DNA of 64,000 bases from Pseudodesulfovibrio thermohalotolerans (GTDB lineage Bacteria > Desulfobacterota > Desulfovibrionia > Desulfovibrionales > Desulfovibrionaceae), in the NCBI RefSeq assembly GCF_021353295.2, contig NZ_CP120635.1:186001-250000 (forward strand), given 5' to 3'. Under the pieces are notes generated by a model. That model was not told the origin of the DNA. It searched no databases and saw only the letters and a program-made list of their open reading frames with translations. This document shows, one piece after another, positions 1 to 64,000 of the stretch (position 1 is the first letter of the stretch; every line of letters begins with the position of its first letter). Both the position numbers and the translations under genes were made by a program.

Positions 1-626
1 GCCTGCTCTACGTGGCCTTCATGTTCTCCAACAACATGACCCTCATGCTACGGCCCGACGGCTGGCAGCCGTATTTCGACGGCCACGGCGGCTTCCTGAA
101 CTGGCGCGATCCGGCCATCTATCCCCGCTTTCTGCACATGATGGTCGGGACCGTGGCCGTGGGCGGCCTGTTCGCAGCCCTGCTCGGACGGCACAAGGGG
201 AACGAAGAGTTCGTCGAGACCGGCATGTGGTGGTTCACCCGGGCGACCATCGTCAATCTGGCAGTGGGCGTCTGGTTCCTGGTCGCGCTGCCGACCCGGG
301 TGCTTCTCGCCTTCATGGGCGGTTCCCTCCCTGCCACCCTGACCCTGGCCGCCGGAGTCCTCTCGGCGGGCGTCATGCTCGTGGCGGGCTTCCGGGCCGA
401 TCCCCGGCGCACCGCGGCCTGGGCCGTCATTACCGTGTTTTTCATGGCCTGCGCCCGCCACTGGGTGCGGACGCTGTACCTGGAGCCGTGGTTCAAGATC
501 GAGACCGTGCCCGTGACCAACCAGTACGGCTCCTTCTATCTCTTTCTCGGATTCGTCGTTGCGGGCGGGGGGCTCGTCGCCTACATGCTCAAGCTTTATT
601 TCAAATCGCGGCAGGGGAGGGCGTAA
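1..626 (+). CDS. CydA-like membrane subunit (5' truncated by window)
   Basis: The reading frame is open from the first bases and has no convincing start, so the gene begins upstream. The visible 200 or so residues hold about four hydrophobic segments. The stretch around 'RFLHMMVG' resembles the part of cytochrome bd oxidase subunit I that carries the haem-binding His186 of CydA. It stops 3 bp before the next gene, which is also CydA-like and carries haems, so the two are probably subunits of one quinol-oxidising membrane complex. The family match is by eye from short motifs. Neither oxygen reduction nor another acceptor can be decided from this fragment. Confidence 0.6.
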   Translation, partial: LLYVAFMFSNNMTLMLRPDGWQPYFDGHGGFLNWRDPAIYPRFLHMMVGTVAVGGLFAALLGRHKGNEEFVETGMWWFTRATIVNLAVGVWFLVALPTRVLLAFMGGSLPATLTLAAGVLSAGVMLVAGFRADPRRTAAWAVITVFFMACARHWVRTLYLEPWFKIETVPVTNQYGSFYLFLGFVVAGGGLVAYMLKLYFKSRQGRA

Positions 627-629
627 GTC

Positions 630-3137
630 ATGGAATATCCCATCTGGCAACTGACCACTCTGGGCGGCGGCTTCTGGATCGCCGTCATCGCCACCCTGCA
701 TGTCTACGTGGCCCACTTCGCGGTGGGCGGCGGCCTGTTCCTGGTCCTGACCGAGCGGGCGGCCTACAAGTCCAATAACCCTCATCTGTTGCAGTATGCC
801 AAGAAGCACACCCGCTTCTTCCTGCTCCTGACCATGGCCTTCGGCGGCGTGTCCGGCGTGGCCATCTGGCTGACCGTGGCCCTGCTCGCGCCGGAGGCGA
901 CCATCACCCTCATCCATCAGTTCGTGTTCGGATGGGCCGCCGAGTGGGTCTGTTTCCTGGGCGAGATCGTCGCTCTTATCATCTACTATTACGCCTGGGA
1001 TTCCATGGACCGCCGCGACCATATGGCCGTGGGCTGGCTCTATTTCCTGTTCGGCTGGCTGTCCCTCTTCCTCATCAACGGGATCGTCGGCTTCATGCTC
1101 ACCCCGGGCCGGTGGATCGAGACCAAGAGCTTCTGGGACGGCTTCTTCAACCCGTCGTTCTGGCCCTCGCTGGTCTTCCGCTCCTTCTTCTCCGCCGTGT
1201 GCGCGGGGCTGTTCGGCTTTGTCACGGCCACCCGCATCAAGGACGAGGCCACCCGGCTGCGCACCGTCCGGGTCTGCTCGGCCTGGACCGTGTTCGGCGT
1301 GCTGGCCGTGTTTCTGTCCGGCTGGTGGTACGTGGCCGCCATGCCGCCCGAGCAGTATGAGATGATCGTGTTCAAGTCGAACCGCGTGTCCGACTTCATG
1401 CGGTATTTCTGGATATTCGGCGCGGCCACCCTGGTCGGCGGTCTGCTCCTGGCCGTGAAGACGCCCCGGCGCATGTCTTTTGCCCTGGCCCTGGTGGTCC
1501 TGGTGGTCGGCCAGGGGCTGTTCGGCTCCTTCGAGTTCATCCGCGAGGCGGGGCGCAAGCCGTACCTCATCTGGGATACGGTCTATTCCTCCTCCATCCT
1601 CAAGGCCCGCGTGCCGGTAATCAACCAGCAGGGGGCCATCGCCTCGGCCAAGTGGGCTCCGCCCGAGCTGGCCGACGGCATCACCGAGGAGAACGCCAAG
1701 ATCGCGGGCGCGTTCCTTTTCCAGCTCGAATGTTCGGCCTGTCACTCGATTCACGGCCCCATGAACGAGATCACGGCGCGCACCGCCCAGTATAACGTGG
1801 ACGGCATGGACGCCTTCCTGACCGGCATGGGCAAGCTCAACAAATACATGCCGCCTTTCATCGGCAATTCCGAGGAGCGTATGCTCCTGGCCCGGTACAT
1901 CGCCGAGGACCTGAACGGCCACGCCCCAGAGGAACCCGTTGCGATGCCCGAGATGGCCGAGCCGCCGTCCGCACCCTTTGATCCCGATACCTCGGAATAC
2001 GTCCTGGTGGGTTGGTGCGCGCGCGGCATGGGCTTCTTCTCGCAGAACGACAAGTGGACCCTGTTGCCGCCGTCCAACGTCATCCGCGCCCAACTGGTGT
2101 TGCGCGACCCCGCGCCCGAGCGGGTCATGGACGGCGTGACCATCACCTATTCCATCGAGGCGGACCAGGATTCCCCGGCCCTGACCGGCACGCTTGAGGC
2201 CGACGCGGACGCGGGCCGTTTCGAGGCAAGGGTGTCCATCCCGCCTTACGCCAAGGGCGAATACAATCCGCTCCCCGTGGTCACCCTGACCGCGAAGGAC
2301 GGCTCCGGCGCGGTTCTGGCCACAACCATGGTCGCCGCGCCCACCTCCGACCAGATGGGCTGCTTCAACTGCCACAGCGGCGGAATGATGCAGGACGGGT
2401 CCGGCATGGCCTCCGCCACGGTGGAGAACATTCTGGCCACCCATGACCGCATGAATTCCACCAAGCTGGCGCAGACCAAGGGCGTGGTGGAGTGCGTCTC
2501 CTGCCACGACGATTCCATCCAGGGAGTGGAGAACAACGCCGACAAGCCCAATCTGTCCGCAGCCATACACGGTGTGCACGCCGTCTACATGGCCGGGCGC
2601 GAGGCCGAAGGCTCCTGCCTCAAGTGCCATCCCCAGTCCACCCTGCGGGGCCAGCACGAGCTGCTCGGTTTCACCTGTACCGACTGCCACGGCGAGATCG
2701 AGGACCTGGCCGTTTCCCTGCTCAGGGCGGAACAGGAACGGGGCGTCCCCGGCGCGGACCGTCTTCTGGCCCGGATCACGCCGCGGACCATGACCAACAG
2801 CGAGGCCATCAAGCCGCGCCGTCCCTGGGTCAACCAGCCCGACTGCCTGACCTGTCATGTGGACTTCGCGCCGCCCGAGACCGATTCGGCCTTCAACGTC
2901 TGGACCGAGGACGCGGACGGACTCTTCGCCGCCCGGCGCGACGACATGGACGCCATGAACTGCGGCGCGTGCCACGGTTCGCCCCATGCCGTTTATCCGG
3001 CTTCGCCGCGCGACAACATGCAGCCCATGCAGTACATGGGCGAGGCTCAGGCGCTCGGCGCGGGCGGAACCTGCACCGTCTGTCACGTGGAGAGCATGGA
3101 GGACCCGGTTCACCATCCGGGCATGGGACTGGATTAG
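630..3137 (+). CDS. CydA-like membrane domain fused to an eight-haem c-type cytochrome region
   Basis: This is an 835-residue protein. The N-terminal ~310 residues form about eight membrane segments and resemble bd oxidase subunit I: H24 sits where CydA has His19, and E112 followed by 'AWD' matches the conserved acidic helix ending in 'GWD'. A first CxxCH haem site follows at about residue 368 in a cytochrome-c-like domain. After a spacer, seven more CxxCH sites lie between about residues 578 and 819. No twin-arginine or Sec peptide is needed because the first helix can act as the signal. The start has a good ribosome site (GGGGAGGG). The likely role is electron transfer between the quinone pool and periplasmic c haems; direction and acceptor are unknown. 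Confidence 0.75.
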   Translation: MEYPIWQLTTLGGGFWIAVIATLHVYVAHFAVGGGLFLVLTERAAYKSNNPHLLQYAKKHTRFFLLLTMAFGGVSGVAIWLTVALLAPEATITLIHQFVFGWAAEWVCFLGEIVALIIYYYAWDSMDRRDHMAVGWLYFLFGWLSLFLINGIVGFMLTPGRWIETKSFWDGFFNPSFWPSLVFRSFFSAVCAGLFGFVTATRIKDEATRLRTVRVCSAWTVFGVLAVFLSGWWYVAAMPPEQYEMIVFKSNRVSDFMRYFWIFGAATLVGGLLLAVKTPRRMSFALALVVLVVGQGLFGSFEFIREAGRKPYLIWDTVYSSSILKARVPVINQQGAIASAKWAPPELADGITEENAKIAGAFLFQLECSACHSIHGPMNEITARTAQYNVDGMDAFLTGMGKLNKYMPPFIGNSEERMLLARYIAEDLNGHAPEEPVAMPEMAEPPSAPFDPDTSEYVLVGWCARGMGFFSQNDKWTLLPPSNVIRAQLVLRDPAPERVMDGVTITYSIEADQDSPALTGTLEADADAGRFEARVSIPPYAKGEYNPLPVVTLTAKDGSGAVLATTMVAAPTSDQMGCFNCHSGGMMQDGSGMASATVENILATHDRMNSTKLAQTKGVVECVSCHDDSIQGVENNADKPNLSAAIHGVHAVYMAGREAEGSCLKCHPQSTLRGQHELLGFTCTDCHGEIEDLAVSLLRAEQERGVPGADRLLARITPRTMTNSEAIKPRRPWVNQPDCLTCHVDFAPPETDSAFNVWTEDADGLFAARRDDMDAMNCGACHGSPHAVYPASPRDNMQPMQYMGEAQALGAGGTCTVCHVESMEDPVHHPGMGLD

Positions 3138-3179
3138 GGCGGCCCGGACCGCCCGCGCGGGGCTTGTGCCCGCATGAAG

Positions 3180-3232
3180 CCGGACCGGTTCCCGGCGGCC
3201 GTCGGCCGCCCGGTTCCCGGTCCGGATTTTTT
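3180..3232 (+). terminator. Intrinsic terminator after the CydA-like/cytochrome gene
   Basis: A two-part hairpin has an outer stem CCGGACCGG/CCGGTCCGG (3180-3188 with 3217-3225) and an inner GGCGGCC/GGCCGCC stem. A run of six T follows at 3227-3232. It closes the transcript before the convergent rocD. Confidence 0.8.
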
Positions 3233-3255
3233 CGGGGGAGCGGCCAGGGGCCGCG

Positions 3256-4455
3256 CTATTCGGACAGCACGGGCGCGATCCGTTCCAGCGCCCAGTCGAT
3301 GTCCTCCTTGGCGATGACCAGGGGCGGGGCGAAGCGGATGATCGTCTCGTGGGTCTCCTTGCAGAGGAGCCCGGTTTCCTTGAGCCGTTCGCAGTAGCGG
3401 CGCGCGCCGCCCGCGTCGGCATGGAATTCCACTCCTATCAGCAGGCCCCGGCCTCGAACTTCCTTGATCTTGGGATTGTCGATTCGCCGGAGGCCTTCCA
3501 TGAAGTATTCGCCCATGACGCGGGCGTTATCGATGAGCCCCTCTTCGGTGAGCGTCCTGAGGGCCGCCCGGGCCACGGCGCATGCCAGGGGATTGCCGCC
3601 GAAGGTGGACCCGTGCTCGCCCGGCTTGAGCACCCCGAGAACCTCGGTATTGGAGAGGACTGCCGAGACCGGGTAGAATCCGCCGGACAGAGCCTTGCCG
3701 ATAAGCGTCAGGTCGGCCTCGATCCCTTCGTGCTCCTCGGCCAAAAGCTTGCCGGTTCGGCCCAGCCCGGTCTGGATCTCGTCCAGGATGAGCACGACGC
3801 CCGTTTCGCTGCATATGCGCCGCACATCCCCGAGATAGCCGTCCGGCGGAATGACGACCCCGGCTTCTCCCTGGATGGGCTCCACGAGAAAAGCCACGGT
3901 ATTTGGGGTGATCGCCTTTTCGAGGGCTTCGGCGTCGCCGAAGTCGATGATCTTGAAGCCCGGCGTGAACGGGCCGAAGCCGGTTGTGGACACCGGATCG
4001 GTGGAGAAGGAGATGATCGAGATGGTCCGGCCGTGGAAGTTGTTGCGGCAGACGATGATTTCGGCCTTGTTTTCGGGCACGCCCTTGACCTGGTAGCCCC
4101 ATTTGCGGACGGCCTTGATGGCGGTCTCCACCGCTTCGGCCCCGGAGTTCATGGGCAGAACCTTGTGGGATCTGGTCAGGTCGCAAAGCTCTTTGTAGAA
4201 CGGGCCGAGCTGGTCGTTGCGGAAGGCGCGTGACGTCAGGGTGAGCCTCTCGGCCTGGTCCGTCAGGGCCTGCATGATTTTCGGGTGGCAGTGCCCCTGG
4301 TTCACGGCGGAATAGGCGGACAGGCAGTCCATGTACTTTTTTCCGTCCACGTCCCATACCCAAATGCCCCGTCCGCGTTCGAGGACCACGTCGAGCGGTT
4401 TGTAGTTGTGTGCGCCGAATTCGTCTTCGAGCAGGATGAAGCGGTCTGATTGCAT
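3256..4455 (-). CDS. rocD: Ornithine aminotransferase (class III PLP enzyme)
   Basis: This 399-residue class III aminotransferase converts ornithine and 2-oxoglutarate to glutamate semialdehyde and glutamate. The N-terminal '[17 protein letters not shown]', the '[12 protein letters not shown]' cofactor loop, '[13 protein letters not shown]' and the lysine in '[11 protein letters not shown]' (PLP Schiff base) fit the ornithine aminotransferase subgroup. The start at 4455 is chosen because GAGGAA lies 7 bp upstream; an open extension to 4542 lacks such a site. The gene stands alone, converging on the cytochrome gene and divergent from the next kinase. Confidence 0.9.
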
Positions 4456-4598
4456 GGCGTTCCTCGCGGGTTGAGGTTCTCGGGAGCCCCGCTGCGAAGA
4501 GAAGGGCTCTTGAAACGTACCGTTCATTTCCCGCGCGTTCAACCAGGATTGGAAGAAATACGTTGTTTCAAGTGGAAAAAAGCGGTGGTTTCCGGTAA

Positions 4599-7500
4599 AT
4601 GCTAAATACTGTCAAATGGAACGAGCCTATGATCGATCCTGAAACGAGCGAATGGGCCGCCGAGCCCTCCAAGGATTCGTCTTATCCCGGCGCGCGGGAT
4701 GAGCCGTTCGTCGATTCCGCATGCTTTGTGGGGTTGTGCGGCGCCTTGGGCGACGGCGTGGTCGGCACCGATCTCTGCGGCGTTATCCACGAGGCCAATG
4801 CCGCTTTCTGCTCCCTGATAGGCTATGATCGGAGCGAAGTGATAGGTCGGACCGTGCTCGATTTCACCCCTGAGAACGAACGGGCGGGCGAGGAGGAGAT
4901 GATCCTCGGTATGCTTGAGTCCGACGGCGAGTCCCGGGAGTTCGAGAAGGGGCTGATCTCCCGCGACGGCAGGAAGCTGCTGGTCCGGGTCAGTTGCCGG
5001 CCGCAGCGCGATCGGTCCGGAAAGGCCGTGGCCCTGTGGGGACTTTTCCGCGATATCACCGACCTCCGTCCGGCCGGGGGCGTGAGCAACGAGAGCCTGG
5101 AGATGTATCGTTTCCTGGCGGAAAATGCCGCCGACATCATCTGGACCATGGACAACGAGGGCCGGTACACCTATGTCAGCCCGTCCGTGGAGCGTATTCG
5201 GGGATACAAGCCCGACGAGATGATCGGGATGCGGGCCGAGGAGGCCGTATGCTCCGAGTCTCTGGACAAGAGTTGGGCGCTCTGGGAGGAAGCCGACGAA
5301 GCCATGCAGCGCCTTCCCGGCTCGTCGCCGACCATTCGGCTCGAATTGCGCTTCCTGAAGAAGGACGGCGTCAGAATCTGGGGCGAGTCCATGTCCCGGA
5401 GGCTTTTGAGGCCGGACGGCATTCCCGAAGGCTACATCGGCATTACGCGGGACATTACCGAGCGCAAGCGGATCGAGGAGCGGCTTCGCACCAGCGAGCA
5501 TTTCCTCCAGGCCATGATAAACGCCACCGAGGATTCGGTGGGGCTGTTCCAGGTGGACGGCACGGTCCTGGCCATGAACAAGAACATGGCCAGGTTTTTC
5601 GGCCTGTCCGGCAAGGCTGCCGGGCAGAGCGTCTTCGACTTCATCCCCCAGATCCTCCAACCCCTTATCCGCCGTTTTTTTCAACAGGTAGTGGAGACGC
5701 GCAAGCCGTTGACCGAGCAGGTGGTCTGGTCCGGCAAGATTCTCGACGGGGTTATTTATCCCGTGATGGACGGCGGCGAGATCACGGCCATCGCCGTGTA
5801 CGGCCGGGACGTGACCGAGGCGCGGTTCGCCGAGGAGGCGCGCAAGAAGACCCAGGAGCAGTACAGGCTCATCGTGGAAACGGCCAACGAGGGCATCCTC
5901 GGTCTGGACGCGAACCAGATGGTCACTTACGCCAACAAGATCGTGGCCGACTTTTTGGGCTGCAAGGTGGAGAATCTCATCGGCCGGAACCTCCTTGATT
6001 TCGTGGCCCCGGCCGAGCTGGAGGACAGCGAAAAGCGTTTGAAGCTGCGCCTGTCGGGCAAGCGCGAGCGATATGAGCGGCGTTTCCTGCGGCGGGACGG
6101 GGCCGAGGTTTGGGGCATGGTCTCGTCCACGCCGCTCATGGCCGAGGACGGCAGACTGCTCGGGGTGTTCGCCATGATCGCGGACATCACCGAGGTCAAG
6201 CGGGCCCATGAGCGGCTGTTGACCATTCTGGACGGGATCAGCGCGGACGTGTACGTGACCGACTTCGCGACCGACGAGATATTGTTCATGAACGCGAGGA
6301 TGGGCAGGCATTACGGTCCCATCAAGAACGGAATGCTTTGCCACAAGCTCGTTCGGAATTTGGACAGCCGTTGTCCTCACTGCCCCAAGCCCAGACTGGT
6401 GGACGAAAACGGTGTGCCAGTGGGTACTCTGGTCACGGAGCGGTACTACGAACGGCAGAAGTGCTGGAACCTCAACCATGACCGGGCCATCCGCTGGCTT
6501 GAGGGCAGGCTCGTGCACATGCACATGGCCGCGGACATCACCGAGCTCAAGACCATGGCCTCCGAACTGAAGGAAGCCATGGCCAAGGCCGAGGCGGCCA
6601 GCCTGGCCAAGAACGAGTTCCTGGCGAACATGAGCCACGAGATCCGCACGCCCCTTCATGGGTTGCTCGGCATGTTGCAGCTCATGCAGCTCAGCAGCCT
6701 CGAACCCCTGCAACGCGATTATCTGGAAACGGCCCTCAACTCCGGGCGCAGTCTGCTCCAGGTGCTCAACGACATCCTCGATCTTTCCAAGGTGGAGTCG
6801 GGCAAGCTGGAGTTGGAGCCGGCCCCCTTCGAACTGGGGGAGGTGCTGGATCAGGTGGTCTCCACCTTCCGCCACGAGGTGGAGGAGCGCGGCGTGTCCA
6901 TGACATGGGAGATCGACGAGACGTTGCCCCGGCATTTCATGGCCGACAAGGGGCGGCTACGCCAGATTCTCTTCAATCTGGTGGGCAATGCGGTCAAGTT
7001 CACCCCGGCCGGGTCCATCGAGGTCCGCGCCTATCCGCTTCAGCCGGTCGCGGACACCGAGACCGGCCGGCTGCTTTTCGAAGTCTCGGACACGGGCATC
7101 GGCATTCCGGCCGACAAGGTGAGCACCGTGTTCGATCCGTTCACCCAGGTGGACGGATCCTCGACCCGCAAGTATCAGGGGACGGGCCTGGGACTCGGCA
7201 TCGTCCGGCGGCTGGTCCATCTTATGGGCGGGTATATCAGCGTGGACACCGAGGAGGAAGTGGGAACCACAGTCTACTTCACCATCGACAGCCGAAGCGT
7301 GGAGCCGATGTTCGGCGCGGGCGATTCCGAATGCCGGACATCCGCCGAGGACGGACTGTCCATTCTGGTCGCCGAGGACGAGCGGGTCAACCGCGTGGTC
7401 ATTCAGCGCATTCTGGAAAAGCTCGGTCATCGGGTCGAGTGCGTGGGAAGCGGCGAGGAGGCCCTCAAAATTCTGAGAGGGCGGTCTTTCGACCTTTTCC

Positions 7501-7724
7501 TTACGGACATACAGATGCCCGGCCTGGACGGGGTGGCCACCACACAGGTCATTCGCAACGAGTTGGGGTTGGATATCCCGGTTATCGCCCTGACCGCGCA
7601 CGCCATGCAGGGAGACCGGGACCGTTTCATCGAAGCGGGCATGAACGGCTACGTGGCCAAGCCCTTCGAAATTGACGGCCTGAAACTGGAAATCGAGCGG
7701 GTCCTGGGCCGGACCGAATCCTAG
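4599..7724 (+). CDS. Multi-PAS hybrid sensor histidine kinase with receiver domain
   Basis: This 1041-residue protein has no clear membrane segment, so it is probably cytoplasmic. PAS-type domains lie at about 48-155, 170-295, 295-410, 420-540 and 541-655. The fifth contains a cysteine-rich stretch, '[11 protein letters not shown]', that could hold a metal or act as a redox switch. The HisKA box has its phosphorylatable histidine at about 680 ('NMSHEIRTP'), followed by an HATPase with N and G boxes. A C-terminal receiver has its aspartate at about 970 ('LTDIQMPG'). ATG 4629 is a possible alternative start. Its last codon overlaps the convergent selD stop in one CTAG. The signal and output partner are unknown. 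Confidence 0.85.
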
Positions 7725-8770
7725 ATCACGGAAAGGGGATGGGCTCCCGGAAGCGCGGCTAGCGCGCGGCCCACAACGGCTCCGGTTTCTCCGGCGGCTT
7801 CGAGCATGGACAGTGCTCGATCCACGAGCTTTGGCGGCACGGCCAGCAGGAGGCCACCCGAGGTTTGGGCGTCGAACATGAGATCGAAATGGATGGGGTC
7901 GAGGCCGTCGTCGGCGTTGACCTTCGGCAGGTAGTGCCTGCGGTTGCAGATGGACCCGGCGGGCAAAAGGCCCATGGACGCCATGTCCAGTGCGCCGGGC
8001 AGCAGCGGCACGTCTTTCATGCGCAGTTCCAGCGTCACGCCGCTCGCTTCGGCCAGCTCGATCATGTGGCCGCCCAGGCCGAACCCGGTGATGTCCGTGG
8101 CTCCCGTCAGGCCGAGCTTGCGGATAATCATGCCGCCGGTCTTGTTCAGCTTGCCGCAGGTTTGGAAGAGCAGGTCCTCCATTTCCTCACAGCCGGGCAT
8201 CTCGCCCTTGACCGCCGTGGCCAGCACCCCTGTTCCGACGGGTTTGGTCAGGATCAGCACGTCGTCGGGCCTGACGCCCCGGTTGGAGGCGAAACGGCCG
8301 GGGTCCACGGCCCCGGATACGGCCAGGCCGTACTTGATCTCGGGGTCGTCCACGCTGTGCCCGCCGCTGGGCACCGCGCCCGCTTCCTCGACGGCGTCGT
8401 TGCCCCCGCGCAGGACTTCGGCCAGCACGGACATGGGCAGTTTGTCAGCCGGGAAGCAGACGATGTTCATGGTCGCCCACGGTTCGCCGCCCATGGCGTA
8501 GACGTCGGACAGGGCGTTGGCCGCCGCGATGCGGCCGAACTTGTAGGGATCGTTGACCACGGGAGTGAAGAAATCCACGGTCTGGACCAGGGCCTTGCCC
8601 GGGGGAAAAGACAATATGGCAGCGTCCTCGTTGTCGCCGGGGCCACCGGCGAGTACGCGGTCGTCAGGTCGGACCTTGAGGCCCGAAAGTGCTGTCTCCA
8701 GGTCCCCCGGAGTGATCTTCGCCGCTCAGCCCGCGGCTTTGACCATCTGGACCAGTTTCAACTTTTCCAT
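7721..8770 (-). CDS. selD: Selenide, water dikinase (selenophosphate synthetase), selenoprotein form
   Basis: This makes selenophosphate from selenide and ATP for selenocysteine and selenouridine synthesis. The frame runs from ATG 8770 through an in-frame TGA at 8728-8726, codon 15, within 'KAAG-Sec-AAK', which is exactly where SelD has its catalytic Cys/Sec. Continuous SelD sequence follows ('GPGDNEDAAIL', 'TDITGFGLGGH', 'AQTSGGLL'). Full length is 349 residues; a conventional gene call would wrongly start after the TGA at 8614. AGGAGA lies 6 bp before ATG 8770. A SECIS-like hairpin follows the TGA. The organism must therefore have selA, selB and selC elsewhere. The gene converges on the hybrid kinase and shares the CTAG stop. 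Confidence 0.95.
8696..8712 (-). promoter_or_regulatory. Bacterial SECIS hairpin inside selD
   Basis: On the selD mRNA, 13 nt after the UGA, CTCCGG pairs with CTGGAG (six pairs including one G-U). The apical loop is GGGAC. Distance and loop guanines fit the bacterial SECIS that binds SelB. The fold was drawn by hand. Confidence 0.75.
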
Positions 8771-8813
8771 GTCTTCTCCTTGCGTTCCCTACCTATCAGA
8801 GCGTGGCGGCAAG

Positions 8814-8848
8814 GGGAAGGGCGCTAAGCGGCCGCCTTCCCTTTTTTT
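8814..8848 (+). terminator. Plus-strand terminator-like hairpin upstream of selD
   Basis: GGGAAGG (8814-8820) pairs with CCTTCCC (8835-8841), and seven T follow. It reads on the plus strand, opposite to selD, and sits just before the first repeat module. It may stop antisense readthrough or simply mark the edge of the inserted array. Confidence 0.55.
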
Positions 8849-8864
8849 GCAATGTTTGTTGCGG

Positions 8865-9249
8865 AATGGGGGTGGGTTTGAGGGGATTTTTTGCGGGATG
8901 GTGCGCCAGCTTGATAAGGCAGGCGCGCCTTTGGCGCGAGAGCCAGTGGGGTCGGCTTTGCCTCCCCAGCTTCCATGCCCTGCGCGGGCGGCGGATCTTT
9001 TTTGCTTGCCCAAAAAAGAACCAAAAAAGGGCCTTTCGCCAGCCCGGCCGCCCGCAGGATCTTCGGCAAGAATCCGATCCGCTCGGGTCGGCTCCACCCG
9101 ATCAAAAGTATAAGTCCTTCTCTGGTGGCCCGCTCCCCACTATCGATAGCACTTTCTTGATCGTCACAGGAGCCGCCGCCTCTTCGCGGTCGGCTTCTAG
9201 GCCGCTGATCCAGGGCTAGTGCTAGTAGGACCTTTAAGGGGGGCGGTCG
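8865..9249. repeat. Repeat module 1, copy A1
   Basis: First unit of the 8.9-10.3 kb array. It is nearly identical to units at 36470, 36843, 37208 and 38035, and to part of 37832-38034. It contains an AT-rich hairpin with a TCTTTTTTG/CAAAAAAGA stem (8996-9019), several GC palindromes and a final 'GATCCAGGGCTA' linker leading into module 2. Open frames crossing it differ between copies and end at differing points, so I do not call genes here. Confidence 0.85.
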
Positions 9250-9602
9250 CCTTTGGGTGTTTTTAGGAGAACGAAGAGCCTGAAATAGGCCCTTCCCGCG
9301 TTGGAAGACATGGCCTCGCTTGCGCAGGAGACGTTCGAAAGCCGGGGCCTAGAGCCTGTCTGAAGCGGCGAAGCGTAGGCCGACTGCGTCTGCCAAAGGC
9401 AGACATCCTGTCGGGCAGCGAAAGCCGCTACAGGCTCTTGGCCACTGCTTTCGGGAGTACGCAGGGCCGAAAAGCGCAGTTTTTGCTTCCTTTTTTCTGC
9501 GCCAGCAAAAAAGGAAGTCGCCGTAAAGGCGAAATAAAACGTAAGGATGACGCGCGCCGTCGAACGCGAAGCGCGCTAATATCCACGCGCTACATCACCT
9601 TG
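9250..9602. repeat. Repeat module 2, copy A2
   Basis: Full-length unit. AGAGCCTGT (9351-9359) pairs with ACAGGCTCT (9430-9438), and AGCGGC (9364-9369) with GCCGCT (9424-9429). These enclose a GTCTGCC-AAA-GGCAGAC hairpin. An 11 bp CTTCCTTTTTT/AAAAAAGGAAG hairpin follows at 9486-9517. Sibling units lie at 9603, 9980, 37583, 38410 and 38763. Confidence 0.85.
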
Positions 9603-9979
9603 CCTTTGGGAGGGTTTTCGTCTCGTTTATGGAAGCTCTTTCCGAGAACGAAGAACCTCAAATAAGCCTTCTCGCGCCAGAAGGCAGAACCTCGCTTGCG
9701 CGGGAGACGTTCGAAAGCCGGGGCCTAGAGCCTGTCTGAAGCGGCGAAGCGTAGGCCGACTGCGTCTGCCAAAGGCAGACATCCTGTCGGGCAGCGAAAG
9801 CCGCTACAGGCTCTTGGCCACTGCTTTCGGGAGTGCGCAGGGCCAAAAAGCGCAGTTTTTGCTTCCTTTTTTCTGCGCCAGCAAAAAAGGAAGTCGCCGT
9901 AAAGGCGAAATAATACGTGATGAAGACGCGCACCGTCGAACGCGAAGCGCGCTAATATTCTCGCGCTACATCATACTCG
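9603..9979. repeat. Repeat module 2, copy A3
   Basis: Tandem copy of the preceding unit, starting at 'CCTTTGGG'. It shows the same nested inverted repeats and poly-T/poly-A hairpin. It differs from its neighbour mainly in the first ~60 bp, where a longer leader is present. Confidence 0.85.
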
Positions 9980-10266
9980 CCTTTGCGAGGGTTTTCGTCT
10001 CGTTTATGGAAGCTCTTTCCGAGAACGAAGAACCTCAAATAAGCCTTCTCGCGCCAGAAGGCAGAAAACCTCGCTTGCGCGGAAGATCATTCGAAAGCCG
10101 TTACAGGCTCTTGGCCACTGCTTTCGGGAGTACGCAGGGCCAAAAAGCGCAGTTTTTGCTTCCTTTTTTCTGCGCCAGCAAAAAAAGAAGTCGCCGTAAA
10201 GGCGAAATAAAGCGTAAGGATGACGCGCACCGTCGAACGCGAAGCGCGGCAACCCCAACCGCGCTA
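9980..10266. repeat. Repeat module 2, copy A4, internally deleted
   Basis: Third tandem copy. It lacks about 83 bp between the two CGAAAGCCG direct repeats that bound the inner hairpin in full copies; a single CGAAAGCCG remains at 10092-10100. The right AT-rich hairpin is kept but has one stem mismatch. Confidence 0.8.
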
Positions 10267-10286
10267 CCCCTCCCCCCCCCAAAAAT

Positions 10287-10337
10287 GCAAAGGAAGGACG
10301 GCCTCCACCATGTAGCGGAAGCCCGCCCTTCCTTTGC
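10287..10337. other. Terminator-like hairpin in the leader before the YkgJ-type gene
   Basis: GCAAAGGAAGG (10287-10297) pairs with CCTTCCTTTGC (10327-10337). On the minus strand the hairpin is followed by a T run. It ends the repeat array. No minus-strand gene feeds it, so its function is unclear. Confidence 0.5.
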
Positions 10338-10418
10338 GTTTCCTCCCCTCAAGTGCTAGGAGGACTCACGCCCGCCGCCGCTCGGCGGACGAAAATGGGA
10401 ACATCCCCGGAGAACAAC

Positions 10419-11225
10419 ATGGAAAGCGACGAGACCAAGGAATTTCTGGACTCTCTTCCTGAACTGGAAGAGGGCAAGACATACTGTTTCAAGTGCTACC
10501 CGGGCATCGAGTGCTTCAACGCGTGCTGCTCGGACCTGGACATGGTTCTGACCCCCTATGACATCCTGCGTATGCGGGCCGCGCTGGGCATGTCGTCCCT
10601 CGACTTCCTGCGCGTCCACGCCGTGGGGCACCATGCGCCGGACACCAATTTCCCCGTGTTCAAGTTCAAGATGCTGGACAACGCCAAACGCTCCTGCGCC
10701 TTCGTCACTCCCGAGGGATGCCGCATTTACGAGGACCGGCCCGGCGCATGTCGCATGTATCCGCTTGGCCGGGCCACCCGGCCCGACGGCAAGGGCGGCG
10801 TGCTGGAACAGTTCTTTATCGTGCGCGAGGACCATTGCAGGGGATTCCTCGAAAAGGACGAATGGACCGGCGAATCCTGGAAACAGGACCAGGGCTTCAA
10901 GGACTACACCGCCTTCAACGACAGGTACATGAACATCCTGTCCCGTACCCGTCAGCTCGGCCATCCCATTTCGGACAAGCTCAGCCAGATGGCCATTCTT
11001 GCCTTCTACAAGATCGACGAATTCCAAGGCTTCATCCAGAAGATGCAGCTTTTCGAACGCGTGGAGGTGGACGAGAAGCGGCAGAAGGCCATTCTCGAAA
11101 ACGAGAACGTGGCCCTGTCCTTCGCCATGGACTGGTTCGAGCTTGTGCTCTTTCAGGATATGACCAAGCTCAAGCCCAAGAACGTGCCCCTGCGTCGCAA
11201 GGGCGTCCGTCCCGGAGGAGAATAA
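10419..11225 (+). CDS. YkgJ-family cysteine-cluster protein
   Basis: This 268-residue soluble protein has the conserved cysteine pattern of the YkgJ / zinc-or-iron-chelating family. Cysteines lie in 'CFKCYPGIECFNACC' near residue 24, followed by 'CAFVTPEGCRIYEDRPGACRMYPLG', shown here only as its key residues C, C and C. The metal and the substrate are unknown. The start at 10419 has GGAGA 6 bp upstream; an earlier ATG at 10395 has no such site. It is followed after 1 bp by rfaE2, so the two are co-transcribed. Confidence 0.8.
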   Translation: MESDETKEFLDSLPELEEGKTYCFKCYPGIECFNACCSDLDMVLTPYDILRMRAALGMSSLDFLRVHAVGHHAPDTNFPVFKFKMLDNAKRSCAFVTPEGCRIYEDRPGACRMYPLGRATRPDGKGGVLEQFFIVREDHCRGFLEKDEWTGESWKQDQGFKDYTAFNDRYMNILSRTRQLGHPISDKLSQMAILAFYKIDEFQGFIQKMQLFERVEVDEKRQKAILENENVALSFAMDWFELVLFQDMTKLKPKNVPLRRKGVRPGGE

Positions 11226-11226
11226 C

Positions 11227-11709
11227 ATGGCCCTGCCCGAAAATGCCAAGCTCATGAGCATCCGGACCTTCCTCAAGCGGAAGGCGGAGTTCGCTCCCGG
11301 CCATCGGCTCGTCTTCACCAACGGGTGCTTCGACGTGCTTCATCCCGGTCACGTGGACCTGCTTCGGCGCGCCCGCGCCCTGGGCGACTCCCTGATCCTC
11401 GGGCTCAACTCCGACGAGTCCGTCAGGATGCTCGGCAAGGGCGACGACCGCCCGCTCAACACGGCCGAGGAGCGCGCCTTCGTGCTCGCCGGTCTGGACT
11501 GCGTGGACTTCATCGTCATCTTCCACGAATCCACTCCGCTGGAACTCATCAAGGCGTGCCGACCGAAGGTCCTGGTCAAGGGCGGCGACTGGCCCGTGGA
11601 CCAGATCGTCGGCGCGGACGTGGTCGCCAAGGCGGGCGGCGAGGTGCACAGCCTGCCGCTGCTTGAGGGATACTCCACCACCGCCTTCCTGGAGAAGGTG
11701 CGGGGATAA
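11227..11709 (+). CDS. rfaE2: D-glycero-beta-D-manno-heptose 1-phosphate adenylyltransferase
   Basis: This 160-residue nucleotidyltransferase transfers AMP to heptose-1-phosphate to make ADP-heptose for the lipopolysaccharide inner core. The signature 'TNGCFDVLHPGH' carries the HxGH nucleotide-binding motif, and 'LVKGGDWPVDQIVGAD' is the typical C-terminal block. It is the stand-alone form, so the kinase half (RfaE1) should lie elsewhere. The ribosome site GGAGGAG overlaps the end of the upstream gene. Confidence 0.9.
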   Translation: MALPENAKLMSIRTFLKRKAEFAPGHRLVFTNGCFDVLHPGHVDLLRRARALGDSLILGLNSDESVRMLGKGDDRPLNTAEERAFVLAGLDCVDFIVIFHESTPLELIKACRPKVLVKGGDWPVDQIVGADVVAKAGGEVHSLPLLEGYSTTAFLEKVRG

Positions 11710-12025
11710 TCGTCCCGGCGTCCTCGGGACGCCGGAGCGTTGCAATTGTTTTTGCGGGACGGTTCGCGCCGTCCCGCCGTGCATTCATGGCGCGTGACGC
11801 GGGGGCTCCGTCCGGGGCTCCCGCTTTCGTTTCGAGGGGGATTCGACCCTACTCGCGGTTTGACTTTTCTCCTTTTCCAATCCAATATAATCAATACGAT
11901 GTATCGTTCCGGACGTTGCTCGTCGATCGGGTGATCGGACGACCTTTTCGCCGTTGGCGAGCCGGGGCCAATGCGTCCGTTCGGCGCGAGCCGCCTGTTT
12001 TGGGCAGGCTCCTTGCCGGGTGTCC
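11710..12025. other. Intergenic region with two hairpins and a possible promoter
   Basis: CCGGCGTCC/GGACGCCGG just after rfaE2 and GCGGGACGG/CCGTCCCGC about 40 bp on are strong stems without an immediate T run. A TATAAT at 11886-11891 lies 20 bp after TTGACT (11860-11865), a wide spacing for a sigma70 promoter. This pair is the best candidate for driving the large kinase gene. Confidence 0.45.
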
Positions 12026-15000
12026 ATGAACCCTATCGCCAGGGGGACCATGCCGCTTAGCCGATTGCTCTGCATTGTCTGCTGTCTGCTCTCTCTTCTC
12101 GTTTCACCGGGAAGGGCTTTGTCCGATGACGCTGTTCCGGCGTCTCCCCAACTCACCGCTCTTGAGCGGCAATGGCTCGACGCGCATCCGGTCGTCCGCC
12201 TCGGCGGCGATCCCGGGTTCGCTCCGTTCGAGTATTTGGACGCCGACGGCAATTATCGCGGTATCGTCATGGAGTATCTGGAACTTCTCGGGAAGATGCT
12301 TGGCGTGAAATTTCAGGTCGAGTCGGGCGGCGAATGGCGGGATACGGTGCGCAAGGCCAAGGCCGGGGACCTGGACGGGCTCGCCTGCGTGGGCGTCAGC
12401 GAGGAGCGGCGGCAGTTTTTCCTTTTCACCCGGCCGTATCTGACCGCTCCGCAGGTGGTTTTTTCCCGCAAGGGAGGCAAGCGTCCCGCTTCCGAGGAGG
12501 AGATGGGCAATCTCCTCGTGGGCGTCCAGGACTCCTCGCTGAATCACATTTGGGTCAGCTCCATGAAGGACAGCTACCCCATTCTCTATCCATCGGCCCA
12601 GGAAGCCTTTCTCGCCCTGAGCGCGGGCGAGATCGACGTGGTGGTGGACAACCTTTCCACGGCTACATGGATCGTCGACCAGTACAATCTGGGCAACGTG
12701 GAAGTGGCCTTTCCCCTGGCCGACGCGCCGCAGGGGCTGGCCATTGGCGTGAGCAAGAATCTGCCCGAGCTGGCCACCATCCTGGACAAGGCGCTCGCGG
12801 CCATTCCGCGCGACGTGGCGCTGGAAATCCAGAATCGGGGACGGCGGGAGGCCGGGGCCGGGAGCGGCCAGGCCCGCGTGGAACTGACGACCGAGGAAGA
12901 GGCGTGGATCGCGGCCCATCCCGAAATAGACATCGCGGTCATGGCCGCCTGGCCGCCGTTGAATTTCGTGGACAACGAAGGTCGTCCCGCCGGTATAGGG
13001 GTGGACGTCATCCGCTTGCTGGCCGAGCGCGTCGGGTTGGATGTGAAGCTTCAGGGCGGCGCGTTCGGCGACAATCTGAACGCGGTGCGGGAAGGACGGC
13101 TGGACGGCCTCATGGATGTGACGCCCAAGCCGGAGCGGGCGGTCTACCTCAACTTCACGGAACCGTATCTCAATATTCCGCACGTCATCATCGGCCGGGC
13201 CGGGGACGACTATTTTTATGACGAGTCCTTGCTCGACGGGAATGTGCTGGCGTTGGAAAAAGGGTTCGGCAATGTGGCCTATTTCCGCGAGCGTCATCCC
13301 CGGGTGAAGATTCTGGAGCTCGAAGACACCAGCGCGTGCCTTGCCGCCGTTTCAACAGGCAGGGCGGACGCCTATGCGGGAAACAGGGCGGTCGCCACCT
13401 ACCTGATCGCCAAGGAACTGCTGACGAATCTACAGGTTCAGGGCAAGCTCAGGAAACCCGGATCGATTCTCTCCATCGGCCTCCGCAAGGACGAGCCGCT
13501 TCTGGTTTCCATTCTCGACAAGGCACTGGATTCGATGACCCCGGCCGACTGGCTGCTTATCCAGAGGCGGTGGACCGGAGCGGACGCGAACTTTCGCAAG
13601 TTCGTTCCGACCGCGGAGCAGGCCAAGTGGCTGGAAAGCCACGGCGACATCAGGGTTGGCGTGGAACCCGGCTGGATGCCTTACTCCGACGTCGCGGGCG
13701 AACGGTTTGAAGGAGTCCTTGCCGAATACGTTTCGGCCCTGTCCGGGAAGTTGGGCGTTTCGATGACCGCCGCCACCGGCATTAGCTGGCAAACGGCCAT
13801 GGACATGGCCGCCAAGGGGCAGCTCGACGTCGTGGCGGGAGTGACGCCCACTCCTGAGCGGCAGCGGTATCTGCGTTTTACCAAGCCTTTTCTTCAGGTC
13901 CCGGTCGTGCTCGTGACCAGGGATGAGGCCTTGTTCATCCGCAGCCTGGACGATCTGCGCGGCAAGCGCGTGGCCGTGGTCCGAGGCCGGGTGACGGAGG
14001 AGTATCTTCGGACGGGACATCCAAAGATATCGGTTCTGCCCCGGGAAACCCTGAAGGAGGCGTTGGGGGCCGTGCGGGAGGGCGACGCGGACGCCATGAT
14101 GGACGATATGGGAGCCATCACCTACGCCATCAAGCTCAACGACATGAAGGGGCTCATCGTCGCCGCGACCACCGAGTACGAGCTGAACCTCGCTTTCGGC
14201 GTGCGCAAGGACTGGCCGGAGCTGGTGAGCATTTTGAACGAGGCGTTGAAGACCATCCCCGAAGCCGAGCGGCGCAGTTTCTTCGACCGCTGGGTGAATG
14301 TGCACGTGGAGACCCAGGTGGACTGGCTGCGGGTATGGCTCATCGTGCTCGGCGTGGCGGCCGTGGGCGGAGCCGTCCTGTGGGCCGTCCTGGCCTGGAA
14401 CCGCAGGCTGGCCCGCGAGGTGGCCGAGCGCACAGCGGCTGAGCGCAAGCTGCAGGCCATGAGCGGGGCGGTGCACGACGCCATGGTCATGATAAACGGC
14501 CAGGCCGAGGTCAAATACTGGAACTTGGCGGCGGAGCAGATGTTCGGCATCACGGCCGAAGAGGCCCTGGGCGGCGATCTGCATGATCTCGTCGGCCCCG
14601 AATGGAGCCGCGAGGCCGCCCGGGAAGGGTTGGCCGGTTTCCGCGAGACCGGACAGGGGGCGGTTGTGGGCAGCCTCCGGGAAATAGTCGCTATCCGGGG
14701 GGACGGCACGGAATTCCCGGCCGAGCTGGCGGTGTCGTCCTTCCGCCTGGACGACGGCTGGTATGCGGTGGGCACCATCCGGGACCTGACCCGGCGCAAG
14801 GAGGCCGAAAGGCAGTTGACCCGGCTCTACAACGCCGTGGAGCAGAGCCCGGTGTCCATCCTCATTACCGACACCTCCGGCAAAATCGAATACGTGAATC
14901 CTTATTTCACCCGGCTTACCGGCTACGCCGCCGAGGAAGTGATCGGCCGCAACCCTCGCATTTTGAAATCCGGCGGGCACGACGCCGAATTCTACGGCAA

Positions 15001-18000
15001 GATGTGGGAGACCATCACTCGCGGCGAGATATGGACCGGCGAGATCGTCAACCGGAAGAAAAACGGCGAATTGCATTGGGAGAACGCCACCATTTCCCCG
15101 CTCAAGGACGAGGATGGAAACATCGCCAGCTTCCTGGCCGTGAAGCAGGACGTCACCGACCGAAAGCTCGCCGAGCAGGCGCTCGCCGAGGCCCAGGAGG
15201 ACAGCCGGCTCATTCTCGAAAGCGTGGGAGAGGGCGTCATGGGAGTGGACGCCGAGGGCCGGATCATCTTCGTGAACCCGACCGGGCTCAAGCTGCTCGG
15301 ATACGGGCAGGACGAGCTCATGGGGGCCGACCTGCACCGGACGATCCATCATTCGCGCCCTGACGGCAGCCCGTACCCGGCGGAACTCTGTCCCGTGCGG
15401 GAAGCCTATTCCCAGGGACGCAATTGCCGGGTGGCCGACGAATGCCTGTGGCGCAAGGACGGCACCGGGTTCGCCGCGGAGTACACCGCCGTGCCCATGC
15501 GGCGGGGCGGCATGACCATCGGGGCGGTCCTGGTCTTCCAGGACATCACGGCGCGCAGGCAGGCTGAAGAGGCGCTCCGCGAGAAGCAGCGTCAGCTTAG
15601 GGCCATTATCGACAACCTGCCGAGCATGGTCGCCCTCAAGGACCGGGAGGGCCGGTATCTGATGGTCAACGAATTCTTCGAGGAGGCCGTCGGCGTCCCG
15701 GTGGAGGCGGTGCTGGGCAAGACCGACGCCGAGAGCCTGCCCCCCGAAGCGGCCGGTCCGCTCATGGCCGTGGACCGGGAGGTCCTGGAGAGCGGACGGA
15801 TGCGCGTTTGCGAGGAGGAGGTGCCGCACCCGGACGGCACGGTTCACACCTATCTGACCACCAAGGTTCCGTTGCAGGACGAGACCGGCGAGGTGGACAA
15901 GCTGGTGGTCCTCGCCACGGACATCACCGGCCGCCGCAGGATGGAGCGGGAGCTCGTCGAAGCCAAGAATCTCGCCGAGGAGGCCACCCGGGCCAAGTCC
16001 GACTTCCTGGCCAACATGTCCCACGAAATCCGCACGCCCATGAACGCCATCCTGGGTATGAGCCACCTCGCCATGCAGACGGAGCTGTCGCCCAAGCAGG
16101 TGGATTATTTAGGCAAGATCGATTCCTCGGCCAAGGCGCTTTTGCGGATCATCAACGATATCCTGGATTTTTCCAAGATTGAGGCGGGCAGACTGGAGGT
16201 CGAGAAAACCGGATTCCATCTGGAGGAGGTGCTCGACAGCCTGGTGAATCTGGTCGGCGTCCCGGCCCAGGAAAAGGGACTGGAGCTGTTGGTCTCCGTG
16301 GCTCCGGGCGTGCACGAGAACCTGGTGGGCGATCCCCTCCGCCTCGGCCAGATTCTCACCAACCTGGCGGGCAACGCCGTCAAGTTCACGGAGAGCGGGG
16401 AAATCCACATCAGTGTGGAGGAAGTGGAATCGTCCGATGACGATGTCCTGCTCAGTTTCGAGGTCCGGGATACCGGCATGGGCATGACCGGCCCGCAGAT
16501 GGAGAAGCTGTTCACGGCGTTTACCCAGGCCGATGTCTCGACCACTCGCAAGTTCGGCGGCACCGGGCTCGGTCTGACCATCTCGAAGCAGCTCGTGGCC
16601 ATGATGGGGGGCGAGATCGGGGTGACGTCGGAAAAGGGCGTGGGATCGACGTTCCGGTTCACGGTGCGCTTCGGCCTGCTCGACAAGCCGCTCAGGCGGT
16701 TCAAGGTCAGGGATTCCCTCAAGGGCATGAAGATTCTGGTGGTCGACGACAACCTGACCTCTCGGGAGATTCTGTCGGGCATTCTCAGGTCCTTCGACTT
16801 CAAGGTGGACACCGTGTCCGGCGCGGCCGAGGCCCTGGATCGGCTGGAGGCGGCCGAACCGCCCTACAGGCTGGTGCTCATGGATTGGCGGATGCCCGGC
16901 ATGGACGGCATCGAGGCGTCCCGGCGGATCAAGGAGAACCGGCATCTCAAGGACACGCCCACGATCATCATGATTACGGCCTACGGACGGGAGGAGGTCA
17001 TGCAGCAGGCGGACAATCTCGGCCTGGAAGGCATCCTGCTCAAGCCGGTCAGCCAGTCCGTGCTGTTCAACACCATCATGGAAGTGTTCGGCGAATCCTT
17101 CCAGGTGGAGTCGCGCGCGAAAAGGGGCGGGGGAATGCTGGCCGAGGCAAGGGAAAAGGCCGGCGGTGCGCGGGTCCTGCTGGCGGAGGACAACTCCGTC
17201 AACCGGCAGGTGGCCACCGAGATACTGGAGCAGGCGGGCCTTTTCGTGTCCGTTGCGGAGAACGGCGGAAAGGCTGTGGAGCTGGCCGGGCGCGAGGATT
17301 TCGACATCATCCTCATGGATATCCAGATGCCCGAGATGGACGGCTTCGAGGCGACCCGTATCATTCGCGAGTCCGCGCGGAACAGCGGCACGCCGATTCT
17401 GGCCATGACCGCTCACGCCATGAGCGGCGACGAGGAGAAGAGCCTCAGGGCGGGAATGGACGGGCACCTGACGAAACCCATCGACGTGGACAAGCTGTAC
17501 GGCGCGCTCATCCGGTGGGTGCGCGGCAAGGGCGGGCCGGAACAGGCCTTGCCCGAAGCTGGCTCGGACGAAAGCGGGGCCGGTCTGCCCGAGAGCCTGC
17601 CGGGCTTCGATCTCGACGCAGGGCTGGCGCGGGTCGGCGGCAACGAGAAATTATACAGGAAATTGCTGCTCGAATTGCGTAATGATTATGTCGGAACCCC
17701 TGGCGAGCTTCGGCAGGCTCTGGCGAACCGCGACTTCCCGGAAGCGTCGCACCTGGCGCACGCTCTCAAGGGTGTTGCCGGAAACCTGGGGGCCGAAAGG
17801 CTTCAGGAGACGGCCAGGGCCGTGGAGGCGGCAGCCACGGCGGGAACGGATTTCACCGCCGAGTTGGACGCCTTTGACGAGGTCTTTGGCGAGGCCGTGC
17901 GGGCTCTCGCCGCGATCCCGGACGCGGGGGACGAGGCGGACAAGGGCGCGCTTCCGGCCTCCTTCGAGATGTTGATCGAGGCCCTTGAGGAGATGCGGCA

Positions 18001-18178
18001 GGCCTTGCGCACTCGGAAGCCGAAACTGTGCCGCGAGGCGTTGGAGAGGATGAAGGCGCTCCAGTGGCCGGAGTCCCTCCGAAAGGAGTTCTCCCGAGTC
18101 GGGATGCTCGTCGGGAAATACGATTTCAAGGCGGCGCTTTCGCTGGTGGAAAGCATGGACGACAAGCTCAAGGAGTAG
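12026..18178 (+). CDS. BvgS/EvgS-type sensor kinase with three periplasmic binding domains
   Basis: The protein is about 2050 residues. A signal peptide is followed by three tandem SBP_bac_3-like domains (about 45-270, 285-520, 535-760). One membrane helix lies at about 765-790, then four PAS domains (about 810-1305), HisKA with histidine at about 1333 ('NMSHEIRTP') and HATPase. Receiver 1 has its Asp at about 1620 and receiver 2 at about 1765. An HPt domain has its His at about 1912 ('HALKGVAGNLG'), and a C-terminal tail follows. This is a complete internal phosphorelay. Three binding domains are more than the usual one or two. ATG 12050 after AGGGGGA is an alternative start. The HD-GYP regulator begins 2 bp after the stop and is the likely output partner. 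The ligand is unknown but probably a small polar solute. Confidence 0.9.
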   Translation: MNPIARGTMPLSRLLCIVCCLLSLLVSPGRALSDDAVPASPQLTALERQWLDAHPVVRLGGDPGFAPFEYLDADGNYRGIVMEYLELLGKMLGVKFQVESGGEWRDTVRKAKAGDLDGLACVGVSEERRQFFLFTRPYLTAPQVVFSRKGGKRPASEEEMGNLLVGVQDSSLNHIWVSSMKDSYPILYPSAQEAFLALSAGEIDVVVDNLSTATWIVDQYNLGNVEVAFPLADAPQGLAIGVSKNLPELATILDKALAAIPRDVALEIQNRGRREAGAGSGQARVELTTEEEAWIAAHPEIDIAVMAAWPPLNFVDNEGRPAGIGVDVIRLLAERVGLDVKLQGGAFGDNLNAVREGRLDGLMDVTPKPERAVYLNFTEPYLNIPHVIIGRAGDDYFYDESLLDGNVLALEKGFGNVAYFRERHPRVKILELEDTSACLAAVSTGRADAYAGNRAVATYLIAKELLTNLQVQGKLRKPGSILSIGLRKDEPLLVSILDKALDSMTPADWLLIQRRWTGADANFRKFVPTAEQAKWLESHGDIRVGVEPGWMPYSDVAGERFEGVLAEYVSALSGKLGVSMTAATGISWQTAMDMAAKGQLDVVAGVTPTPERQRYLRFTKPFLQVPVVLVTRDEALFIRSLDDLRGKRVAVVRGRVTEEYLRTGHPKISVLPRETLKEALGAVREGDADAMMDDMGAITYAIKLNDMKGLIVAATTEYELNLAFGVRKDWPELVSILNEALKTIPEAERRSFFDRWVNVHVETQVDWLRVWLIVLGVAAVGGAVLWAVLAWNRRLAREVAERTAAERKLQAMSGAVHDAMVMINGQAEVKYWNLAAEQMFGITAEEALGGDLHDLVGPEWSREAAREGLAGFRETGQGAVVGSLREIVAIRGDGTEFPAELAVSSFRLDDGWYAVGTIRDLTRRKEAERQLTRLYNAVEQSPVSILITDTSGKIEYVNPYFTRLTGYAAEEVIGRNPRILKSGGHDAEFYGKMWETITRGEIWTGEIVNRKKNGELHWENATISPLKDEDGNIASFLAVKQDVTDRKLAEQALAEAQEDSRLILESVGEGVMGVDAEGRIIFVNPTGLKLLGYGQDELMGADLHRTIHHSRPDGSPYPAELCPVREAYSQGRNCRVADECLWRKDGTGFAAEYTAVPMRRGGMTIGAVLVFQDITARRQAEEALREKQRQLRAIIDNLPSMVALKDREGRYLMVNEFFEEAVGVPVEAVLGKTDAESLPPEAAGPLMAVDREVLESGRMRVCEEEVPHPDGTVHTYLTTKVPLQDETGEVDKLVVLATDITGRRRMERELVEAKNLAEEATRAKSDFLANMSHEIRTPMNAILGMSHLAMQTELSPKQVDYLGKIDSSAKALLRIINDILDFSKIEAGRLEVEKTGFHLEEVLDSLVNLVGVPAQEKGLELLVSVAPGVHENLVGDPLRLGQILTNLAGNAVKFTESGEIHISVEEVESSDDDVLLSFEVRDTGMGMTGPQMEKLFTAFTQADVSTTRKFGGTGLGLTISKQLVAMMGGEIGVTSEKGVGSTFRFTVRFGLLDKPLRRFKVRDSLKGMKILVVDDNLTSREILSGILRSFDFKVDTVSGAAEALDRLEAAEPPYRLVLMDWRMPGMDGIEASRRIKENRHLKDTPTIIMITAYGREEVMQQADNLGLEGILLKPVSQSVLFNTIMEVFGESFQVESRAKRGGGMLAEAREKAGGARVLLAEDNSVNRQVATEILEQAGLFVSVAENGGKAVELAGREDFDIILMDIQMPEMDGFEATRIIRESARNSGTPILAMTAHAMSGDEEKSLRAGMDGHLTKPIDVDKLYGALIRWVRGKGGPEQALPEAGSDESGAGLPESLPGFDLDAGLARVGGNEKLYRKLLLELRNDYVGTPGELRQALANRDFPEASHLAHALKGVAGNLGAERLQETARAVEAAATAGTDFTAELDAFDEVFGEAVRALAAIPDAGDEADKGALPASFEMLIEALEEMRQALRTRKPKLCREALERMKALQWPESLRKEFSRVGMLVGKYDFKAALSLVESMDDKLKE

Positions 18179-18180
18179 AC

Positions 18181-19236
18181 ATGCCCCTGGATGACAAGCC
18201 TCTGAACGACAAGCCGACCGTTCTGATCGTGGACGACATCTCGACCAACATCGACGTGTTGGTCGAGACCCTGGAGGACCAGTACGAGATACTGGTGGCC
18301 CTGGACGGGGAGACCGCCCTTGAAACGGCCTTGGAGGACCTCCCGGACATCATCCTGCTCGACATCATGATGCCCGAAATGGACGGCTACGAGGTGTGCA
18401 GGCGGCTCAAGGCCGATGCCCGCACGGCGGACATCCCGGTCATATTCGTGACGGCCATGGACGATGTGGGCAACGAGACCAAGGGGCTCTCCCTCGGGGC
18501 CATCGACTACATTACCAAACCCATCTCGCCGGACATGGTCCGGGTCCGGGTGGCCAACCACCTGCATCTCGCTCAGCAGCACCGCATGTGCCGCAATCAG
18601 GTGGAGGAGCAGGTTCACGAGATCCGCCGGGGCCAGACGGACGCCATCCACATGCTCGGTCTGGCCGGGCACTACAACGACGACGACACGGGCGTTCATA
18701 TCTGGCGGATGGCGAATTACGCCAAGCGACTGGCCAAGGAGATAGGCTGGTCCGTGGACATGCAGGAAATGCTCGTTCTGGCGGCTCCCATGCACGACAC
18801 GGGCAAGATCGGCATTCCGGACAGCATCCTCAAGAAGCCCGGCAAGCTGGACGAGAGCGAGTGGGTCATCATGAAGAAGCACACGGTATACGGGCACAAG
18901 ATTCTGTCCGTGGCCACCTCGCCCCTCTTCGATATGGCCGGGGCGATCGCCCTGTACCATCACGAGCGGTGGGCTGGCGGCGGCTATCCCGAGAATCTGG
19001 AGGGCGAGGCCATTCCCGAGGCGGCCAGGATCGTGGCCGTGGCCGACGTGTTCGACGCGCTGACCATGAAGCGGCCCTACAAGGAAGAGTGGCCCGTGGC
19101 GCGGGCCTTGGAATACATCCGCGACAGCGGCGGTCATTTCGAGCCGAGGCTGGCCGAGGCGTTCTGCGCCGCCGAAAAGGACATCGTGGACATCAAGACG
19201 CACTGGTCGGACAGGGAAAAGGGACTGTCTTCCTGA
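18181..19236 (+). CDS. Response regulator with HD-GYP domain (c-di-GMP phosphodiesterase type)
   Basis: This 351-residue protein has a receiver (about 14-130, phospho-acceptor Asp61 in 'LLDIMMPEMDG') and a C-terminal HD-GYP domain that would hydrolyse c-di-GMP. The metal residues 'HDTGK' are at about 205, and 'HHERWAGGGYP' keeps the GYP motif, though the usual Asp of 'WDGxGYP' is Ala here. It starts 2 bp after the giant kinase gene with GGAG upstream, so the pair is translationally linked and very probably a cognate kinase-regulator set. Confidence 0.88.
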   Translation: MPLDDKPLNDKPTVLIVDDISTNIDVLVETLEDQYEILVALDGETALETALEDLPDIILLDIMMPEMDGYEVCRRLKADARTADIPVIFVTAMDDVGNETKGLSLGAIDYITKPISPDMVRVRVANHLHLAQQHRMCRNQVEEQVHEIRRGQTDAIHMLGLAGHYNDDDTGVHIWRMANYAKRLAKEIGWSVDMQEMLVLAAPMHDTGKIGIPDSILKKPGKLDESEWVIMKKHTVYGHKILSVATSPLFDMAGAIALYHHERWAGGGYPENLEGEAIPEAARIVAVADVFDALTMKRPYKEEWPVARALEYIRDSGGHFEPRLAEAFCAAEKDIVDIKTHWSDREKGLSS

Positions 19237-19253
19237 TCCGCCCGGCATTTCGC

Positions 19254-19300
19254 AGCCCCCTGCCGCGCCCCATGGGCGAAGCGGGGGGCTTCGTTTTTTT
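19254..19300 (+). terminator. Terminator after the HD-GYP gene
   Basis: AGCCCCC pairs with GGGGGCT around an inner GCCC/GGGC stem. Seven T follow at 19294-19300. It separates the signalling operon from the convergent glycosyltransferase gene. Confidence 0.7.
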
Positions 19301-19356
19301 CGACGGGTTGCCCTGTAAGGCGGATGGCTCCCGGGCTATTTCCGGTCCGCGTAGGC

Positions 19357-21786
19357 CTAGGCGGCCACGTGGGAGCCGAAGATTTCCCAGGTCTTGAGGA
19401 ACGTGGCGTCGAAGGTGCGCTTCTCCACGTGGGAGCGGGCCTTGCGGCGCATGTATTGGATGCGCTCGGGGCTGTCGACCATGTGGAGGATGGCCCGGAG
19501 CAGGGAGTCGGGGTCCCCTGCCGGGACGATGAGCCCTGTTTCGTTGGCCAGGACGTTTTCGGCCGGGCCGCCCTTGTCGGTGACGATGACGGGCAGTCCG
19601 GAGGCCTGCGCTTCGAGGACCACGTTGCCGAAGGTGTCCGTGGCCGAGGGGAAGACGAAGAGGTCCGCGCTGGCATACGCCTGGGCCAGGGCCTCCCCTT
19701 TGAGCACGCCGGTGAAGGTCGTGGGCGTGGAGCGCAGGGCGCGCTGCATTTCGGGCAGGTACGGACCGTCGCCTACCACGATCAGTTGGATGGCGTCGCG
19801 CATACGGGACGCCTTGCGGAACGCCTCGGTAAGCACGTCGAGGCCCTTTTCCTTGGACACTCGGCCCACGTAGAGGAGCTTGACGCCGCCGCCCACTTCG
19901 AACTGGTTGAAGAATCCGTTGCGCTTGGAGGGGTGGAACCGCTCTGTGTCCACGCCGCGCGGATAGGTGACGATTTTGCCGGGATCGATGCCTCGGTCGA
20001 TGAGCTCGAACTTGGTGGCTTCACTCGGCGCGTAGATGATCTGCATCTGGTTGTAGAACCAGGACATGTAGCGCCAGCAGCCGTCTTCCAGGGCCGCGTC
20101 CTCGGTGAACGCCCCGACGTACTCGGGGAAGGCCGTGTGATAGGTGCCGTGGAACGGGAGCTTGAGAATCTTGGAGATGGCCAGGGCCGCCAGGCCGACC
20201 GGGCCGGGCGTGGCCGCCAGGATGCAGTCGTATTCCTGCTCGAAGCAGTGGGTGAGCATGTCGAGGAAGGGCGGGTAGGCCAGGGAAATTTCGGGGTATT
20301 CCGGGATGTCGAAGCGCCCCACTGGTTCGAAGGACACCGCGCCGGGCACGTCGGCCTTGGCGCCGCAGGTGATGACGGTCATGTCCTTGCCGTGGCGGGC
20401 GACCATCTTCAACTGCTGGCGGATGGTCCGGGCGACGCCGTTGATTTCGTCGAAGGTGTCGGTGAAGTGGGCGATTTTGAGGTCGTCGTTGGTTCGCGTG
20501 TTTTTCTTGCGGAACCTGTCGCTGCACGAGTTGGAGAAGGCCCGCTCGGTGGAGAAGAGGTCGTAGCCCACGAAATAGGGGGCGAGCAGGGTGTAGAGGG
20601 AGCCTGCGGAGCCGATGGAGTGAAAGACGTCGAAGAGGTTGGCCCCGAGGACCGAGTTGAGGGTCCGGTCCGCGAACTGGGCGAGGACGCGGTTGGCGGC
20701 CAGGGAGACGAAACGGGCCCATTCGCGTTCCAGGGTGACGACGTCGTCGACTTTGCCCCTGGCGATGCGCAGGAGGGACGGGTCGTGGGCGATGATGTCG
20801 GCGGCCTCTTTGAGGAGCAGGCCCTGGACCGAGTCGGTGGGGCCGTATTCCCTGTGAAGGGTGGCCTTGCCCCGGCCGATGATGCGCTGGAGCAGGGAGG
20901 AGAGAGACGGCTTGGGGTCCACGCCGGGGGCCAGGGCGGACTTGATGAACCGGAAGCAGAGGTGCTCCGAGACCTCGGGGGCGAGTGAGCCCGTGCGCGA
21001 CCTGTAGAACTGGTAGGCGATGCCGTAAAGGTTGTGGGCCATGGTCCGGGGATTGGCCGGGGTCCCGGCGGGTCTGGAGGTGTTGTCGCGCAGCCCGGTC
21101 AGGATGTTGTTCAGGGTGGGACGGCCGGGAAATAACGTGTGCATCCGGGCGATGTTCAGCGAGCTGTGGTCGTCGGAGCCGCCGGTGAGGCCCTTCTCCC
21201 ACGGTTCGTCGCCCCAGGGCTCGATGCCGTGCAGGTTGGCCAGCCGGTCGATGTCGAGCGGGGTCAGCCGGGTGACTATGTCTCGCAGGTTTTTGTTCTG
21301 CCGGGCGTCGCGCGTGCCGTTCTCCTCCAGGATGTTGAAGAGGAGCAGGGCCTGTTCGAAGTGCGCCGGGGTCAGGCGGTCGTTGACGGCGAAAAGGGGA
21401 TGGGCCAGGACGTGGACGATGCCCTGTTCGCGAAGGTAGGGAACCAGCTCGAAGACGTTCTCCCGGCAACGCTGGATGTCCTCGTGCTGGGCCTCGGTGA
21501 TGTCGTAGGCGAGTACGTGGAGCTTGCAGCGGTCCTCGGGAAAGTAGGTGGTGATCTCCTCGCTGATGAAGGTCTTCGGCAGATGCGCGATCTCCAGCGC
21601 CCCGGCAATGGTGTTGTGGTCGGTGACGGTAACCATGTCCATGCCGCGGGCAATGGCGATGTCGTAGAGTCGGCGCGGCTCGGTGAAGCTCTCGGGGCAG
21701 CCGATCTTTTGCAGAATCCACTGCGACGGGCGCGTGGAATAGCGGGAGTGGACATGCATGTCCACCTTGAACATGGGGTCAGCCAT
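19357..21786 (-). CDS. PHP-domain / GT4 glycosyltransferase fusion protein
   Basis: This 809-residue protein has two halves. The N-terminal ~400 residues form a PHP-type metal-hydrolase domain with 'DMHVHSRYS' at about 9-17, 'TVTDHNT', 'LAHPLFAV' and 'GSDDHSS', the residues expected to bind metals in a phosphoesterase. From about residue 440 there is a GT-B glycosyltransferase of family 4, starting 'IAHFTDTFDEINGVA' and ending in the donor-site block 'EAQASGLPVIVTD'. It probably hydrolyses a phosphate ester and transfers a hexose in one polypeptide, perhaps for a glycolipid. No signal peptide is seen. A clear operon partner is absent; substrates are unknown. Confidence 0.82.
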   Translation of the reverse strand: MADPMFKVDMHVHSRYSTRPSQWILQKIGCPESFTEPRRLYDIAIARGMDMVTVTDHNTIAGALEIAHLPKTFISEEITTYFPEDRCKLHVLAYDITEAQHEDIQRCRENVFELVPYLREQGIVHVLAHPLFAVNDRLTPAHFEQALLLFNILEENGTRDARQNKNLRDIVTRLTPLDIDRLANLHGIEPWGDEPWEKGLTGGSDDHSSLNIARMHTLFPGRPTLNNILTGLRDNTSRPAGTPANPRTMAHNLYGIAYQFYRSRTGSLAPEVSEHLCFRFIKSALAPGVDPKPSLSSLLQRIIGRGKATLHREYGPTDSVQGLLLKEAADIIAHDPSLLRIARGKVDDVVTLEREWARFVSLAANRVLAQFADRTLNSVLGANLFDVFHSIGSAGSLYTLLAPYFVGYDLFSTERAFSNSCSDRFRKKNTRTNDDLKIAHFTDTFDEINGVARTIRQQLKMVARHGKDMTVITCGAKADVPGAVSFEPVGRFDIPEYPEISLAYPPFLDMLTHCFEQEYDCILAATPGPVGLAALAISKILKLPFHGTYHTAFPEYVGAFTEDAALEDGCWRYMSWFYNQMQIIYAPSEATKFELIDRGIDPGKIVTYPRGVDTERFHPSKRNGFFNQFEVGGGVKLLYVGRVSKEKGLDVLTEAFRKASRMRDAIQLIVVGDGPYLPEMQRALRSTPTTFTGVLKGEALAQAYASADLFVFPSATDTFGNVVLEAQASGLPVIVTDKGGPAENVLANETGLIVPAGDPDSLLRAILHMVDSPERIQYMRRKARSHVEKRTFDATFLKTWEIFGSHVAA

Positions 21787-21834
21787 GGGTCTCTCCGTTG
21801 CGGCTCGGGGCCGCGTGGTAATGCGTTCGGCGGC

Positions 21835-22185
21835 CTAGGCGCAACGGCGACTCAGGCCGTCCTCCTCCGCGGATTGGCAAGCCACGCAGAGGCGGGCCGA
21901 TGGGTTTGCTTTGAGCCGGGCCACTCCGATCTCCTCGCCGCATTCCTCGCAGATGCCGTAGTCGGAATGGGAAAGGCGTTTGAGGGCCGCTTCGAGCTCG
22001 CGGATGCGGGTCACGTGGCGCCGCTGCATGGCCACGTTGAGCCCGTGCTGGGCGAGTTGTGCTGCGAAGTCGGTGTCGTCCGGGCAGTTCTCGAGAACGG
22101 TGCTGCCGCTGTCCAATTGGCCGTTGATGCTGTGCAGTCCCTGAATAAGATGGGACCGTATTTCCCTGATCTGGTTTCGGGTCAT
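21835..22185 (-). CDS. DksA/TraR-family zinc-finger protein
   Basis: This 116-residue protein has an N-terminal helical region and a C-terminal zinc finger CxxC-x17-CxxC ('CEECGEEIG' ... 'CVAC'). That layout is typical of DksA/TraR proteins, which bind the RNA polymerase secondary channel and modulate initiation. The start at 22185 is fixed by GGAGGAA directly upstream, inside a longer open frame to 22275. The coiled-coil tip acidic pair is not obvious, so it may be a DksA-like paralogue rather than DksA itself. Confidence 0.82.
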   Translation of the reverse strand: MTRNQIREIRSHLIQGLHSINGQLDSGSTVLENCPDDTDFAAQLAQHGLNVAMQRRHVTRIRELEAALKRLSHSDYGICEECGEEIGVARLKANPSARLCVACQSAEEDGLSRRCA

Positions 22186-22401
22186 GATTTCCTCCGGCTG
22201 TTGGAGTTCGAGTTGATCTTTCCTAGACCCTCCGCCAATTCCATGGGTGGCGTTCCGGTGACGGGCTTTCGACATTTACGTGCATTCAATACTTGTGAAA
22301 TCGTGGACGCCGTTGGCAAAGACCGATACCATTCAGATTCGGTTCGGCGATATTCCAGAATGACTCTCGAAAAACTCCAGATGAAGAAAGGGATTATTGC
22401 T

Positions 22402-22845
22402 ATGAAGTGGATATTCGTACTGTTTGCCCTGCTCGCCGGGGCATTGATGCCGGTACAGGCGGGCATCAATCTTCGTCTTCGCGGTTCCCTGGGCGACCCG
22501 GTTTGGGCCGCGGCGGTTTCCTTTGGCGTCGGCACCCTGGTCCTGTTGGGCTATCTGCTGGCCGTGCGCGCGCCAGCGCCTTCCCTCGCCATGGCCGGGA
22601 CGGCTCCGGTCTGGTCCTGGACGGGCGGTGCGTTGGGGGCGTTCTTCGTCTTCGCGACCATTGTTCTGGCCGGAAAGATAGGAGCGACCTCCATGATGGC
22701 GTGGCTCCTGGCGGGTCAGCTTTCGGCCGCCCTGGTGCTGGACCATTACGGGCTGCTCAGTTATCAGGTGCATACCGTGTCCTGGCCCCGCATCCTGGGA
22801 GTCGTTCTGCTCCTGGCCGGTGCCATGCTGGTCAACAAGTATTAG
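22402..22845 (+). CDS. YdcZ/DUF606-type DMT small membrane protein
   Basis: This 147-residue protein has four to five hydrophobic helices and the pattern 'MPVQAGINLRLRG', characteristic of the DUF606/YdcZ branch of the drug/metabolite transporter superfamily (typically about 145 residues, acting as dimers). An AAAGGGA element precedes ATG 22402; ATG 22381 has none. It lies 12 bp before a UbiA-type gene and seems to open the operon that ends with fosX. The substrate is unknown. Confidence 0.78.
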   Translation: MKWIFVLFALLAGALMPVQAGINLRLRGSLGDPVWAAAVSFGVGTLVLLGYLLAVRAPAPSLAMAGTAPVWSWTGGALGAFFVFATIVLAGKIGATSMMAWLLAGQLSAALVLDHYGLLSYQVHTVSWPRILGVVLLLAGAMLVNKY

Positions 22846-22857
22846 AGAGGAAAGACG

Positions 22858-23724
22858 ATGAGTTTCGCCAAGAATCTGGCCACGGTCTGCCGGATGATAA
22901 AGATCGAGCATTCGGTTTTCGCCCTGCCGTTCGCCTACATGGGCGCGTTTCTGGCCGCCGGGGGATGGCCGGGGCTGTACAACATGGTCGTTTTGACCGT
23001 GGCCATGGTGGCCGTGCGTTCCTTCGCCATGGCCTTCAACCGCTACGCCGACCTGGACATCGACCGCGAGAATCCGCGCACGCAGAAGCGCGAGCTGGTC
23101 ACGGGCGAACTGTCCACCCGCTTCACCCTGGTCTTTATCGGGGGTACGGCCCTGGTTTTCGTGGTCGCCTGTGGGCTGATGAATTCGCTGTGCCTCAAGC
23201 TGTCGCCTGTGGCCCTGGTCATGGCCGCGTCCTATAGCTTCTGCAAGCGGTTTACCTACTGGTGCCATTTTGTGCTCGGCACGGTGCTCGGGTTCGCCCC
23301 GGTAGCGGGCTGGATTTGCGTGGAGCCGGTCATCTCCCTGCCCTCGGTGCTGCTCTTCTGCGGCGTGACCCTGTGGGTGGCCGGGTTCGATCTGCTTTAC
23401 GCCAGCCAGGACGCGGACTTCGACCGCAAGCGCGGGCTTCACTCCATCCCGGCACGGCTGGGCATCCCGGCGGCCCTGGGCATCTCGACCCTGAGCCACG
23501 CCGCCGCTGCCGCCTTCTTTCTGCTTGCGGGCTGGGCGGCCGGTCTGGGCGGAATTTATTTTACGGTGGCCGCCCTGATGGGTGTGACCCTCATGGCCGA
23601 GCATCTGCTGGTCAAGCCTGACGACATGAGCCGCGTGAACGTGGCCTTCTTCACCATGAACGGGGTCATTTCCGTGGTCCTGTTCGTTGCCACGGCGGTT
23701 GATCTGGCTGTCGGGAGCTGGTGA
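22858..23724 (+). CDS. UbiA-family prenyltransferase, probably futalosine-pathway (MqnP-like)
   Basis: This 288-residue integral membrane enzyme attaches a polyprenyl chain to an aromatic acceptor. The first Asp-rich motif 'NRYADLDIDRENPRT' and the second region 'LYASQDADFDRKRG' bind prenyl diphosphate. Anaerobic deltaproteobacteria that make menaquinone by the futalosine route carry a UbiA paralogue of this type (MqnP), which is the likely role here, though 4-hydroxybenzoate prenylation cannot be ruled out. AGAGGA precedes the start. It is co-directional with the YdcZ gene (12 bp) and the MscS gene (19 bp). Confidence 0.85.
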   Translation: MSFAKNLATVCRMIKIEHSVFALPFAYMGAFLAAGGWPGLYNMVVLTVAMVAVRSFAMAFNRYADLDIDRENPRTQKRELVTGELSTRFTLVFIGGTALVFVVACGLMNSLCLKLSPVALVMAASYSFCKRFTYWCHFVLGTVLGFAPVAGWICVEPVISLPSVLLFCGVTLWVAGFDLLYASQDADFDRKRGLHSIPARLGIPAALGISTLSHAAAAAFFLLAGWAAGLGGIYFTVAALMGVTLMAEHLLVKPDDMSRVNVAFFTMNGVISVVLFVATAVDLAVGSW

Positions 23725-23743
23725 ACGACGGCCTGGAGGCGCG

Positions 23744-25129
23744 ATGAAGGAACAGCTTGAGCCGGTTTTAAACAAGCTTTCGGAAGCTTACCGATTCCTG
23801 GAAGGATGGTTTCGCGCCAATGTCCTGACCTGGCAGACCGCCGTTCAGTGGGCCGCCGCTGTCGCGGCCCTGCTCCTGTCCCTGGCCGTGTGGCGGCTCG
23901 TCCGGCCGGGCCTCGCCCGGTGGCGGGAGAGGCCCGGCGGCAATGCGCTGGGCCGAGCCGTGCTCACGGGCCTGGAGAGCACGGGCTGGATGTTCCTGTT
24001 CATCGCGCTGGTCCAGGCAGGCGGCGGGGCGTTCGAGCTGTTGGGGTATTCACCCTGGGTGCTGGACGCCGTGAGCCAGCTCGCCGCGGCCGGGATCGCG
24101 CTCCGGCTGCTGTCTTTCACCATGCCCAACAAGGTCCTGGCGCGGGGCACGGCCACCGTGGTCTGGGTATTCGTCTCCCTGCAAATCCTCGGCCTGCTCA
24201 CTCCCCTGACCAATTTTCTGGAAAAGCTCTCCTTCTCCCTGGGCGACACCCGGTTCACCGCCCTTGGCGCGCTCAAAGGGCTGGTCCTGGCCGTGGTTTT
24301 GCTCCAGGCCGCGTCCATGCTGTCGCGCTTTGCGGCGAACCGCATCTCCAGTCTGAAGGGCGTTTCGCCCTCGGGCCAGGAGCTGCTCGGCAAAACGGTC
24401 AAGGTGGTCCTGTTCACCCTGGCCGTGCTGTTGGCCATGTCCGGGGTGGGCATCGATCTGACCAGTCTGGCCATCTTTTCCAGCGCGCTCGGCGTGGGCA
24501 TCGGCTTTGGCCTTCAGACCATCATTTCCAACTACGTGGCCGGGGTCATTCTGCTCACGGACCGATCCATCAAGCCGGGCGACACCATTGAGGTCGGCGG
24601 GGTGTACGGCGTGGTCAGCGGGGTTTACGGCCGGTTCTCCTCGGTCAAGACCCGAGACGGCAAGGAATATCTCATCCCCAACGAGCACTTCGTGACCAAC
24701 GAGGTCATCAATTGGACCTACTCGGACACGGACGTGCGGCTGCGCATTCCGGTGGGCATCTCCTATGGTTCGGACGTGAACAAGGCCATGCGCCTCATGG
24801 AGGAATCCACCCATGGGCTCAAGCGCGTCCTGACTTCGCCCGAGCCGCGCGCCTTGCTTATTGAGTTCGGGGACAGTTCGGTCAACCTGGAGCTGCGCGC
24901 CTGGATAGCGGACGCCAACGACGGGGTGTCCAACATCAAGAGCGAGGTCCTGCTGCGCATCTGGAATTCTTTCCACGAGAACGGCATCGAATTTCCTTTC
25001 CCGCAACGCGACGTGCTGCTTAAGGCCGGTTCCGCCCTGGCCGTGACCGTGGCCCGGGAAGGGGAGGGCTCCCCCGAGCCCGGGACATCCGACGATTCGC
25101 CTGACGGGGCCGTTAAAAGCGGGGAATAG
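23744..25129 (+). CDS. Mechanosensitive ion channel of the MscS family
   Basis: This 461-residue protein opens under membrane tension and releases small solutes on osmotic downshock. Five or more hydrophobic segments precede the conserved pore helix and beta domain. The pore region 'SSALGVGIGFGLQTIISNYVAG' is shortened here to its signature GVGIGFG-xx-TIISN; 'DRSIKPGDTIEVG' begins the cytosolic vestibule. It is longer than E. coli MscS (286 residues), with extra N-terminal helices. GGAGG lies 4 bp before ATG 23744. The rhodanese gene starts 2 bp after the stop. Confidence 0.9.
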   Translation: MKEQLEPVLNKLSEAYRFLEGWFRANVLTWQTAVQWAAAVAALLLSLAVWRLVRPGLARWRERPGGNALGRAVLTGLESTGWMFLFIALVQAGGGAFELLGYSPWVLDAVSQLAAAGIALRLLSFTMPNKVLARGTATVVWVFVSLQILGLLTPLTNFLEKLSFSLGDTRFTALGALKGLVLAVVLLQAASMLSRFAANRISSLKGVSPSGQELLGKTVKVVLFTLAVLLAMSGVGIDLTSLAIFSSALGVGIGFGLQTIISNYVAGVILLTDRSIKPGDTIEVGGVYGVVSGVYGRFSSVKTRDGKEYLIPNEHFVTNEVINWTYSDTDVRLRIPVGISYGSDVNKAMRLMEESTHGLKRVLTSPEPRALLIEFGDSSVNLELRAWIADANDGVSNIKSEVLLRIWNSFHENGIEFPFPQRDVLLKAGSALAVTVAREGEGSPEPGTSDDSPDGAVKSGE

Positions 25130-25131
25130 CC

Positions 25132-25533
25132 ATGCGCCTCCTGGCCGCCATCCTCATCGCCTTCGCCGTTCTGGTTCTGTGGGATGTGGGCTGGCTGCTG
25201 CTTCGTGGCGTGCGCCCCATGAGTCCCTGGGGGTTGCGCCGGGCCTTGCGCAAAGACCCCGCCCCGACCGTCCTGGATGTGCGCACCCCGGCGGAATACC
25301 GCCTCTTCCACATTCCCGGTGCGGTCAACCTGCCGTACCCCTTCACCTCGGAAGCCCTGTCCAACGCCCTCGACGATCCGGCGCGGCCCGTGGTCGTGGT
25401 CTGCATGACCGGGCACCGCTCCCAGCCCGCCGCGGTCCACCTGCAACGCGACGGCTTCAGCGACGTCAAGAACCTCACCTGGGGCATGTCCGCCTGGAAG
25501 CTCATCGGCGGCGGCACGGAGTCGGGTGAATGA
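25132..25533 (+). CDS. Membrane-anchored rhodanese-domain protein
   Basis: This 133-residue protein has one N-terminal membrane helix ('LLAAILIAFAVLVLWDVGWL') and a single rhodanese fold. The active-site loop is 'VCMTGHRS', with catalytic Cys, and 'VLDVRTPAEYRLFHIPGAVN' (key residues D, R, E and H) is the conserved entry. It likely carries persulfide sulfur at the membrane. The last bases overlap the fosX start as ATGA, so the two genes are translationally coupled. Confidence 0.87.
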   Translation: MRLLAAILIAFAVLVLWDVGWLLLRGVRPMSPWGLRRALRKDPAPTVLDVRTPAEYRLFHIPGAVNLPYPFTSEALSNALDDPARPVVVVCMTGHRSQPAAVHLQRDGFSDVKNLTWGMSAWKLIGGGTESGE

Positions 25534-25937
25534 TCGAGGGACTGAGCCATATCACCTTCATCGTGAGTGATCTGGATCGCATGGAGGCGTTCCTTCGGGC
25601 GATCTTCGATGCCGAGCGGGTCTATGACAGCGGGGCGGACACGCACTCCCTGTCCCGCGAGCGGTTCTTCCTCATCGGCGGGGTCTGGGTGGCGACCATG
25701 GAGGGCGATCCGCTGGAGAGCCGGAGTTACAACCACGTGGCCTTCAAGATTCCGGACAGCGAGTTCGACGCCTATGAACGGCGCGTGCGCGAACAGGGCG
25801 TATCCGTCCGAGTGGGCCGTTCCCGGATCGCCGGGGAGGGCCGTTCCCTCTACTTCCACGATCACGACAATCATCTTTTCGAGTTGCATACCGGCACCTT
25901 GGACGAGCGGCTGGCCGTCTATTCCCCCTCGGAGTGA
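25530..25937 (+). CDS. fosX: FosX-type fosfomycin-modifying glyoxalase-fold protein
   Basis: This 135-residue protein of the vicinal-oxygen-chelate family closely follows FosX, which opens the fosfomycin epoxide with water. Metal ligands appear as His in 'GLSHITFIV', His in 'YNHVAFKI' and Glu in 'HLFELHTG'; the run 'EGDPLESRSYNHVAF' is FosX-like. FosX homologues occur in many environmental bacteria, so the natural role may differ from drug resistance. The start overlaps the rhodanese stop by 4 bp. Confidence 0.85.
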   Translation: MIEGLSHITFIVSDLDRMEAFLRAIFDAERVYDSGADTHSLSRERFFLIGGVWVATMEGDPLESRSYNHVAFKIPDSEFDAYERRVREQGVSVRVGRSRIAGEGRSLYFHDHDNHLFELHTGTLDERLAVYSPSE

Positions 25938-25966
25938 GCCGCGCTTCGTCCGTCCGGCATTTTATC

Positions 25967-26011
25967 TTGACAATCAAACTATGCCGTCGATAGAAAGTTT
26001 GAAAGTCAAAC
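25967..26011 (+). promoter_or_regulatory. Promoter with two MarR-type operators before the metal transporter
   Basis: TTGACA (25967-25972) and TAGAAA (25991-25996) are 18 bp apart and form a plausible promoter. The -35 box lies in the palindrome TTGA-CAA-TCAA (25967-25977). A second copy sits in the perfect inverted repeat GTTTGA-AAG-TCAAAC (25997-26011). Centres are 32 bp apart, about three helical turns. The MarR gene downstream is the natural candidate regulator. Confidence 0.65.
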
Positions 26012-26040
26012 AATAATGCCATCGGCAAGCAGGACGGACA

Positions 26041-26796
26041 ATGCAAATCGATTCCATATTTCAGGTGGCCCTGCAATCGAGCGTGTTTCTCGGGCTGGTG
26101 CACGGGATCAATCCGTGCGGCCATTCCTGGCTGGTTCTGGCCCCGTTCGTGTATGGCGAAAAACGCGGGGGGCGGGTCCTGTCCCTGACCCTCTCCTTCA
26201 TCACCGGCACCACCCTGGCCTGTCTGCTCATCGGGCTGACGCTCGGCTCGGTCTCTCTGGCCATCCCCGAGTCGTTCGCCCTGTACGTGGACGTGGCCAC
26301 CTTCGCGGTTCTGCTCGTCCTGGGGCTGATTCTGATCGTCCGGCCGCACCTGTTGCACAGTCATGACCACGATCACGATCACAACCATGACCGCGACGAT
26401 CACGGCGGGCACGGGCACGATCACGATCATCATCACCATGACCACGATGATCGCGGCCGCGCCTGCTCCGGCCGGGCTTGTATGCCGTCGGCCCGGTCCG
26501 TGACCGCCTGGGGGCTGTTCGCCATCGGCTTCGTGAATATGATCGTGCCGTGCCCGACCGTGGCGCTCATGTACACCTACGCGCTCGATTCGGGCAGCGT
26601 GCTCAAGGGCACGGCGGTCTTCGCCGTCTACGCCGTGAGCACCGGGCTGACGCTGGGTGCGGTCATCTACGCCATCTACAAGGCGGCGGGGCTGATGCGC
26701 GCCCTGACCCGGGACTGGGTGGAACCGGCGGTCATGCGCGCCGCCGGGGTCATGACCATCGCCTTCGGGGCCTACAGCCTGTATGTGTCCATCTAA
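26041..26796 (+). CDS. His-rich-loop membrane transporter (UreH/RcnA-like)
   Basis: This 251-residue protein has about six membrane helices. 'HGINPCGHSW' lies in the first helix and 'MIVPCPTVALMY' in the fourth. Between the two halves is a hydrophilic loop extremely rich in His and Asp, as in nickel/cobalt exporters and UreH/TauE-like permeases. This suggests traffic of a divalent metal, with direction unknown. The PC motifs also recall the CcdA/DsbD fold. Two tandem operators precede it and a MarR gene follows 16 bp downstream, so the system is probably self-regulated. Confidence 0.75.
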   Translation: MQIDSIFQVALQSSVFLGLVHGINPCGHSWLVLAPFVYGEKRGGRVLSLTLSFITGTTLACLLIGLTLGSVSLAIPESFALYVDVATFAVLLVLGLILIVRPHLLHSHDHDHDHNHDRDDHGGHGHDHDHHHHDHDDRGRACSGRACMPSARSVTAWGLFAIGFVNMIVPCPTVALMYTYALDSGSVLKGTAVFAVYAVSTGLTLGAVIYAIYKAAGLMRALTRDWVEPAVMRAAGVMTIAFGAYSLYVSI

Positions 26797-26812
26797 AAAG
26801 GGGGGGGACGGA

Positions 26813-27223
26813 ATGGTCGACGGAATCAATCACGCCATAGTTGAGTTCTTCGAGAAGCTTTCATCCTGGGAGCACGACGTGGTCCGGGAAAAGGGCATGA
26901 CCCTGCCGCAGATGCACACCCTGGAAGTGCTGGGCATACACGGGTCCATGCGCATGAAGGAGCTGGCCGAGGCCATGGGCGTCACCACCGGCACCCTGAC
27001 CGTGCTGGTGGACCGTCTCGAAGACAAGGGGTGCGTTCGCCGGGTTCCGCACGACACGGACCGCCGGTCCATCAACGTGGAACTCGCCGATCAGGGCCGC
27101 ATCCTGTTCGAGGAGCATGACCGCCTTCATCTCCGTCTCACCGAGGAGCTGCTGGCGGGCTGTTCCCCCGAGGACCGCGAGGTCCTCCTGCGCTGCCTGG
27201 TCTCCATGAACGCCCAGTTCTAA
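26813..27223 (+). CDS. MarR-family transcriptional regulator
   Basis: This 136-residue protein has the winged-helix fold. 'MRMKELAEAMGVTTGTLTVLVDRLEDKG' spans the recognition helix (key residues T-T-G-T-L-T and the DRLE pair), and 'RRVPHDTDRRS' is the DxRS wing. It follows the His-rich transporter by 16 bp and probably represses that promoter through the TTGA-N3-TCAA sites. The inducing ligand, perhaps a metal, is unknown. The start at 26813 follows a G-rich ribosome site. Confidence 0.85.
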   Translation: MVDGINHAIVEFFEKLSSWEHDVVREKGMTLPQMHTLEVLGIHGSMRMKELAEAMGVTTGTLTVLVDRLEDKGCVRRVPHDTDRRSINVELADQGRILFEEHDRLHLRLTEELLAGCSPEDREVLLRCLVSMNAQF

Positions 27224-27302
27224 GCCTTGTCCATCCCTCCCATAAGGCATCCCGATGAGTGCGCCATTGACCGCACCCGTTCCCTGCCTTATTTTCTCCG
27301 CC

Positions 27303-28490
27303 ATGAGTGAATATGTCGATCAGATCGAGACCGGCGAGTCCGTGGGGCTGGTGGAGAAGCGGTTCTTCACCTTCGGCGGCGACGAGCCGTTGGAGCTTGA
27401 GTCCGGGCGCAGGCTCGGGCCGGTGACGCTGGCCTACGAGACCTGCGGAACCCTCAACGCGGACAAGACCAACGCCATTCTGGTCTGTCACGCCCTGACC
27501 GGCGACTCCCACGTGGCCGGGGTCTACTCCGGGAACGAGCCCAAGCCCGGCTGGTGGAACATCATGGTCGGGCCGGGCAAGCCCATCGACACCGACAAGT
27601 ATTTCGTCATCTGCTCCAACGTCATCGGCGGCTGCATGGGCTCCACCGGCCCCACGTCCGCCAACCCCGAGACCGGGCAACCCTACGGCGCGTCCTTCCC
27701 TGTGGTCACCATCGGCGACATGGTCCGCGCGCAACGGCATCTCGTCGACTCCTTCGGCATCGATACGCTGCTCGCCGTGGTCGGCGGCTCCGTGGGCGGT
27801 ATGCAGGTTCTGGAATGGTCCGTGCGCTACCCGCACCGCGTCCATGCGGCCATACCCCTGGCCACGACCACCAAACACTCGGCGCAGGCCATCGCCTTCA
27901 ACGAGGTCGCCCGCCAGGCCATCATGGCCGATCCCAAATGGAACCGGGGCGACTACTACGAAACCGGCAGGCCCGAGCACGGGCTGGCCGTGGCCCGGAT
28001 GGTCGGACACATCACCTACCTGTCCGACGAATCCATGCGCCACAAGTTCGACCGCAGGCTCCAGGATCGCGTGGAACTCTCCTTCGACTTCGAGGCCGAC
28101 TTCCAGGTGGAGTCCTACCTGCGCTATCAGGGCAACAAGTTCGTGGACAGGTTCGACGCCAATTCCTTCCTCTACCTGACCAAGGCCGCCGATTACTTCA
28201 ATCTCGAAAACCATTACGGCGACGGCTCGCTGGTGGCTGCGTTCTCCCGCGCCTCCTGCCGCTATCTCGTGGTCTCCTTTACCTCGGACTGGCTCTACCC
28301 AACCTACCAGTCCAAGAACATGGTCAAGGCCATGAAAAAGAACGGCCTCGACGTTTCCTTCTGCGAGATCGAAGCCCCCTGGGGACACGACGCCTTCCTG
28401 TTGCCCAACAAACGCCTCAGCGACCTGCTTTCCGGCTTTCTCCACAAAATCTGCCTGCACTGCCGCATCGGAGCCCATGATGAGATATGA
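27303..28490 (+). CDS. metX: Homoserine O-acetyltransferase
   Basis: This 395-residue alpha/beta hydrolase transfers an acetyl group to homoserine, the first committed step of methionine synthesis by sulfhydrylation. The nucleophile serine is in '[13 protein letters not shown]', and the catalytic Asp and His in 'FTSDWLYP' and 'APWGHDAFL'. Family members start near '[16 protein letters not shown]', hence 27303. ATG 27255 is an alternative with an AAGG element 7 bp upstream. metW overlaps the 3' end by 14 bp. Confidence 0.92.
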
Positions 28491-29082
28491 TCTTCAAGTC
28501 ATCGCCTCCTGGATCGAGCCGGGCAGCCGCGTTCTTGACCTCGGCTGCCGGACGGGCTCGCTGCTCGCTCACCTCGCCGAAAGGAAATCCATCATCGGCA
28601 CCGGCATCGAGATCGACGAGGACGCCGCGGGCCGCGCCATCGCCAAGGGCCTCTCCGTCATTCACGGCGACATTTACGAGGAAATCGAGGATTATCCGGA
28701 CAACGCCTTCGATTACGTCATCCTCTCCCAGGCCCTCATGCAGGTTCTCGATCCCGAGATTCTCATCCGCGAGATGCTCCGCGTCGGAAAGCTCGGCATC
28801 GTCTCGTTTCCGAATTTCACCCACTACAAGAACCGCTTCCAGATGTTCTTTACCGGACGCGCCCCCATGTCCAAGGAACTTCCCTACGAGTGGTACAACA
28901 CCCCCAATATCCGGGTTATCCCCATCATCGACTTCCGACGTTTCTGCAAGCACCTCGGCGTGCCCATAGTCAAGGAACTCGCCCTTTCCACGCATCACCA
29001 CGACGAACAGGGCAAGGTCATCAACTTCCTTCCCAATCTGTTCGCCACCTTCGGCGTCTTCATGCTCGGCCAGGCCCGATAG
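28477..29082 (+). CDS. metW: Methionine biosynthesis protein MetW
   Basis: This 201-residue class I methyltransferase-like protein is found next to metX and activates or assists homoserine acylation. It has the SAM-binding glycine motif '[16 protein letters not shown]' and, later, '[13 protein letters not shown]' and '[13 protein letters not shown]', typical of MetW. It overlaps metX by 14 bp, so translation is coupled. The downstream 185 bp contains a CCCTTTGAAAAGGG palindrome at 29160-29173 but no clear terminator. Confidence 0.92.
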
Positions 29083-29267
29083 GGGGCGTGGTCGAAGTAG
29101 GGGCCTCGCTGGCCGGGCGTCTTCGACGGCCGGTGCGCTGCCCTGGATCCGCTAAAGAACCCTTTGAAAAGGGGTCTCTGGACTCTTCTGAATTTTATGG
29201 CGCCGTTGCACGGGTGGGGGATGGCGGAAGGTTGGGTTGTTTGCGCGGTCTGAGACCCGTCCGGGGG

Positions 29268-30539
29268 TTATCGGCCGCAGGGCACGTCGTGGCTTTTGTG
29301 GATTTCGCCGAGGTTGCGGATGAGCACCTTGTTATTGAAGAGCGCGTGCGCCTGTTTCACGGCGGCGGGGATGATGGCTCGCCGCAGGCCGTTGTCGGTG
29401 AGCGCGCGCTGGATAATGTCGGCCAGGGCCTTGGGGTCGTTGGACGGGCAGAGGAGTCCGGTTTGCTCGTGGGTGACCAGCTCGGGCACGCCGGAAACGT
29501 CGGTGGCGGCCACGGGCACGCCTGTGGCCATGGCTTCGGCTACCACGTTGGGGATGCCGTCCCGGTCGCCGTCCTTGGCCGTGCGGCAGCCGAGGGTGAA
29601 GCAGTCGGCGGCCCCGAGGAGCTTGATGACTTCGTCGTGAGTGATGGTGCCGGGGAGCGTGGTGACGTCGTCGAGGCCGAGGCTGTGGACGAGGTCCTTG
29701 ATCTTGCGGTTGAATTTCGCCTTGCCTTCGCCGACCAGGGTGTACCGGAACTCGACGCCTCGCGCGCGCAGCTCGGCCAGCGCCTTGAGCACGGTGTCGA
29801 GGCCTTTCTTTTCCACGAACCGGGCCACGGTGAGGATGTGATAGGGCGGCTTGATTTCGGGCGAGCGTCCGTTGGGGGAAAAAAGGTCGAGGTTGATGCC
29901 GTGGTAGACGCAGTGGATGGGGTTGCCGTTGGCCACGTGCTCGCGGAGGTACTGTTCGTTGTACCGGGTGCAGGTGACGACGAATTTGGCGCGTTGCACC
30001 TTGTCCTGTATGCGGCGCGGGTCCTGGGTGTAGATGTCCTTGGCGTGGGCGGTGAAGGAGAAGGGAACTCCAGCGAGGCAGGCGGCGTACATGGTCACGG
30101 TGGTCGGGGTGTGGGCGAAGTGCCCGTGCAGGTGGGCCAGGTCCACGCCGTCGTCGATGACGGATTTCTGCATGATATACCCGGCCTGGAGCATGTGCTT
30201 GACCCAGGTGTGCTTTTTGGGGGCGAGCCGGAATCGTTTTTTCATCAAACCGAGGCATTCGCGGTATCTCTTGGGCATCCGCAGGAAGAGGCGGATGTTG
30301 TGATAGAGCAGGGTCGGCAGTCCCCAGATCATGGACGAGGGCAGGTAGGTGACGCCCGCCTTGATCTGTTTGATGGACTCGTGGGAGAAATTTTCGCGCG
30401 GGGCGCGCATGGAATAGATGTGGATCTTGAAGCCCATCTCTTCGAGCAGGCGGATCTCGTTGGAGATGAAGGTTTCGGAAATGCGGGGGTAGCCCTTGAG
30501 CACCATGCCCAAGGTCTTGTTGGCGGGATGTTCGGTCAT
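29268..30539 (-). CDS. GT4-family glycosyltransferase
   Basis: This 423-residue GT-B enzyme probably extends an exopolysaccharide or lipopolysaccharide chain. 'YPRISETFISNEI' at the N-terminus is typical of WcaL-type colanic-acid transferases, and 'ARFVEKKGLDTVLKALAEL' and 'GIPNVVAEAMATGVPVAATD' are the donor-binding blocks. It starts 1 bp after the previous minus-strand gene ends, so both belong to one operon. Acceptor and sugar are not predictable. Confidence 0.87.
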   Translation of the reverse strand: MTEHPANKTLGMVLKGYPRISETFISNEIRLLEEMGFKIHIYSMRAPRENFSHESIKQIKAGVTYLPSSMIWGLPTLLYHNIRLFLRMPKRYRECLGLMKKRFRLAPKKHTWVKHMLQAGYIMQKSVIDDGVDLAHLHGHFAHTPTTVTMYAACLAGVPFSFTAHAKDIYTQDPRRIQDKVQRAKFVVTCTRYNEQYLREHVANGNPIHCVYHGINLDLFSPNGRSPEIKPPYHILTVARFVEKKGLDTVLKALAELRARGVEFRYTLVGEGKAKFNRKIKDLVHSLGLDDVTTLPGTITHDEVIKLLGAADCFTLGCRTAKDGDRDGIPNVVAEAMATGVPVAATDVSGVPELVTHEQTGLLCPSNDPKALADIIQRALTDNGLRRAIIPAAVKQAHALFNNKVLIRNLGEIHKSHDVPCGR

Positions 30540-30540
30540 G

Positions 30541-31704
30541 TCAGCAGTTCTCGCGGAAGAATTGGAGGCGTTCGCGCATGACGTCCAGTCCGGTCATGGC
30601 GAAGGAGTTCAGGGCGGCGGTGCAGGATGACGGATCGTCGAGCAGGGCATTGATCTTTTCGCGCATGGTTTCGGGCGAGATCTTGTCCCATTCGATGAAT
30701 TCGCAAAGCCCCTGATCCTTGAAGACCTGCGCGCGGATGAGCTGCTCCTGGCGCGGAGTGTCGCGCGGGATGATGAGCGAGGGCTTCTTGAGGGAGAGAA
30801 TTTCGCACATGGTGTTGTAGCCGCCCATGGAGACCACGAGGTCGGACTTGGCCATGCGTTTTTCCATGTTGCGCACGAAGGGTTTGATCTGGACCTTGAG
30901 GGACCGGGCGCGGTCGGCCAGTTCATCGAGCCTTTCGGGGGAGAGGAACGGGCCGGTTATCATGAGGGTCTTGAAATCCACGGAGCCGTTTGTTTCGAGC
31001 ATCTTGAGGTAGGTGTCGAGGACCACGTATCCGTCGCCGCCCCCGCCGATGGTGACGATGACCTGCTTGTGCTTGCGCTTGGCTTTGCGGGTGCTGGGCA
31101 CGAAGCGCGGGATGTAGCCCGTGAATACGGTCTTGGCGGCGATGTCGTCGGGGAAGGCGTATTCGGTGATCGGGTCGTACATGGATTTTGCGCCGTAGAC
31201 CCATATCTCCGAGTAGAGGTCGCGCAGTACCTCGGGGAATTTTTTTCGTTTCCAGTCGGCGCGGGTGGACTCGGCGTCATCGAGGATGTCGCGCAGGCCG
31301 AGGACCACCCGGGAGCAGGGCCGGTGCTTGCGCATCCACTTGAGGGTGGGCAGCACCTCGCGCTTGAGCCCGGTGGGGACCTTGTCCACGATGAGCAGGT
31401 CCGGTTTGAAGCTTTTGGCGGTGGCTGAAATGATTTGGGTGCGGATGGAAATGGCGATCTTGGGGTCGACCTTGATGGAGTGGGGCACGTAGACGACGTT
31501 GGTTTTCTTTATCATCCCGGGGATGCGCACGAAGTCGATGCCCTTCGGCATGGAGTAGCGGCCGACGATGGGGGAGCCGGTGATGATGAGGATGTTCACC
31601 TCCGGTCCGACCAGGTTCCGGGCGATGGCCATTGTGCGGCGGATGTGTCCCAGACCGTAAGTGTCATGGGAGTACATGAGGATGTTGTAGGCTTTTGATT
31701 TCAT
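30541..31704 (-). CDS. MurG/GT28-like predicted glycosyltransferase
   Basis: This 387-residue protein belongs to the COG4671-type predicted glycosyltransferases. The N-terminus 'LMYSHDTYGLGHIRRTMAIA' (key residues SHD, GLGH) is a glycan-binding GT-B start, and 'VTIGGGGDG' and 'VSMGGYNTMCEIL' form the donor site. No membrane segment is seen. It is upstream of, and nearly joined to, the GT4 gene. The neighbouring deacetylase and SPASM genes suggest surface glycan synthesis, but no substrate is known for this branch. Confidence 0.8.
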   Translation of the reverse strand: MKSKAYNILMYSHDTYGLGHIRRTMAIARNLVGPEVNILIITGSPIVGRYSMPKGIDFVRIPGMIKKTNVVYVPHSIKVDPKIAISIRTQIISATAKSFKPDLLIVDKVPTGLKREVLPTLKWMRKHRPCSRVVLGLRDILDDAESTRADWKRKKFPEVLRDLYSEIWVYGAKSMYDPITEYAFPDDIAAKTVFTGYIPRFVPSTRKAKRKHKQVIVTIGGGGDGYVVLDTYLKMLETNGSVDFKTLMITGPFLSPERLDELADRARSLKVQIKPFVRNMEKRMAKSDLVVSMGGYNTMCEILSLKKPSLIIPRDTPRQEQLIRAQVFKDQGLCEFIEWDKISPETMREKINALLDDPSSCTAALNSFAMTGLDVMRERLQFFRENC

Positions 31705-31826
31705 GGGCCTTCGTTCGTCACAACACGCCGAACGGGTCGTTGTTTTCTATAACGCCTTCACCGTATAGGGTTGCAGGGATTATGTCCAGAATCGGTCCAG
31801 CCCGATGATATGTCTTTGAAAACTCG

Positions 31827-32930
31827 TCATGACGCGGCGTTGACATCCAGGCAGATGCCGGGGTCGAAGCCGGGCGCGTCGGGGCGGGCGGCGTTCAGGT
31901 TTTCGGTGTAGAGCCCGTTGCCTGGCCTGGCCTGCGCAGCGCGTTTAAAGTGCCGGACGGCCTCGTCCCTGTCGCCGTTACGCCAGGCCAGTACGCCGAG
32001 GTTGTTCTCTCCGCACGGGTTGCCTGGAGCCGTTTCGTTGGCCCGCAGGAAAGCGGTTTTGGCGGCATCGTTCTCGGCCACCACGGCGAATTGGACGCCT
32101 TCCACCAGAGCCGCCTGGGCGGCGGTCAGCCGAACGTGGTCCAGGCCTCGGCAGGGGCAGCGTTTCTTGGTGCAGGGCGGATATCCCTCGTAGAGGCGTA
32201 CCTCGTCCATGACGTTGCCGAGGACCGTCTTGTCGCCGGGGCATCGGAAGATGGTTCCGTCCGGCTCCATCCGCAGGAGGGTTCGGCCCGCCGAGCAGGG
32301 CAGCCCTTCGAAATTGAAGGCCACCTTTTTGCCCTGTTCCGGGTGGTCGGCGAAGATGGACCGGGCCCGGTTCCCATATGCCTCGGGGTAGCGGCGTCCG
32401 TCGAAGGTGCCCCGGAAGGGGCGCGGGGTGATCTTGATGCCGTGGCCGCCGAAGAATGCGACGTCCGCGTGGAATCGTTTTTCCAGGGTGGGGTGGACCA
32501 CGTAGTTGACGATGATCTCGAAGCCCTTGTCCAGAAGCAGACGGGCGTTTCGGATGAAGGCGTCCACGCCCTTGACCCGCTCGCGCTCTTCGATATGCAG
32601 GGCGACGTAGAGGTTGTGGACCCGTGCGGGATCGACGCGTTCCGCGAACTCGCGCACCTTGGAGGATGCCGACAGGTTGGTGTCGATACCGATGATGTGG
32701 CTCTCGGTCAGGATTTCGCAGACGTCGACGATGCCTGGATAGATGAACGGCTCGCCGCCGGTCAGGCCGACCTTCCAGGTCTTGCCTGTGGCGTCGAGAA
32801 AGTCCTTGATGCGCCGGGCGTCCAAGGTCTCCGTCACCGGGGAGTTGTCGTGTGGGAAGTAACAATATTCACAACGGAAATTGCATTTCCGCGTCATATT
32901 CCAGATGATGGAATTGCTGGGAACGATCAT
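31827..32930 (-). CDS. Radical SAM protein with SPASM and TPR-like C-terminus
   Basis: This 367-residue protein starts with the radical SAM CxxxCxxC signature 'CNFRCEYCYF'. 'VGLTGGEPFIYPG' is the GGE motif binding AdoMet. A SPASM-type set of cysteines follows ('LPCSAGRTLLRMEPDGTIFRCPGD' in short, and 'PPCTKKRCPCRG') for auxiliary Fe-S clusters. The C-terminal ~70 residues carry a TPR-like repeat. Such enzymes modify peptides, cofactors or sugars; no substrate is evident. It is divergent from the deacetylase gene, sharing a ~100 bp control region. An AGAGGA lies upstream of 32930. Confidence 0.83.
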   Translation of the reverse strand: MIVPSNSIIWNMTRKCNFRCEYCYFPHDNSPVTETLDARRIKDFLDATGKTWKVGLTGGEPFIYPGIVDVCEILTESHIIGIDTNLSASSKVREFAERVDPARVHNLYVALHIEERERVKGVDAFIRNARLLLDKGFEIIVNYVVHPTLEKRFHADVAFFGGHGIKITPRPFRGTFDGRRYPEAYGNRARSIFADHPEQGKKVAFNFEGLPCSAGRTLLRMEPDGTIFRCPGDKTVLGNVMDEVRLYEGYPPCTKKRCPCRGLDHVRLTAAQAALVEGVQFAVVAENDAAKTAFLRANETAPGNPCGENNLGVLAWRNGDRDEAVRHFKRAAQARPGNGLYTENLNAARPDAPGFDPGICLDVNAAS

Positions 32931-33029
32931 GGCAATGAGTCCTCTGTGGAAGGTCCTGCCACAATGTCGATAAAAATGCCAGTGGGGGTAGTGGCTTTTA
33001 TTTACAAGCTCTGTTACAACCATCGTCCC

Positions 33030-33809
33030 ATGACAGTTGACTCTATGAACATGCTGCTGCGCGAGCTGGACGCCTGGAAGGACGCGGGTAAGACCGCCGA
33101 GTTCTGGTGGCGCGACGACGACGTGGCCGAACCGACCGTGGCCCTGGACCGTCTCATCGCCCTGAGCGATCGGTTCAGCGTACCCTGCGGCCTGGCCACC
33201 GTTCCGGCCAAGGCTGGCGAACCTTTGCGCAAGAGCGTGTCCCACGCCCACAATCTGTGGGTGCTGCAGCACGGCTTCGCCCATGTGAACCACGCCCCGT
33301 CCGGCGCGGGCGCATGGGAGCTTGGCCATCATCGGCCCAAGTCCGTGATCCTCGACGAACTCAAGCAGGGCATGGTCAAGCTCACCCAACTGTTCAAGAC
33401 CCGGTTCGTGCCCGTTTTGGTGCCGCCGTGGAATCGTATCGATCCCGAACTGCTCCCCTATCTGCCGGTGATGGGTTACCGGGGGCTGTCCGCCAGCTAC
33501 AAGAAGCACCGGCCTGCGCCGCCCGCCGAATTGCGCGTTGCGGACGCCTGCTGCGATGTGCTTCACTGGAAGGACAAGCCGCATGTGCGTTTTGCCGGAA
33601 CGGAAAAGTGCCTGAAATCGTTGGTGGAGCACTTGAAGGACAAGCGCACGGGCGAAATTTCCCCGGCTGAACCCACCTGTTTGCTGACCCACCATATGGT
33701 CATGGACGCCGATGCATGGGCTTTTGTGGAGTCGCTGTTCGAGGCGACCACGGCGCATTCGGCGGCCGAGTGGGTCTCCCCAGCCTCGATTTGGCCTGCC
33801 GGAGCCTGA
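33030..33809 (+). CDS. Polysaccharide-deacetylase-like protein
   Basis: This ~259-residue protein is related to NodB-type deacetylases. It has the 'WWRDDDVAEP' metal-binding Asp cluster, 'HGFAHVNH' (family HxxxH) and 'VLVPPWNRIDPELLPYL', the product-release motif. The start is uncertain: ATG 33030, ATG 33045 or 32964 (with GGAAGG upstream). No signal peptide is seen in the 33030 form, so it may act on a cytoplasmic glycan intermediate. It is divergent from the radical SAM gene and followed by a GNAT gene. Confidence 0.75.
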   Translation: MTVDSMNMLLRELDAWKDAGKTAEFWWRDDDVAEPTVALDRLIALSDRFSVPCGLATVPAKAGEPLRKSVSHAHNLWVLQHGFAHVNHAPSGAGAWELGHHRPKSVILDELKQGMVKLTQLFKTRFVPVLVPPWNRIDPELLPYLPVMGYRGLSASYKKHRPAPPAELRVADACCDVLHWKDKPHVRFAGTEKCLKSLVEHLKDKRTGEISPAEPTCLLTHHMVMDADAWAFVESLFEATTAHSAAEWVSPASIWPAGA

Positions 33810-33925
33810 TTCCGGCCCCGAGGACATTCGGTTTTCGCAGTCCGGCACCTGAACGGTAGGTTTTTGCTTGCACACGGCGGGCGAACGATCTACCGTCCCT
33901 TCGAACCATTTCCCAGAGGACTGCC

Positions 33926-34783
33926 ATGACCGCTACACTGCGCCGGATGATGCCTGAGGATGTCGATGCCGTCTGCACTTTGCTGCACGACCACATGAAC
34001 CCGAATTTCACCCTGAAGCGATGGAAGGCTCTTTTCGCCCCCTCATGGTGCGGGGCGGATCACGATATGGGCATTGTCGCCGAGGACAATGGACGCATTG
34101 TGGGCGTGCATGGGCATGTCTGTTCCTACCGCGTCATCGACGGCCAGCGGGAGCGGTTCCGGAATTTTTCTTCCTGGTACATTCTCAAGGAATACCGCAA
34201 GCAAGGTCTTGGCTCGGCCATGGTGGAAATGGCCACCTCCGACCCCGATGTGACCTGCACGGTCTTTTCCCTATCCCCCAAACGAATCGACTTCTTCAGC
34301 AAGCTGGGCATGAACGTGCTTGAGGAAGAGCGGCTCCTGTGGCGCAAGACCGGCAAGCCCTACGAGAATCTCGAACTGGTCAGCGACCCCGTGAAGATTC
34401 GGCAATGCTGCGACCTGGGCGATATCCGCGTCTTCGACGACCATCGCGAGCTGCCGGTCATTCCGGTTCTGGTCATGACCCGGTGCACCCAGTGCCTGCT
34501 TTTCCTGTCCCGGGCGGTCAAGCACGACGGCGTGGTCTACTACGACGTGCTCTACCGCTCCAATCCGGCCATGTTCACCAAGCGTGTCCAGGATATCGCC
34601 GAGGCCCTGCTGCCGGACGACGAATGCGTGTTGGCTGCGGACCGGAGATTCGTGGACGGCGATGCCGAGGGCGAGGTGGAAGTCATCAAGTGCCCGAGAT
34701 TCTACAAGTCCAAGCGGGTGCAGCCCGAGGACATTGATCTGGCCTATTCCGAGATATCCCTGCTGGGACTCAAGCTCGACTAG
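33926..34783 (+). CDS. GNAT-family N-acetyltransferase
   Basis: This 285-residue protein has the acetyl-CoA-binding motif A as 'EYRKQGLGSAMVEMA' and a longer-than-usual C-terminal extension (residues ~150-285). That extension has a second half of unknown fold and several conserved-looking cysteines ('TRCTQCLLFL'). It sits between the deacetylase and the cupin. AGAGGA is 5 bp before ATG 33926. The substrate is unknown; context suggests sugar or amino-sugar N-acetylation. Confidence 0.78.
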   Translation: MTATLRRMMPEDVDAVCTLLHDHMNPNFTLKRWKALFAPSWCGADHDMGIVAEDNGRIVGVHGHVCSYRVIDGQRERFRNFSSWYILKEYRKQGLGSAMVEMATSDPDVTCTVFSLSPKRIDFFSKLGMNVLEEERLLWRKTGKPYENLELVSDPVKIRQCCDLGDIRVFDDHRELPVIPVLVMTRCTQCLLFLSRAVKHDGVVYYDVLYRSNPAMFTKRVQDIAEALLPDDECVLAADRRFVDGDAEGEVEVIKCPRFYKSKRVQPEDIDLAYSEISLLGLKLD

Positions 34784-34827
34784 CCGCCGCTCTTGCCCTG
34801 AACGGCCCGGCAGGGTACGAACGGGGC

Positions 34828-35406
34828 ATGAGTGAAGAAAAAAGCCATCCCACGGCCCTGGAAGCGCCTTCGGGCGACGTCGTCTCCCTGACCCTCAGCC
34901 TGGTGGGGAAGCTCCTTGCGCGTTCGCGGCAAAACCCGCGCAAGCGGATGCTCCAGAAGCTGCACAAGTCCCTGGACGCTCCGGCGCACCGCATGTTCAA
35001 CGCCATGCAGCCCGGCACCTACATCATGCCGCATAGGCATCTCGAACCGGCCAAGGACGAAACCATTCTGGTCATGGCCGGGTCCATGCTTTTCATTCAA
35101 TTCACTGACGACGGCGAAGTCGCCGACCAGATTCTTCTTCAGCCCGGCACCGAAACCTTCGGGGTGGACGTGGCCCCGCATGTCTATCATACGTTCGTTC
35201 CCCTCAAGCCTGACACCCTGGTCTTCGAATGCAAGACCGGGCCTTACGCCGAAGAGTCGGACAAGAACGTGCCTGACTGGGCGCCGCGGGAAGGGACCCC
35301 GGAAGCCGAGGAGTACCTTCTGGGGCTGCTCAAGAAGCTGGCGGCCAAGGCCAACGCCGAGGCTGAGGCTGTCAAGGCGGAGCGGGGCGACGAGCCCGAT
35401 CAATAG
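34828..35406 (+). CDS. WbuC-family cupin metalloprotein
   Basis: This 192-residue single-domain cupin has 'HRMFNAMQPGTYIMPHRHLEPAKDE', the signature of the WbuC family often placed in O-antigen clusters; the metal residues are the two His of 'PHRHLEP' with the Glu of 'KDE'. 'AGSMLFIQFTDDG' continues the barrel. Its catalytic role is unproven. It lies 44 bp after the GNAT gene, consistent with a surface-glycan module from 29.3 to 35.4 kb. Confidence 0.82.
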   Translation: MSEEKSHPTALEAPSGDVVSLTLSLVGKLLARSRQNPRKRMLQKLHKSLDAPAHRMFNAMQPGTYIMPHRHLEPAKDETILVMAGSMLFIQFTDDGEVADQILLQPGTETFGVDVAPHVYHTFVPLKPDTLVFECKTGPYAEESDKNVPDWAPREGTPEAEEYLLGLLKKLAAKANAEAEAVKAERGDEPDQ

Positions 35407-35479
35407 TGGGTTGCCGGTCTTGCCGCCCGGCACCGAATACAGTACACGGGGTAAGTTTTTCCCGTAAGGAGACTTCCCC

Positions 35480-36391
35480 GTGAACACTCGCGCATTTCGC
35501 GCCGACGTCCTGCTTTTCATCACCGCCGCCATCTGGGGCCTGGCCTTCGTGGCCCAGCGCGTCGGCATGGAGCACGTCGGCCCCCTGACTTTCAACGGCA
35601 TCCGTTTCGCCTTGGGCGCGGTGGCCCTGATTCCTCTCGCCATGACCATGGAGCGCAGGCGCGTTCCCGGAACCGCCGTGGCCGATCGCAAGCGCATGGC
35701 CGTGGGCGGAATATTCCTCGGTCTGGCGTTGTTCATTGGTGCCTCTTTGCAACAGATCGGGCTGGCCGGTCCGCAGTTGGCCGAGTTCGGCCTGGAGGCG
35801 TCCACCGCGGGCAAGGCCGGGTTCATCACCGGTCTGTATGTGGTCCTGGTGCCTATCTTCGGCCTGCTCCTGGCCCAGCGGCCCGGCTGGGGCACCTGGG
35901 TGGGCGCGAGCCTGGCCGTGGTCGGCATGTATCTTCTTTCCGTCTCCGCCGATTTGACCATCTCCTTCGGCGACATGCTCGTTCTCGTGGGTGCGTTTTT
36001 CTGGGCGGGGCACGTTCTGCTCGTGGGCAAGCTTTCGCCCGGCCTGGACGGGGTGGACGCCATCAAGCTGTCCACTATCCAGTTCGCCGCCTGTGCGATT
36101 TTGTCTCTCATCGGGGCGGTCGCCACCGAGGAAATCACCCTTGCGGGCATCTTCGGCGCGGGCCCGGCCATCCTGTACGGCGGCCTCATGTCCGTGGGCG
36201 TGGCCTATACCCTTCAAGTGGTCGCCCAACGCGACGCCCAGCCCGCCCATGCTGCCATTATCCTCAGCCTGGAATCGGTGTTCGCCGCCGTGGGCGGGTG
36301 GATGATGCTCGGCGAGGTGCTCACCACCCGAGGGATGGTTGGTTGCGCTCTCATGCTCGGCGGCATGGTGTTGAGTCAGTTGAAGCCGTAG
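35480..36391 (+). CDS. EamA-family (DMT) membrane transporter
   Basis: This 303-residue protein has ten predicted helices in two EamA repeats ('IWGLAFVAQRVGME' starts the first, 'AFFWAGHVLLVGKLS' the second). Such proteins export or exchange amino acids and metabolites. The start is GTG at 35480, with AAGGAGA 7 bp upstream. It ends before a terminator at 36425-36448 and a repeat array. The substrate is unknown. Confidence 0.85.
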   Translation: MNTRAFRADVLLFITAAIWGLAFVAQRVGMEHVGPLTFNGIRFALGAVALIPLAMTMERRRVPGTAVADRKRMAVGGIFLGLALFIGASLQQIGLAGPQLAEFGLEASTAGKAGFITGLYVVLVPIFGLLLAQRPGWGTWVGASLAVVGMYLLSVSADLTISFGDMLVLVGAFFWAGHVLLVGKLSPGLDGVDAIKLSTIQFAACAILSLIGAVATEEITLAGIFGAGPAILYGGLMSVGVAYTLQVVAQRDAQPAHAAIILSLESVFAAVGGWMMLGEVLTTRGMVGCALMLGGMVLSQLKP

Positions 36392-36424
36392 GCGGCGTCT
36401 TCATCGCCTTTTGGAAAGCGGAAG

Positions 36425-36448
36425 GCCGTCCCTCGGGGCGGCTTTTTT
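36425..36448 (+). terminator. Terminator after EamA gene
   Basis: GCCGTCC (36425-36431) pairs with GGGCGGC (36436-36442) around CTCG, followed by six T. Confidence 0.82.
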
Positions 36449-36469
36449 GTTTGGGACAGGCTGTTTCTT

Positions 36470-36842
36470 TTATTGATGACAGGTTGGTTTAGCGGGAAGG
36501 TGCGCCAGTTTGATAGGGCAGGCGTGCCTTTGGCGCGAGAGCCAGTGGGGGCGGCTTTGCCTTCCCCAGCTTCCATGCCCTCCCGGCGGGGTCCATTTCT
36601 TTTGCTGGCCCAAAAGAAATAGACGAAAGAAAAGGGCCTTGCGCGATCTTGGCCGCCCGCAGGATCTTCAGCAAGAATCCGATCCGCTCGGGTCGGCTCC
36701 ACCCGATCAAAAGTATAGGGCCTTCTCTGGTGTACAGCTCCCCATTTTCGATAGCACTTTCTTGCTCGTAACAGGAGCCGCCGTCCCTTCGCGGTCGGTT
36801 TCTAGGCCGCTGATCCAGGGCTGGGGTTGGGTGATTCTTCGC
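36470..36842. repeat. Repeat module 1, copy B1
   Basis: First unit of the second array. It differs from other module-1 copies in the AT-rich hairpin, but its stem stays paired: ATTTCTTTTG (36595-36604) with CAAAAGAAAT (36611-36620). The rest closely follows copy A1. Confidence 0.82.
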
Positions 36843-37207
36843 AGGAGCTTGGTTGTGGGGGAGGGAGTGTTTTCGCGGGATGGTGCGCCAGCTTGTTGAG
36901 GCTGTGAGAGCCAGTGGGGTCGGCTTCGCCTTCCCCCAGCTTCCATGCCCTGCGCGGGCGGCGGATCTTTTTTGCTTGCCCAAAAAAGAACCAAAAAAGG
37001 GCCTTGCGCCAGCTCGGCCGCCCGCAGGATCTTCGGCGAGAATCCGATCCGCTCGGGTCGGCTCCACCCGATCAAAAGTATAGGGCCTTCTCTGGTGTAA
37101 AGCTCCCCACTATCGATAGCACTTTCTTGATCGTCACAGGAGCCGCCGCCCCTTCGCGGTCGGCTTCTACGCCGCTGATCCAGGGCTGGGGTTGGGTGAT
37201 TCTCCAC
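36843..37207. repeat. Repeat module 1, copy B2
   Basis: Tandem copy, about 365 bp. The typical TCTTTTTTG/CAAAAAAGA hairpin is conserved. It is joined to the next unit by a 'GGTTGGGTGATTC' linker. Confidence 0.82.
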
Positions 37208-37582
37208 AGGAGCTTGGTTGCGGGGGAGGGGGCTTTTTGCGGGATGGTGTGCCAGCTTGTTAGGGCTGTGAGAGCCAGTGTGGAGGCTTCGCCTTCCCCA
37301 GCTTCCATGCCCTGCGCGGGCGGCGGATCTTTTTTGCTTGCCCAAAAAAGAACCAAAAAAGGGCCTTGCGCCAGCTCGGCCGCCCGCAGGATCTTCGGCA
37401 AGAATCCGATCCGCTCGGGTCGGCTCCACCCGATCAAAAGTATAAGTTCTTCTCTGGTGGCCCGCTCTCCACTATCGATAGCACTTCCTCGATTGTCACA
37501 GGAGCCGCCGTCCCTTCGCGGTCGGCTTCTACGCCGCTGATCCAGGGCTAGTGCTAGTAGGACCTTTAAGGGGGGGGCGGTC
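37208..37582. repeat. Repeat module 1, copy B3
   Basis: Tandem copy ending in the 'GGGCTAGTGCTAGTAGGACC' linker that leads into module 2, as at 9207-9230. Confidence 0.82.
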
Positions 37583-38034
37583 GCCTTTGGGTGTTTTTAG
37601 GAGAACGAAGAGCCTGAAATAGGTCCTTCCCGCGTTGGAAGACAGGGCCTCGCTTGCGCGGAAGACATTCGAAAGCCGGGGCCTAGAGCCTGTCTGAAGC
37701 GGCGAAGCGTGGGCCGACTGCGTCTGCCAAAGGCAGACATCCTGTCGGGCAGCGAAAGCCGCTACAGGCTCTTGGCCACTGCTTTCGGGAGCACGCAGGG
37801 CCAAAAAGCGCAGTTTTTGCTTCCTTTTTTCTGCGCCAGCTTGGCCGCCCGCAGGATCTTCGGCAAGAATCCGATCCGCTTGGGTCGGCTCCATCCCAGC
37901 AAAAGTATAGGGCCTTCTCTTGTGTACAGCTCCCCACTCCCGATAGCACTTTCTTGCTCGTCACAGGAGCCGCCGTCCCTTCGTGGTCGGCTTCTAGGCC
38001 GCTGATCCAGGGCTGGGGTTGGGTAATTCCCCAC
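37583..38034. repeat. Hybrid repeat: 5' half of module 2 joined to 3' half of module 1
   Basis: Module 2 runs to the T-rich hairpin arm and then, within TGCGCCAGC (37832-37840), switches into module 1 downstream of its own GCGCCAGC. The poly-A arm of module 2 is missing. The shared 9-mer marks the crossover. Confidence 0.82.
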
Positions 38035-38409
38035 AGGCGTTTGGTTGCGGAGGAGGGGTGTTTTTGCGGGATGGTGCGCCAGCTTGTTAGAGCTGTGAGA
38101 GCCAGTGGGGTCGGCTTCGCCTTCCCCCAGCTTCCATGCCCTGCGCGGGCGGCGGATCTTTTTTGCTTGCCCAAAAAAGAACCAAAAAAGGGCCTTGCGC
38201 CAGCTCGGCCGCCCGCAGGATCTTCGGCGAGAATCCGATCCGCTCGGGTCGGCTCCACCCGATCAAAAGTATAGGGCCTTCTCTGGTGTAAAGCTCCCCA
38301 CTTTCGATAGCACTTTCTTGATCGTCACAGGAGCCGCCGCCCCTTCGCGGTCGGCTTCTACGCCGCTGATCCAGGGCTAGTGCTAGTAGGACCTTTAAGG
38401 GGGGCGGTC
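38035..38409. repeat. Repeat module 1, copy B5
   Basis: Complete unit between the hybrid and module 2. The TCTTTTTTG/CAAAAAAGA hairpin is present. Confidence 0.82.
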
Positions 38410-38762
38410 GCCTTTGGGTGTTTTTAGGAGAACGAAGAGCCTGAAATAGGTTTTCCCGCGTCCGAAAACAGAACCTCGCTTGCGCGGGAGACGTTCGAAA
38501 GCCGGGGCCTAGAGCCTGTCTGAAGCGGCGAAGCGTGGGCCGACTGCGTCTGCCAAAGGCAGACATCCTGTCGGGCAGCGAAAGCCGCTACAGGCTCTTG
38601 GCCACTGCTTTCGGGAGTACGCAGGGCCGAAAAGCGCAGTTTTTGCTTCCTTTTTTCTGCGCCAGCAAAAAAGGAAGTCGCCGTAAAGGCGAAACAAAAC
38701 GTAAGGATAACCTACACCGTCGAACGCGAAGCGCGCTAATATCCACGCGCTACATCACACTT
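38410..38762. repeat. Repeat module 2, copy B6
   Basis: Full-length unit with AGAGCCTGT/ACAGGCTCT, the GTCTGCC hairpin and the CTTCCTTTTTT hairpin, as in copy A2. Confidence 0.82.
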
Positions 38763-39125
38763 GCCTTTGGGAGGGTTTTCATTTCGCTTATGGAAGCTCC
38801 TTCGAGAACGAAGAACCCAAATGAGCCTTCCCGCGTTGGAAGACAGAACCTCGCTTGCGCGGAAGACATTCGAAAGCCGGGGCCTAGAGCCTGTCTGAAG
38901 CGGCGAAGCGTGGGCCGACTGCGTCTGCCAAAGGCAGACATCCTGTCGGGCAGCGAAAGCCGCTACAGGCTCTTGGCCACTGCTTTCGGGAGCACGCAGG
39001 GCCAAAAAGCGCAGTTTTTGCTTCCTTTTTTCTGCGCCAGCAAAAAAGGAAGTCGCCGTAAAGGCGAAACAAAACGTAACGATGACGTGCATCGTCCGCC
39101 GCGAAGCGCGGTGTTATCCCCGCGC
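38763..39125. repeat. Repeat module 2, copy B7
   Basis: Last unit of the array, with the same internal structure. It ends near the 'CCCCGCGCGTGAC' sequence, just before the leader of the next glycosyltransferase. Confidence 0.8.
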
Positions 39126-39227
39126 GTGACTTGATTGTCGCCAACTCGTGATGGGGCTGAAAGGCTTGTCACCCTGGCATAGGGTAAAAACCATTCAGCC
39201 AGCACGGAAGAGAACTCCTTCCCTCCT

Positions 39228-39263
39228 CTGCGGGGCGGGCCTCCCACACAGCCCGCCCCGCAG
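39228..39263. other. Strong hairpin in the glycosyltransferase leader
   Basis: CTGCGGGGCGGGC (39228-39240) pairs perfectly with GCCCGCCCCGCAG (39251-39263) across a 10 nt loop, 46 bp before the start at 39310. No T run follows. It could affect translation or mark the array's right border. Confidence 0.5.
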
Positions 39264-39309
39264 CCTCTGCTTGCCAAACATGCCTGTTTGTGATTCACAG
39301 AAAGCGATC

Positions 39310-40296
39310 ATGCGTACATTTATTTTTCTGCCGCCGGTATCCAAACCCACCGGAGGCGTCACCGTGCTTCGACGGATAGCCGACATCCTCCATCAGGCCG
39401 GTCACGAGGCTTACCTCGTGGCCAGGGAGAAGGGGAGTTGGCGTCCTGATGGACTGGCCGACGCCGCGCCGGTGCTGGAGTGGGAAGCTTTGAAGCTGAC
39501 CGGGTCGGACGCCTGGGTGGTCCCCGAGGGGTGGATCAACGCCCTGGCTCCCGGCCTGTACGCGAGTGCCCAGTGCTTCAGCTACGTCCAGAATTGGGCC
39601 TATCTTTTTTCCTCCATGCCCGACGGCGTCGACTGGCACAGCCTGCCCGTGGAATTTCTGGCCGTGTCCGATCCGGTCTCGCGGTTCATCAAGGAGACCA
39701 CCTGCAAGGATGCCCCGATCCTGCGGCCCGGCATAGACCTGTCTGTCTTCCGTATGCCCGACGCCAAGCCCGGCGGGCGGGTGCGGGTGGCCTACATGCC
39801 GCGCAAGAACAAGGCGCTGGTGGAGCAGATCAAGGCCATTCATCAGCATCGCTGTGGCGGGAGCCAGGTCGATTGGGTGCCCATAGACGGCATGGACGCG
39901 AACGGCGTGGCCGAGACCCTGCGCGCGTCCCACATATTTCTGGTTACGGGGTTCCCCGAGGGGTGTCCCCTGCCGCCGCTGGAGGCCATGGCCTGCGGCT
40001 GTCTGCCAGTAGGTTTCACCGGATTCGGCGGGTGGGACTACATGCGTCAGATCCAGGCCGCGCCGCGTCATACCCCGTGGATTCCCCTGCGCGAGGTCCC
40101 TTGGGGCGGCAACGGGTTGTGGTGCGCCGACAGCGACGTGCTCGACGCCGCGCTCTGCCTGGACGACGCCGTGCGCATGTTCCAGGACAAGGACCCGGCC
40201 CTCGTGGCCGCCCTGGCCGCAGGCCAGAAAACCGCCAACGCCTATTCCCTTGAGGCTCAGAGGACGGCCGTTCTCGACCTTTGGGAACAACTGTGA
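39310..40296 (+). CDS. Glycosyltransferase (GT1/GT4-like)
   Basis: This ~328-residue GT-B protein starts 'MRTFIFLPPVSKPTGGVTVL' and has the donor-binding region 'TGFPEGCPLPPLEAMACGC', whose E-x7-E arrangement fits family 4. It lacks a long acceptor domain and is shorter than the average 380 residues. The function is inferred from fold only. The start is chosen by homology-like N-terminus; there is no strong ribosome site. TatD follows 10 bp after its stop. Confidence 0.75.
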   Translation: MRTFIFLPPVSKPTGGVTVLRRIADILHQAGHEAYLVAREKGSWRPDGLADAAPVLEWEALKLTGSDAWVVPEGWINALAPGLYASAQCFSYVQNWAYLFSSMPDGVDWHSLPVEFLAVSDPVSRFIKETTCKDAPILRPGIDLSVFRMPDAKPGGRVRVAYMPRKNKALVEQIKAIHQHRCGGSQVDWVPIDGMDANGVAETLRASHIFLVTGFPEGCPLPPLEAMACGCLPVGFTGFGGWDYMRQIQAAPRHTPWIPLREVPWGGNGLWCADSDVLDAALCLDDAVRMFQDKDPALVAALAAGQKTANAYSLEAQRTAVLDLWEQL

Positions 40297-40306
40297 GTCG
40301 ATACTG

Positions 40307-41125
40307 ATGGGAAAGACCAATCGTCCCGAACCCGAATCGCTGGAGCTGCCCCCGGTAGGGGTGGATTCCCACGCCCACCTGGATCTTGAGGATTTTGACG
40401 AGGACCGGGAAATCCTTATTCGCCGCGCCCTGGATTCCGGTGTGAGCCGGATCATCAATGTTTTTCTCGGGCCCGACGCCTACGAGCGCGGGCGCGGGCT
40501 TTTCGACGCCCACCCGGAGATCAGTTTCCTGATGGGCGTGCACCCAAACGACGCGGACCAGCTTACCGACGAGATCGAGGAGCGGATGCGCGGTCATTTC
40601 AAGACGGACCCGCGCCTCAAGGGAGTGGGCGAAATCGGCCTGGACTATTACTGGGACCGCGTGCCGCCCGAGGTGCAGAAGACCGCCTTTGTCCGGCAAC
40701 TGCATATGGCCCGCGAGCTTTCCCTGCCCGTGATAATCCATTCGCGGGACGCCAACGGCGACACCATGGAGATTCTGGAGGCCGAGGGCTTTCGGGAATA
40801 TCCGCTGCTGTGGCATTGCTTCGGCGCGGGTATCGAACTGGCCGAGCGGATTGTGGCGAACGGTTGGCATATCTCCATCCCGGGTCCGGTGACGTTCCGC
40901 AAGAAATCCGACGACGTTCAGGCCGCTGTGGCCCGCATCCCGTTCGAGCGGCTGCTCCTGGAGACCGACTGCCCATACCTCGCCCCCGAGCCCTGGCGCG
41001 GCAAGCGAAATCACCCGGCTCTGAGCGTTTTCACGGCCCGCCGTGTAGCCCAGATCAAGGGCCGTCCCGTTGAGGATGTGTGGCGCACGGCAGGCGACAA
41101 CGCCCGCCGGTTCTTCGGTCTCTAG
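40307..41125 (+). CDS. tatD: TatD-family metal-dependent hydrolase (putative DNase)
   Basis: This 272-residue TIM-barrel hydrolase has metal residues in 'DSHAHLD', 'GEIGLDYYWD', 'IHSRDANG', 'WHCFGAG' and 'ETDCPYLAPEP', the complete TatD set. TatD proteins show 3'-5' exonuclease activity in E. coli. It follows the glycosyltransferase gene by 10 bp, possibly co-transcribed. Confidence 0.9.
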   Translation: MGKTNRPEPESLELPPVGVDSHAHLDLEDFDEDREILIRRALDSGVSRIINVFLGPDAYERGRGLFDAHPEISFLMGVHPNDADQLTDEIEERMRGHFKTDPRLKGVGEIGLDYYWDRVPPEVQKTAFVRQLHMARELSLPVIIHSRDANGDTMEILEAEGFREYPLLWHCFGAGIELAERIVANGWHISIPGPVTFRKKSDDVQAAVARIPFERLLLETDCPYLAPEPWRGKRNHPALSVFTARRVAQIKGRPVEDVWRTAGDNARRFFGL

Positions 41126-41187
41126 CCCCGTCTTCGCAGCCCCTTGTCTTCGCTTGACTTGGGGTTGGAAAGGCATAGTGTGCGCTC

Positions 41188-42081
41188 ATGAATTTCCTCA
41201 CTCCGGGCATGAGGCTCATGCTCCTCGGCACCTTCTTTTTCTCCGTCGGCTCACTGTTCGTGAAGATGGCCGGAAGCCGTTTGCCCACCATGGAGGTGCT
41301 CTTCGTGCGCGGGCTTGTCGGCGTGGTGCTCTGCCTCATCATGCTGCGCAAGTCCGGGGCGGGCATGTTCGGCAAACGGAAAATCCTGCTTGCCGCACGC
41401 GGTATCCTTGGGTTCGGAGCCATGTTCGCCGACTTTTACGCCATCGTGCATCTTCCCCTTGCGGACGCCCTGGTGCTGATCTTTTCCCACCCCGTGACCG
41501 TGGCCCTGCTCGCCTGGGCGCTCATGGGCGAGCGGCTGTCCAAGAGCGCCATGTTTTCGATCATCATGTCCCTGGCGGGCGTGACGCTGGTCTGTCGGCC
41601 GGGTTTCCTGTTCGGCGGGGCTCCCGAGCTTGACCCTCTGGGGTTGCTGGCCGCCCTGGTCAGCGTGTTCCTGACTTCCTGGGCCATTCTGTCCGTGCGG
41701 GTGCTGGCCAAGACAGAGCCCCCGGCGGTGGTCATGCTCTATCCGCCTATCGCCATCAGCCTGCTCGCGCCGCTTTTCATCGACGGCTGGGTGATGCCGA
41801 CCGCTTTTGAATGGGGCGTGCTTGTCGGGGTGGGGGTGTTCATGAACATCGGCCAGTTCTTCATGACCAAGGGGTATGCCATCGAGTCCGCGGCGCGCAT
41901 CAGCGGCGTGTCCACTCTGGAAATAGTGTTTGCGGCCATGTGGGGGATGCTCTTCCTGGGCGAAATCCCCGACCTTTGGACCGTGGGCGGAGGGTCGCTT
42001 ATCATCTTCGGCGTGCTGGCCCTCGGGCGCAGCGGTATGCGCGAACGGGCCGCCGCCCTGAGAAAGGGAGTGGCGGGCTAA
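41188..42081 (+). CDS. EamA-family (DMT) membrane transporter
   Basis: This 297-residue protein has ten helices. It has the 'FVKMAGSRLPTMEVLFVRGL' repeat start (key residues P, E, R) and 'DALVLIFSHPVTVALLAWALM', typical of the EamA half. It is a second paralogue of the 35480 gene. Its stop overlaps the convergent PilZ gene by 4 bp. The substrate is unknown. Confidence 0.85.
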   Translation: MNFLTPGMRLMLLGTFFFSVGSLFVKMAGSRLPTMEVLFVRGLVGVVLCLIMLRKSGAGMFGKRKILLAARGILGFGAMFADFYAIVHLPLADALVLIFSHPVTVALLAWALMGERLSKSAMFSIIMSLAGVTLVCRPGFLFGGAPELDPLGLLAALVSVFLTSWAILSVRVLAKTEPPAVVMLYPPIAISLLAPLFIDGWVMPTAFEWGVLVGVGVFMNIGQFFMTKGYAIESAARISGVSTLEIVFAAMWGMLFLGEIPDLWTVGGGSLIIFGVLALGRSGMRERAAALRKGVAG

Positions 42082-42434
42082 AGCCTCTCGAACACGCGCA
42101 GCAGCTCCTCGTCCACCTTTTCGGGACGTTCGGCGTTGAGGGTCACCAGGCGGTGCAGGAAGGTGAAACTCAGCTCGTCCATCTCCCTGAACGACATGGC
42201 CGCGGAGTCTCCCTTTGCGCGGACGATCTTACCCGACACCACGATGCGGATGCCCGGCGAAAGCGGCAGGTGCAGTTCGCAGGCGGTCCCCTCGGCGCAG
42301 TCTCCGCAACCGTCGAGGAGCGCGCCCTTGAGGCTCAGGTTCCTGGTGGACACGGGGGTGACCACGTCGCCGACGGTTATGTACGCTTCGAAACCGGCGT
42401 CGATGCGGGTATTGCGCCGTTTATTGCTGTCCAT
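42078..42434 (-). CDS. PilZ-domain c-di-GMP-binding protein
   Basis: This 118-residue single-domain protein has the c-di-GMP site 'RRNTRI' (RxxxR) and 'STRNLSLKGALLDGC' (D/NxSxxG). It would report the c-di-GMP level that the HD-GYP regulator at 18181 may lower, though the two are far apart and the link is only conceptual. It is convergent with the EamA gene. Confidence 0.82.
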   Translation of the reverse strand: MDSNKRRNTRIDAGFEAYITVGDVVTPVSTRNLSLKGALLDGCGDCAEGTACELHLPLSPGIRIVVSGKIVRAKGDSAAMSFREMDELSFTFLHRLVTLNAERPEKVDEELLRVFERL

Positions 42435-42536
42435 GCGGCTCTCCTTTCTTGGCGGATCATATCACAACAGTCGTTGGGGGCTCAATCGTATCAATGAATG
42501 ATTGACTGGTTTTCGATATCGGTTTTATTGGAAGTC

Positions 42537-43397
42537 ATGAATATCAACCAACTTTCTTCCATTGTTGCCGAGTGGATGGCCGTCCCCGGGAACAATTCCA
42601 TCGCCCCCGGAATGCCGCTGCCCGCCTTCGACACCCCGCTGATCGGGTGTGCCGCAGGCGACGATTCGCTTTTCGATTTCCTTAAGCGGGATATCGGGCC
42701 GGATTTCTACTGGACCCCGGCGGAAGCCTTTGCCCTGGCTTTTCCCGAGGCCGGAGCGACCGGCGCGGATCTCAGCGTGGTATCCTGGGTGCTGCCTCAG
42801 ACGAAGAATACCCGCCAGGCGCACGCCCTCAACAAGGAGTTTCCGAGCATCGAGTGGAGCCGCGCCCGTCATTACGGCGAGAAGGTCAACGAAGCGTTGC
42901 GCCGGTTCGTGGTCCGGTCGTTTGAGGGGGAAGGGGTGCGCGCTTGCGCGCCCGCGCTGCTGCCCACGTGGACGCGGGCCGAATCCCCCAAATACGGATT
43001 CGCTTCCACCTGGTCCGAGCGGCACACGGCCCATGTGTGCGGGCTGGGCACCTTCGGTCTTTCGGACGGCCTGATTACGGCCAGGGGAAAGGCCATTCGC
43101 GTCGGATCGGTCATCGTGCAGGCGCGGCTGACTCCCACTCCCCGGACCTATACCCATCACAACGAATGGTGTCTTTTTCACGCCAAGGGGAAATGCCGGG
43201 CGTGCATCAAGCGGTGTCCGGCCGGAGCCATTTCCGAGAAAGGTCACGACAAGGCCAAGTGCAAGGCGTATATCCGCACCATTACGGCCGCGCACGTGGA
43301 GGAGCATCAACTCGGCTTCCGCGTCAACAGTTGCGGCCTGTGCCAGGTCAAGGTCCCGTGCGAGAGCAGGAACCCCACGGCCCCGAAATCGGAATAG
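42537..43397 (+). CDS. Epoxyqueuosine-reductase-like 4Fe-4S protein
   Basis: This 286-residue protein has two cysteine clusters near the C-terminus: 'CRACIKRCPAGAI', and 'CGLCQVKVPCE' about 55 residues on. The arrangement resembles QueG-type ferredoxin domains. It is shorter than canonical QueG, and cobalamin ligands are not obvious, so a different electron-transfer role is possible. The start at 42537 follows GGAAG. It ends before a bidirectional terminator. Confidence 0.65.
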   Translation: MNINQLSSIVAEWMAVPGNNSIAPGMPLPAFDTPLIGCAAGDDSLFDFLKRDIGPDFYWTPAEAFALAFPEAGATGADLSVVSWVLPQTKNTRQAHALNKEFPSIEWSRARHYGEKVNEALRRFVVRSFEGEGVRACAPALLPTWTRAESPKYGFASTWSERHTAHVCGLGTFGLSDGLITARGKAIRVGSVIVQARLTPTPRTYTHHNEWCLFHAKGKCRACIKRCPAGAISEKGHDKAKCKAYIRTITAAHVEEHQLGFRVNSCGLCQVKVPCESRNPTAPKSE

Positions 43398-43499
43398 CCC
43401 AGCACTATGGCATAGCCGCTTCGGAAGTTGCCTCTTCGAACAGGGGCTCCCCTGGTAGCTGGCTTTCGCGCGCGGAATGCGGCCGAGAAAGTTCGCAAA

Positions 43500-43533
43500 A
43501 AAAGGCCGGACCCCGTACAGGGTCCGGCCTTTT
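43500..43533. terminator. Bidirectional terminator between convergent genes
   Basis: AAAAGGCCGGACCC (43500-43513) pairs perfectly with GGGTCCGGCCTTTT (43520-43533), with a 6 nt loop. A and T runs on both sides serve the Fe-S gene and the minus-strand glpX. Confidence 0.92.
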
Positions 43534-43553
43534 GATGTCTTGTCGAATGCGGC

Positions 43554-44537
43554 CTAGTCGTATTCCACGGCGGAGAAGCGCATCAGCGCATCCCAGTTGT
43601 GGATGGCTTCGACGTAGCGGATGGTGCCGGTCTTGCCGCGCATGACCAGGGAAGAGGTCTCGGCTCCGTGGCCGTGGTAGGTGACGCCCTTGAGGAAGGT
43701 GCCGCCGGAGATGCCGGTTGCGGCGAAGAAGAGGTCCTCGGACTTCACCAGGTCGGATACGGTGAGCACCCGGCGGATGTCCATGCCGAATTCGGCCAGG
43801 GCGTTCTTTTCCTTCTGCTTCTGCGGGTCGAGCTTGGCGAACATCTCGCCGCCCATGATACGGATGGCGATGGCCGAGAGCACGCCCTCGGGGGTGCCGC
43901 CGGTGCCCATCATGACGTCAACCTCGCTGCGCGGGTCGATGGCCATGAGAGAGCCGGTGATGTCGCCGTCGGTGTGCAGCTGGATGCGTGCGCCCGCCTC
44001 GCGGATTTCAGAGATGAGCTTCTTGTGGCGCGGCTTGTCCAGCACGAAGACGACCAGGTCGTCCACGTCCTTGTCCAGGGCGCGCGCGATGAGCTTGAGG
44101 TTGTGGCCGGTGGGGGCTTCGATATCCACCACGTCCTTGGCGTGGGCCGGGACGACCAGCTTCTGCATGTAGAAGCTCGGGCCCGGATCGAACATGGCGC
44201 CCGCCGGGCAGACGCCCACGACGGAGATGGCGTTGGGGCGGCCGTTGGCAAGCAGGTTGGTGCCCTCCAGCGGGTCCACGGCGATGTCCACCTTGGGGCC
44301 GATGCCCAGGCCGAGCTTTTCACCGGCGTAGAGCATGGGCGCTTCGTCCTTCTCGCCTTCGCCGATCTTGATCTCGCCTTCGATTTCCAGGGTGTTGAAG
44401 CACAGGCGCATGGCGTCGACGGCCGCCTGATCGGCGGCTATCTTGTCGCCTTTGCCGAGCCAGCGGGCGCAGGCCAGGGCAGCGGCTTCAGTGACACGGA
44501 CCAGGTCCAGTGCGAGGTTTTTCTGTGGGGCTTCCAT
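43554..44537 (-). CDS. glpX: Class II fructose-1,6-bisphosphatase
   Basis: This 327-residue Li+-sensitive phosphatase makes fructose-6-phosphate in gluconeogenesis. Metal and substrate residues lie in 'EGEIKIGEGEKDEAPMLY' (short key: GEGEKDEAP), 'DPLEGTNLLANG' and 'GTGGTPEGVLSA'. It is the last gene of the rpoH-rpiB-tkt-glpX run and starts 9 bp after the tkt stop. Together with tkt and rpiB it forms a sugar-phosphate interconversion set. Confidence 0.94.
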   Translation of the reverse strand: MEAPQKNLALDLVRVTEAAALACARWLGKGDKIAADQAAVDAMRLCFNTLEIEGEIKIGEGEKDEAPMLYAGEKLGLGIGPKVDIAVDPLEGTNLLANGRPNAISVVGVCPAGAMFDPGPSFYMQKLVVPAHAKDVVDIEAPTGHNLKLIARALDKDVDDLVVFVLDKPRHKKLISEIREAGARIQLHTDGDITGSLMAIDPRSEVDVMMGTGGTPEGVLSAIAIRIMGGEMFAKLDPQKQKEKNALAEFGMDIRRVLTVSDLVKSEDLFFAATGISGGTFLKGVTYHGHGAETSSLVMRGKTGTIRYVEAIHNWDALMRFSAVEYD

Positions 44538-44546
44538 GTTCGTCTC

Positions 44547-46508
44547 CTAGTATTTCTCCCGGATCATCCGGGCGAAGTTCTCCGGGGTGAACCCGTACTT
44601 GTCGGACAGGATCTTGCCGGGGGCGCTGGCGCCGAAGTGGTCAACGCCGAGAACGACGCCGTCCAGGCCGACATATTTGTGCCAGAGGGTCGTCCGTCCG
44701 GCTTCGGCCGCGGCGCGTGCGGTGACTTCCGGCGGCAAAACTTCATTTTTATACGATTCAGGCTGATCGTCAAACAGTTTGGTCGACGGCATGGATACCA
44801 CGCGGACCTTGCGCTTGAGGAGCTTGGCCGTTTCGAGGCAGAGGGAGACCTCCGAGCCGGAGGCGATGAGAATCAGGTCCGGGGTGCCTTCGCAGTCCTT
44901 GAGCACGTAACCGCCGCGGCGCGGGCCGTCGGCAAGCGCCGGGTATTCGGCCGGATCGAGGATGGGCAGGCCCTGGCGGGTCAGGAACAGGGTGGAGGGC
45001 ATCTTCTCCTGCTTGAGCGCGATGTCCAGGCAGGTCCGGGTCTCGTTGGCGTCGGCGGGACGCAGATCGATGAGGTCCGGGATGAGCCGCAGGGAGCTGA
45101 CATGCTCGATGGGCTGGTGCGTGGGACCGTCCTCGCCCACCCAGAAAGAGTCGTGGGTGAAGACGTACAGGACGGGCAGCTCCTGCAGGGCGGACATGCG
45201 GATGGCATTGCGGCAGTAGTCGGAGAAGGTCAGGAAGGTGGCGCCGAACGGGAGCAGGCCGCCGTGCAGCTGCATACCGTTCATGATCGCCGCCATGTTG
45301 AACTCGCGCACGCCGAAGGCGAGGTTGCGCGCTCCGTAGCCGTCCACGGCGAAGTCGCCGTAGGTGTTCCGGAAATTGGCGGTCTGGTTGGACGGGTCGA
45401 GGTCGGCGGAGCCGCCCACCAGGGTGGGCAGGGAGTCCATGACGGCGTCCAGGCAGGTGCCCCACGCCTTGCGGGTGGCCATGCTTTCGCCGGGGGTGAA
45501 CTCGGGCCAGTCGATGGACAGCTCGGAGCGGGAGCGGATTACGTGGGCCCACATCTCGGCGAAGGCCGTGTCGTTCAACTTGGCGTCCAGCATGGACTGC
45601 CAGTCGGCGGCGTTCTTGCGCAGGCCGTCGAACCGGGCGCGGTAGGAGGCGACCACGTCCTCGGGGACATGGAAGGACTCTTCGGGCAGGCCGAGCTTCT
45701 TCTTGGTGGCCGCGATCTCGTCGGCCTTGAGGGGCTCGCCGTGGGTCTTGTGGCTGCCTTCCAGGGAGGCGCAGCCCTTGGCCATGACCGTGTGGCCGAT
45801 AATCAGGGTGGGCTTGCCGGTTTCGAGCTGCGCGGCCTTGATGGCTTCGCGGATTTCATCGTGGTTGTGGCCGTCCACTTCCAGGACCTGCCAGCAGAGT
45901 CCCTCGAAGACCTTGCGATGGTCGGTGCAGTCCGCCTTGCAGGTGGGACCGGCCAACTGGATCTTGTTGGAGTCGTAAAAAACGATGAGCTTGCCCAGCT
46001 TCCACAGACCGGCCAGGGAGGCCGCGCCCATGGCGATGGGCTCCTGGAGATCGCCGTCGGAGGAGAGTACGTAGGTGTAGTGGTCCATGACGTCCGCGCC
46101 GAGCTTGTCGCGCAGGTACGCCTCGGCCGAGGCGAAGCCCACGGACATGGCGAGGCCCTGGCCCAGCGGGCCGGTGGTGGCTTCGACGCCGGGAGTCAGG
46201 TGCACCTCGGGGTGGCCCGGGGTCAGGGAACCGAACTGGCGGAAATTCTTGATGTCGTCCATGGAGATGAAGCCGTTCAGGTGCAGAAGGCTATAGAGCA
46301 GCATGGACTCGTGTCCGGCGGAGAGGATGAAGCGGTCGCGGTTGAACCACTGGGAATCGTCGGGGTTGAAGTTCAGGAATTCGGAAAAGAGGATGGTGGC
46401 GTAGTCGGCCGAGGACATGGCCCCGCCCGGGTGGCCCGAGTTGGCCTTGGCCACGCCGTCCATGATCAGTCCCTTGACCACGGCGATGGTCTTGTCCGTC
46501 TGTGTCAT
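44547..46508 (-). CDS. tkt: Transketolase
   Basis: This 653-residue thiamine-diphosphate enzyme moves two-carbon units between sugar phosphates. 'KANSGHPGGAMSSADY' is the start of the ThDP region, 'SSDGDLQEP' the metal-binding motif, and 'EDGPTHQPIEH' the catalytic-domain block. The true start is 46508; AAAGG lies about 9 bp upstream, and the frame remains open to 46589. It is downstream of rpiB by 25 bp. Confidence 0.95.
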   Translation of the reverse strand: MTQTDKTIAVVKGLIMDGVAKANSGHPGGAMSSADYATILFSEFLNFNPDDSQWFNRDRFILSAGHESMLLYSLLHLNGFISMDDIKNFRQFGSLTPGHPEVHLTPGVEATTGPLGQGLAMSVGFASAEAYLRDKLGADVMDHYTYVLSSDGDLQEPIAMGAASLAGLWKLGKLIVFYDSNKIQLAGPTCKADCTDHRKVFEGLCWQVLEVDGHNHDEIREAIKAAQLETGKPTLIIGHTVMAKGCASLEGSHKTHGEPLKADEIAATKKKLGLPEESFHVPEDVVASYRARFDGLRKNAADWQSMLDAKLNDTAFAEMWAHVIRSRSELSIDWPEFTPGESMATRKAWGTCLDAVMDSLPTLVGGSADLDPSNQTANFRNTYGDFAVDGYGARNLAFGVREFNMAAIMNGMQLHGGLLPFGATFLTFSDYCRNAIRMSALQELPVLYVFTHDSFWVGEDGPTHQPIEHVSSLRLIPDLIDLRPADANETRTCLDIALKQEKMPSTLFLTRQGLPILDPAEYPALADGPRRGGYVLKDCEGTPDLILIASGSEVSLCLETAKLLKRKVRVVSMPSTKLFDDQPESYKNEVLPPEVTARAAAEAGRTTLWHKYVGLDGVVLGVDHFGASAPGKILSDKYGFTPENFARMIREKY

Positions 46509-46533
46509 TGTTGGATACCTTTTTTTAGTGAGG

Positions 46534-46974
46534 TTATTGGGAGACAGTGTCGATGAGGTCGATGCGCCGCTTGTGCCGCTCGCCACCAAACTGCGTGTCG
46601 AGAAAGGCCTTCAGGATCTCCAGGGCGAGGCCCTGGCCGGTGACGCGTTCGCCCATGCACAGGCAGCGGGCGTCATTGTGCTCGCGGGCCATGCGGGCGA
46701 GAAATTCGTTGGTGCACAGGGCCGCCCGGACGCCCATGCGGTTGGCGGTCATGGTCATGCCCTGGCCCGTGCCGCAGATGAGCACGCCGAGCTTTTCGTC
46801 GTCCGCCTTGAGCTTGTTGCACACCTTGGCCGCAAAGACCGGGTAGTCGCAGGAGTCCAGGCAGTCCGGCCCTTCGTCCTCCACGGCAAAGCCCCATTCC
46901 TTGAGAGCCTTGATGCAGGCGGTCTTGAGATGATAGCCCCCGTGATCGGAGCCGATGACGATGGTCTTGCTCAC
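46534..46974 (-). CDS. rpiB: Ribose-5-phosphate isomerase B
   Basis: This 146-residue isomerase interconverts ribulose- and ribose-5-phosphate. 'GSDHGGYHLK' at the N-terminus, 'CGTGQGMTMTANR' (the phosphate loop) and 'HNDARCLCMGER' are the RpiB hallmarks. Its start overlaps the previous gene's stop by 4 bp (ATGA). Confidence 0.93.
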   Translation of the reverse strand: MSKTIVIGSDHGGYHLKTACIKALKEWGFAVEDEGPDCLDSCDYPVFAAKVCNKLKADDEKLGVLICGTGQGMTMTANRMGVRAALCTNEFLARMAREHNDARCLCMGERVTGQGLALEILKAFLDTQFGGERHKRRIDLIDTVSQ

Positions 46975-47300
46975 AGTTCTCCCCCTTGGGATGCGTCGCC
47001 TTCCCGGCGGACGCGCTTCATGCGTTCTTCGCGGTCGTTGGACAGTTCTTCCCTGAGGGCCGCGATCTCCTCCTTGAGGAAGCTGATCTGCTTGAGGCAG
47101 AGTTCCTTTTCGTCCTTTCTGCCGCGGGGCGCCTCGGCGATGCGACCGAGGATGCCATATTCCCGATCCAGTTCTTTTTCAAGCCTGCCGACCTCGAAGC
47201 GTCCCGATATGGACCGGGCAAGCCATTTCATCTCGGCAAGCCACGTCTTCAGTCCGAGCAGAAAAATGTCCAAGACCGTTTCCTTCGGCTGTGTGCTCAT
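46971..47300 (-). CDS. Small coiled-coil protein, unknown function
   Basis: This 109-residue charged protein has an amphipathic N-terminal segment ('LDIFLLGLKTWLAEMKWLAR') that could lie on or in the membrane. A long Glu/Lys/Arg-rich helical stretch from about 40 to 100 looks like a coiled coil. I do not recognise the family. It is tied by ATGA overlaps to the LolB-like gene upstream and rpiB downstream, so it is surely translated. Confidence 0.75.
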   Translation of the reverse strand: MSTQPKETVLDIFLLGLKTWLAEMKWLARSISGRFEVGRLEKELDREYGILGRIAEAPRGRKDEKELCLKQISFLKEEIAALREELSNDREERMKRVRREGDASQGGEL

Positions 47301-48172
47301 TGCTCGTCCTCGCGGATAGTGGGGAGTTCCCCTGTTTTTTCGTCAGTGTATCCGTTGTCCAGACGGATGGGGGTGATGTTCCCGGGCAGTTCCAGGGCCA
47401 GGGACCGGGCAGGCCAGGGGGCAATCATAAGCTCCCGGCTCTTTATGTGCAAGACGCCCTGCTCCCCGTTATCCAGCGACAGGGTCAGCCTGTCGGGCAG
47501 GGCGATCACGCCGGGCGCGGCGTCCTCGAAGCGGTCCATGGTGAAGGACCACCGGACTTCCCCGCCGGTTTGGTTGATAGTCCCTTCCAGCAGAAGCGGG
47601 CGGCCGAGGCGGTCCAGCTCGATGCGGCGGACAGCCCCCTTGTCGAATTCGTAGACGTAGCGTTCGCCGTCCTGTGCGGCCTGCGCGTAGCGGCGCGGGG
47701 CCAGTCCCGAGAAGTAGCCCATGACGGCGTGGGCGAGCCGGGACAGGGAAAAGGGAAAGGGCATCCCCAGGCGGGTGGCCCCGAGAACCGGGTTGCGGTG
47801 GGCGTATGCCTCGCCTTCGGCCGGATAGAAGACCAGCAGGCCGTCCCCGTCCTCGCGGATATGCGCCAGGAGCTTGCCGATGGAGGCGGATACGTCGAGC
47901 CGCATGGGGCCGTCAAAGTCTCCCCACAGGGAGACCAGGGTGCGGTTGGTTCGCCGGATGGGTTCGGTCCTGGAATAGTGCAGGCTGGCCCGGACCTTGA
48001 GCGCTTCGCCCTCCGGCCGGATGCAGTAGTGCTGTCGGAAGGCGTTCCAGGCGGCTCGGGGAGTGTCCAGTTCCATGCCGGGCGGTATCCTGGTGGCGCA
48101 ACCCGAGAGGACCGTCAGGATCAAGACGGCCACGGTCGCCGCCGGAACGTGCGTCGATCCGAGTCGGCTCAT
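47297..48172 (-). CDS. LolB-like outer-membrane lipoprotein
   Basis: This 291-residue protein has a signal peptide and lipobox 'VLSGC'. The mature part is rich in alternating beta strands, resembling the LolA/LolB half-barrel that carries lipoproteins to the outer membrane; sequence similarity is weak. It overlaps the TPR gene upstream and the coiled-coil gene downstream by ATGA. It could also be a generic DUF lipoprotein. Confidence 0.55.
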   Translation of the reverse strand: MSRLGSTHVPAATVAVLILTVLSGCATRIPPGMELDTPRAAWNAFRQHYCIRPEGEALKVRASLHYSRTEPIRRTNRTLVSLWGDFDGPMRLDVSASIGKLLAHIREDGDGLLVFYPAEGEAYAHRNPVLGATRLGMPFPFSLSRLAHAVMGYFSGLAPRRYAQAAQDGERYVYEFDKGAVRRIELDRLGRPLLLEGTINQTGGEVRWSFTMDRFEDAAPGVIALPDRLTLSLDNGEQGVLHIKSRELMIAPWPARSLALELPGNITPIRLDNGYTDEKTGELPTIREDEQ

Positions 48173-49923
48173 AGCTTTTTCAGCTTCTCCCTGACGGCGT
48201 CGGATTGGGGCGAATGGTATTTCAGGGCGAAATTGTACCCCTTGCGCGCTTCCTTGGTCTTGCCAAGGGCAGCGGCGATGTCGCCGTAGTGTTCCCAGAT
48301 GGTCGGGTCCTTCTCGATCACGTCCACGGCGTAGCCGATGTACTCCCAGGCCTTTTCCAGGTTCCGTTTCTTGAAGTGGACCCACGCAACGGAATCGAGG
48401 ATGTAGCCGTTCTCGGGATCGAGGGAGGAGGCCTTGGTCACCAGAACCAGGGCGCGGTCCAGCTCGCGGTTTTCCTCGGCCAGGGTGTAGCCTACGTAGT
48501 TGAGCGCGTTGGCGTGGTCGGTGTGGGTGCGGATCAGGCTTTCCATCAGGGCCATCCCTTCGGGACGGCGGCCCATGGCCTCGTAGACCATGGCCAGCTC
48601 GTAGGTCAGTTCGGGGTTGTCCTCAAGCAGCGACAGCCCTTCCTTGAGAGAGGCTTCGGCACCGGGCAGGTCGCCCGTCTGCCTGCGCAGTCCGGCTTCG
48701 AGGATGTAGAAAACTTCGGCCCTGGGATAGAGCTTCTTGCCCTTGGCGGCCACGGCGAGCGCCTCGTCTGTCTTGCCTTGCGCCGCGAGTAGTTGCGCCT
48801 TGAAGCGCAGGGCGTGGGGGTAGAGTCGGTCCGTCTCCTTGACCTCGCCGAGGTAGGACATGGCCTTTGCCGGATCGTTTTCACCCTCGTCGGCGATGAC
48901 CGCCTTGTAGAAGTAGTATTCGGCGGGCACCGTGCCGCCGGCGGTGAGCATGTCGAGGACGGTGGAGCCCTGGGCGAAGAAGCCCTCGTTGATGAACATG
49001 AGCACCGCGTCCAGGATGAAGCTCTTGGAGGGCGGGCCGGACAGGGCCAGATCAAGAGCCTTGTCCGGGTCGTTCAGCTTGAGGTTCAGATTGATGAGCC
49101 GGAGTCGCGCCTCGGGAAAGGAATCGCTCTGTTCCAGGATCGTGCCGTAAATGCCTTCGGCGGCCACGTAGTCCTTGGCCAGCTCATACTGGTAGGCCAG
49201 TTCCACCATGGCCTCGGTGAACTCCGGGTCCATGGCCACGGCCTTCTTCAGGTTGGCGATGGCCGCATTGCGCATTCCCAGGTTGCCCTGGACCCGTCCC
49301 ATTGCGTAAAGGGCGTCGGCGGAGCGTTCCTTTTCGGGAATCTGCGTGAGCACGTCCAAAGCCCTGGCGTCCTGCCCTGCGTCCATGAGCATCTGGCCCA
49401 GCCGCTCGCGGGCCTCAAGGTCGTCGGGATGGCGTTCGAGGAAGCCGTCCATGATCGAGATGGCGTCGTTCGCGCGGTGGTCGGCGACGTAGGAATTGGC
49501 CAGGTACAAGGTCAGCAGCCGGTTGTCCGGAAATTTGTCGAGCCCCTCCTTGAGGGCGGCGCGGGACCGGCTCGTGCCGTCGGGATGGTTCCAGTACAGG
49601 CCCGCTTTTTCCACATAGAGATGGGGGGAGGGCGCCTGGGCCAGGATACGGTCCAGCGCGGCTGCGGCCCGGGCATGGATTTCGGCGGCCTCCTTGGTGG
49701 TCATGGTGCTGCGGGGGCCCTCCTGGGCGCGGCGCTGCAACTGATGAAGGAGGTCCTGATAGACCAGATAGTCGTAGTCGAGTTGGGCCGATTCGGTCAT
49801 GGGCGGCGCGGGCATGGGCTCGGCCGTGTGCCTTCCGGCGGCGCATCCGGCAACGGCCAGGAGCGCGAGGAGCGCCAGGGCAGCCAGTGCGGTGTGAGAG
49901 TCATGCCTAGAAAGTCGTTTCAT
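48169..49923 (-). CDS. Outer-envelope lipoprotein with many TPR repeats
   Basis: This 584-residue protein has a lipoprotein signal ('LLAVAGC'). About ten or more TPR-like repeats follow from about residue 90 to the C-terminus ('ALDVLTQIPEKERSADALYAMG', shortened key ALxxL..A). Such proteins scaffold envelope complexes. It is followed by the LolB-like lipoprotein, which suggests a joint job in outer-membrane biogenesis. It starts 29 bp after the rpoH stop and shares its transcript. Confidence 0.87.
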   Translation of the reverse strand: MKRLSRHDSHTALAALALLALLAVAGCAAGRHTAEPMPAPPMTESAQLDYDYLVYQDLLHQLQRRAQEGPRSTMTTKEAAEIHARAAAALDRILAQAPSPHLYVEKAGLYWNHPDGTSRSRAALKEGLDKFPDNRLLTLYLANSYVADHRANDAISIMDGFLERHPDDLEARERLGQMLMDAGQDARALDVLTQIPEKERSADALYAMGRVQGNLGMRNAAIANLKKAVAMDPEFTEAMVELAYQYELAKDYVAAEGIYGTILEQSDSFPEARLRLINLNLKLNDPDKALDLALSGPPSKSFILDAVLMFINEGFFAQGSTVLDMLTAGGTVPAEYYFYKAVIADEGENDPAKAMSYLGEVKETDRLYPHALRFKAQLLAAQGKTDEALAVAAKGKKLYPRAEVFYILEAGLRRQTGDLPGAEASLKEGLSLLEDNPELTYELAMVYEAMGRRPEGMALMESLIRTHTDHANALNYVGYTLAEENRELDRALVLVTKASSLDPENGYILDSVAWVHFKKRNLEKAWEYIGYAVDVIEKDPTIWEHYGDIAAALGKTKEARKGYNFALKYHSPQSDAVREKLKKL

Positions 49924-49952
49924 CCGTCCGTCCCGGTTGGCGTCGCCGCCGA

Positions 49953-51017
49953 TTAATCGTGCTCCAGCACCCAATCGCTGGAAAAATCCTTGACCTTGTC
50001 CGTCAGATGCTCGCGAATCTTGGCCATGAGCCGGGCTTCGATTTGCCGGACGCGCTCTCTGGTGACGCCGAATTCCTCGCCGATTTCCCGCAGGGTCACG
50101 GGATCGTCGGAGAGCAGCCTGCGGTCCAGGATGGCCACTTCCTTTTCGTTCAGGGACGAGCGGATTTCCCTGATGTTGTTCAGGAGCAGTTCGACGATCT
50201 GGTCGTTGGCGATGGATTCCTCCACACCCGGCGCCAGAGAGGGCAGAAAGTCCATCTTGGTGGCGTCGGAGTCGTCGGCCAGCGGGGTGTTCAGGGACAT
50301 GTCGTTCTTGGACAGCCGCTGGTCCATCTCGTCGATCTCGGCCTCGGACACGCCGAGCCGCTCGCTCAGGGCCTCGGTGGAGGGGTCGAACCCCAGGGTC
50401 TGGAGGCGCTGACGCTCCTTGTTCAGGTTGTAGAACAGCTTGCGTTGGGTCTGGGTGGTCCCGATCTTGACCATGCGCCAGTTGTCCATGATGTACTTCA
50501 GGATGTACGCCTTGATCCAGAAGGCCGCGTAGTAGGAGAACTTGATCCCCTTCTCCGGGTCGAACTTGGTCACGGCCTTGAGCAGCCCCACGTTGCCCTC
50601 CTGGATGAGGTCGAGGCCGTTCTGCATCCATCGCCGCTGGAAGTCCATGGCGATTTTGACCACCAGGCGGAGGTGCGAGGACACCAGCTTGAAGGCCGCG
50701 TCCTGGTCGTTGTCCTCCTGGACCCGCTTGGCCAGGGCGTATTCCTCTTCCGGGGCCAGCATGGGAAACCTGGCGATTTCCTTGAGGTACAGCTGCAACG
50801 GATCACGAATCCGCACCGCCTTGGATGAAGGAGCGGGATTCAGCGCCGGGAGCTTGTTCCTCCGTTCATCGACTTTGGCGGGAGGGCTGGAGGGAGTGTC
50901 GGCCGTCACGTCCTCGCAGTCGTCGCCGAAGTCGTCTTCGTTGAAGTCGGTCTCTTCGAAATCGTCTTCTTCGACGATTTCCGGTTCGACCACCTCGGTC
51001 GTTTTTTCAGATGTCAT
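49953..51017 (-). CDS. rpoH: RNA polymerase sigma factor of the RpoH (sigma-32) type
   Basis: This 354-residue sigma70-family protein has an acidic N-terminal extension (~70 residues, Asp/Glu-rich), then regions 2 ('FKLVSSHLRLVVKIAMDF', 'EGNVGLLKAVTKFDP'), 3 and 4 ('DDPVTLREIGEEFGVTRERVRQIEA'). The RpoH-type box 'TQRKLFYNLNKERQRL' separates it from RpoD/RpoS. Members of this subgroup in deltaproteobacteria are often called RNA polymerase factor sigma-32. It heads a seven-gene operon. A TATAAT-like box lies at 51061-51066 on the minus strand. Confidence 0.88.
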   Translation of the reverse strand: MTSEKTTEVVEPEIVEEDDFEETDFNEDDFGDDCEDVTADTPSSPPAKVDERRNKLPALNPAPSSKAVRIRDPLQLYLKEIARFPMLAPEEEYALAKRVQEDNDQDAAFKLVSSHLRLVVKIAMDFQRRWMQNGLDLIQEGNVGLLKAVTKFDPEKGIKFSYYAAFWIKAYILKYIMDNWRMVKIGTTQTQRKLFYNLNKERQRLQTLGFDPSTEALSERLGVSEAEIDEMDQRLSKNDMSLNTPLADDSDATKMDFLPSLAPGVEESIANDQIVELLLNNIREIRSSLNEKEVAILDRRLLSDDPVTLREIGEEFGVTRERVRQIEARLMAKIREHLTDKVKDFSSDWVLEHD

Positions 51018-51118
51018 CGCAAATTATGGATTCGGCGCCGCAGCGCACGGTTCAATACAAATTATAAGAGCAAGAAGGCCACACTATAGATTTTGACCGA
51101 CCTTATCAATGATTTTCA

Positions 51119-51168
51119 GGGAAGCGCAACTTGTGCAAGACCCTGCGCAGCCGTAGCCGGAAAACACC
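51119..51168 (+). promoter_or_regulatory. Cobalamin-riboswitch-like fragment (tentative)
   Basis: GGGAA at 51119-51123 is followed by GCGCA pairing with TGCGC around 'GTGCAAGACC'. This resembles the core of cobalamin riboswitches (GGGAA, stem, GGTGCAAGTCC, stem). A degenerate AGCCGGAAAACACC lies where the B12 box could be. It is shorter than a standard AdoCbl riboswitch and lies upstream of the best metH promoter. Confidence 0.25.
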
Positions 51169-51190
51169 GAATTTCGCCTCAATAAAAGGC

Positions 51191-51235
51191 TTGATTTCCG
51201 CCCGGGTCGCCGCTATATCGAGATATCTTGATATA
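51191..51235 (+). promoter_or_regulatory. metH promoter with a palindromic operator
   Basis: TTGATT (51191-51196) and TATATC (51214-51219) are 17 bp apart. The -10 is part of a 22 bp near-perfect palindrome (51214-51235) with outer halves TATATC and GATATA and central AGATATCT. Such a site over the -10 suggests repression. In Desulfovibrio, methionine genes are controlled by the ArsR-type SahR; whether this site fits its motif needs checking. Confidence 0.6.
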
Positions 51236-51291
51236 TGAATACATCGGCCGGGGCGCAATCTCTGCGCATCCCGCCCGTGCGGAGGGTACCA

Positions 51292-53703
51292 GTGCGCGAT
51301 TTCAGGTCAATACTCGACGACGACAGAATTTATTACTTTGACGGCGGCTACGGTACGCTGCTTCAGGGCAGGGGGCTGCCCGCCGGGCTTTCCCCCGAGT
51401 TGTGGGGGCTCAAGGAGCCCGACGTCATCCGCTCCGTGCATCGCGATTACCTGGAGGCCGGGGCGGACATTCTGACCACCAACACCTTTGGCGGGTCCAA
51501 GCCCAAACTCGGCTTGAACGCCGATCCCTTCGAGCTGAACCGGGCCATGACCGCCATCGCCCGCGAAGTGGCGGGCGACCGCGCCTTTGTGGCGGCCTCC
51601 ATCGGCCCCACCGGGCATTTTGTCAAGCCGCTGGGCGACATGACTTTCCGCGAGCTGGTGGAAATCTTCAAGGAACAGATCAAGGGCTGCGTGGCCGGAG
51701 GCGCGGACTTCATCCTGGGCGAGACCCTTTTCGACCTGGCCGAAGCCAAGGCCGTGGTCATCGCCGCGCGCATGGTCTGCGACCTGCCCGTGGCCGTCTC
51801 CATGACCTTCGAGGGTGAAGCGTCCCTGACCGGCACCTCGCCGCAGACCTTTGTGGACACCATGCAGAACATGGGCGTGGACCTCATCGGCACCAACTGT
51901 TCCGCCGGGCCGGAGCAGATGCGCGACACCCTGCGCGCCTGGGCTCCCCGGCTGGAGACGCCGACCTTTGCCGAGGCCAACGCCGGACTGCCCGAGCTGG
52001 ACGGAGACGGCAACACCGTGTTCCGTCTGCAACCGGAACCGTTCGCCGAGCAGGCGGCCGGGTTCGCGGAGCTGGGGGTCAAGTTCATCGGCGGCTGCTG
52101 CGGCACCACCCCTGACCATATCCGCGCCTTGCGCAAGCGCGTCGGCGACGTCCGCTGGCAACGGCCCGAGAAGACCGACAACGCCCAACTGGTCCTCACC
52201 TCGCGTTCCGTCTCCGTGCCCATCGGTTTTGACCACCCCGGCGTCATTATCGGCGAGCGCATCAACCCCACAGGCAAGAAGCAGCTCACCGCCGAGCTTC
52301 AGGATTCCATTTTCGCCGAGGCGCACCGTTTCGCCGCCGAACAGGTGGAGCAGGGCGCGCCGGTGCTCGACGTCAATGTGGGCGCGCCCCTGGTCGACGA
52401 AGTCCAGCTCCTGCCCGAGTTGATCGTCTCCCTGCTGGGCCGGACGACCGCGCCGCTCTCCATCGACTCCAACGATCCGGCGGCAGTCGAGGCCGGGCTG
52501 TGGGCCTATCCCGGCTCTCCCCTGGTCAACTCCATCTCCGGCGAGCCCGGCAAGATGGAACGGCTCGGTCCGCTGTGCAAGCTCTTCGGCGCGCCGTTCA
52601 TTCTCCTGCCCATTGTGGGCAAGAAGCTCCCGGTGACAGCGTCCGAACGGCTCAAGGTCATCGAGGACCTCCTGGCCCGGGCGGACGCCCTGGGCATTCC
52701 ACGCCGCCTCATCATGGTCGACGCCCTGGCCCTGACCGTTTCGTCCAAGCCCGAGGCCGCCCGTCACTCCATGGAGGTCATGCGCCATTGCCGTGACGAG
52801 TGGGGCCTGCCCACCACCATCGGCCTGTCCAACATCTCTTTCGGCCTCCCGGCGCGTGAGCTTCTCAACTCCACCTTCCTCGCCCTGTCCATGGGCGCGG
52901 GGCTGTGCTCGTTCATCTCCAACCCCAACTCCGCGCGCATCCAGGAGTCCCTGCACGCCGCCGAAGTCCTGCTCGGCCGCGATCCCCAGGCCGCCCGCTA
53001 CATCGACAAGTTCTCCGGCTGGGTCGGGGGAGGCGGGGCGCAGGCCGGTTCGGCTCCGGCCGCCAAGCCCGGCGAGCCGTCCCTGCCGCCGGTCCAGGCC
53101 GCCGTGGTCAAGGGCGACAAGGACAATGTCGTCAAGCTGGTGGAGGGGGAGCTGGAAAAGGGCATGACCGCCATGGACATTGTCAACGACCTGCTCATCC
53201 CCGGCATCCTCGTGGTCGGCGACAAGTACGAGGCCAAGGAATACTTTCTGCCCCAGCTCCTGCAGTCCGCCGAGACCATGCAGACCGCTTTTCAGCGGCT
53301 CAAGCCGCTTCTTGAGGAGGACGGCGGGGCTGGAGAGCGGCCGGTGGTGATAATGGCCACGGTGGAGGGCGACATTCACGACATCGGCAAGAATATCGTC
53401 TGCCTCATGCTCAAGAACTACGGCTTCGAGGTCGTGGACCTGGGCAAGGACGTGCCCGCCGCCAGGATCGTGGACGCTGCCGAGGAACACAACGCCGCCC
53501 TCATCGGGCTGTCCGCGCTCATGACCACCACCATGGTCCGCATGGAGGACACCGTGAAGATGGTCGCCGAACGCGGTCTCTCCGCCAAGGTCATCATCGG
53601 CGGGGCCGTGGTCACCGAAAAATTCTGCAACGCCATCGGCGCGCACGGCTGGTCCACGGACGCCGTGGCCGCCGTCAAGCTCGCGCAACGGCTGACGCAG
53701 TAG
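51292..53703 (+). CDS. metH: Cobalamin-dependent methionine synthase, short form
   Basis: This ~803-residue protein moves the methyl of 5-methyl-THF to homocysteine via B12. The homocysteine domain (about 10-300, zinc Cys in 'TNCSAGP' and 'GGCCGTTP') is followed by a pterin-binding domain (about 320-600, 'GERINPTGKK') and a cap-B12 domain (about 640-800, B12 ligand His in 'EGDIHDIGKN'). The C-terminal SAM-dependent reactivation domain is absent, so another protein must reactivate the cofactor. GTG 51292 is chosen because GGAGGG lies 5 bp upstream; the in-frame ATG 51235 falls within the operator palindrome. Confidence 0.9.
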   Translation: MRDFRSILDDDRIYYFDGGYGTLLQGRGLPAGLSPELWGLKEPDVIRSVHRDYLEAGADILTTNTFGGSKPKLGLNADPFELNRAMTAIAREVAGDRAFVAASIGPTGHFVKPLGDMTFRELVEIFKEQIKGCVAGGADFILGETLFDLAEAKAVVIAARMVCDLPVAVSMTFEGEASLTGTSPQTFVDTMQNMGVDLIGTNCSAGPEQMRDTLRAWAPRLETPTFAEANAGLPELDGDGNTVFRLQPEPFAEQAAGFAELGVKFIGGCCGTTPDHIRALRKRVGDVRWQRPEKTDNAQLVLTSRSVSVPIGFDHPGVIIGERINPTGKKQLTAELQDSIFAEAHRFAAEQVEQGAPVLDVNVGAPLVDEVQLLPELIVSLLGRTTAPLSIDSNDPAAVEAGLWAYPGSPLVNSISGEPGKMERLGPLCKLFGAPFILLPIVGKKLPVTASERLKVIEDLLARADALGIPRRLIMVDALALTVSSKPEAARHSMEVMRHCRDEWGLPTTIGLSNISFGLPARELLNSTFLALSMGAGLCSFISNPNSARIQESLHAAEVLLGRDPQAARYIDKFSGWVGGGGAQAGSAPAAKPGEPSLPPVQAAVVKGDKDNVVKLVEGELEKGMTAMDIVNDLLIPGILVVGDKYEAKEYFLPQLLQSAETMQTAFQRLKPLLEEDGGAGERPVVIMATVEGDIHDIGKNIVCLMLKNYGFEVVDLGKDVPAARIVDAAEEHNAALIGLSALMTTTMVRMEDTVKMVAERGLSAKVIIGGAVVTEKFCNAIGAHGWSTDAVAAVKLAQRLTQ

Positions 53704-53981
53704 CCCCCGTGTCCGGGAAGGGCGGCTGAGCCTCTTTGCGAAAAGGTTCTCATCCGCTTCCCGGCCCCATCCCCCCGTATGGCGGATGGTTTCCGCCGGT
53801 CCGGCCCGAAGCTGATCGGCGGGAAGGATGGGGAGAGCCGGGTGGATTTCGTTCGTTCGGCGTTGTGTTGCGTGAAAGTTTCTTGACCTCTGCCGCCCCA
53901 AGTGTTTTGAGAGAGGGCCTCTCGCTTTTATTTGGCATTCAACTCTGCTAGAGTGCCGAAAATTCACTCCCGAGGTGTTTC

Positions 53982-54512
53982 ATGAAAAGAATGTGGCTCT
54001 CCTTCGCCCTTGCCCTGGGTCTTTTGGCCATGACGGCGTGTTCGGGCGAATCCGGCAACGATGCCGACAAGACGGGCGGCGAGGCCCAGTCCTCCGCCGC
54101 GAAGAGCGTTCCGGCGGACTCCGGCTCCATCCCCTTCATGGGACGGGCCGAGCTTGACCAGTATCTCAAGGACAATGCCGAAAGGCCCACCATGCTTTTC
54201 TTCTGGGCCACATGGTGCCCCTCCTGCAAGCAGCAGATTCCCGAGTTGGAGGCGTTGCGCAAGGTCAGGGGAGACAAGGTGAACATCATCGCCCTGTCCA
54301 TGGATGAGCGCGTCGAAGCGCTGGAGCGGTATTTGGAGAAGAACCCCATGGACGTTTCCGTCTACCTGGGCGACCGGGAGCTGGCGCGCGAATTCCGCGT
54401 CGAGGCCATCCCGACCCTGGTGATCTTCGACAAGACCGGCAAGCATATCTTCTCCCAGGCCGGTGTCTTCCCTGGCTCCATGCTTGGAGCCATGGTGGAC
54501 AAGCTGAACTAG
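53982..54512 (+). CDS. TlpA/ResA-like thioredoxin-fold lipoprotein
   Basis: This 176-residue protein has a lipoprotein signal ('LLAMTAC') and a thioredoxin-like domain with the active site 'WATWCPSCKQQIPELE' (CPSC). It probably reduces disulfides or supports cytochrome c maturation at the membrane, relevant given the multihaem cytochrome in the window. It is followed by a GNAT gene 9 bp on. Confidence 0.87.
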   Translation: MKRMWLSFALALGLLAMTACSGESGNDADKTGGEAQSSAAKSVPADSGSIPFMGRAELDQYLKDNAERPTMLFFWATWCPSCKQQIPELEALRKVRGDKVNIIALSMDERVEALERYLEKNPMDVSVYLGDRELAREFRVEAIPTLVIFDKTGKHIFSQAGVFPGSMLGAMVDKLN

Positions 54513-54521
54513 CAGGAAGTC

Positions 54522-54980
54522 ATGATACGCAAGGCACGCATCGAGGACGTCAAGTCCATCCACGGGCTGCTCATGTTGACCGATCAGCATGACGGCCTGG
54601 TCCTTCCCCGCTCCTTCAGTCAACTGTATTCCCATCTGCGGGACTTCGTGATCGCCCTTGACGATGACGGCACGGTCATCGGCTGCTGCGCCCTGAACAT
54701 AATCTGGGACAACCTGGCGGAAATCCGCTCCCTGGTGGTGGAATCCTCCCATCGGGGCAAGAAGCTCGGCCGCAAGCTGGTCGAGACCTGCCTGTCCGAA
54801 GCCGTGACCCTCGGCATTTACCGGGTGTACACCCTGACCGAGGTGCCCGGCTTTTTCGAGCGGGTGGGCTTCGAGCCCGAGGAAATGGACAACCTGAACC
54901 AGAAGATATTTCTGGACTGTCTCAACTGCCCGAGGTTCCCCGACCTCTGCAACGAGGTGGCCATGACAATCAACCTGTAA
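54522..54980 (+). CDS. Short GNAT acetyltransferase, perhaps N-acetylglutamate synthase type
   Basis: This 152-residue protein has the acetyl-CoA loop 'SSHRGKKLGRKLVE' and the C-terminal 'VPGFFERVGFEP' typical of the short GNAT enzymes that acetylate glutamate in arginine synthesis (ArgA-like). A conserved cysteine cluster near the end ('LDCLNCPRFPDLC') is seen. Assignment to arginine synthesis is plausible but not certain. hpt follows 13 bp downstream. Confidence 0.75.
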   Translation: MIRKARIEDVKSIHGLLMLTDQHDGLVLPRSFSQLYSHLRDFVIALDDDGTVIGCCALNIIWDNLAEIRSLVVESSHRGKKLGRKLVETCLSEAVTLGIYRVYTLTEVPGFFERVGFEPEEMDNLNQKIFLDCLNCPRFPDLCNEVAMTINL

Positions 54981-54993
54981 CCCGAACAGCGCA

Positions 54994-55524
54994 ATGGCAC
55001 ACAAACTGAAACCTTTCATCACCGACGAGCAGATCGCAGGACGCAATGCGGAGCTTGGCCGTGAAATCACCGAGTCCTACTCCGGCGAAGGTCCGCTGGT
55101 CTGCATCTGCGTGCTCAAGGGCGCGTTTCTCTTTTTTGCGGACATCATCCGCCGTATCGAACGTGAGATCGAGATCGATTTCGTGAGGCTGGCCAGCTAC
55201 GGCTCGGCCACTTCCCGCTCCGAGGACATCGTCTTTTCCAAGGACCTGGAAATTTCCATCGAGGGCAAGGATGTCCTGGTCATCGAGGATATCGTGGACA
55301 CCGGGCATTCCATGGACTTTCTGCTTCATGTACTCAAGCGTAGAAATCCAAAGAGTTTGAAAATTTGTGCGCTTATTGATAAACAGGAACGACGGGAAAA
55401 GGCCGTGACCGTCGATTTCGCCGGTTTCAAGCTGAACGACGGGTTCATCGTCGGCTATGGCCTGGATTATGCCGAGCGGTACAGGGAACTGGGCGGCATT
55501 TTCGAGCTGTCCAACGAATCTTAG
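54994..55524 (+). CDS. hpt: Hypoxanthine phosphoribosyltransferase
   Basis: This 176-residue purine-salvage enzyme forms IMP from hypoxanthine and PRPP. The PRPP-binding loop 'VLVIEDIVDTGHSM' and the 'LKGAFLFFADIIR' region are diagnostic. The C-terminal 'FIVGYGLDYAERYRELGGI' matches HPRT, not guanine- or xanthine-specific relatives. Confidence 0.92.
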   Translation: MAHKLKPFITDEQIAGRNAELGREITESYSGEGPLVCICVLKGAFLFFADIIRRIEREIEIDFVRLASYGSATSRSEDIVFSKDLEISIEGKDVLVIEDIVDTGHSMDFLLHVLKRRNPKSLKICALIDKQERREKAVTVDFAGFKLNDGFIVGYGLDYAERYRELGGIFELSNES

Positions 55525-55557
55525 AGCCAACCAACCGGACTTTCTGGAGATCGAATT

Positions 55558-56838
55558 ATGATCGTCACCTGCCCGAATTGCGAGACCAGCTACAACCTGC
55601 CCGATGAAAAAGTTCCGGCCGGCGGGGCCAAGGTCAAGTGCTCAAAGTGCGCGCACGTATTCAAGGTGGAGTTGCCTCCGGCCACTCCCGAGGAAGAGGT
55701 CGAGGCGCTGCTTGAGGACAACGAGCGAGGTGTGGACACCGCTGCGGGCGAGGATTTCGACAAGACGTTCGACGACGTTGCCGCCGGTGACGCCGAAGTC
55801 GCCGCCGAGGCTGCCGAAGTGGCCGGGGCGCCCGACGAGGAAGAGTTCCCGGCATCGGATGCGGCCGACGAGATCGTCGAGGAAATGCCCGATACGGACG
55901 ATCTGTTCGAAGAGGAAGCCCCCGCCGCCGATGGCGTGGAGGTTCCGGCCGAAGCGGAGGACGACCTGTTCGCCGACCTGGGCGGCGGAAAGGACGAAGA
56001 ATCCGACGACCTGTTCGCCGAAGAGGAAGACGTGGAAGACGCCGAGTCCGACGGTCTGTTCGTCGACGAGGGCGAACGCGGCGACGATCTGTTCGCGGAC
56101 GAGGGCGACGAGGATGACGGAGACCTGTTCGAGGACGCCGACGAGGCGGAGATCGATGATTCACGGGCGCTTTTCCCTTCCGAAGACGAGGGGGACGAGG
56201 CGGCCGCCGACCTGGGCGGAAGCCTGGAGCTCGACGAGAAGTCGAAGCCCGGCAGCAGCAAGTCCCTGGGCTGTTTGATCGTTCTGCTTATCCTTGCCGT
56301 GGCCATCGGCGCGGCCATCTATTTCCGGGTCTGGACCTTCGCGGGCGTCAACCTTGGCGCCATGCTCAAGGACGTGCCCTTCGTGGGGCAGTTGTTCGCG
56401 GAGGACAACGGCGGCGAAGCGCCCGCTCCGGGCGAGTCCCCGGCCGAGCGAGTGCGCAAGATCGAGCTGAAGAACGTCAAGCAGTATTACGTGGCCAACG
56501 AGAAGGTGGGCAACCTGTTCGTGGTCGAGGGCAAGGCCGTCAACAAGTTTTCCAAGCCCAAGGAAAGGGTCGAGGTCGAGGTGGTTCTCTACGACGCGGG
56601 AAACAACGTCCTGACCTCCCAGTCGCTCCTGTGCGGCAATGTGCTGTCGCAGTTCCAGCTTCAGGTGCAGAGCGAAAATGAGATCAAGGAGGGGTTGGCC
56701 TCGGATGTGGGCATTCTCTCCAACAACACGTTCATCAGGCCCGGCGCGTCCACGCCCTTCATGGCCGTATTCTTCGAGCCCCCGGCAGGGGTCAAGGAGT
56801 TCCTGGTCAAGGTTGTGGACGTGAGCGACCCGAAATAG
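55558..56838 (+). CDS. Zinc-ribbon, acidic-repeat membrane protein (MJ0042/DUF3426 type)
   Basis: This 426-residue protein begins with an MJ0042-type zinc ribbon 'CPNCETSYNLP...CSKC'. Then comes a ~190-residue, highly acidic low-complexity stretch with repeated 'DDLF(A/V)(E/D)' units (about 120-205), and one membrane helix at about 240-260 ('LGCLIVLLILAVAIGAAIYF'). A C-terminal DUF3426-like domain follows. The zinc ribbon and acidic arm should lie in the cytoplasm. The role is unknown; it could dock other proteins through the DDLF units. A terminator follows. Confidence 0.8.
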   Translation: MIVTCPNCETSYNLPDEKVPAGGAKVKCSKCAHVFKVELPPATPEEEVEALLEDNERGVDTAAGEDFDKTFDDVAAGDAEVAAEAAEVAGAPDEEEFPASDAADEIVEEMPDTDDLFEEEAPAADGVEVPAEAEDDLFADLGGGKDEESDDLFAEEEDVEDAESDGLFVDEGERGDDLFADEGDEDDGDLFEDADEAEIDDSRALFPSEDEGDEAAADLGGSLELDEKSKPGSSKSLGCLIVLLILAVAIGAAIYFRVWTFAGVNLGAMLKDVPFVGQLFAEDNGGEAPAPGESPAERVRKIELKNVKQYYVANEKVGNLFVVEGKAVNKFSKPKERVEVEVVLYDAGNNVLTSQSLLCGNVLSQFQLQVQSENEIKEGLASDVGILSNNTFIRPGASTPFMAVFFEPPAGVKEFLVKVVDVSDPK

Positions 56839-56869
56839 GGGAGTCCGAGCCTTGAGAAACGGACGATTC

Positions 56870-56901
56870 AGCGGATGGATACGCCACTCCATCCGCTTTT
56901 T
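56870..56901 (+). terminator. Terminator after the zinc-ribbon gene
   Basis: AGCGGATGGA (56870-56879) pairs with TCCATCCGCT (56888-56897), followed by T's. The remaining ~250 bp to atpZ hold a possible Rex box but no gene. Confidence 0.85.
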
Positions 56902-57069
56902 CATGGGGCCGTTACAAAAATCGGGATATTTTTCACATATAGGGTGTGCGTATGCCCCAAACTGCCGGATTTTAGGTCTTTTTAGCTATTGCGGAAAGTT
57001 CGAAAAAGGGTCATCGTTTCTGAAAAAGACGTTGACGGGAATTGGCGGCGTATGCTACTCCTCCTCCAC

Positions 57070-57087
57070 TTGTGAAGGATTGCACGA
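57070..57087 (+). promoter_or_regulatory. Candidate Rex box upstream of the F0 ATP synthase genes
   Basis: TTGTGAA-GGAT-TGCACGA matches the Rex palindrome (TTGTGAA-N4-TTCACAA) in 12 of 14 positions. It lies 66 bp before atpZ. Since rex lies at the end of the same cluster, local NADH/NAD control is plausible. Confidence 0.55.
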
Positions 57088-57153
57088 AATGCCTGAGCGG
57101 GGTGGCAAGCCACTGCCGACGCTCGTGTATCCCAGCCTTTGCGAGGTGTAAAC

Positions 57154-57456
57154 ATGTTCTTTTCAAAAGACGATCGGTGGGTGAACATCACTCAGCTGGG
57201 GGGCACCGCCGGAACGATGGGGCTGCACATCGTATCGGCAACCGTCGTCGGCCTGACCTTCGGGTATTTTCTGGATAAATACTTCGGGACCAGGCCTTGG
57301 CTGATAATGATCTTTTTCTTTCTGGGGATCATCGCCGGGTTCAAGATGGTTTTCGAGGATTTCAGGCGTCTCCAGAGGCGTGAAGAAGCTAAAAGAGCTG
57401 GTTCTTTGAAACAGGACGGAGAAAAGAGTGCTGGGCAGGATGAACCAAGGGCTTGA
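57154..57456 (+). CDS. atpZ: AtpZ/AtpI-family small membrane protein
   Basis: This 100-residue protein has two membrane helices ('LHIVSATVVGLTFGYFLDKYFG' and 'LIMIFFFLGIIAGFKMVFED', both partial here). It is the usual first gene of bacterial F0 clusters, probably helping assembly or Mg2+ supply. GAGGTG lies 5 bp before ATG 57154. The next gene overlaps its end by 29 bp. Confidence 0.82.
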   Translation: MFFSKDDRWVNITQLGGTAGTMGLHIVSATVVGLTFGYFLDKYFGTRPWLIMIFFFLGIIAGFKMVFEDFRRLQRREEAKRAGSLKQDGEKSAGQDEPRA

Positions 57457-57841
57457 ACGGCTGCTTGTCAGAAGCGGCTTCGCCAAGCCGGATGTGCGCA
57501 TCGTTGTCCGCAACCAGATTTATGTGTCGCTGGGGACCTCTCTAGTGATCATGCTGGCAACACTGTTTTCCCGGTGGTCTCTGGCCTATCTGGCGGGGGC
57601 GGTAATCGCCCTGGTCAACTTCTGGACGCTCGCCCGCGTGACCCAGTCGTTGGTCTACGACCAGAAGAGGGGACCATATCTGCTGTTTGTCATATTCATG
57701 GGAAAGATGGCTCTGAGCGGGCTGGCCCTGTGGTGGCTGATCGGAGTCGAACGAGTTCCTCACTGGGGGTTGATTGCGGGGCTCGGCACCGTGGTGGTCA
57801 ACATCACCGCGACCGGCCTGAGTCAGTTGGGGAAGAAATAG
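57428..57841 (+). CDS. atpI: ATP synthase subunit I (AtpI-like)
   Basis: This 137-residue protein has four hydrophobic stretches, as expected for AtpI-type proteins that assist c-ring assembly. The GTG start at 57428 has GGAG 6 bp upstream and overlaps atpZ; ATG 57440 is less likely. It is followed by atpB after 25 bp. Confidence 0.75.
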   Translation: MLGRMNQGLERLLVRSGFAKPDVRIVVRNQIYVSLGTSLVIMLATLFSRWSLAYLAGAVIALVNFWTLARVTQSLVYDQKRGPYLLFVIFMGKMALSGLALWWLIGVERVPHWGLIAGLGTVVVNITATGLSQLGKK

Positions 57842-57866
57842 CCGAACTGCTTAAGGAGGCTTTGAT

Positions 57867-58589
57867 ATGGGTTTTTCGGGCGGATTGCCGCATCCTCTCT
57901 TGTACATGGACATGCTGAAAAGCATCGGCCATTGGGGCGCCCAAGTTGAACACGCTCTCGGCGTGGAAAGCATCAACCACGTGCTCTACATGTGGCTGGT
58001 CATGGCCATCATCCTGGGTCTGGGCCTGATGGTCCGCAGCCGCCTGCAGTTGGTTCCCGGCGGCCTCCAGAACGTCTTCGAGACGATCATCGGGGGGCTG
58101 GAGGACTTTGTCGTCGCCAACCTCGGCGAGGAAGGCCGTCAGTTCATGCCGCTGCTGTGCACCATTTTCATTTTCATCCTGGGCATGAACTGGCTTGGCC
58201 TCGTGCCGGGCTGCGACGCGCCCACCGCGAACATCAACACGCCGGCTTCCATGGCCATCATCGTGTTCTGTTTCTATCAGTTCGTCGGCATCAAGAAATG
58301 GGGCTTCGGCTACATCAAGCATTTCATGGGCCCGGTCGGCTTCCTGGCTCCGCTCATGCTTATCCTTGAGCCCATTTCTCACCTTGCCCGTCCGCTCAGC
58401 CTGACTCTTCGTCTTTTCGGTAATATCCGCGGCGAGGAAATCGTTTTGATCCTGATGTTCTTCCTGGCGCCGATCCTCGGCTCCCTGCCGATGTACTTCC
58501 TGTTCATCCTGGCGAAGACCATCCAGGCATTCATCTTCTTCATGCTGACCATGCTGTACCTGCAGGGTGCCATCGAGCACGCTCACTAG
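57867..58589 (+). CDS. atpB: F0 ATP synthase subunit a
   Basis: This 240-residue protein forms the proton half-channels. Essential Arg is in 'LTLRLFGNIRGEE', with 'GMNWLGLVPG' and a C-terminal helix ending in 'YLQGAIEHAH' typical of the family. F1 genes and subunit b are not next to it, so the ATP synthase is split between loci, as in Desulfovibrio. Confidence 0.94.
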   Translation: MGFSGGLPHPLLYMDMLKSIGHWGAQVEHALGVESINHVLYMWLVMAIILGLGLMVRSRLQLVPGGLQNVFETIIGGLEDFVVANLGEEGRQFMPLLCTIFIFILGMNWLGLVPGCDAPTANINTPASMAIIVFCFYQFVGIKKWGFGYIKHFMGPVGFLAPLMLILEPISHLARPLSLTLRLFGNIRGEEIVLILMFFLAPILGSLPMYFLFILAKTIQAFIFFMLTMLYLQGAIEHAH

Positions 58590-58662
58590 ACGAAGTCTGC
58601 TTAATTTGGGGAAATGGTCCTTGGACCACAACAATATTACGTAATCCATTTGGAGGATTAAC

Positions 58663-58971
58663 ATGAAAATCGCGAAGATTCTGTTTTCCACCCTGGCAAT
58701 GGTTCTGGTCGCGTCCGTCGCCTTCGCCGCTGAAGGTGCCGATCCCGTCATGTCCGCCAAGGCCTACGCCACCGCCATCGGCATGGGCATCGCCGCCGGT
58801 CTCTGCGGTATCGGTCAGGGCATGGGTGTGAAGGGCGCCTGTGAAGGCATCGCCCGCAACCCCGAAGCCGGTGGTCAGCTGTCCACTACCCTGATTCTCG
58901 GCCTGGCCTTCATCGAGTCCCTGGCCATTTACGCCCTGGTCGTCAACCTGATCCTGCTCTTCGTCGTCTAG
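58663..58971 (+). CDS. atpE: F0 ATP synthase subunit c with an N-terminal signal-like extension
   Basis: This 102-residue protein has an N-terminal segment ('[22 protein letters not shown]') that looks like a signal peptide, then the two-helix c subunit. The ion-binding Glu is in '[11 protein letters not shown]'; Gln in 'GIGQG', Ser after Glu and Tyr nearby are the residues that form part of Na+ sites in Na+-type rings, but Thr is Leu here. GGAGG precedes ATG. A terminator follows. Confidence 0.93.
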
Positions 58972-58994
58972 TTTCAGGTTTACGGAGTCCTTTC

Positions 58995-59020
58995 AAAGGG
59001 AGGCCTCGGCCTCCCTTTTT
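58995..59020 (+). terminator. Terminator after atpE
   Basis: AAAGGGAGGC (58995-59004) pairs with GCCTCCCTTT (59009-59018) around CTCG, followed by T's. Confidence 0.88.
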
Positions 59021-59031
59021 CAGCCTCTTTC

Positions 59032-59049
59032 ATGTTAAGAATTTCACAT
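59032..59049 (+). promoter_or_regulatory. Candidate Rex box upstream of rex
   Basis: ATGTTAA-GAAT-TTCACAT matches the Rex palindrome in 11 of 14 positions, 36 bp before the likely rex start. Autoregulation is suggested. Confidence 0.45.
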
Positions 59050-59085
59050 ACCGGAAAGCCTCTTGACCGGAAAGAGCCCAAAGTT

Positions 59086-59718
59086 ATGAAAAGCGAACAC
59101 ATCCCTAAAGCAACCATCGGACGGCTCGCCGTCTACATTCAGGTCCTCGAAAACCTCCTTCGGGACGGCAACGATGTCGTATCCTCGGAGCGCCTGGCCC
59201 GGGCCTGCTCGGTCAACTCCTCCCAGATCCGAAAGGACCTTGCGTACTTCGGTGAATTCGGCGTACGCGGCGTTGGCTACTACGTTCAGGAATTGATTAC
59301 TTCCATCAAGCAGTCGCTCGGCATCGACCGACTCTGGAAGTGCGCCCTCATCGGCGTGGGCAACATGGGCAGCGCCCTGCTTCGGCATCATGATTTCGAG
59401 AAGCGCGGGTTCAAGATCTGCGCGGCCTTCGACTGCGACCCGGACAAGATCGGGCTTGAGTTCGAGGGCATGGAGATCGTCTGCCCCACCCATCTCAAGG
59501 AACGTGCGCCCGAGCTGAACCTCGAGATCGGTATTATCGCCACGCCGCCGGACCGCGCCCAGCGTGCGGCCAACCACCTGGTGGAGGCCAACATCCGCGG
59601 TATCATCAACTTCGCGCCGTCGAGGATCAACGTGCCCAAGCACATCCCCGTCGAGTACGTAGACTTTTTTGACCACCTATACTCCATTGCATTCCAGATA
59701 ACGCTCGGTAGCGATTAG
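59086..59718 (+). CDS. rex: Redox-sensing transcriptional repressor Rex
   Basis: This 210-residue protein senses the NADH/NAD+ ratio and leaves DNA when NADH is high. It has an N-terminal winged helix ('SVNSSQIRKDLAYFGEFGVRG', in short SxxQIRKDL), the Rossmann motif 'LIGVGNMGSALL', and the C-terminal helix 'DHLYSIAFQI' that swaps between subunits. The family's usual start is 'MKSEHIPKATIGRL', hence 59086. It sits after the F0 genes, as in Desulfovibrio. Confidence 0.94.
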   Translation: MKSEHIPKATIGRLAVYIQVLENLLRDGNDVVSSERLARACSVNSSQIRKDLAYFGEFGVRGVGYYVQELITSIKQSLGIDRLWKCALIGVGNMGSALLRHHDFEKRGFKICAAFDCDPDKIGLEFEGMEIVCPTHLKERAPELNLEIGIIATPPDRAQRAANHLVEANIRGIINFAPSRINVPKHIPVEYVDFFDHLYSIAFQITLGSD

Positions 59719-60617
59719 GGTAGAAGACACCCATTCCTTTGTAGGAGTTTGTCCCGACAGCGGGGCAGGCGTCTTGTGTTTGTGGAAAGCCGTCACGCGG
59801 CTGGGTCCATAGGCACTGTATTGTCTTGCGCCAGGTATGCGCCTGTCACGGACGTTGCCATTGCCCGTTCATCTCGCGGATTGCCGCTCCTCCTCGCGCC
59901 GGACTCCAGTAGGCATCGTTTTGCCTTGTGCTCCGGGTTAGTCGGACACGGCCCTTCAGAAGTCCTGGATGATCTCAGGCTTGGTCCTCATGCTTGGGGA
60001 GAGCCGTCACGCGGCTGAGCCCTCAAGCCCGACATTCCCCTGCTGCAATGTAATGAAATATCTTCTCGCCGCGGCCCCATCCCGCAGAGCGGCACCAACA
60101 AGGATGGGAAGGGAGAAGAGGCGGGAGACTGAGAGTAGAGGAGAGGGCTAGCCCTTTTCAAAGGGTATCCACCATGTTTCTACGCTCTCTTTTCAAGAAG
60201 GAAGCGGGCAGTCACCTTTGACCTATTGGGGAGTCAAACGGAGCTATGCGTAATTCACACATGCCGTCTGAAAATACCCCTTGTTCACTGATGGTCGTGT
60301 GGACCTCATTTCGGGTCAATTCAACACGCCCATGACGGTCTTTATGGTGCGAAGAAACATTTGATCTAGGCCGATGTTAATATCCTGAAAAGGGCCATTC
60401 GGCCTGGAGCGTACTTTTCGGGTGAAAAGTACGATGGGGCTGTCTCTGTTGCAGAGCTACTCGCTTCTTGGCGTACACGGCTGGCCATCCAATATTCCGC
60501 ATATTGAGTGAGTTGATACAACTGTGAGAGCGTGACAAATGGGATGGCCGCCCCGAGCTTGTTTCGGAAGCAGTTCATTTATGGGGCCATCGACCCGGCG
60601 TCGGCTATTATAAGAGG
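59719..60617. other. Gene-poor intergenic region
   Basis: About 900 bp without a convincing gene. It holds two copies of AGCCG-TCACG-CGGCT (near 59787 and 60005), diverged repeats 'TAGGCACTGTATTG' / 'TAGGCATCGTTTTG' about 100 bp apart, and a CCCTTTTCAAAGGG palindrome (60152-60165), also found at 29160-29173. A 70-codon minus-strand frame at 60366-60578 has no recognisable motif. Confidence 0.6.
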
Positions 60618-60666
60618 AAAAAAAGCACCTGCCCTGCGGCCGTTTCCCTGGCCGCAGGGCAGGTGC
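60618..60666 (-). terminator. Very strong terminator for the aldo/keto reductase operon
   Basis: GCACCTGCCCTGCGGCC (60625-60641) pairs perfectly over 17 bp with GGCCGCAGGGCAGGTGC (60650-60666). On the minus strand a T run follows at 60624-60618. Confidence 0.93.
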
Positions 60667-60677
60667 GGATAAAACGG

Positions 60678-61622
60678 CTATTCTCCGTCCCAGATGTTTT
60701 CAAGGGTGTAGGGCGACCCTTTTAGCATCCAGTGTGAACCATCAAGGAAACGGTAGCTCATATCCATAGCCGAAATGATGGCCATGTCGGCCTCGGCAAG
60801 TTCAAGATCGGCGGCGGCAAGGTTTTGCCGAAGCCGCTCAGGATTTGTCGACTTGGGAATGACGGACGTTCCCCGGGAGACGGCCCAGCCGAGCAGTATT
60901 GACGCCGGCGTGGTGCCGAGTCTTTCCGCCATGGCCAGGATATCCGGATGATTGAGCAGCCCTGGCTCTCCTTCTTTGTGTTGGTGGGCCGGACGGTGCT
61001 TGGACCCCAAGGGTGCAAAGCCGGTGATGCCCATGCCGTTGGCCTGGCAATAGGCGCGCATCTTGTTTTGCTGGAGATAGGGATGCATTTCCACTTGGCT
61101 GACGGCTGGCAGAATCGAGCCCTTGTCCAGCAGAACCTGAATCTTTTTCATGCTGAAATTGGATGTGCCGATGTGCCGCACGAGTCCCGCTCGTACACAG
61201 TCCTCCAGGGCGCTCCACGTCTCCAATGCGTGTTCTTCGGTCCAGGCTATAAGATCACTCCCGGACTGAGGATACATGACCGTGTGTGAAAGCTGCACGG
61301 GCCAATGGATGAGATAAAGATCCAGGTAGTCAAGACCGAGAGCCTCAAGGGACCGCTCCAGGGCTGGCCGGACGTCCTTCGGGCACTGGGAGTTGTTCCA
61401 GAGCTTGGAAGTGATCCAAAGCTCACGTCGCGGAACAGGCGTTGCGGCAAGGGCCTCGCCGACTTCGTTTTCATTGCCGTATACGTGGGCACAATCCACG
61501 TGCCGGTAGCCGATGCGCAAAGCCTCGGTCACGGCGCGGGCGACTTCACCTTTGGCTGCCTGCCATGTCCCCAGACCGAGAGCGGGCATTTTCGCTCCCG
61601 TATGCAACATGATGTATTTCAT
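60678..61622 (-). CDS. Aldo/keto reductase
   Basis: This 314-residue NADPH-dependent carbonyl reductase has Asp and Tyr in 'HVDCAHVYGNE', Lys in 'WITSKLW' and His in 'YLIHWPVQ', the complete catalytic tetrad. GAGG lies 5 bp before ATG 61622. It follows dctM by 66 bp on the same strand and is closed by a strong terminator, so it is likely co-transcribed with the TRAP genes and acts on the imported compound or a derivative. Confidence 0.88.
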   Translation of the reverse strand: MKYIMLHTGAKMPALGLGTWQAAKGEVARAVTEALRIGYRHVDCAHVYGNENEVGEALAATPVPRRELWITSKLWNNSQCPKDVRPALERSLEALGLDYLDLYLIHWPVQLSHTVMYPQSGSDLIAWTEEHALETWSALEDCVRAGLVRHIGTSNFSMKKIQVLLDKGSILPAVSQVEMHPYLQQNKMRAYCQANGMGITGFAPLGSKHRPAHQHKEGEPGLLNHPDILAMAERLGTTPASILLGWAVSRGTSVIPKSTNPERLRQNLAAADLELAEADMAIISAMDMSYRFLDGSHWMLKGSPYTLENIWDGE

Positions 61623-61688
61623 GATGACCTCGACAAAGCGGCTCCGCCAGAGACTGACGGAGCCGGTTGTAATCATTGACGGATAAGG

Positions 61689-62987
61689 CTACTGCCCTGC
61701 GCCGATGGCTGCTGGGAGCCATGTGCTGAGGAACGGGCAGTAAACCACGATAATGATGCATATCGTCAGGACCAGCAGATACGGCAGAACGGCCAGCGAG
61801 ATCTTTTCCACCGACAGGTTCGCGATACGTGAGGCCACAAAGAGGTTAACGCCCAATGGCGGGGTAAGCATGGCCACCTCGTTGGTGATGACCATAATCA
61901 CACCGAAGTGGATCGGGTCGATGCCGAGGCCGGTCACCATGGGGAGAAGCACCGGGGCCAGGATAATCATGGTGGACAGCGTCTCCATGAACATGCCCAG
62001 GAAGTACAGGATGCCCACGATCATCAGCAGGACGATCGCCGGGTCCTTGGAAACCCCGAGGACCATGTTCGCCAGGCGCAGGGGAGCCTGCTCGTAGGTC
62101 AGAATCTTTCCAAAGAGCGTGGATGCGCCCACGATAAGCAGGACCGTACCGGAAAGCATGGCTCCTTCCAGCAGGGACAGCTTTATATGTTTCCATCTCA
62201 GGGCCTTGTTGATGACTATGCCGACAAACAGGGCCCAAACGATGGCGATAACCGAAGCCTCAACAGGCGTAGCCATGCCCGAATAGATGGACCCCAGGAT
62301 GATGAAGGGAGTCGCCAGGGCAAAGCCGCCTTTGGAAAGACTTTTCAAAAAGACTTTCAAATTGAACGGGGGCTGTTCCTCGTTGACTTTGACCCCTTCA
62401 AGCTTCGCCTTGATCATGGCCATGGAGGTCATGAAGACGGCGACCATCAGGCCGGGAACGATGCCCGCCGTGAACATGGCGGTCACGGACACGTTGGCCA
62501 GAATGGCAAAAATGATCATGGGGTTGCTCGGCGGCAACAAAATGCCGATGGTGCCGCCCGATGATGCCGAAGCAGCGGCATAAGACGGTGTGTACCCGCT
62601 GCGCACCATGGACGGAATCATCAGGGTGCCGATGGCTGCCACGGTTCCCGGTCCGGAGCCAGAGATGGCGGCGAAGAAGGTGCAGGCCATGATGGTGGTG
62701 ATGCCGAGGCCGCCGGGCAGGCGTCCGACAAGCTGCTTCACCACGTCGATGATCTGCTTGGTGATGTTGCCGTGCTCCATGAGGGTACCGGCAATGACGA
62801 AGCAGGGAATGGCCAGAAGCGGGAACAGGTTCACGCCGTCGAACAGCGAGTTGTGGATAATGGACAGCGGGAGATAGCCGCAGGTCATGATGGCGACGAT
62901 GGCTGAAATGATCAACGACATGAAGATGGGCATGCCGATGAAGAAACAGACAACCAAAGACACGATGGTTATGGAGAGAGTGGACAT
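61689..62987 (-). CDS. dctM: TRAP transporter large permease
   Basis: This 432-residue protein has about twelve membrane helices and the DctM signature with 'SGSGPGTVAAIGTLMIP' and 'LLPPSNPMII'. It moves an organic acid or related solute driven by an ion gradient. It starts 1 bp into the end of dctQ (TAATG), the usual TRAP arrangement. Confidence 0.93.
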   Translation of the reverse strand: MSTLSITIVSLVVCFFIGMPIFMSLIISAIVAIMTCGYLPLSIIHNSLFDGVNLFPLLAIPCFVIAGTLMEHGNITKQIIDVVKQLVGRLPGGLGITTIMACTFFAAISGSGPGTVAAIGTLMIPSMVRSGYTPSYAAASASSGGTIGILLPPSNPMIIFAILANVSVTAMFTAGIVPGLMVAVFMTSMAMIKAKLEGVKVNEEQPPFNLKVFLKSLSKGGFALATPFIILGSIYSGMATPVEASVIAIVWALFVGIVINKALRWKHIKLSLLEGAMLSGTVLLIVGASTLFGKILTYEQAPLRLANMVLGVSKDPAIVLLMIVGILYFLGMFMETLSTMIILAPVLLPMVTGLGIDPIHFGVIMVITNEVAMLTPPLGVNLFVASRIANLSVEKISLAVLPYLLVLTICIIIVVYCPFLSTWLPAAIGAGQ

Positions 62988-63496
62988 TACGCATCCCCTC
63001 CAGTGATTTTAGCAAGACTCATCAATTCATGGTTTTTGATAAGGTGCCAATATTTTATGATCAATCTTACGTTCATCAGCAAAAAGCTGGCGGGCAGCAT
63101 GGCTTCCACATAGCCCTTGACGATCCCCAGTGTCGGGGAGACCTCGGGAAACGCGAAGGCATCCCGGAGAACCAGAACCGACTGATAAGCGATAAAGAAG
63201 TTTGCCACCATCCAGAGCGTGTCCGTGAACATGAGGAGAGCCACTCTGCACTTGGGCGGTAGGACCATAAACTGGGCGCTGATGCGTACGTGTTGGGAAT
63301 GTTTTACGGCCAGTACGCCCCCCATGTACACGGACCAGATGAAGCTGTAGCGGGACAACTCCTCGGTCCATGCCAGGGACGAACTGAGTACAAAACGCAT
63401 AAAGACCTGCAACGTGAGGGCAAACACCATTGTCGCAATCAAAATCATGCAGGCGCCTTCCTCAAAGTTGGTAAAGAATTTTTTAATCATAGACAT
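62987..63496 (-). CDS. dctQ: TRAP transporter small permease
   Basis: This 169-residue protein has four membrane helices and the conserved 'WTEELSRYSFIWSVYMGG' region (key residues W, E, E, R). It forms the transport unit with DctM. It lies 61 bp after the end of the binding-protein gene. Confidence 0.92.
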   Translation of the reverse strand: MSMIKKFFTNFEEGACMILIATMVFALTLQVFMRFVLSSSLAWTEELSRYSFIWSVYMGGVLAVKHSQHVRISAQFMVLPPKCRVALLMFTDTLWMVANFFIAYQSVLVLRDAFAFPEVSPTLGIVKGYVEAMLPASFLLMNVRLIIKYWHLIKNHELMSLAKITGGDA

Positions 63497-63557
63497 TCTC
63501 GAATTACCATTGGGGGAGATTATGGGCGGGCCGCAACCCGCCCGTTTGCTTTCAAGT

Positions 63558-64000
63558 CTAGTCCTGGCCCATGATCTTCAATGCGTTGTCGATCTTGTCC
63601 TTTCCACCCACGGTTTCATAATATTCAGGCCACAAGGACCGCGCCTTGTTCATCCATACGTCCTCGTCGCTGAGTTCCTTGAGGACCATGCCGTGCTTGA
63701 GACAGTTGTCCAGAGCGGTCTTGTTCTGCTGGGCAACCCATTCCCATTCATGCTCGCAGGCTTCTTTGGCGGCCTTCTTGACCAGGGCCTGGGTGTTGGC
63801 GGGCAAGCGTTGGAACCATTTTTCCGAAACCAGCAGGGGGCCCACCCAGAGCATGTAATGCAGATCGGTAATATACTTTTGCACTTCCCAAAACTTCTGG
63901 TCCTGGTTGATGGAGTGGGGATTTTCCTGACCGTCGGCAACGCCTTGTTGCAAGGCGTTGAAGGTCTCAGACCACGCCAACGGATGCGGCTCTACGCCCC
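63558..64000 (-). CDS. TRAP transporter substrate-binding protein (truncated by window end)
   Basis: The visible ~147 C-terminal residues include 'WSETFNALQQGVADGQENP', a conserved DctP-type binding-site block (key residues Q, D, E, N), and a helical C-terminus. The frame continues past position 64000, so the start and signal peptide are outside the window. Ligand identity cannot be told. Confidence 0.88.
   Translation of the reverse strand, partial: GVEPHPLAWSETFNALQQGVADGQENPHSINQDQKFWEVQKYITDLHYMLWVGPLLVSEKWFQRLPANTQALVKKAAKEACEHEWEWVAQQNKTALDNCLKHGMVLKELSDEDVWMNKARSLWPEYYETVGGKDKIDNALKIMGQD

What the first reader, a model, noticed from the sequence alone, without database searches (positions are those of the whole stretch)
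8865..39125. Two distant arrays made of the same two hairpin-rich ~350-375 bp modules
Array A (8865-10266) reads module 1-2-2-2; array B (36470-39125) reads 1-1-1-hybrid-1-2-2. Units within and between arrays are nearly identical, yet open frames crossing them are inconsistent. Each module carries an AT-rich stem-loop and GC palindromes. The arrays lie between genes with no transposase nearby. This could be a non-autonomous mobile element family, a structured RNA, or a recombination-prone chromosomal element.
Basis: seen in the sequence. Interest (0 to 1): 0.75.

Follow-up and report, generated by a model that had tools for sequence, protein, structure and literature searches.

The report
Origin-side tandem hairpin repeat arrays
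The two repeat arrays belong to a family of foldable two-part DNA repeats that sit at long-lived sites on the replication-origin side of the chromosome, are kept alike within each genome, and coincide with places where the chromosome was rearranged; what they do for the cell is not yet known.

Summary
Array A reads 1-2-2-2' (8880-10248), array B 1-1-1-(2/1 hybrid)-1-2-2 (36488-39125). They are 2 of 9 such arrays in this 3.89 Mb genome.

Relatives show more. 34 of 36 genomes of the genus match; a covariance model finds none in 217 genomes of 50 other genera of the order. In 10 single-contig genomes, 141 of 147 listed array sites lie within a quarter genome of dnaA, one beyond a third. All 62 arrays holding both modules start with M1 and end with M2. 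Many sites are shared between species, yet copies within a genome are more alike than copies at one site in two species: concerted evolution. Module 2 shows strong compensatory base changes. Arrays coincide with inversion breakpoints, including a 26-kb inversion between A and B.

No Rfam, Pfam, plasmid or phage match; the REP-type transposase family does not track the arrays.

Best reading: resident DNA sites of the origin-side chromosome domain that also serve as recombination portals. The domain role and its binding factor are inferred. Neutral repeats and a multicopy RNA remain open.

The parts
8880..9228 (+). Array A, module 1
   Evidence: 90% to the M1 query over its positions 27-361
9236..9610 (+). 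Array A, module 2, first copy (query copy)
9644..9985 (+). Array A, module 2, second copy
   Evidence: 93%
10021..10248 (+). Array A, module 2 lacking query positions of about 110-183 (middle of the large fold)
   Evidence: two pieces, 10021-10100 and 10092-10248
36488..36822 (+). Array B, module 1, first copy
   Evidence: 81%
36835..37187 (+). Array B, module 1, second copy
   Evidence: 92%
37200..37560 (+). Array B, module 1, third copy (query copy)
37572..38014 (+). Array B, hybrid: start of module 2 (37572-37840) running into the end of module 1 (37832-38014) at a shared TGCGCCAGC
38027..38389 (+). Array B, module 1, fourth complete copy
   Evidence: 93%
38397..38771 (+). Array B, module 2
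   Evidence: 95%
38804..39125 (+). Array B, last module 2
   Evidence: 91%
38154..38183 (+). Module 1 T-run/A-run hairpin (arms 38154-38165 and 38172-38183), followed by a CCAAAAAAGG tail
38496..38613 (+). Module 2 large covarying fold (outer arms 38496-38519 and 38590-38613)
38646..38692 (+). Module 2 T-run/A-run hairpin (38646-38677) and small TCGCC/GGCGA hairpin (38678-38692)
10281..36452 (.). Segment inverted relative to genome G007, with its two ends at array A and array B
   Evidence: window 11841-19253 within it has no counterpart at that place in G007

Best explanation
The arrays are resident, non-coding chromosomal elements of the origin-side part of the chromosome, beginning with M1 and ending with M2. 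Shown by computation: long-lived intergenic sites, confinement to the dnaA side, homogenisation among the sites of one genome, conserved folding capacity, and rearrangement breakpoints at arrays. Inferred: copies are kept alike by recombination between sites (gene conversion); crossing-over between inverted arrays on opposite sides of the origin flips the DNA between them; and the palindromic modules are binding or structural sites for an unknown DNA-acting factor that works on the origin-side domain, in the way that Noc or SlmA work through sites that avoid the terminus. I hold the element-level description at about 0.9; the number given is for the whole statement with the domain role.
For: 141 of 147 listed sites in 10 single-contig genomes within 0.25 genome of dnaA, 1 beyond one third; GC skew changes sign at dnaA in four of them; two more G032 and G006 arrays met outside those lists are also in range. 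Fixed polarity: 62 of 62. Shared sites with concerted evolution. Compensatory pairs, 17 against a shuffled mean of 7.8. Breakpoints at arrays. Few sites close to dnaA, 6 within 150 kb against 29.0 expected over each genome's own span, which a pure origin-dosage effect does not predict.
Against: No binding factor is known or searched for beyond ParB_N, Y1 and DnaA families. Two genomes of the genus (G011, G030) show no array, so the element is not essential to the genus. Position and persistence could follow from recombination and selection without a cellular role. Orientation follows no rule across genomes (79 of 147 outward). The species share sites, so the position counts are not independent, and several hit lists were cut (G014: 26 of 73 matches listed). 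In G000 itself the skew change lies nearer 3.54-3.67 Mb than dnaA at 0.016 Mb.
Confidence: 0.45

Rival explanations
1. Neutral or selfish repeats: palindromic tandem DNA that spreads and homogenises by recombination, is tolerated at gene ends, and stays on the origin side because of replication-linked copy number and inversions around the origin.
For: Concerted evolution and breakpoints at arrays; only 2 of 63 arrays between divergent genes; presence and absence vary between species at one site; some genomes lack the family.
Against: Confinement in all ten genomes tested although their contigs differ in array sites; the zone nearest dnaA is poor in arrays, the opposite of a dosage effect; sites shared between distant members of the genus; fixed M1-to-M2 polarity and covariation.
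Confidence: 0.3
2. Multicopy structured RNA: M1-M2 arrays are transcribed tandem units of a non-coding RNA kept near the origin for gene dosage.
For: Strong covariation in M2 and some in M1; fixed polarity; G-U pairs somewhat exceed A-C pairs on the M1-to-M2 strand (M2 34:24, M1 29:14 on strand-neutral pairs).
Against: No Rfam match. The strand test is uninformative, since RNase P RNA run the same way gave 38:48. The shared T-run/A-run hairpin with CAAAAA tail lies on opposite strands in M1 and M2. Sites avoid the zone of highest dosage. No transcription data were available.
Confidence: 0.2
3. REP/REPIN-like palindromes moved by a Y1 (RAYT) transposase.
For: Extragenic palindromes, tandem clusters and compensatory hairpin changes are also described for REPINs (PMC3116915, passages).
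Against: The Y1_Tnp family is absent from 10 of 16 array-bearing genomes and present in both array-less ones. Units are about 350 bases. Sites are shared between species.
Confidence: 0.03

Closest known systems
REP / BIME / REPIN repeats with RAYT transposases (PMC2817692, PMC3116915: passages; PMC3733652: abstract start and passages)
   Same: Extragenic, palindromic, multicopy, can form tandem clusters, compensatory hairpin changes.
   Different: About 350-base modules in a two-part order instead of 20-40 base palindromes; a few dozen copies; no link to a Y1 transposase; confined to the origin side.
Noc- and SlmA-binding sites (PMC4726725, passages)
   Same: Non-uniform chromosome distribution with sites under-represented near the terminus.
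   Different: Those are single short palindromes with a known protein; here kilobase arrays of foldable modules, no known protein, and few copies next to the origin itself.
rRNA operons as inversion partners across the origin (recalled, from no call)
   Same: Multicopy, homogenised, a source of inversions around the origin.
   Different: No known RNA family matches the arrays; arrays sit at many more sites.

Membership tests
REP/BIME/REPIN (RAYT-associated) | A Y1 (RAYT) transposase in the genome | tested here: not met
   PF01797 absent from 10 of 16 array-bearing genomes, present in array-less G011 and G030
REP/BIME/REPIN (RAYT-associated) | Short palindromic unit of 20-40 bp | tested here: not met
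   Module matches of about 340-375 bases; definition from the PMC3733652 abstract start
REP/BIME/REPIN (RAYT-associated) | GT(A/G)G head next to the palindrome | not tested
   Feature as in PMC2817692; no search for it was made here
Noc/SlmA-type domain sites | Sites depleted in the terminus region | tested here: met
   141 of 147 listed sites within 0.25 genome of dnaA, 1 beyond one third
Noc/SlmA-type domain sites | A sequence-specific DNA-binding protein acting on division | not testable with these tools
   Only one ParB_N gene found in this genome, at 3.07 kb; SlmA was not searched
Structured RNA | Compensatory changes supporting a fold | tested here: met
   17 of 42 pairs with changes on both sides, 0 of 500 shuffles as high; DNA folding would give the same
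Structured RNA | Strand preference of the fold (G-U over A-C) | tested here: inconclusive
   the RNase P control does not discriminate
Structured RNA | Transcription | not testable with these tools
   No expression data
Any Rfam family | Match to the family model | tested here: not met
   None at gathering thresholds in the window; over 36400-39300 only a sub-threshold edge match outside the modules, ryfA, 18.2 bits against 80
MITE | Terminal inverted repeats and target duplication | not tested
   No clean filled/empty site pair was analysed for a target duplication

The most novel reading that the evidence does not exclude
A previously undescribed chromosome-domain element: kilobase arrays of two covarying palindromic modules that mark the origin half yet mostly avoid the origin itself, act through an unknown factor on chromosome layout or segregation, and belong to a wider class built on a T-run/A-run hairpin with a CAAAAA tail that occurs in several bacterial phyla.
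Probability: 0.3. Interest if true: 0.9.

Novelty: new variant of a known kind. Interest (0 to 1): 0.7.

Why it matters
If the arrays are domain sites, they are a genus-wide natural experiment on how bacteria mark the origin half of a chromosome: some species have twenty or more sites, two have none detected. Shared sites with homogenised copies also make gene conversion and origin-centred inversion measurable in a poorly studied group. The cross-phylum hairpin gives a way to ask whether a much wider class of intergenic elements behaves in the same way.

Tried and rejected
Rejected. Protein-coding: 10 array frames, no Pfam match. Known RNA: no Rfam match. Plasmid or phage DNA: no match in the two collections. 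REP/RAYT. An outward-orientation rule suggested by this genome (8 of 9): not seen over ten genomes (79 of 147). Pure origin dosage: few arrays next to dnaA.

Led nowhere or had to be mended. Strand test by G-U against A-C pairs: RNase P RNA of 22 genus genomes, treated the same way, shows no RNA signature, and folds that allow G-U favour whichever strand is folded, so the test is uninformative. Rows dropped there: G029, G020, G023, G016, G013, G009, G031 of the 31-row M2 alignment, then one row per genome; one of two G032 rows of M1. A 16S rRNA search of this genome found nothing, and one sampled stretch reads 2,500 N, so rRNA may be masked. One weak 56-base M2 match at 407 kb (E 1e-4) was not counted as an array. 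Sites come from cut hit lists; a G032 array at about 17 kb and a G006 array at about 2310 kb, both in range, were met only and are not in the 147.

Literature: searches returned no paper; others (sequence strings; 58 papers, 30 listed; 6; 201, 10 listed; 6; 23, 10 listed) showed nothing describing this element in the titles and abstract starts listed. PMC3733652: passages only; Desulfovibrio and the hairpin strings do not occur in its main text. Only open-licence papers are held, and the lists were capped.
Full report
What is there. The window is G000:C1:186001-250000 of a 3,887,578-base contig. No tool names the organism; the content looks like Desulfovibrionaceae, probably Pseudodesulfovibrio (recall and inference). 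A contig titled Desulfovibrionaceae (L219) holds a piece 77% identical to M2 over 93 bases. Module 1 has 22 listed matches in this genome and module 2 has 26, one of them a weak 56-base match outside the arrays. They form nine arrays, at about 195, 222, 350, 434, 468, 3395, 3458, 3531 and 3863 kb; the finding's A and B are the first two. The reading 1-2-2-2' and 1-1-1-hybrid-1-2-2 is confirmed. In the hybrid, M2 passes into M1 at a shared TGCGCCAGC, as expected from recombination at short homology (inference).

Spread. By blastn 33 of 36 genomes of the genus match the M1-M2 query, and 0 of 24 genomes of other genera; in some of the 33 the match is short and weak. A covariance model of M2 (R1) also finds G014, giving 34 of 36; G011 and G030 stay negative. 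In a draw of 247 genomes of the order the model matches 28 of 30 genus members and 0 of 217 genomes of 50 other genera (stricter filters, so weak relatives may be lost). There was no match among 72,556 plasmid or 50,697 phage records.

Architecture. Among 66 fetched arrays of nine species, 62 have both modules by comparison with this genome's modules, and all 62 begin with M1 and end with M2. In 57 of the 62 every hit is on one strand; the five others hold only short inverted matches inside M2 (repeating). Inside the arrays the order varies: M1(n)-M2(n) is common, G007 alternates M1-M2-M1-M2, and B has the hybrid. M1 and M2 both carry a T-run/A-run hairpin with a CAAAAA-like tail, on opposite strands.

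Folding. In a 19-row genus alignment of the M2 core, the 42-pair consensus is formed in 97.1% of cells; 17 pairs show a change on both sides against a shuffled mean of 7.8, and 0 of 500 shuffles reach any of the five measures; slid structures pair 37-50% of cells. The shuffles do not keep relatedness, and the structure was derived from the same alignment. In M1, 14 of 40 strand-neutral pairs show two or more Watson-Crick types, in M2 27 of 58. Whether the fold acts as DNA or RNA is open: G-U against A-C counts lean to the M1-to-M2 strand (M2 34:24, M1 29:14), but RNase P RNA gave 38:48 in the same test, so the test is uninformative.

Position. A DnaA gene followed by frames of the length of dnaN, gyrB and gyrA (by length only) marks the reference point; its relatives were placed in 17 of 17 genomes. 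In ten single-contig genomes 141 of 147 listed sites lie within 0.25 genome of dnaA, 6 further, 1 beyond one third. Taken alone, nine genomes depart from uniform at p below 3e-4 and G014 at 0.03. GC skew is negative left and positive right of dnaA when pooled in G002, G032, G024 and G034. In G000 itself the sampled skew changes sign nearer 3.54-3.67 Mb than at dnaA; the arrays are origin-side on either reading. Only 6 of the 147 sites lie within 150 kb of dnaA against 29.0 expected if uniform over each genome's own span, and 7 of 10 genomes have none (each genome alone is weak evidence, p 0.02-0.10). Limits: hit lists were cut (G014 26 of 73 matches), G014's length was taken as 3.6 Mb, the sites were merged by hand, and shared sites make species non-independent. 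No orientation rule exists (79 of 147 outward). As a small contrast, the 7 Y1 transposase matches of G000 and G030 are scattered; by hand calculation 3 of 7 lie beyond one third.

Persistence and homogenisation. Many arrays share both 3.6-kb flanks between species, for example L049/L132/L126/L141/L144 and L052/L135/L128/L178/L170. The second site follows a FlgE-like gene. Within 1.5 kb after that gene M1/M2 sequence was found in 5 of 14 further genus genomes (G032, G006, G024, G025, G022) and not in 9 (G028, G033, G030, G011, G018, G004, G001, G014, G023; G030 has one 16-base match, not counted), nor in G060 of another genus. Diverged copies could be missed there. M2 copies at different sites are 96.3% identical within G000 (174 pairs) and 96.4% within G007 (61); between the two genomes they are 92.4% at non-orthologous sites (237) and 91.3% at orthologous sites (3 pairs only). 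M1 gives 89.3%, 94.2%, 83.5% and 83.5% (6 pairs). This is concerted evolution.

Rearrangement. By flanks, all seven G007 arrays correspond to the seven G000 arrays outside the window, but five G000 arrays (L050, L051, L053, L054, L055) have swapped partners; for example G007 L127 joins L050's left to L053's left flank, and L125 joins L054's right to L051's right flank. The G007 junctions L122, L125 and L127 recur in other species, so G000 is the derived one; three exchanges between arrays would suffice (inference). Within the window the 26 kb between A and B are inverted relative to G007, with both ends at the arrays; 7.4 kb of it (11841-19253) is missing there in G007. G007 has no array at either junction; one junction holds a short stretch resembling an array end (18 identical bases), a possible remnant. 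Against a simple account: A and B point the same way, so one crossover between them does not give an inversion, and in G002 a different breakpoint (window 59.7 kb) is not at an array. The A-B inversion remains unexplained in detail.

Neighbours. A lies between selD and a CxxCxxCC-protein gene, B between an EamA transporter and a weakly glycosyltransferase-like gene below the Pfam cut-off. Of 63 arrays with callable neighbours, 39 lie in tandem, 22 in convergent and 2 in divergent contexts (crude gene calling, weak in lower-GC genomes). Array A is one of the two divergent cases.

Wider class. A hairpin variant found in G032's M2 occurs in many phyla. In 100 of the 120 a CAAAAA tail follows within 3 bases on one side, in 37 a CTAG follows, in 18 a GC hairpin precedes (no shuffled control). 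Some stand in short arrays (L256, four copies). Whether they are homologous and whether they are origin-side was not tested.

Verdict. The family, its origin-side confinement, polarity, concerted evolution, covariation and breakpoints rest on computation. A role as sites of the origin-side chromosome domain is the function I think most likely (0.45 with all inferred steps); neutral repeats (0.3) and a multicopy RNA (0.2) stay open. REP/RAYT membership fails on a tested defining feature.

Noticed in passing
window 7721-8773 (-): selD reads as one frame only if an in-frame TGA near its start (residue 16 of the translated stretch) is read as selenocysteine, so SelD is probably itself a selenoprotein (NCBIfam selD match).
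   Followed up: partly
L182-L301 (genome contigs): The T-run/A-run hairpin with a CAAAAA tail occurs in several phyla, sometimes in short arrays.
   Followed up: partly
G000:C1 about 3.54-3.67 Mb: Sampled GC skew of this genome changes sign here and not at the dnaA gene at 0.016 Mb; possibly an effect of recent inversions.
   Followed up: no
G000:C1:16630 and 1323521: Two DnaA-family genes; relatives also have a second, distant one.
   Followed up: no
window 11841-19253: 7.4 kb, holding the 2074-aa frame 11954-18178, is absent at the corresponding place in G007.
   Followed up: no
L049:10404-10901 and L053:912-1409; L126:10440-10927 and L127:11096-11583: A different repeat of about 490-500 bases is shared by two array neighbourhoods in G000 and by two in G007.
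   Followed up: no
L075 (G002) 1339-1491: A 67-base tandem repeat, 2.3 copies, inside an array: further small-scale amplification.
   Followed up: no
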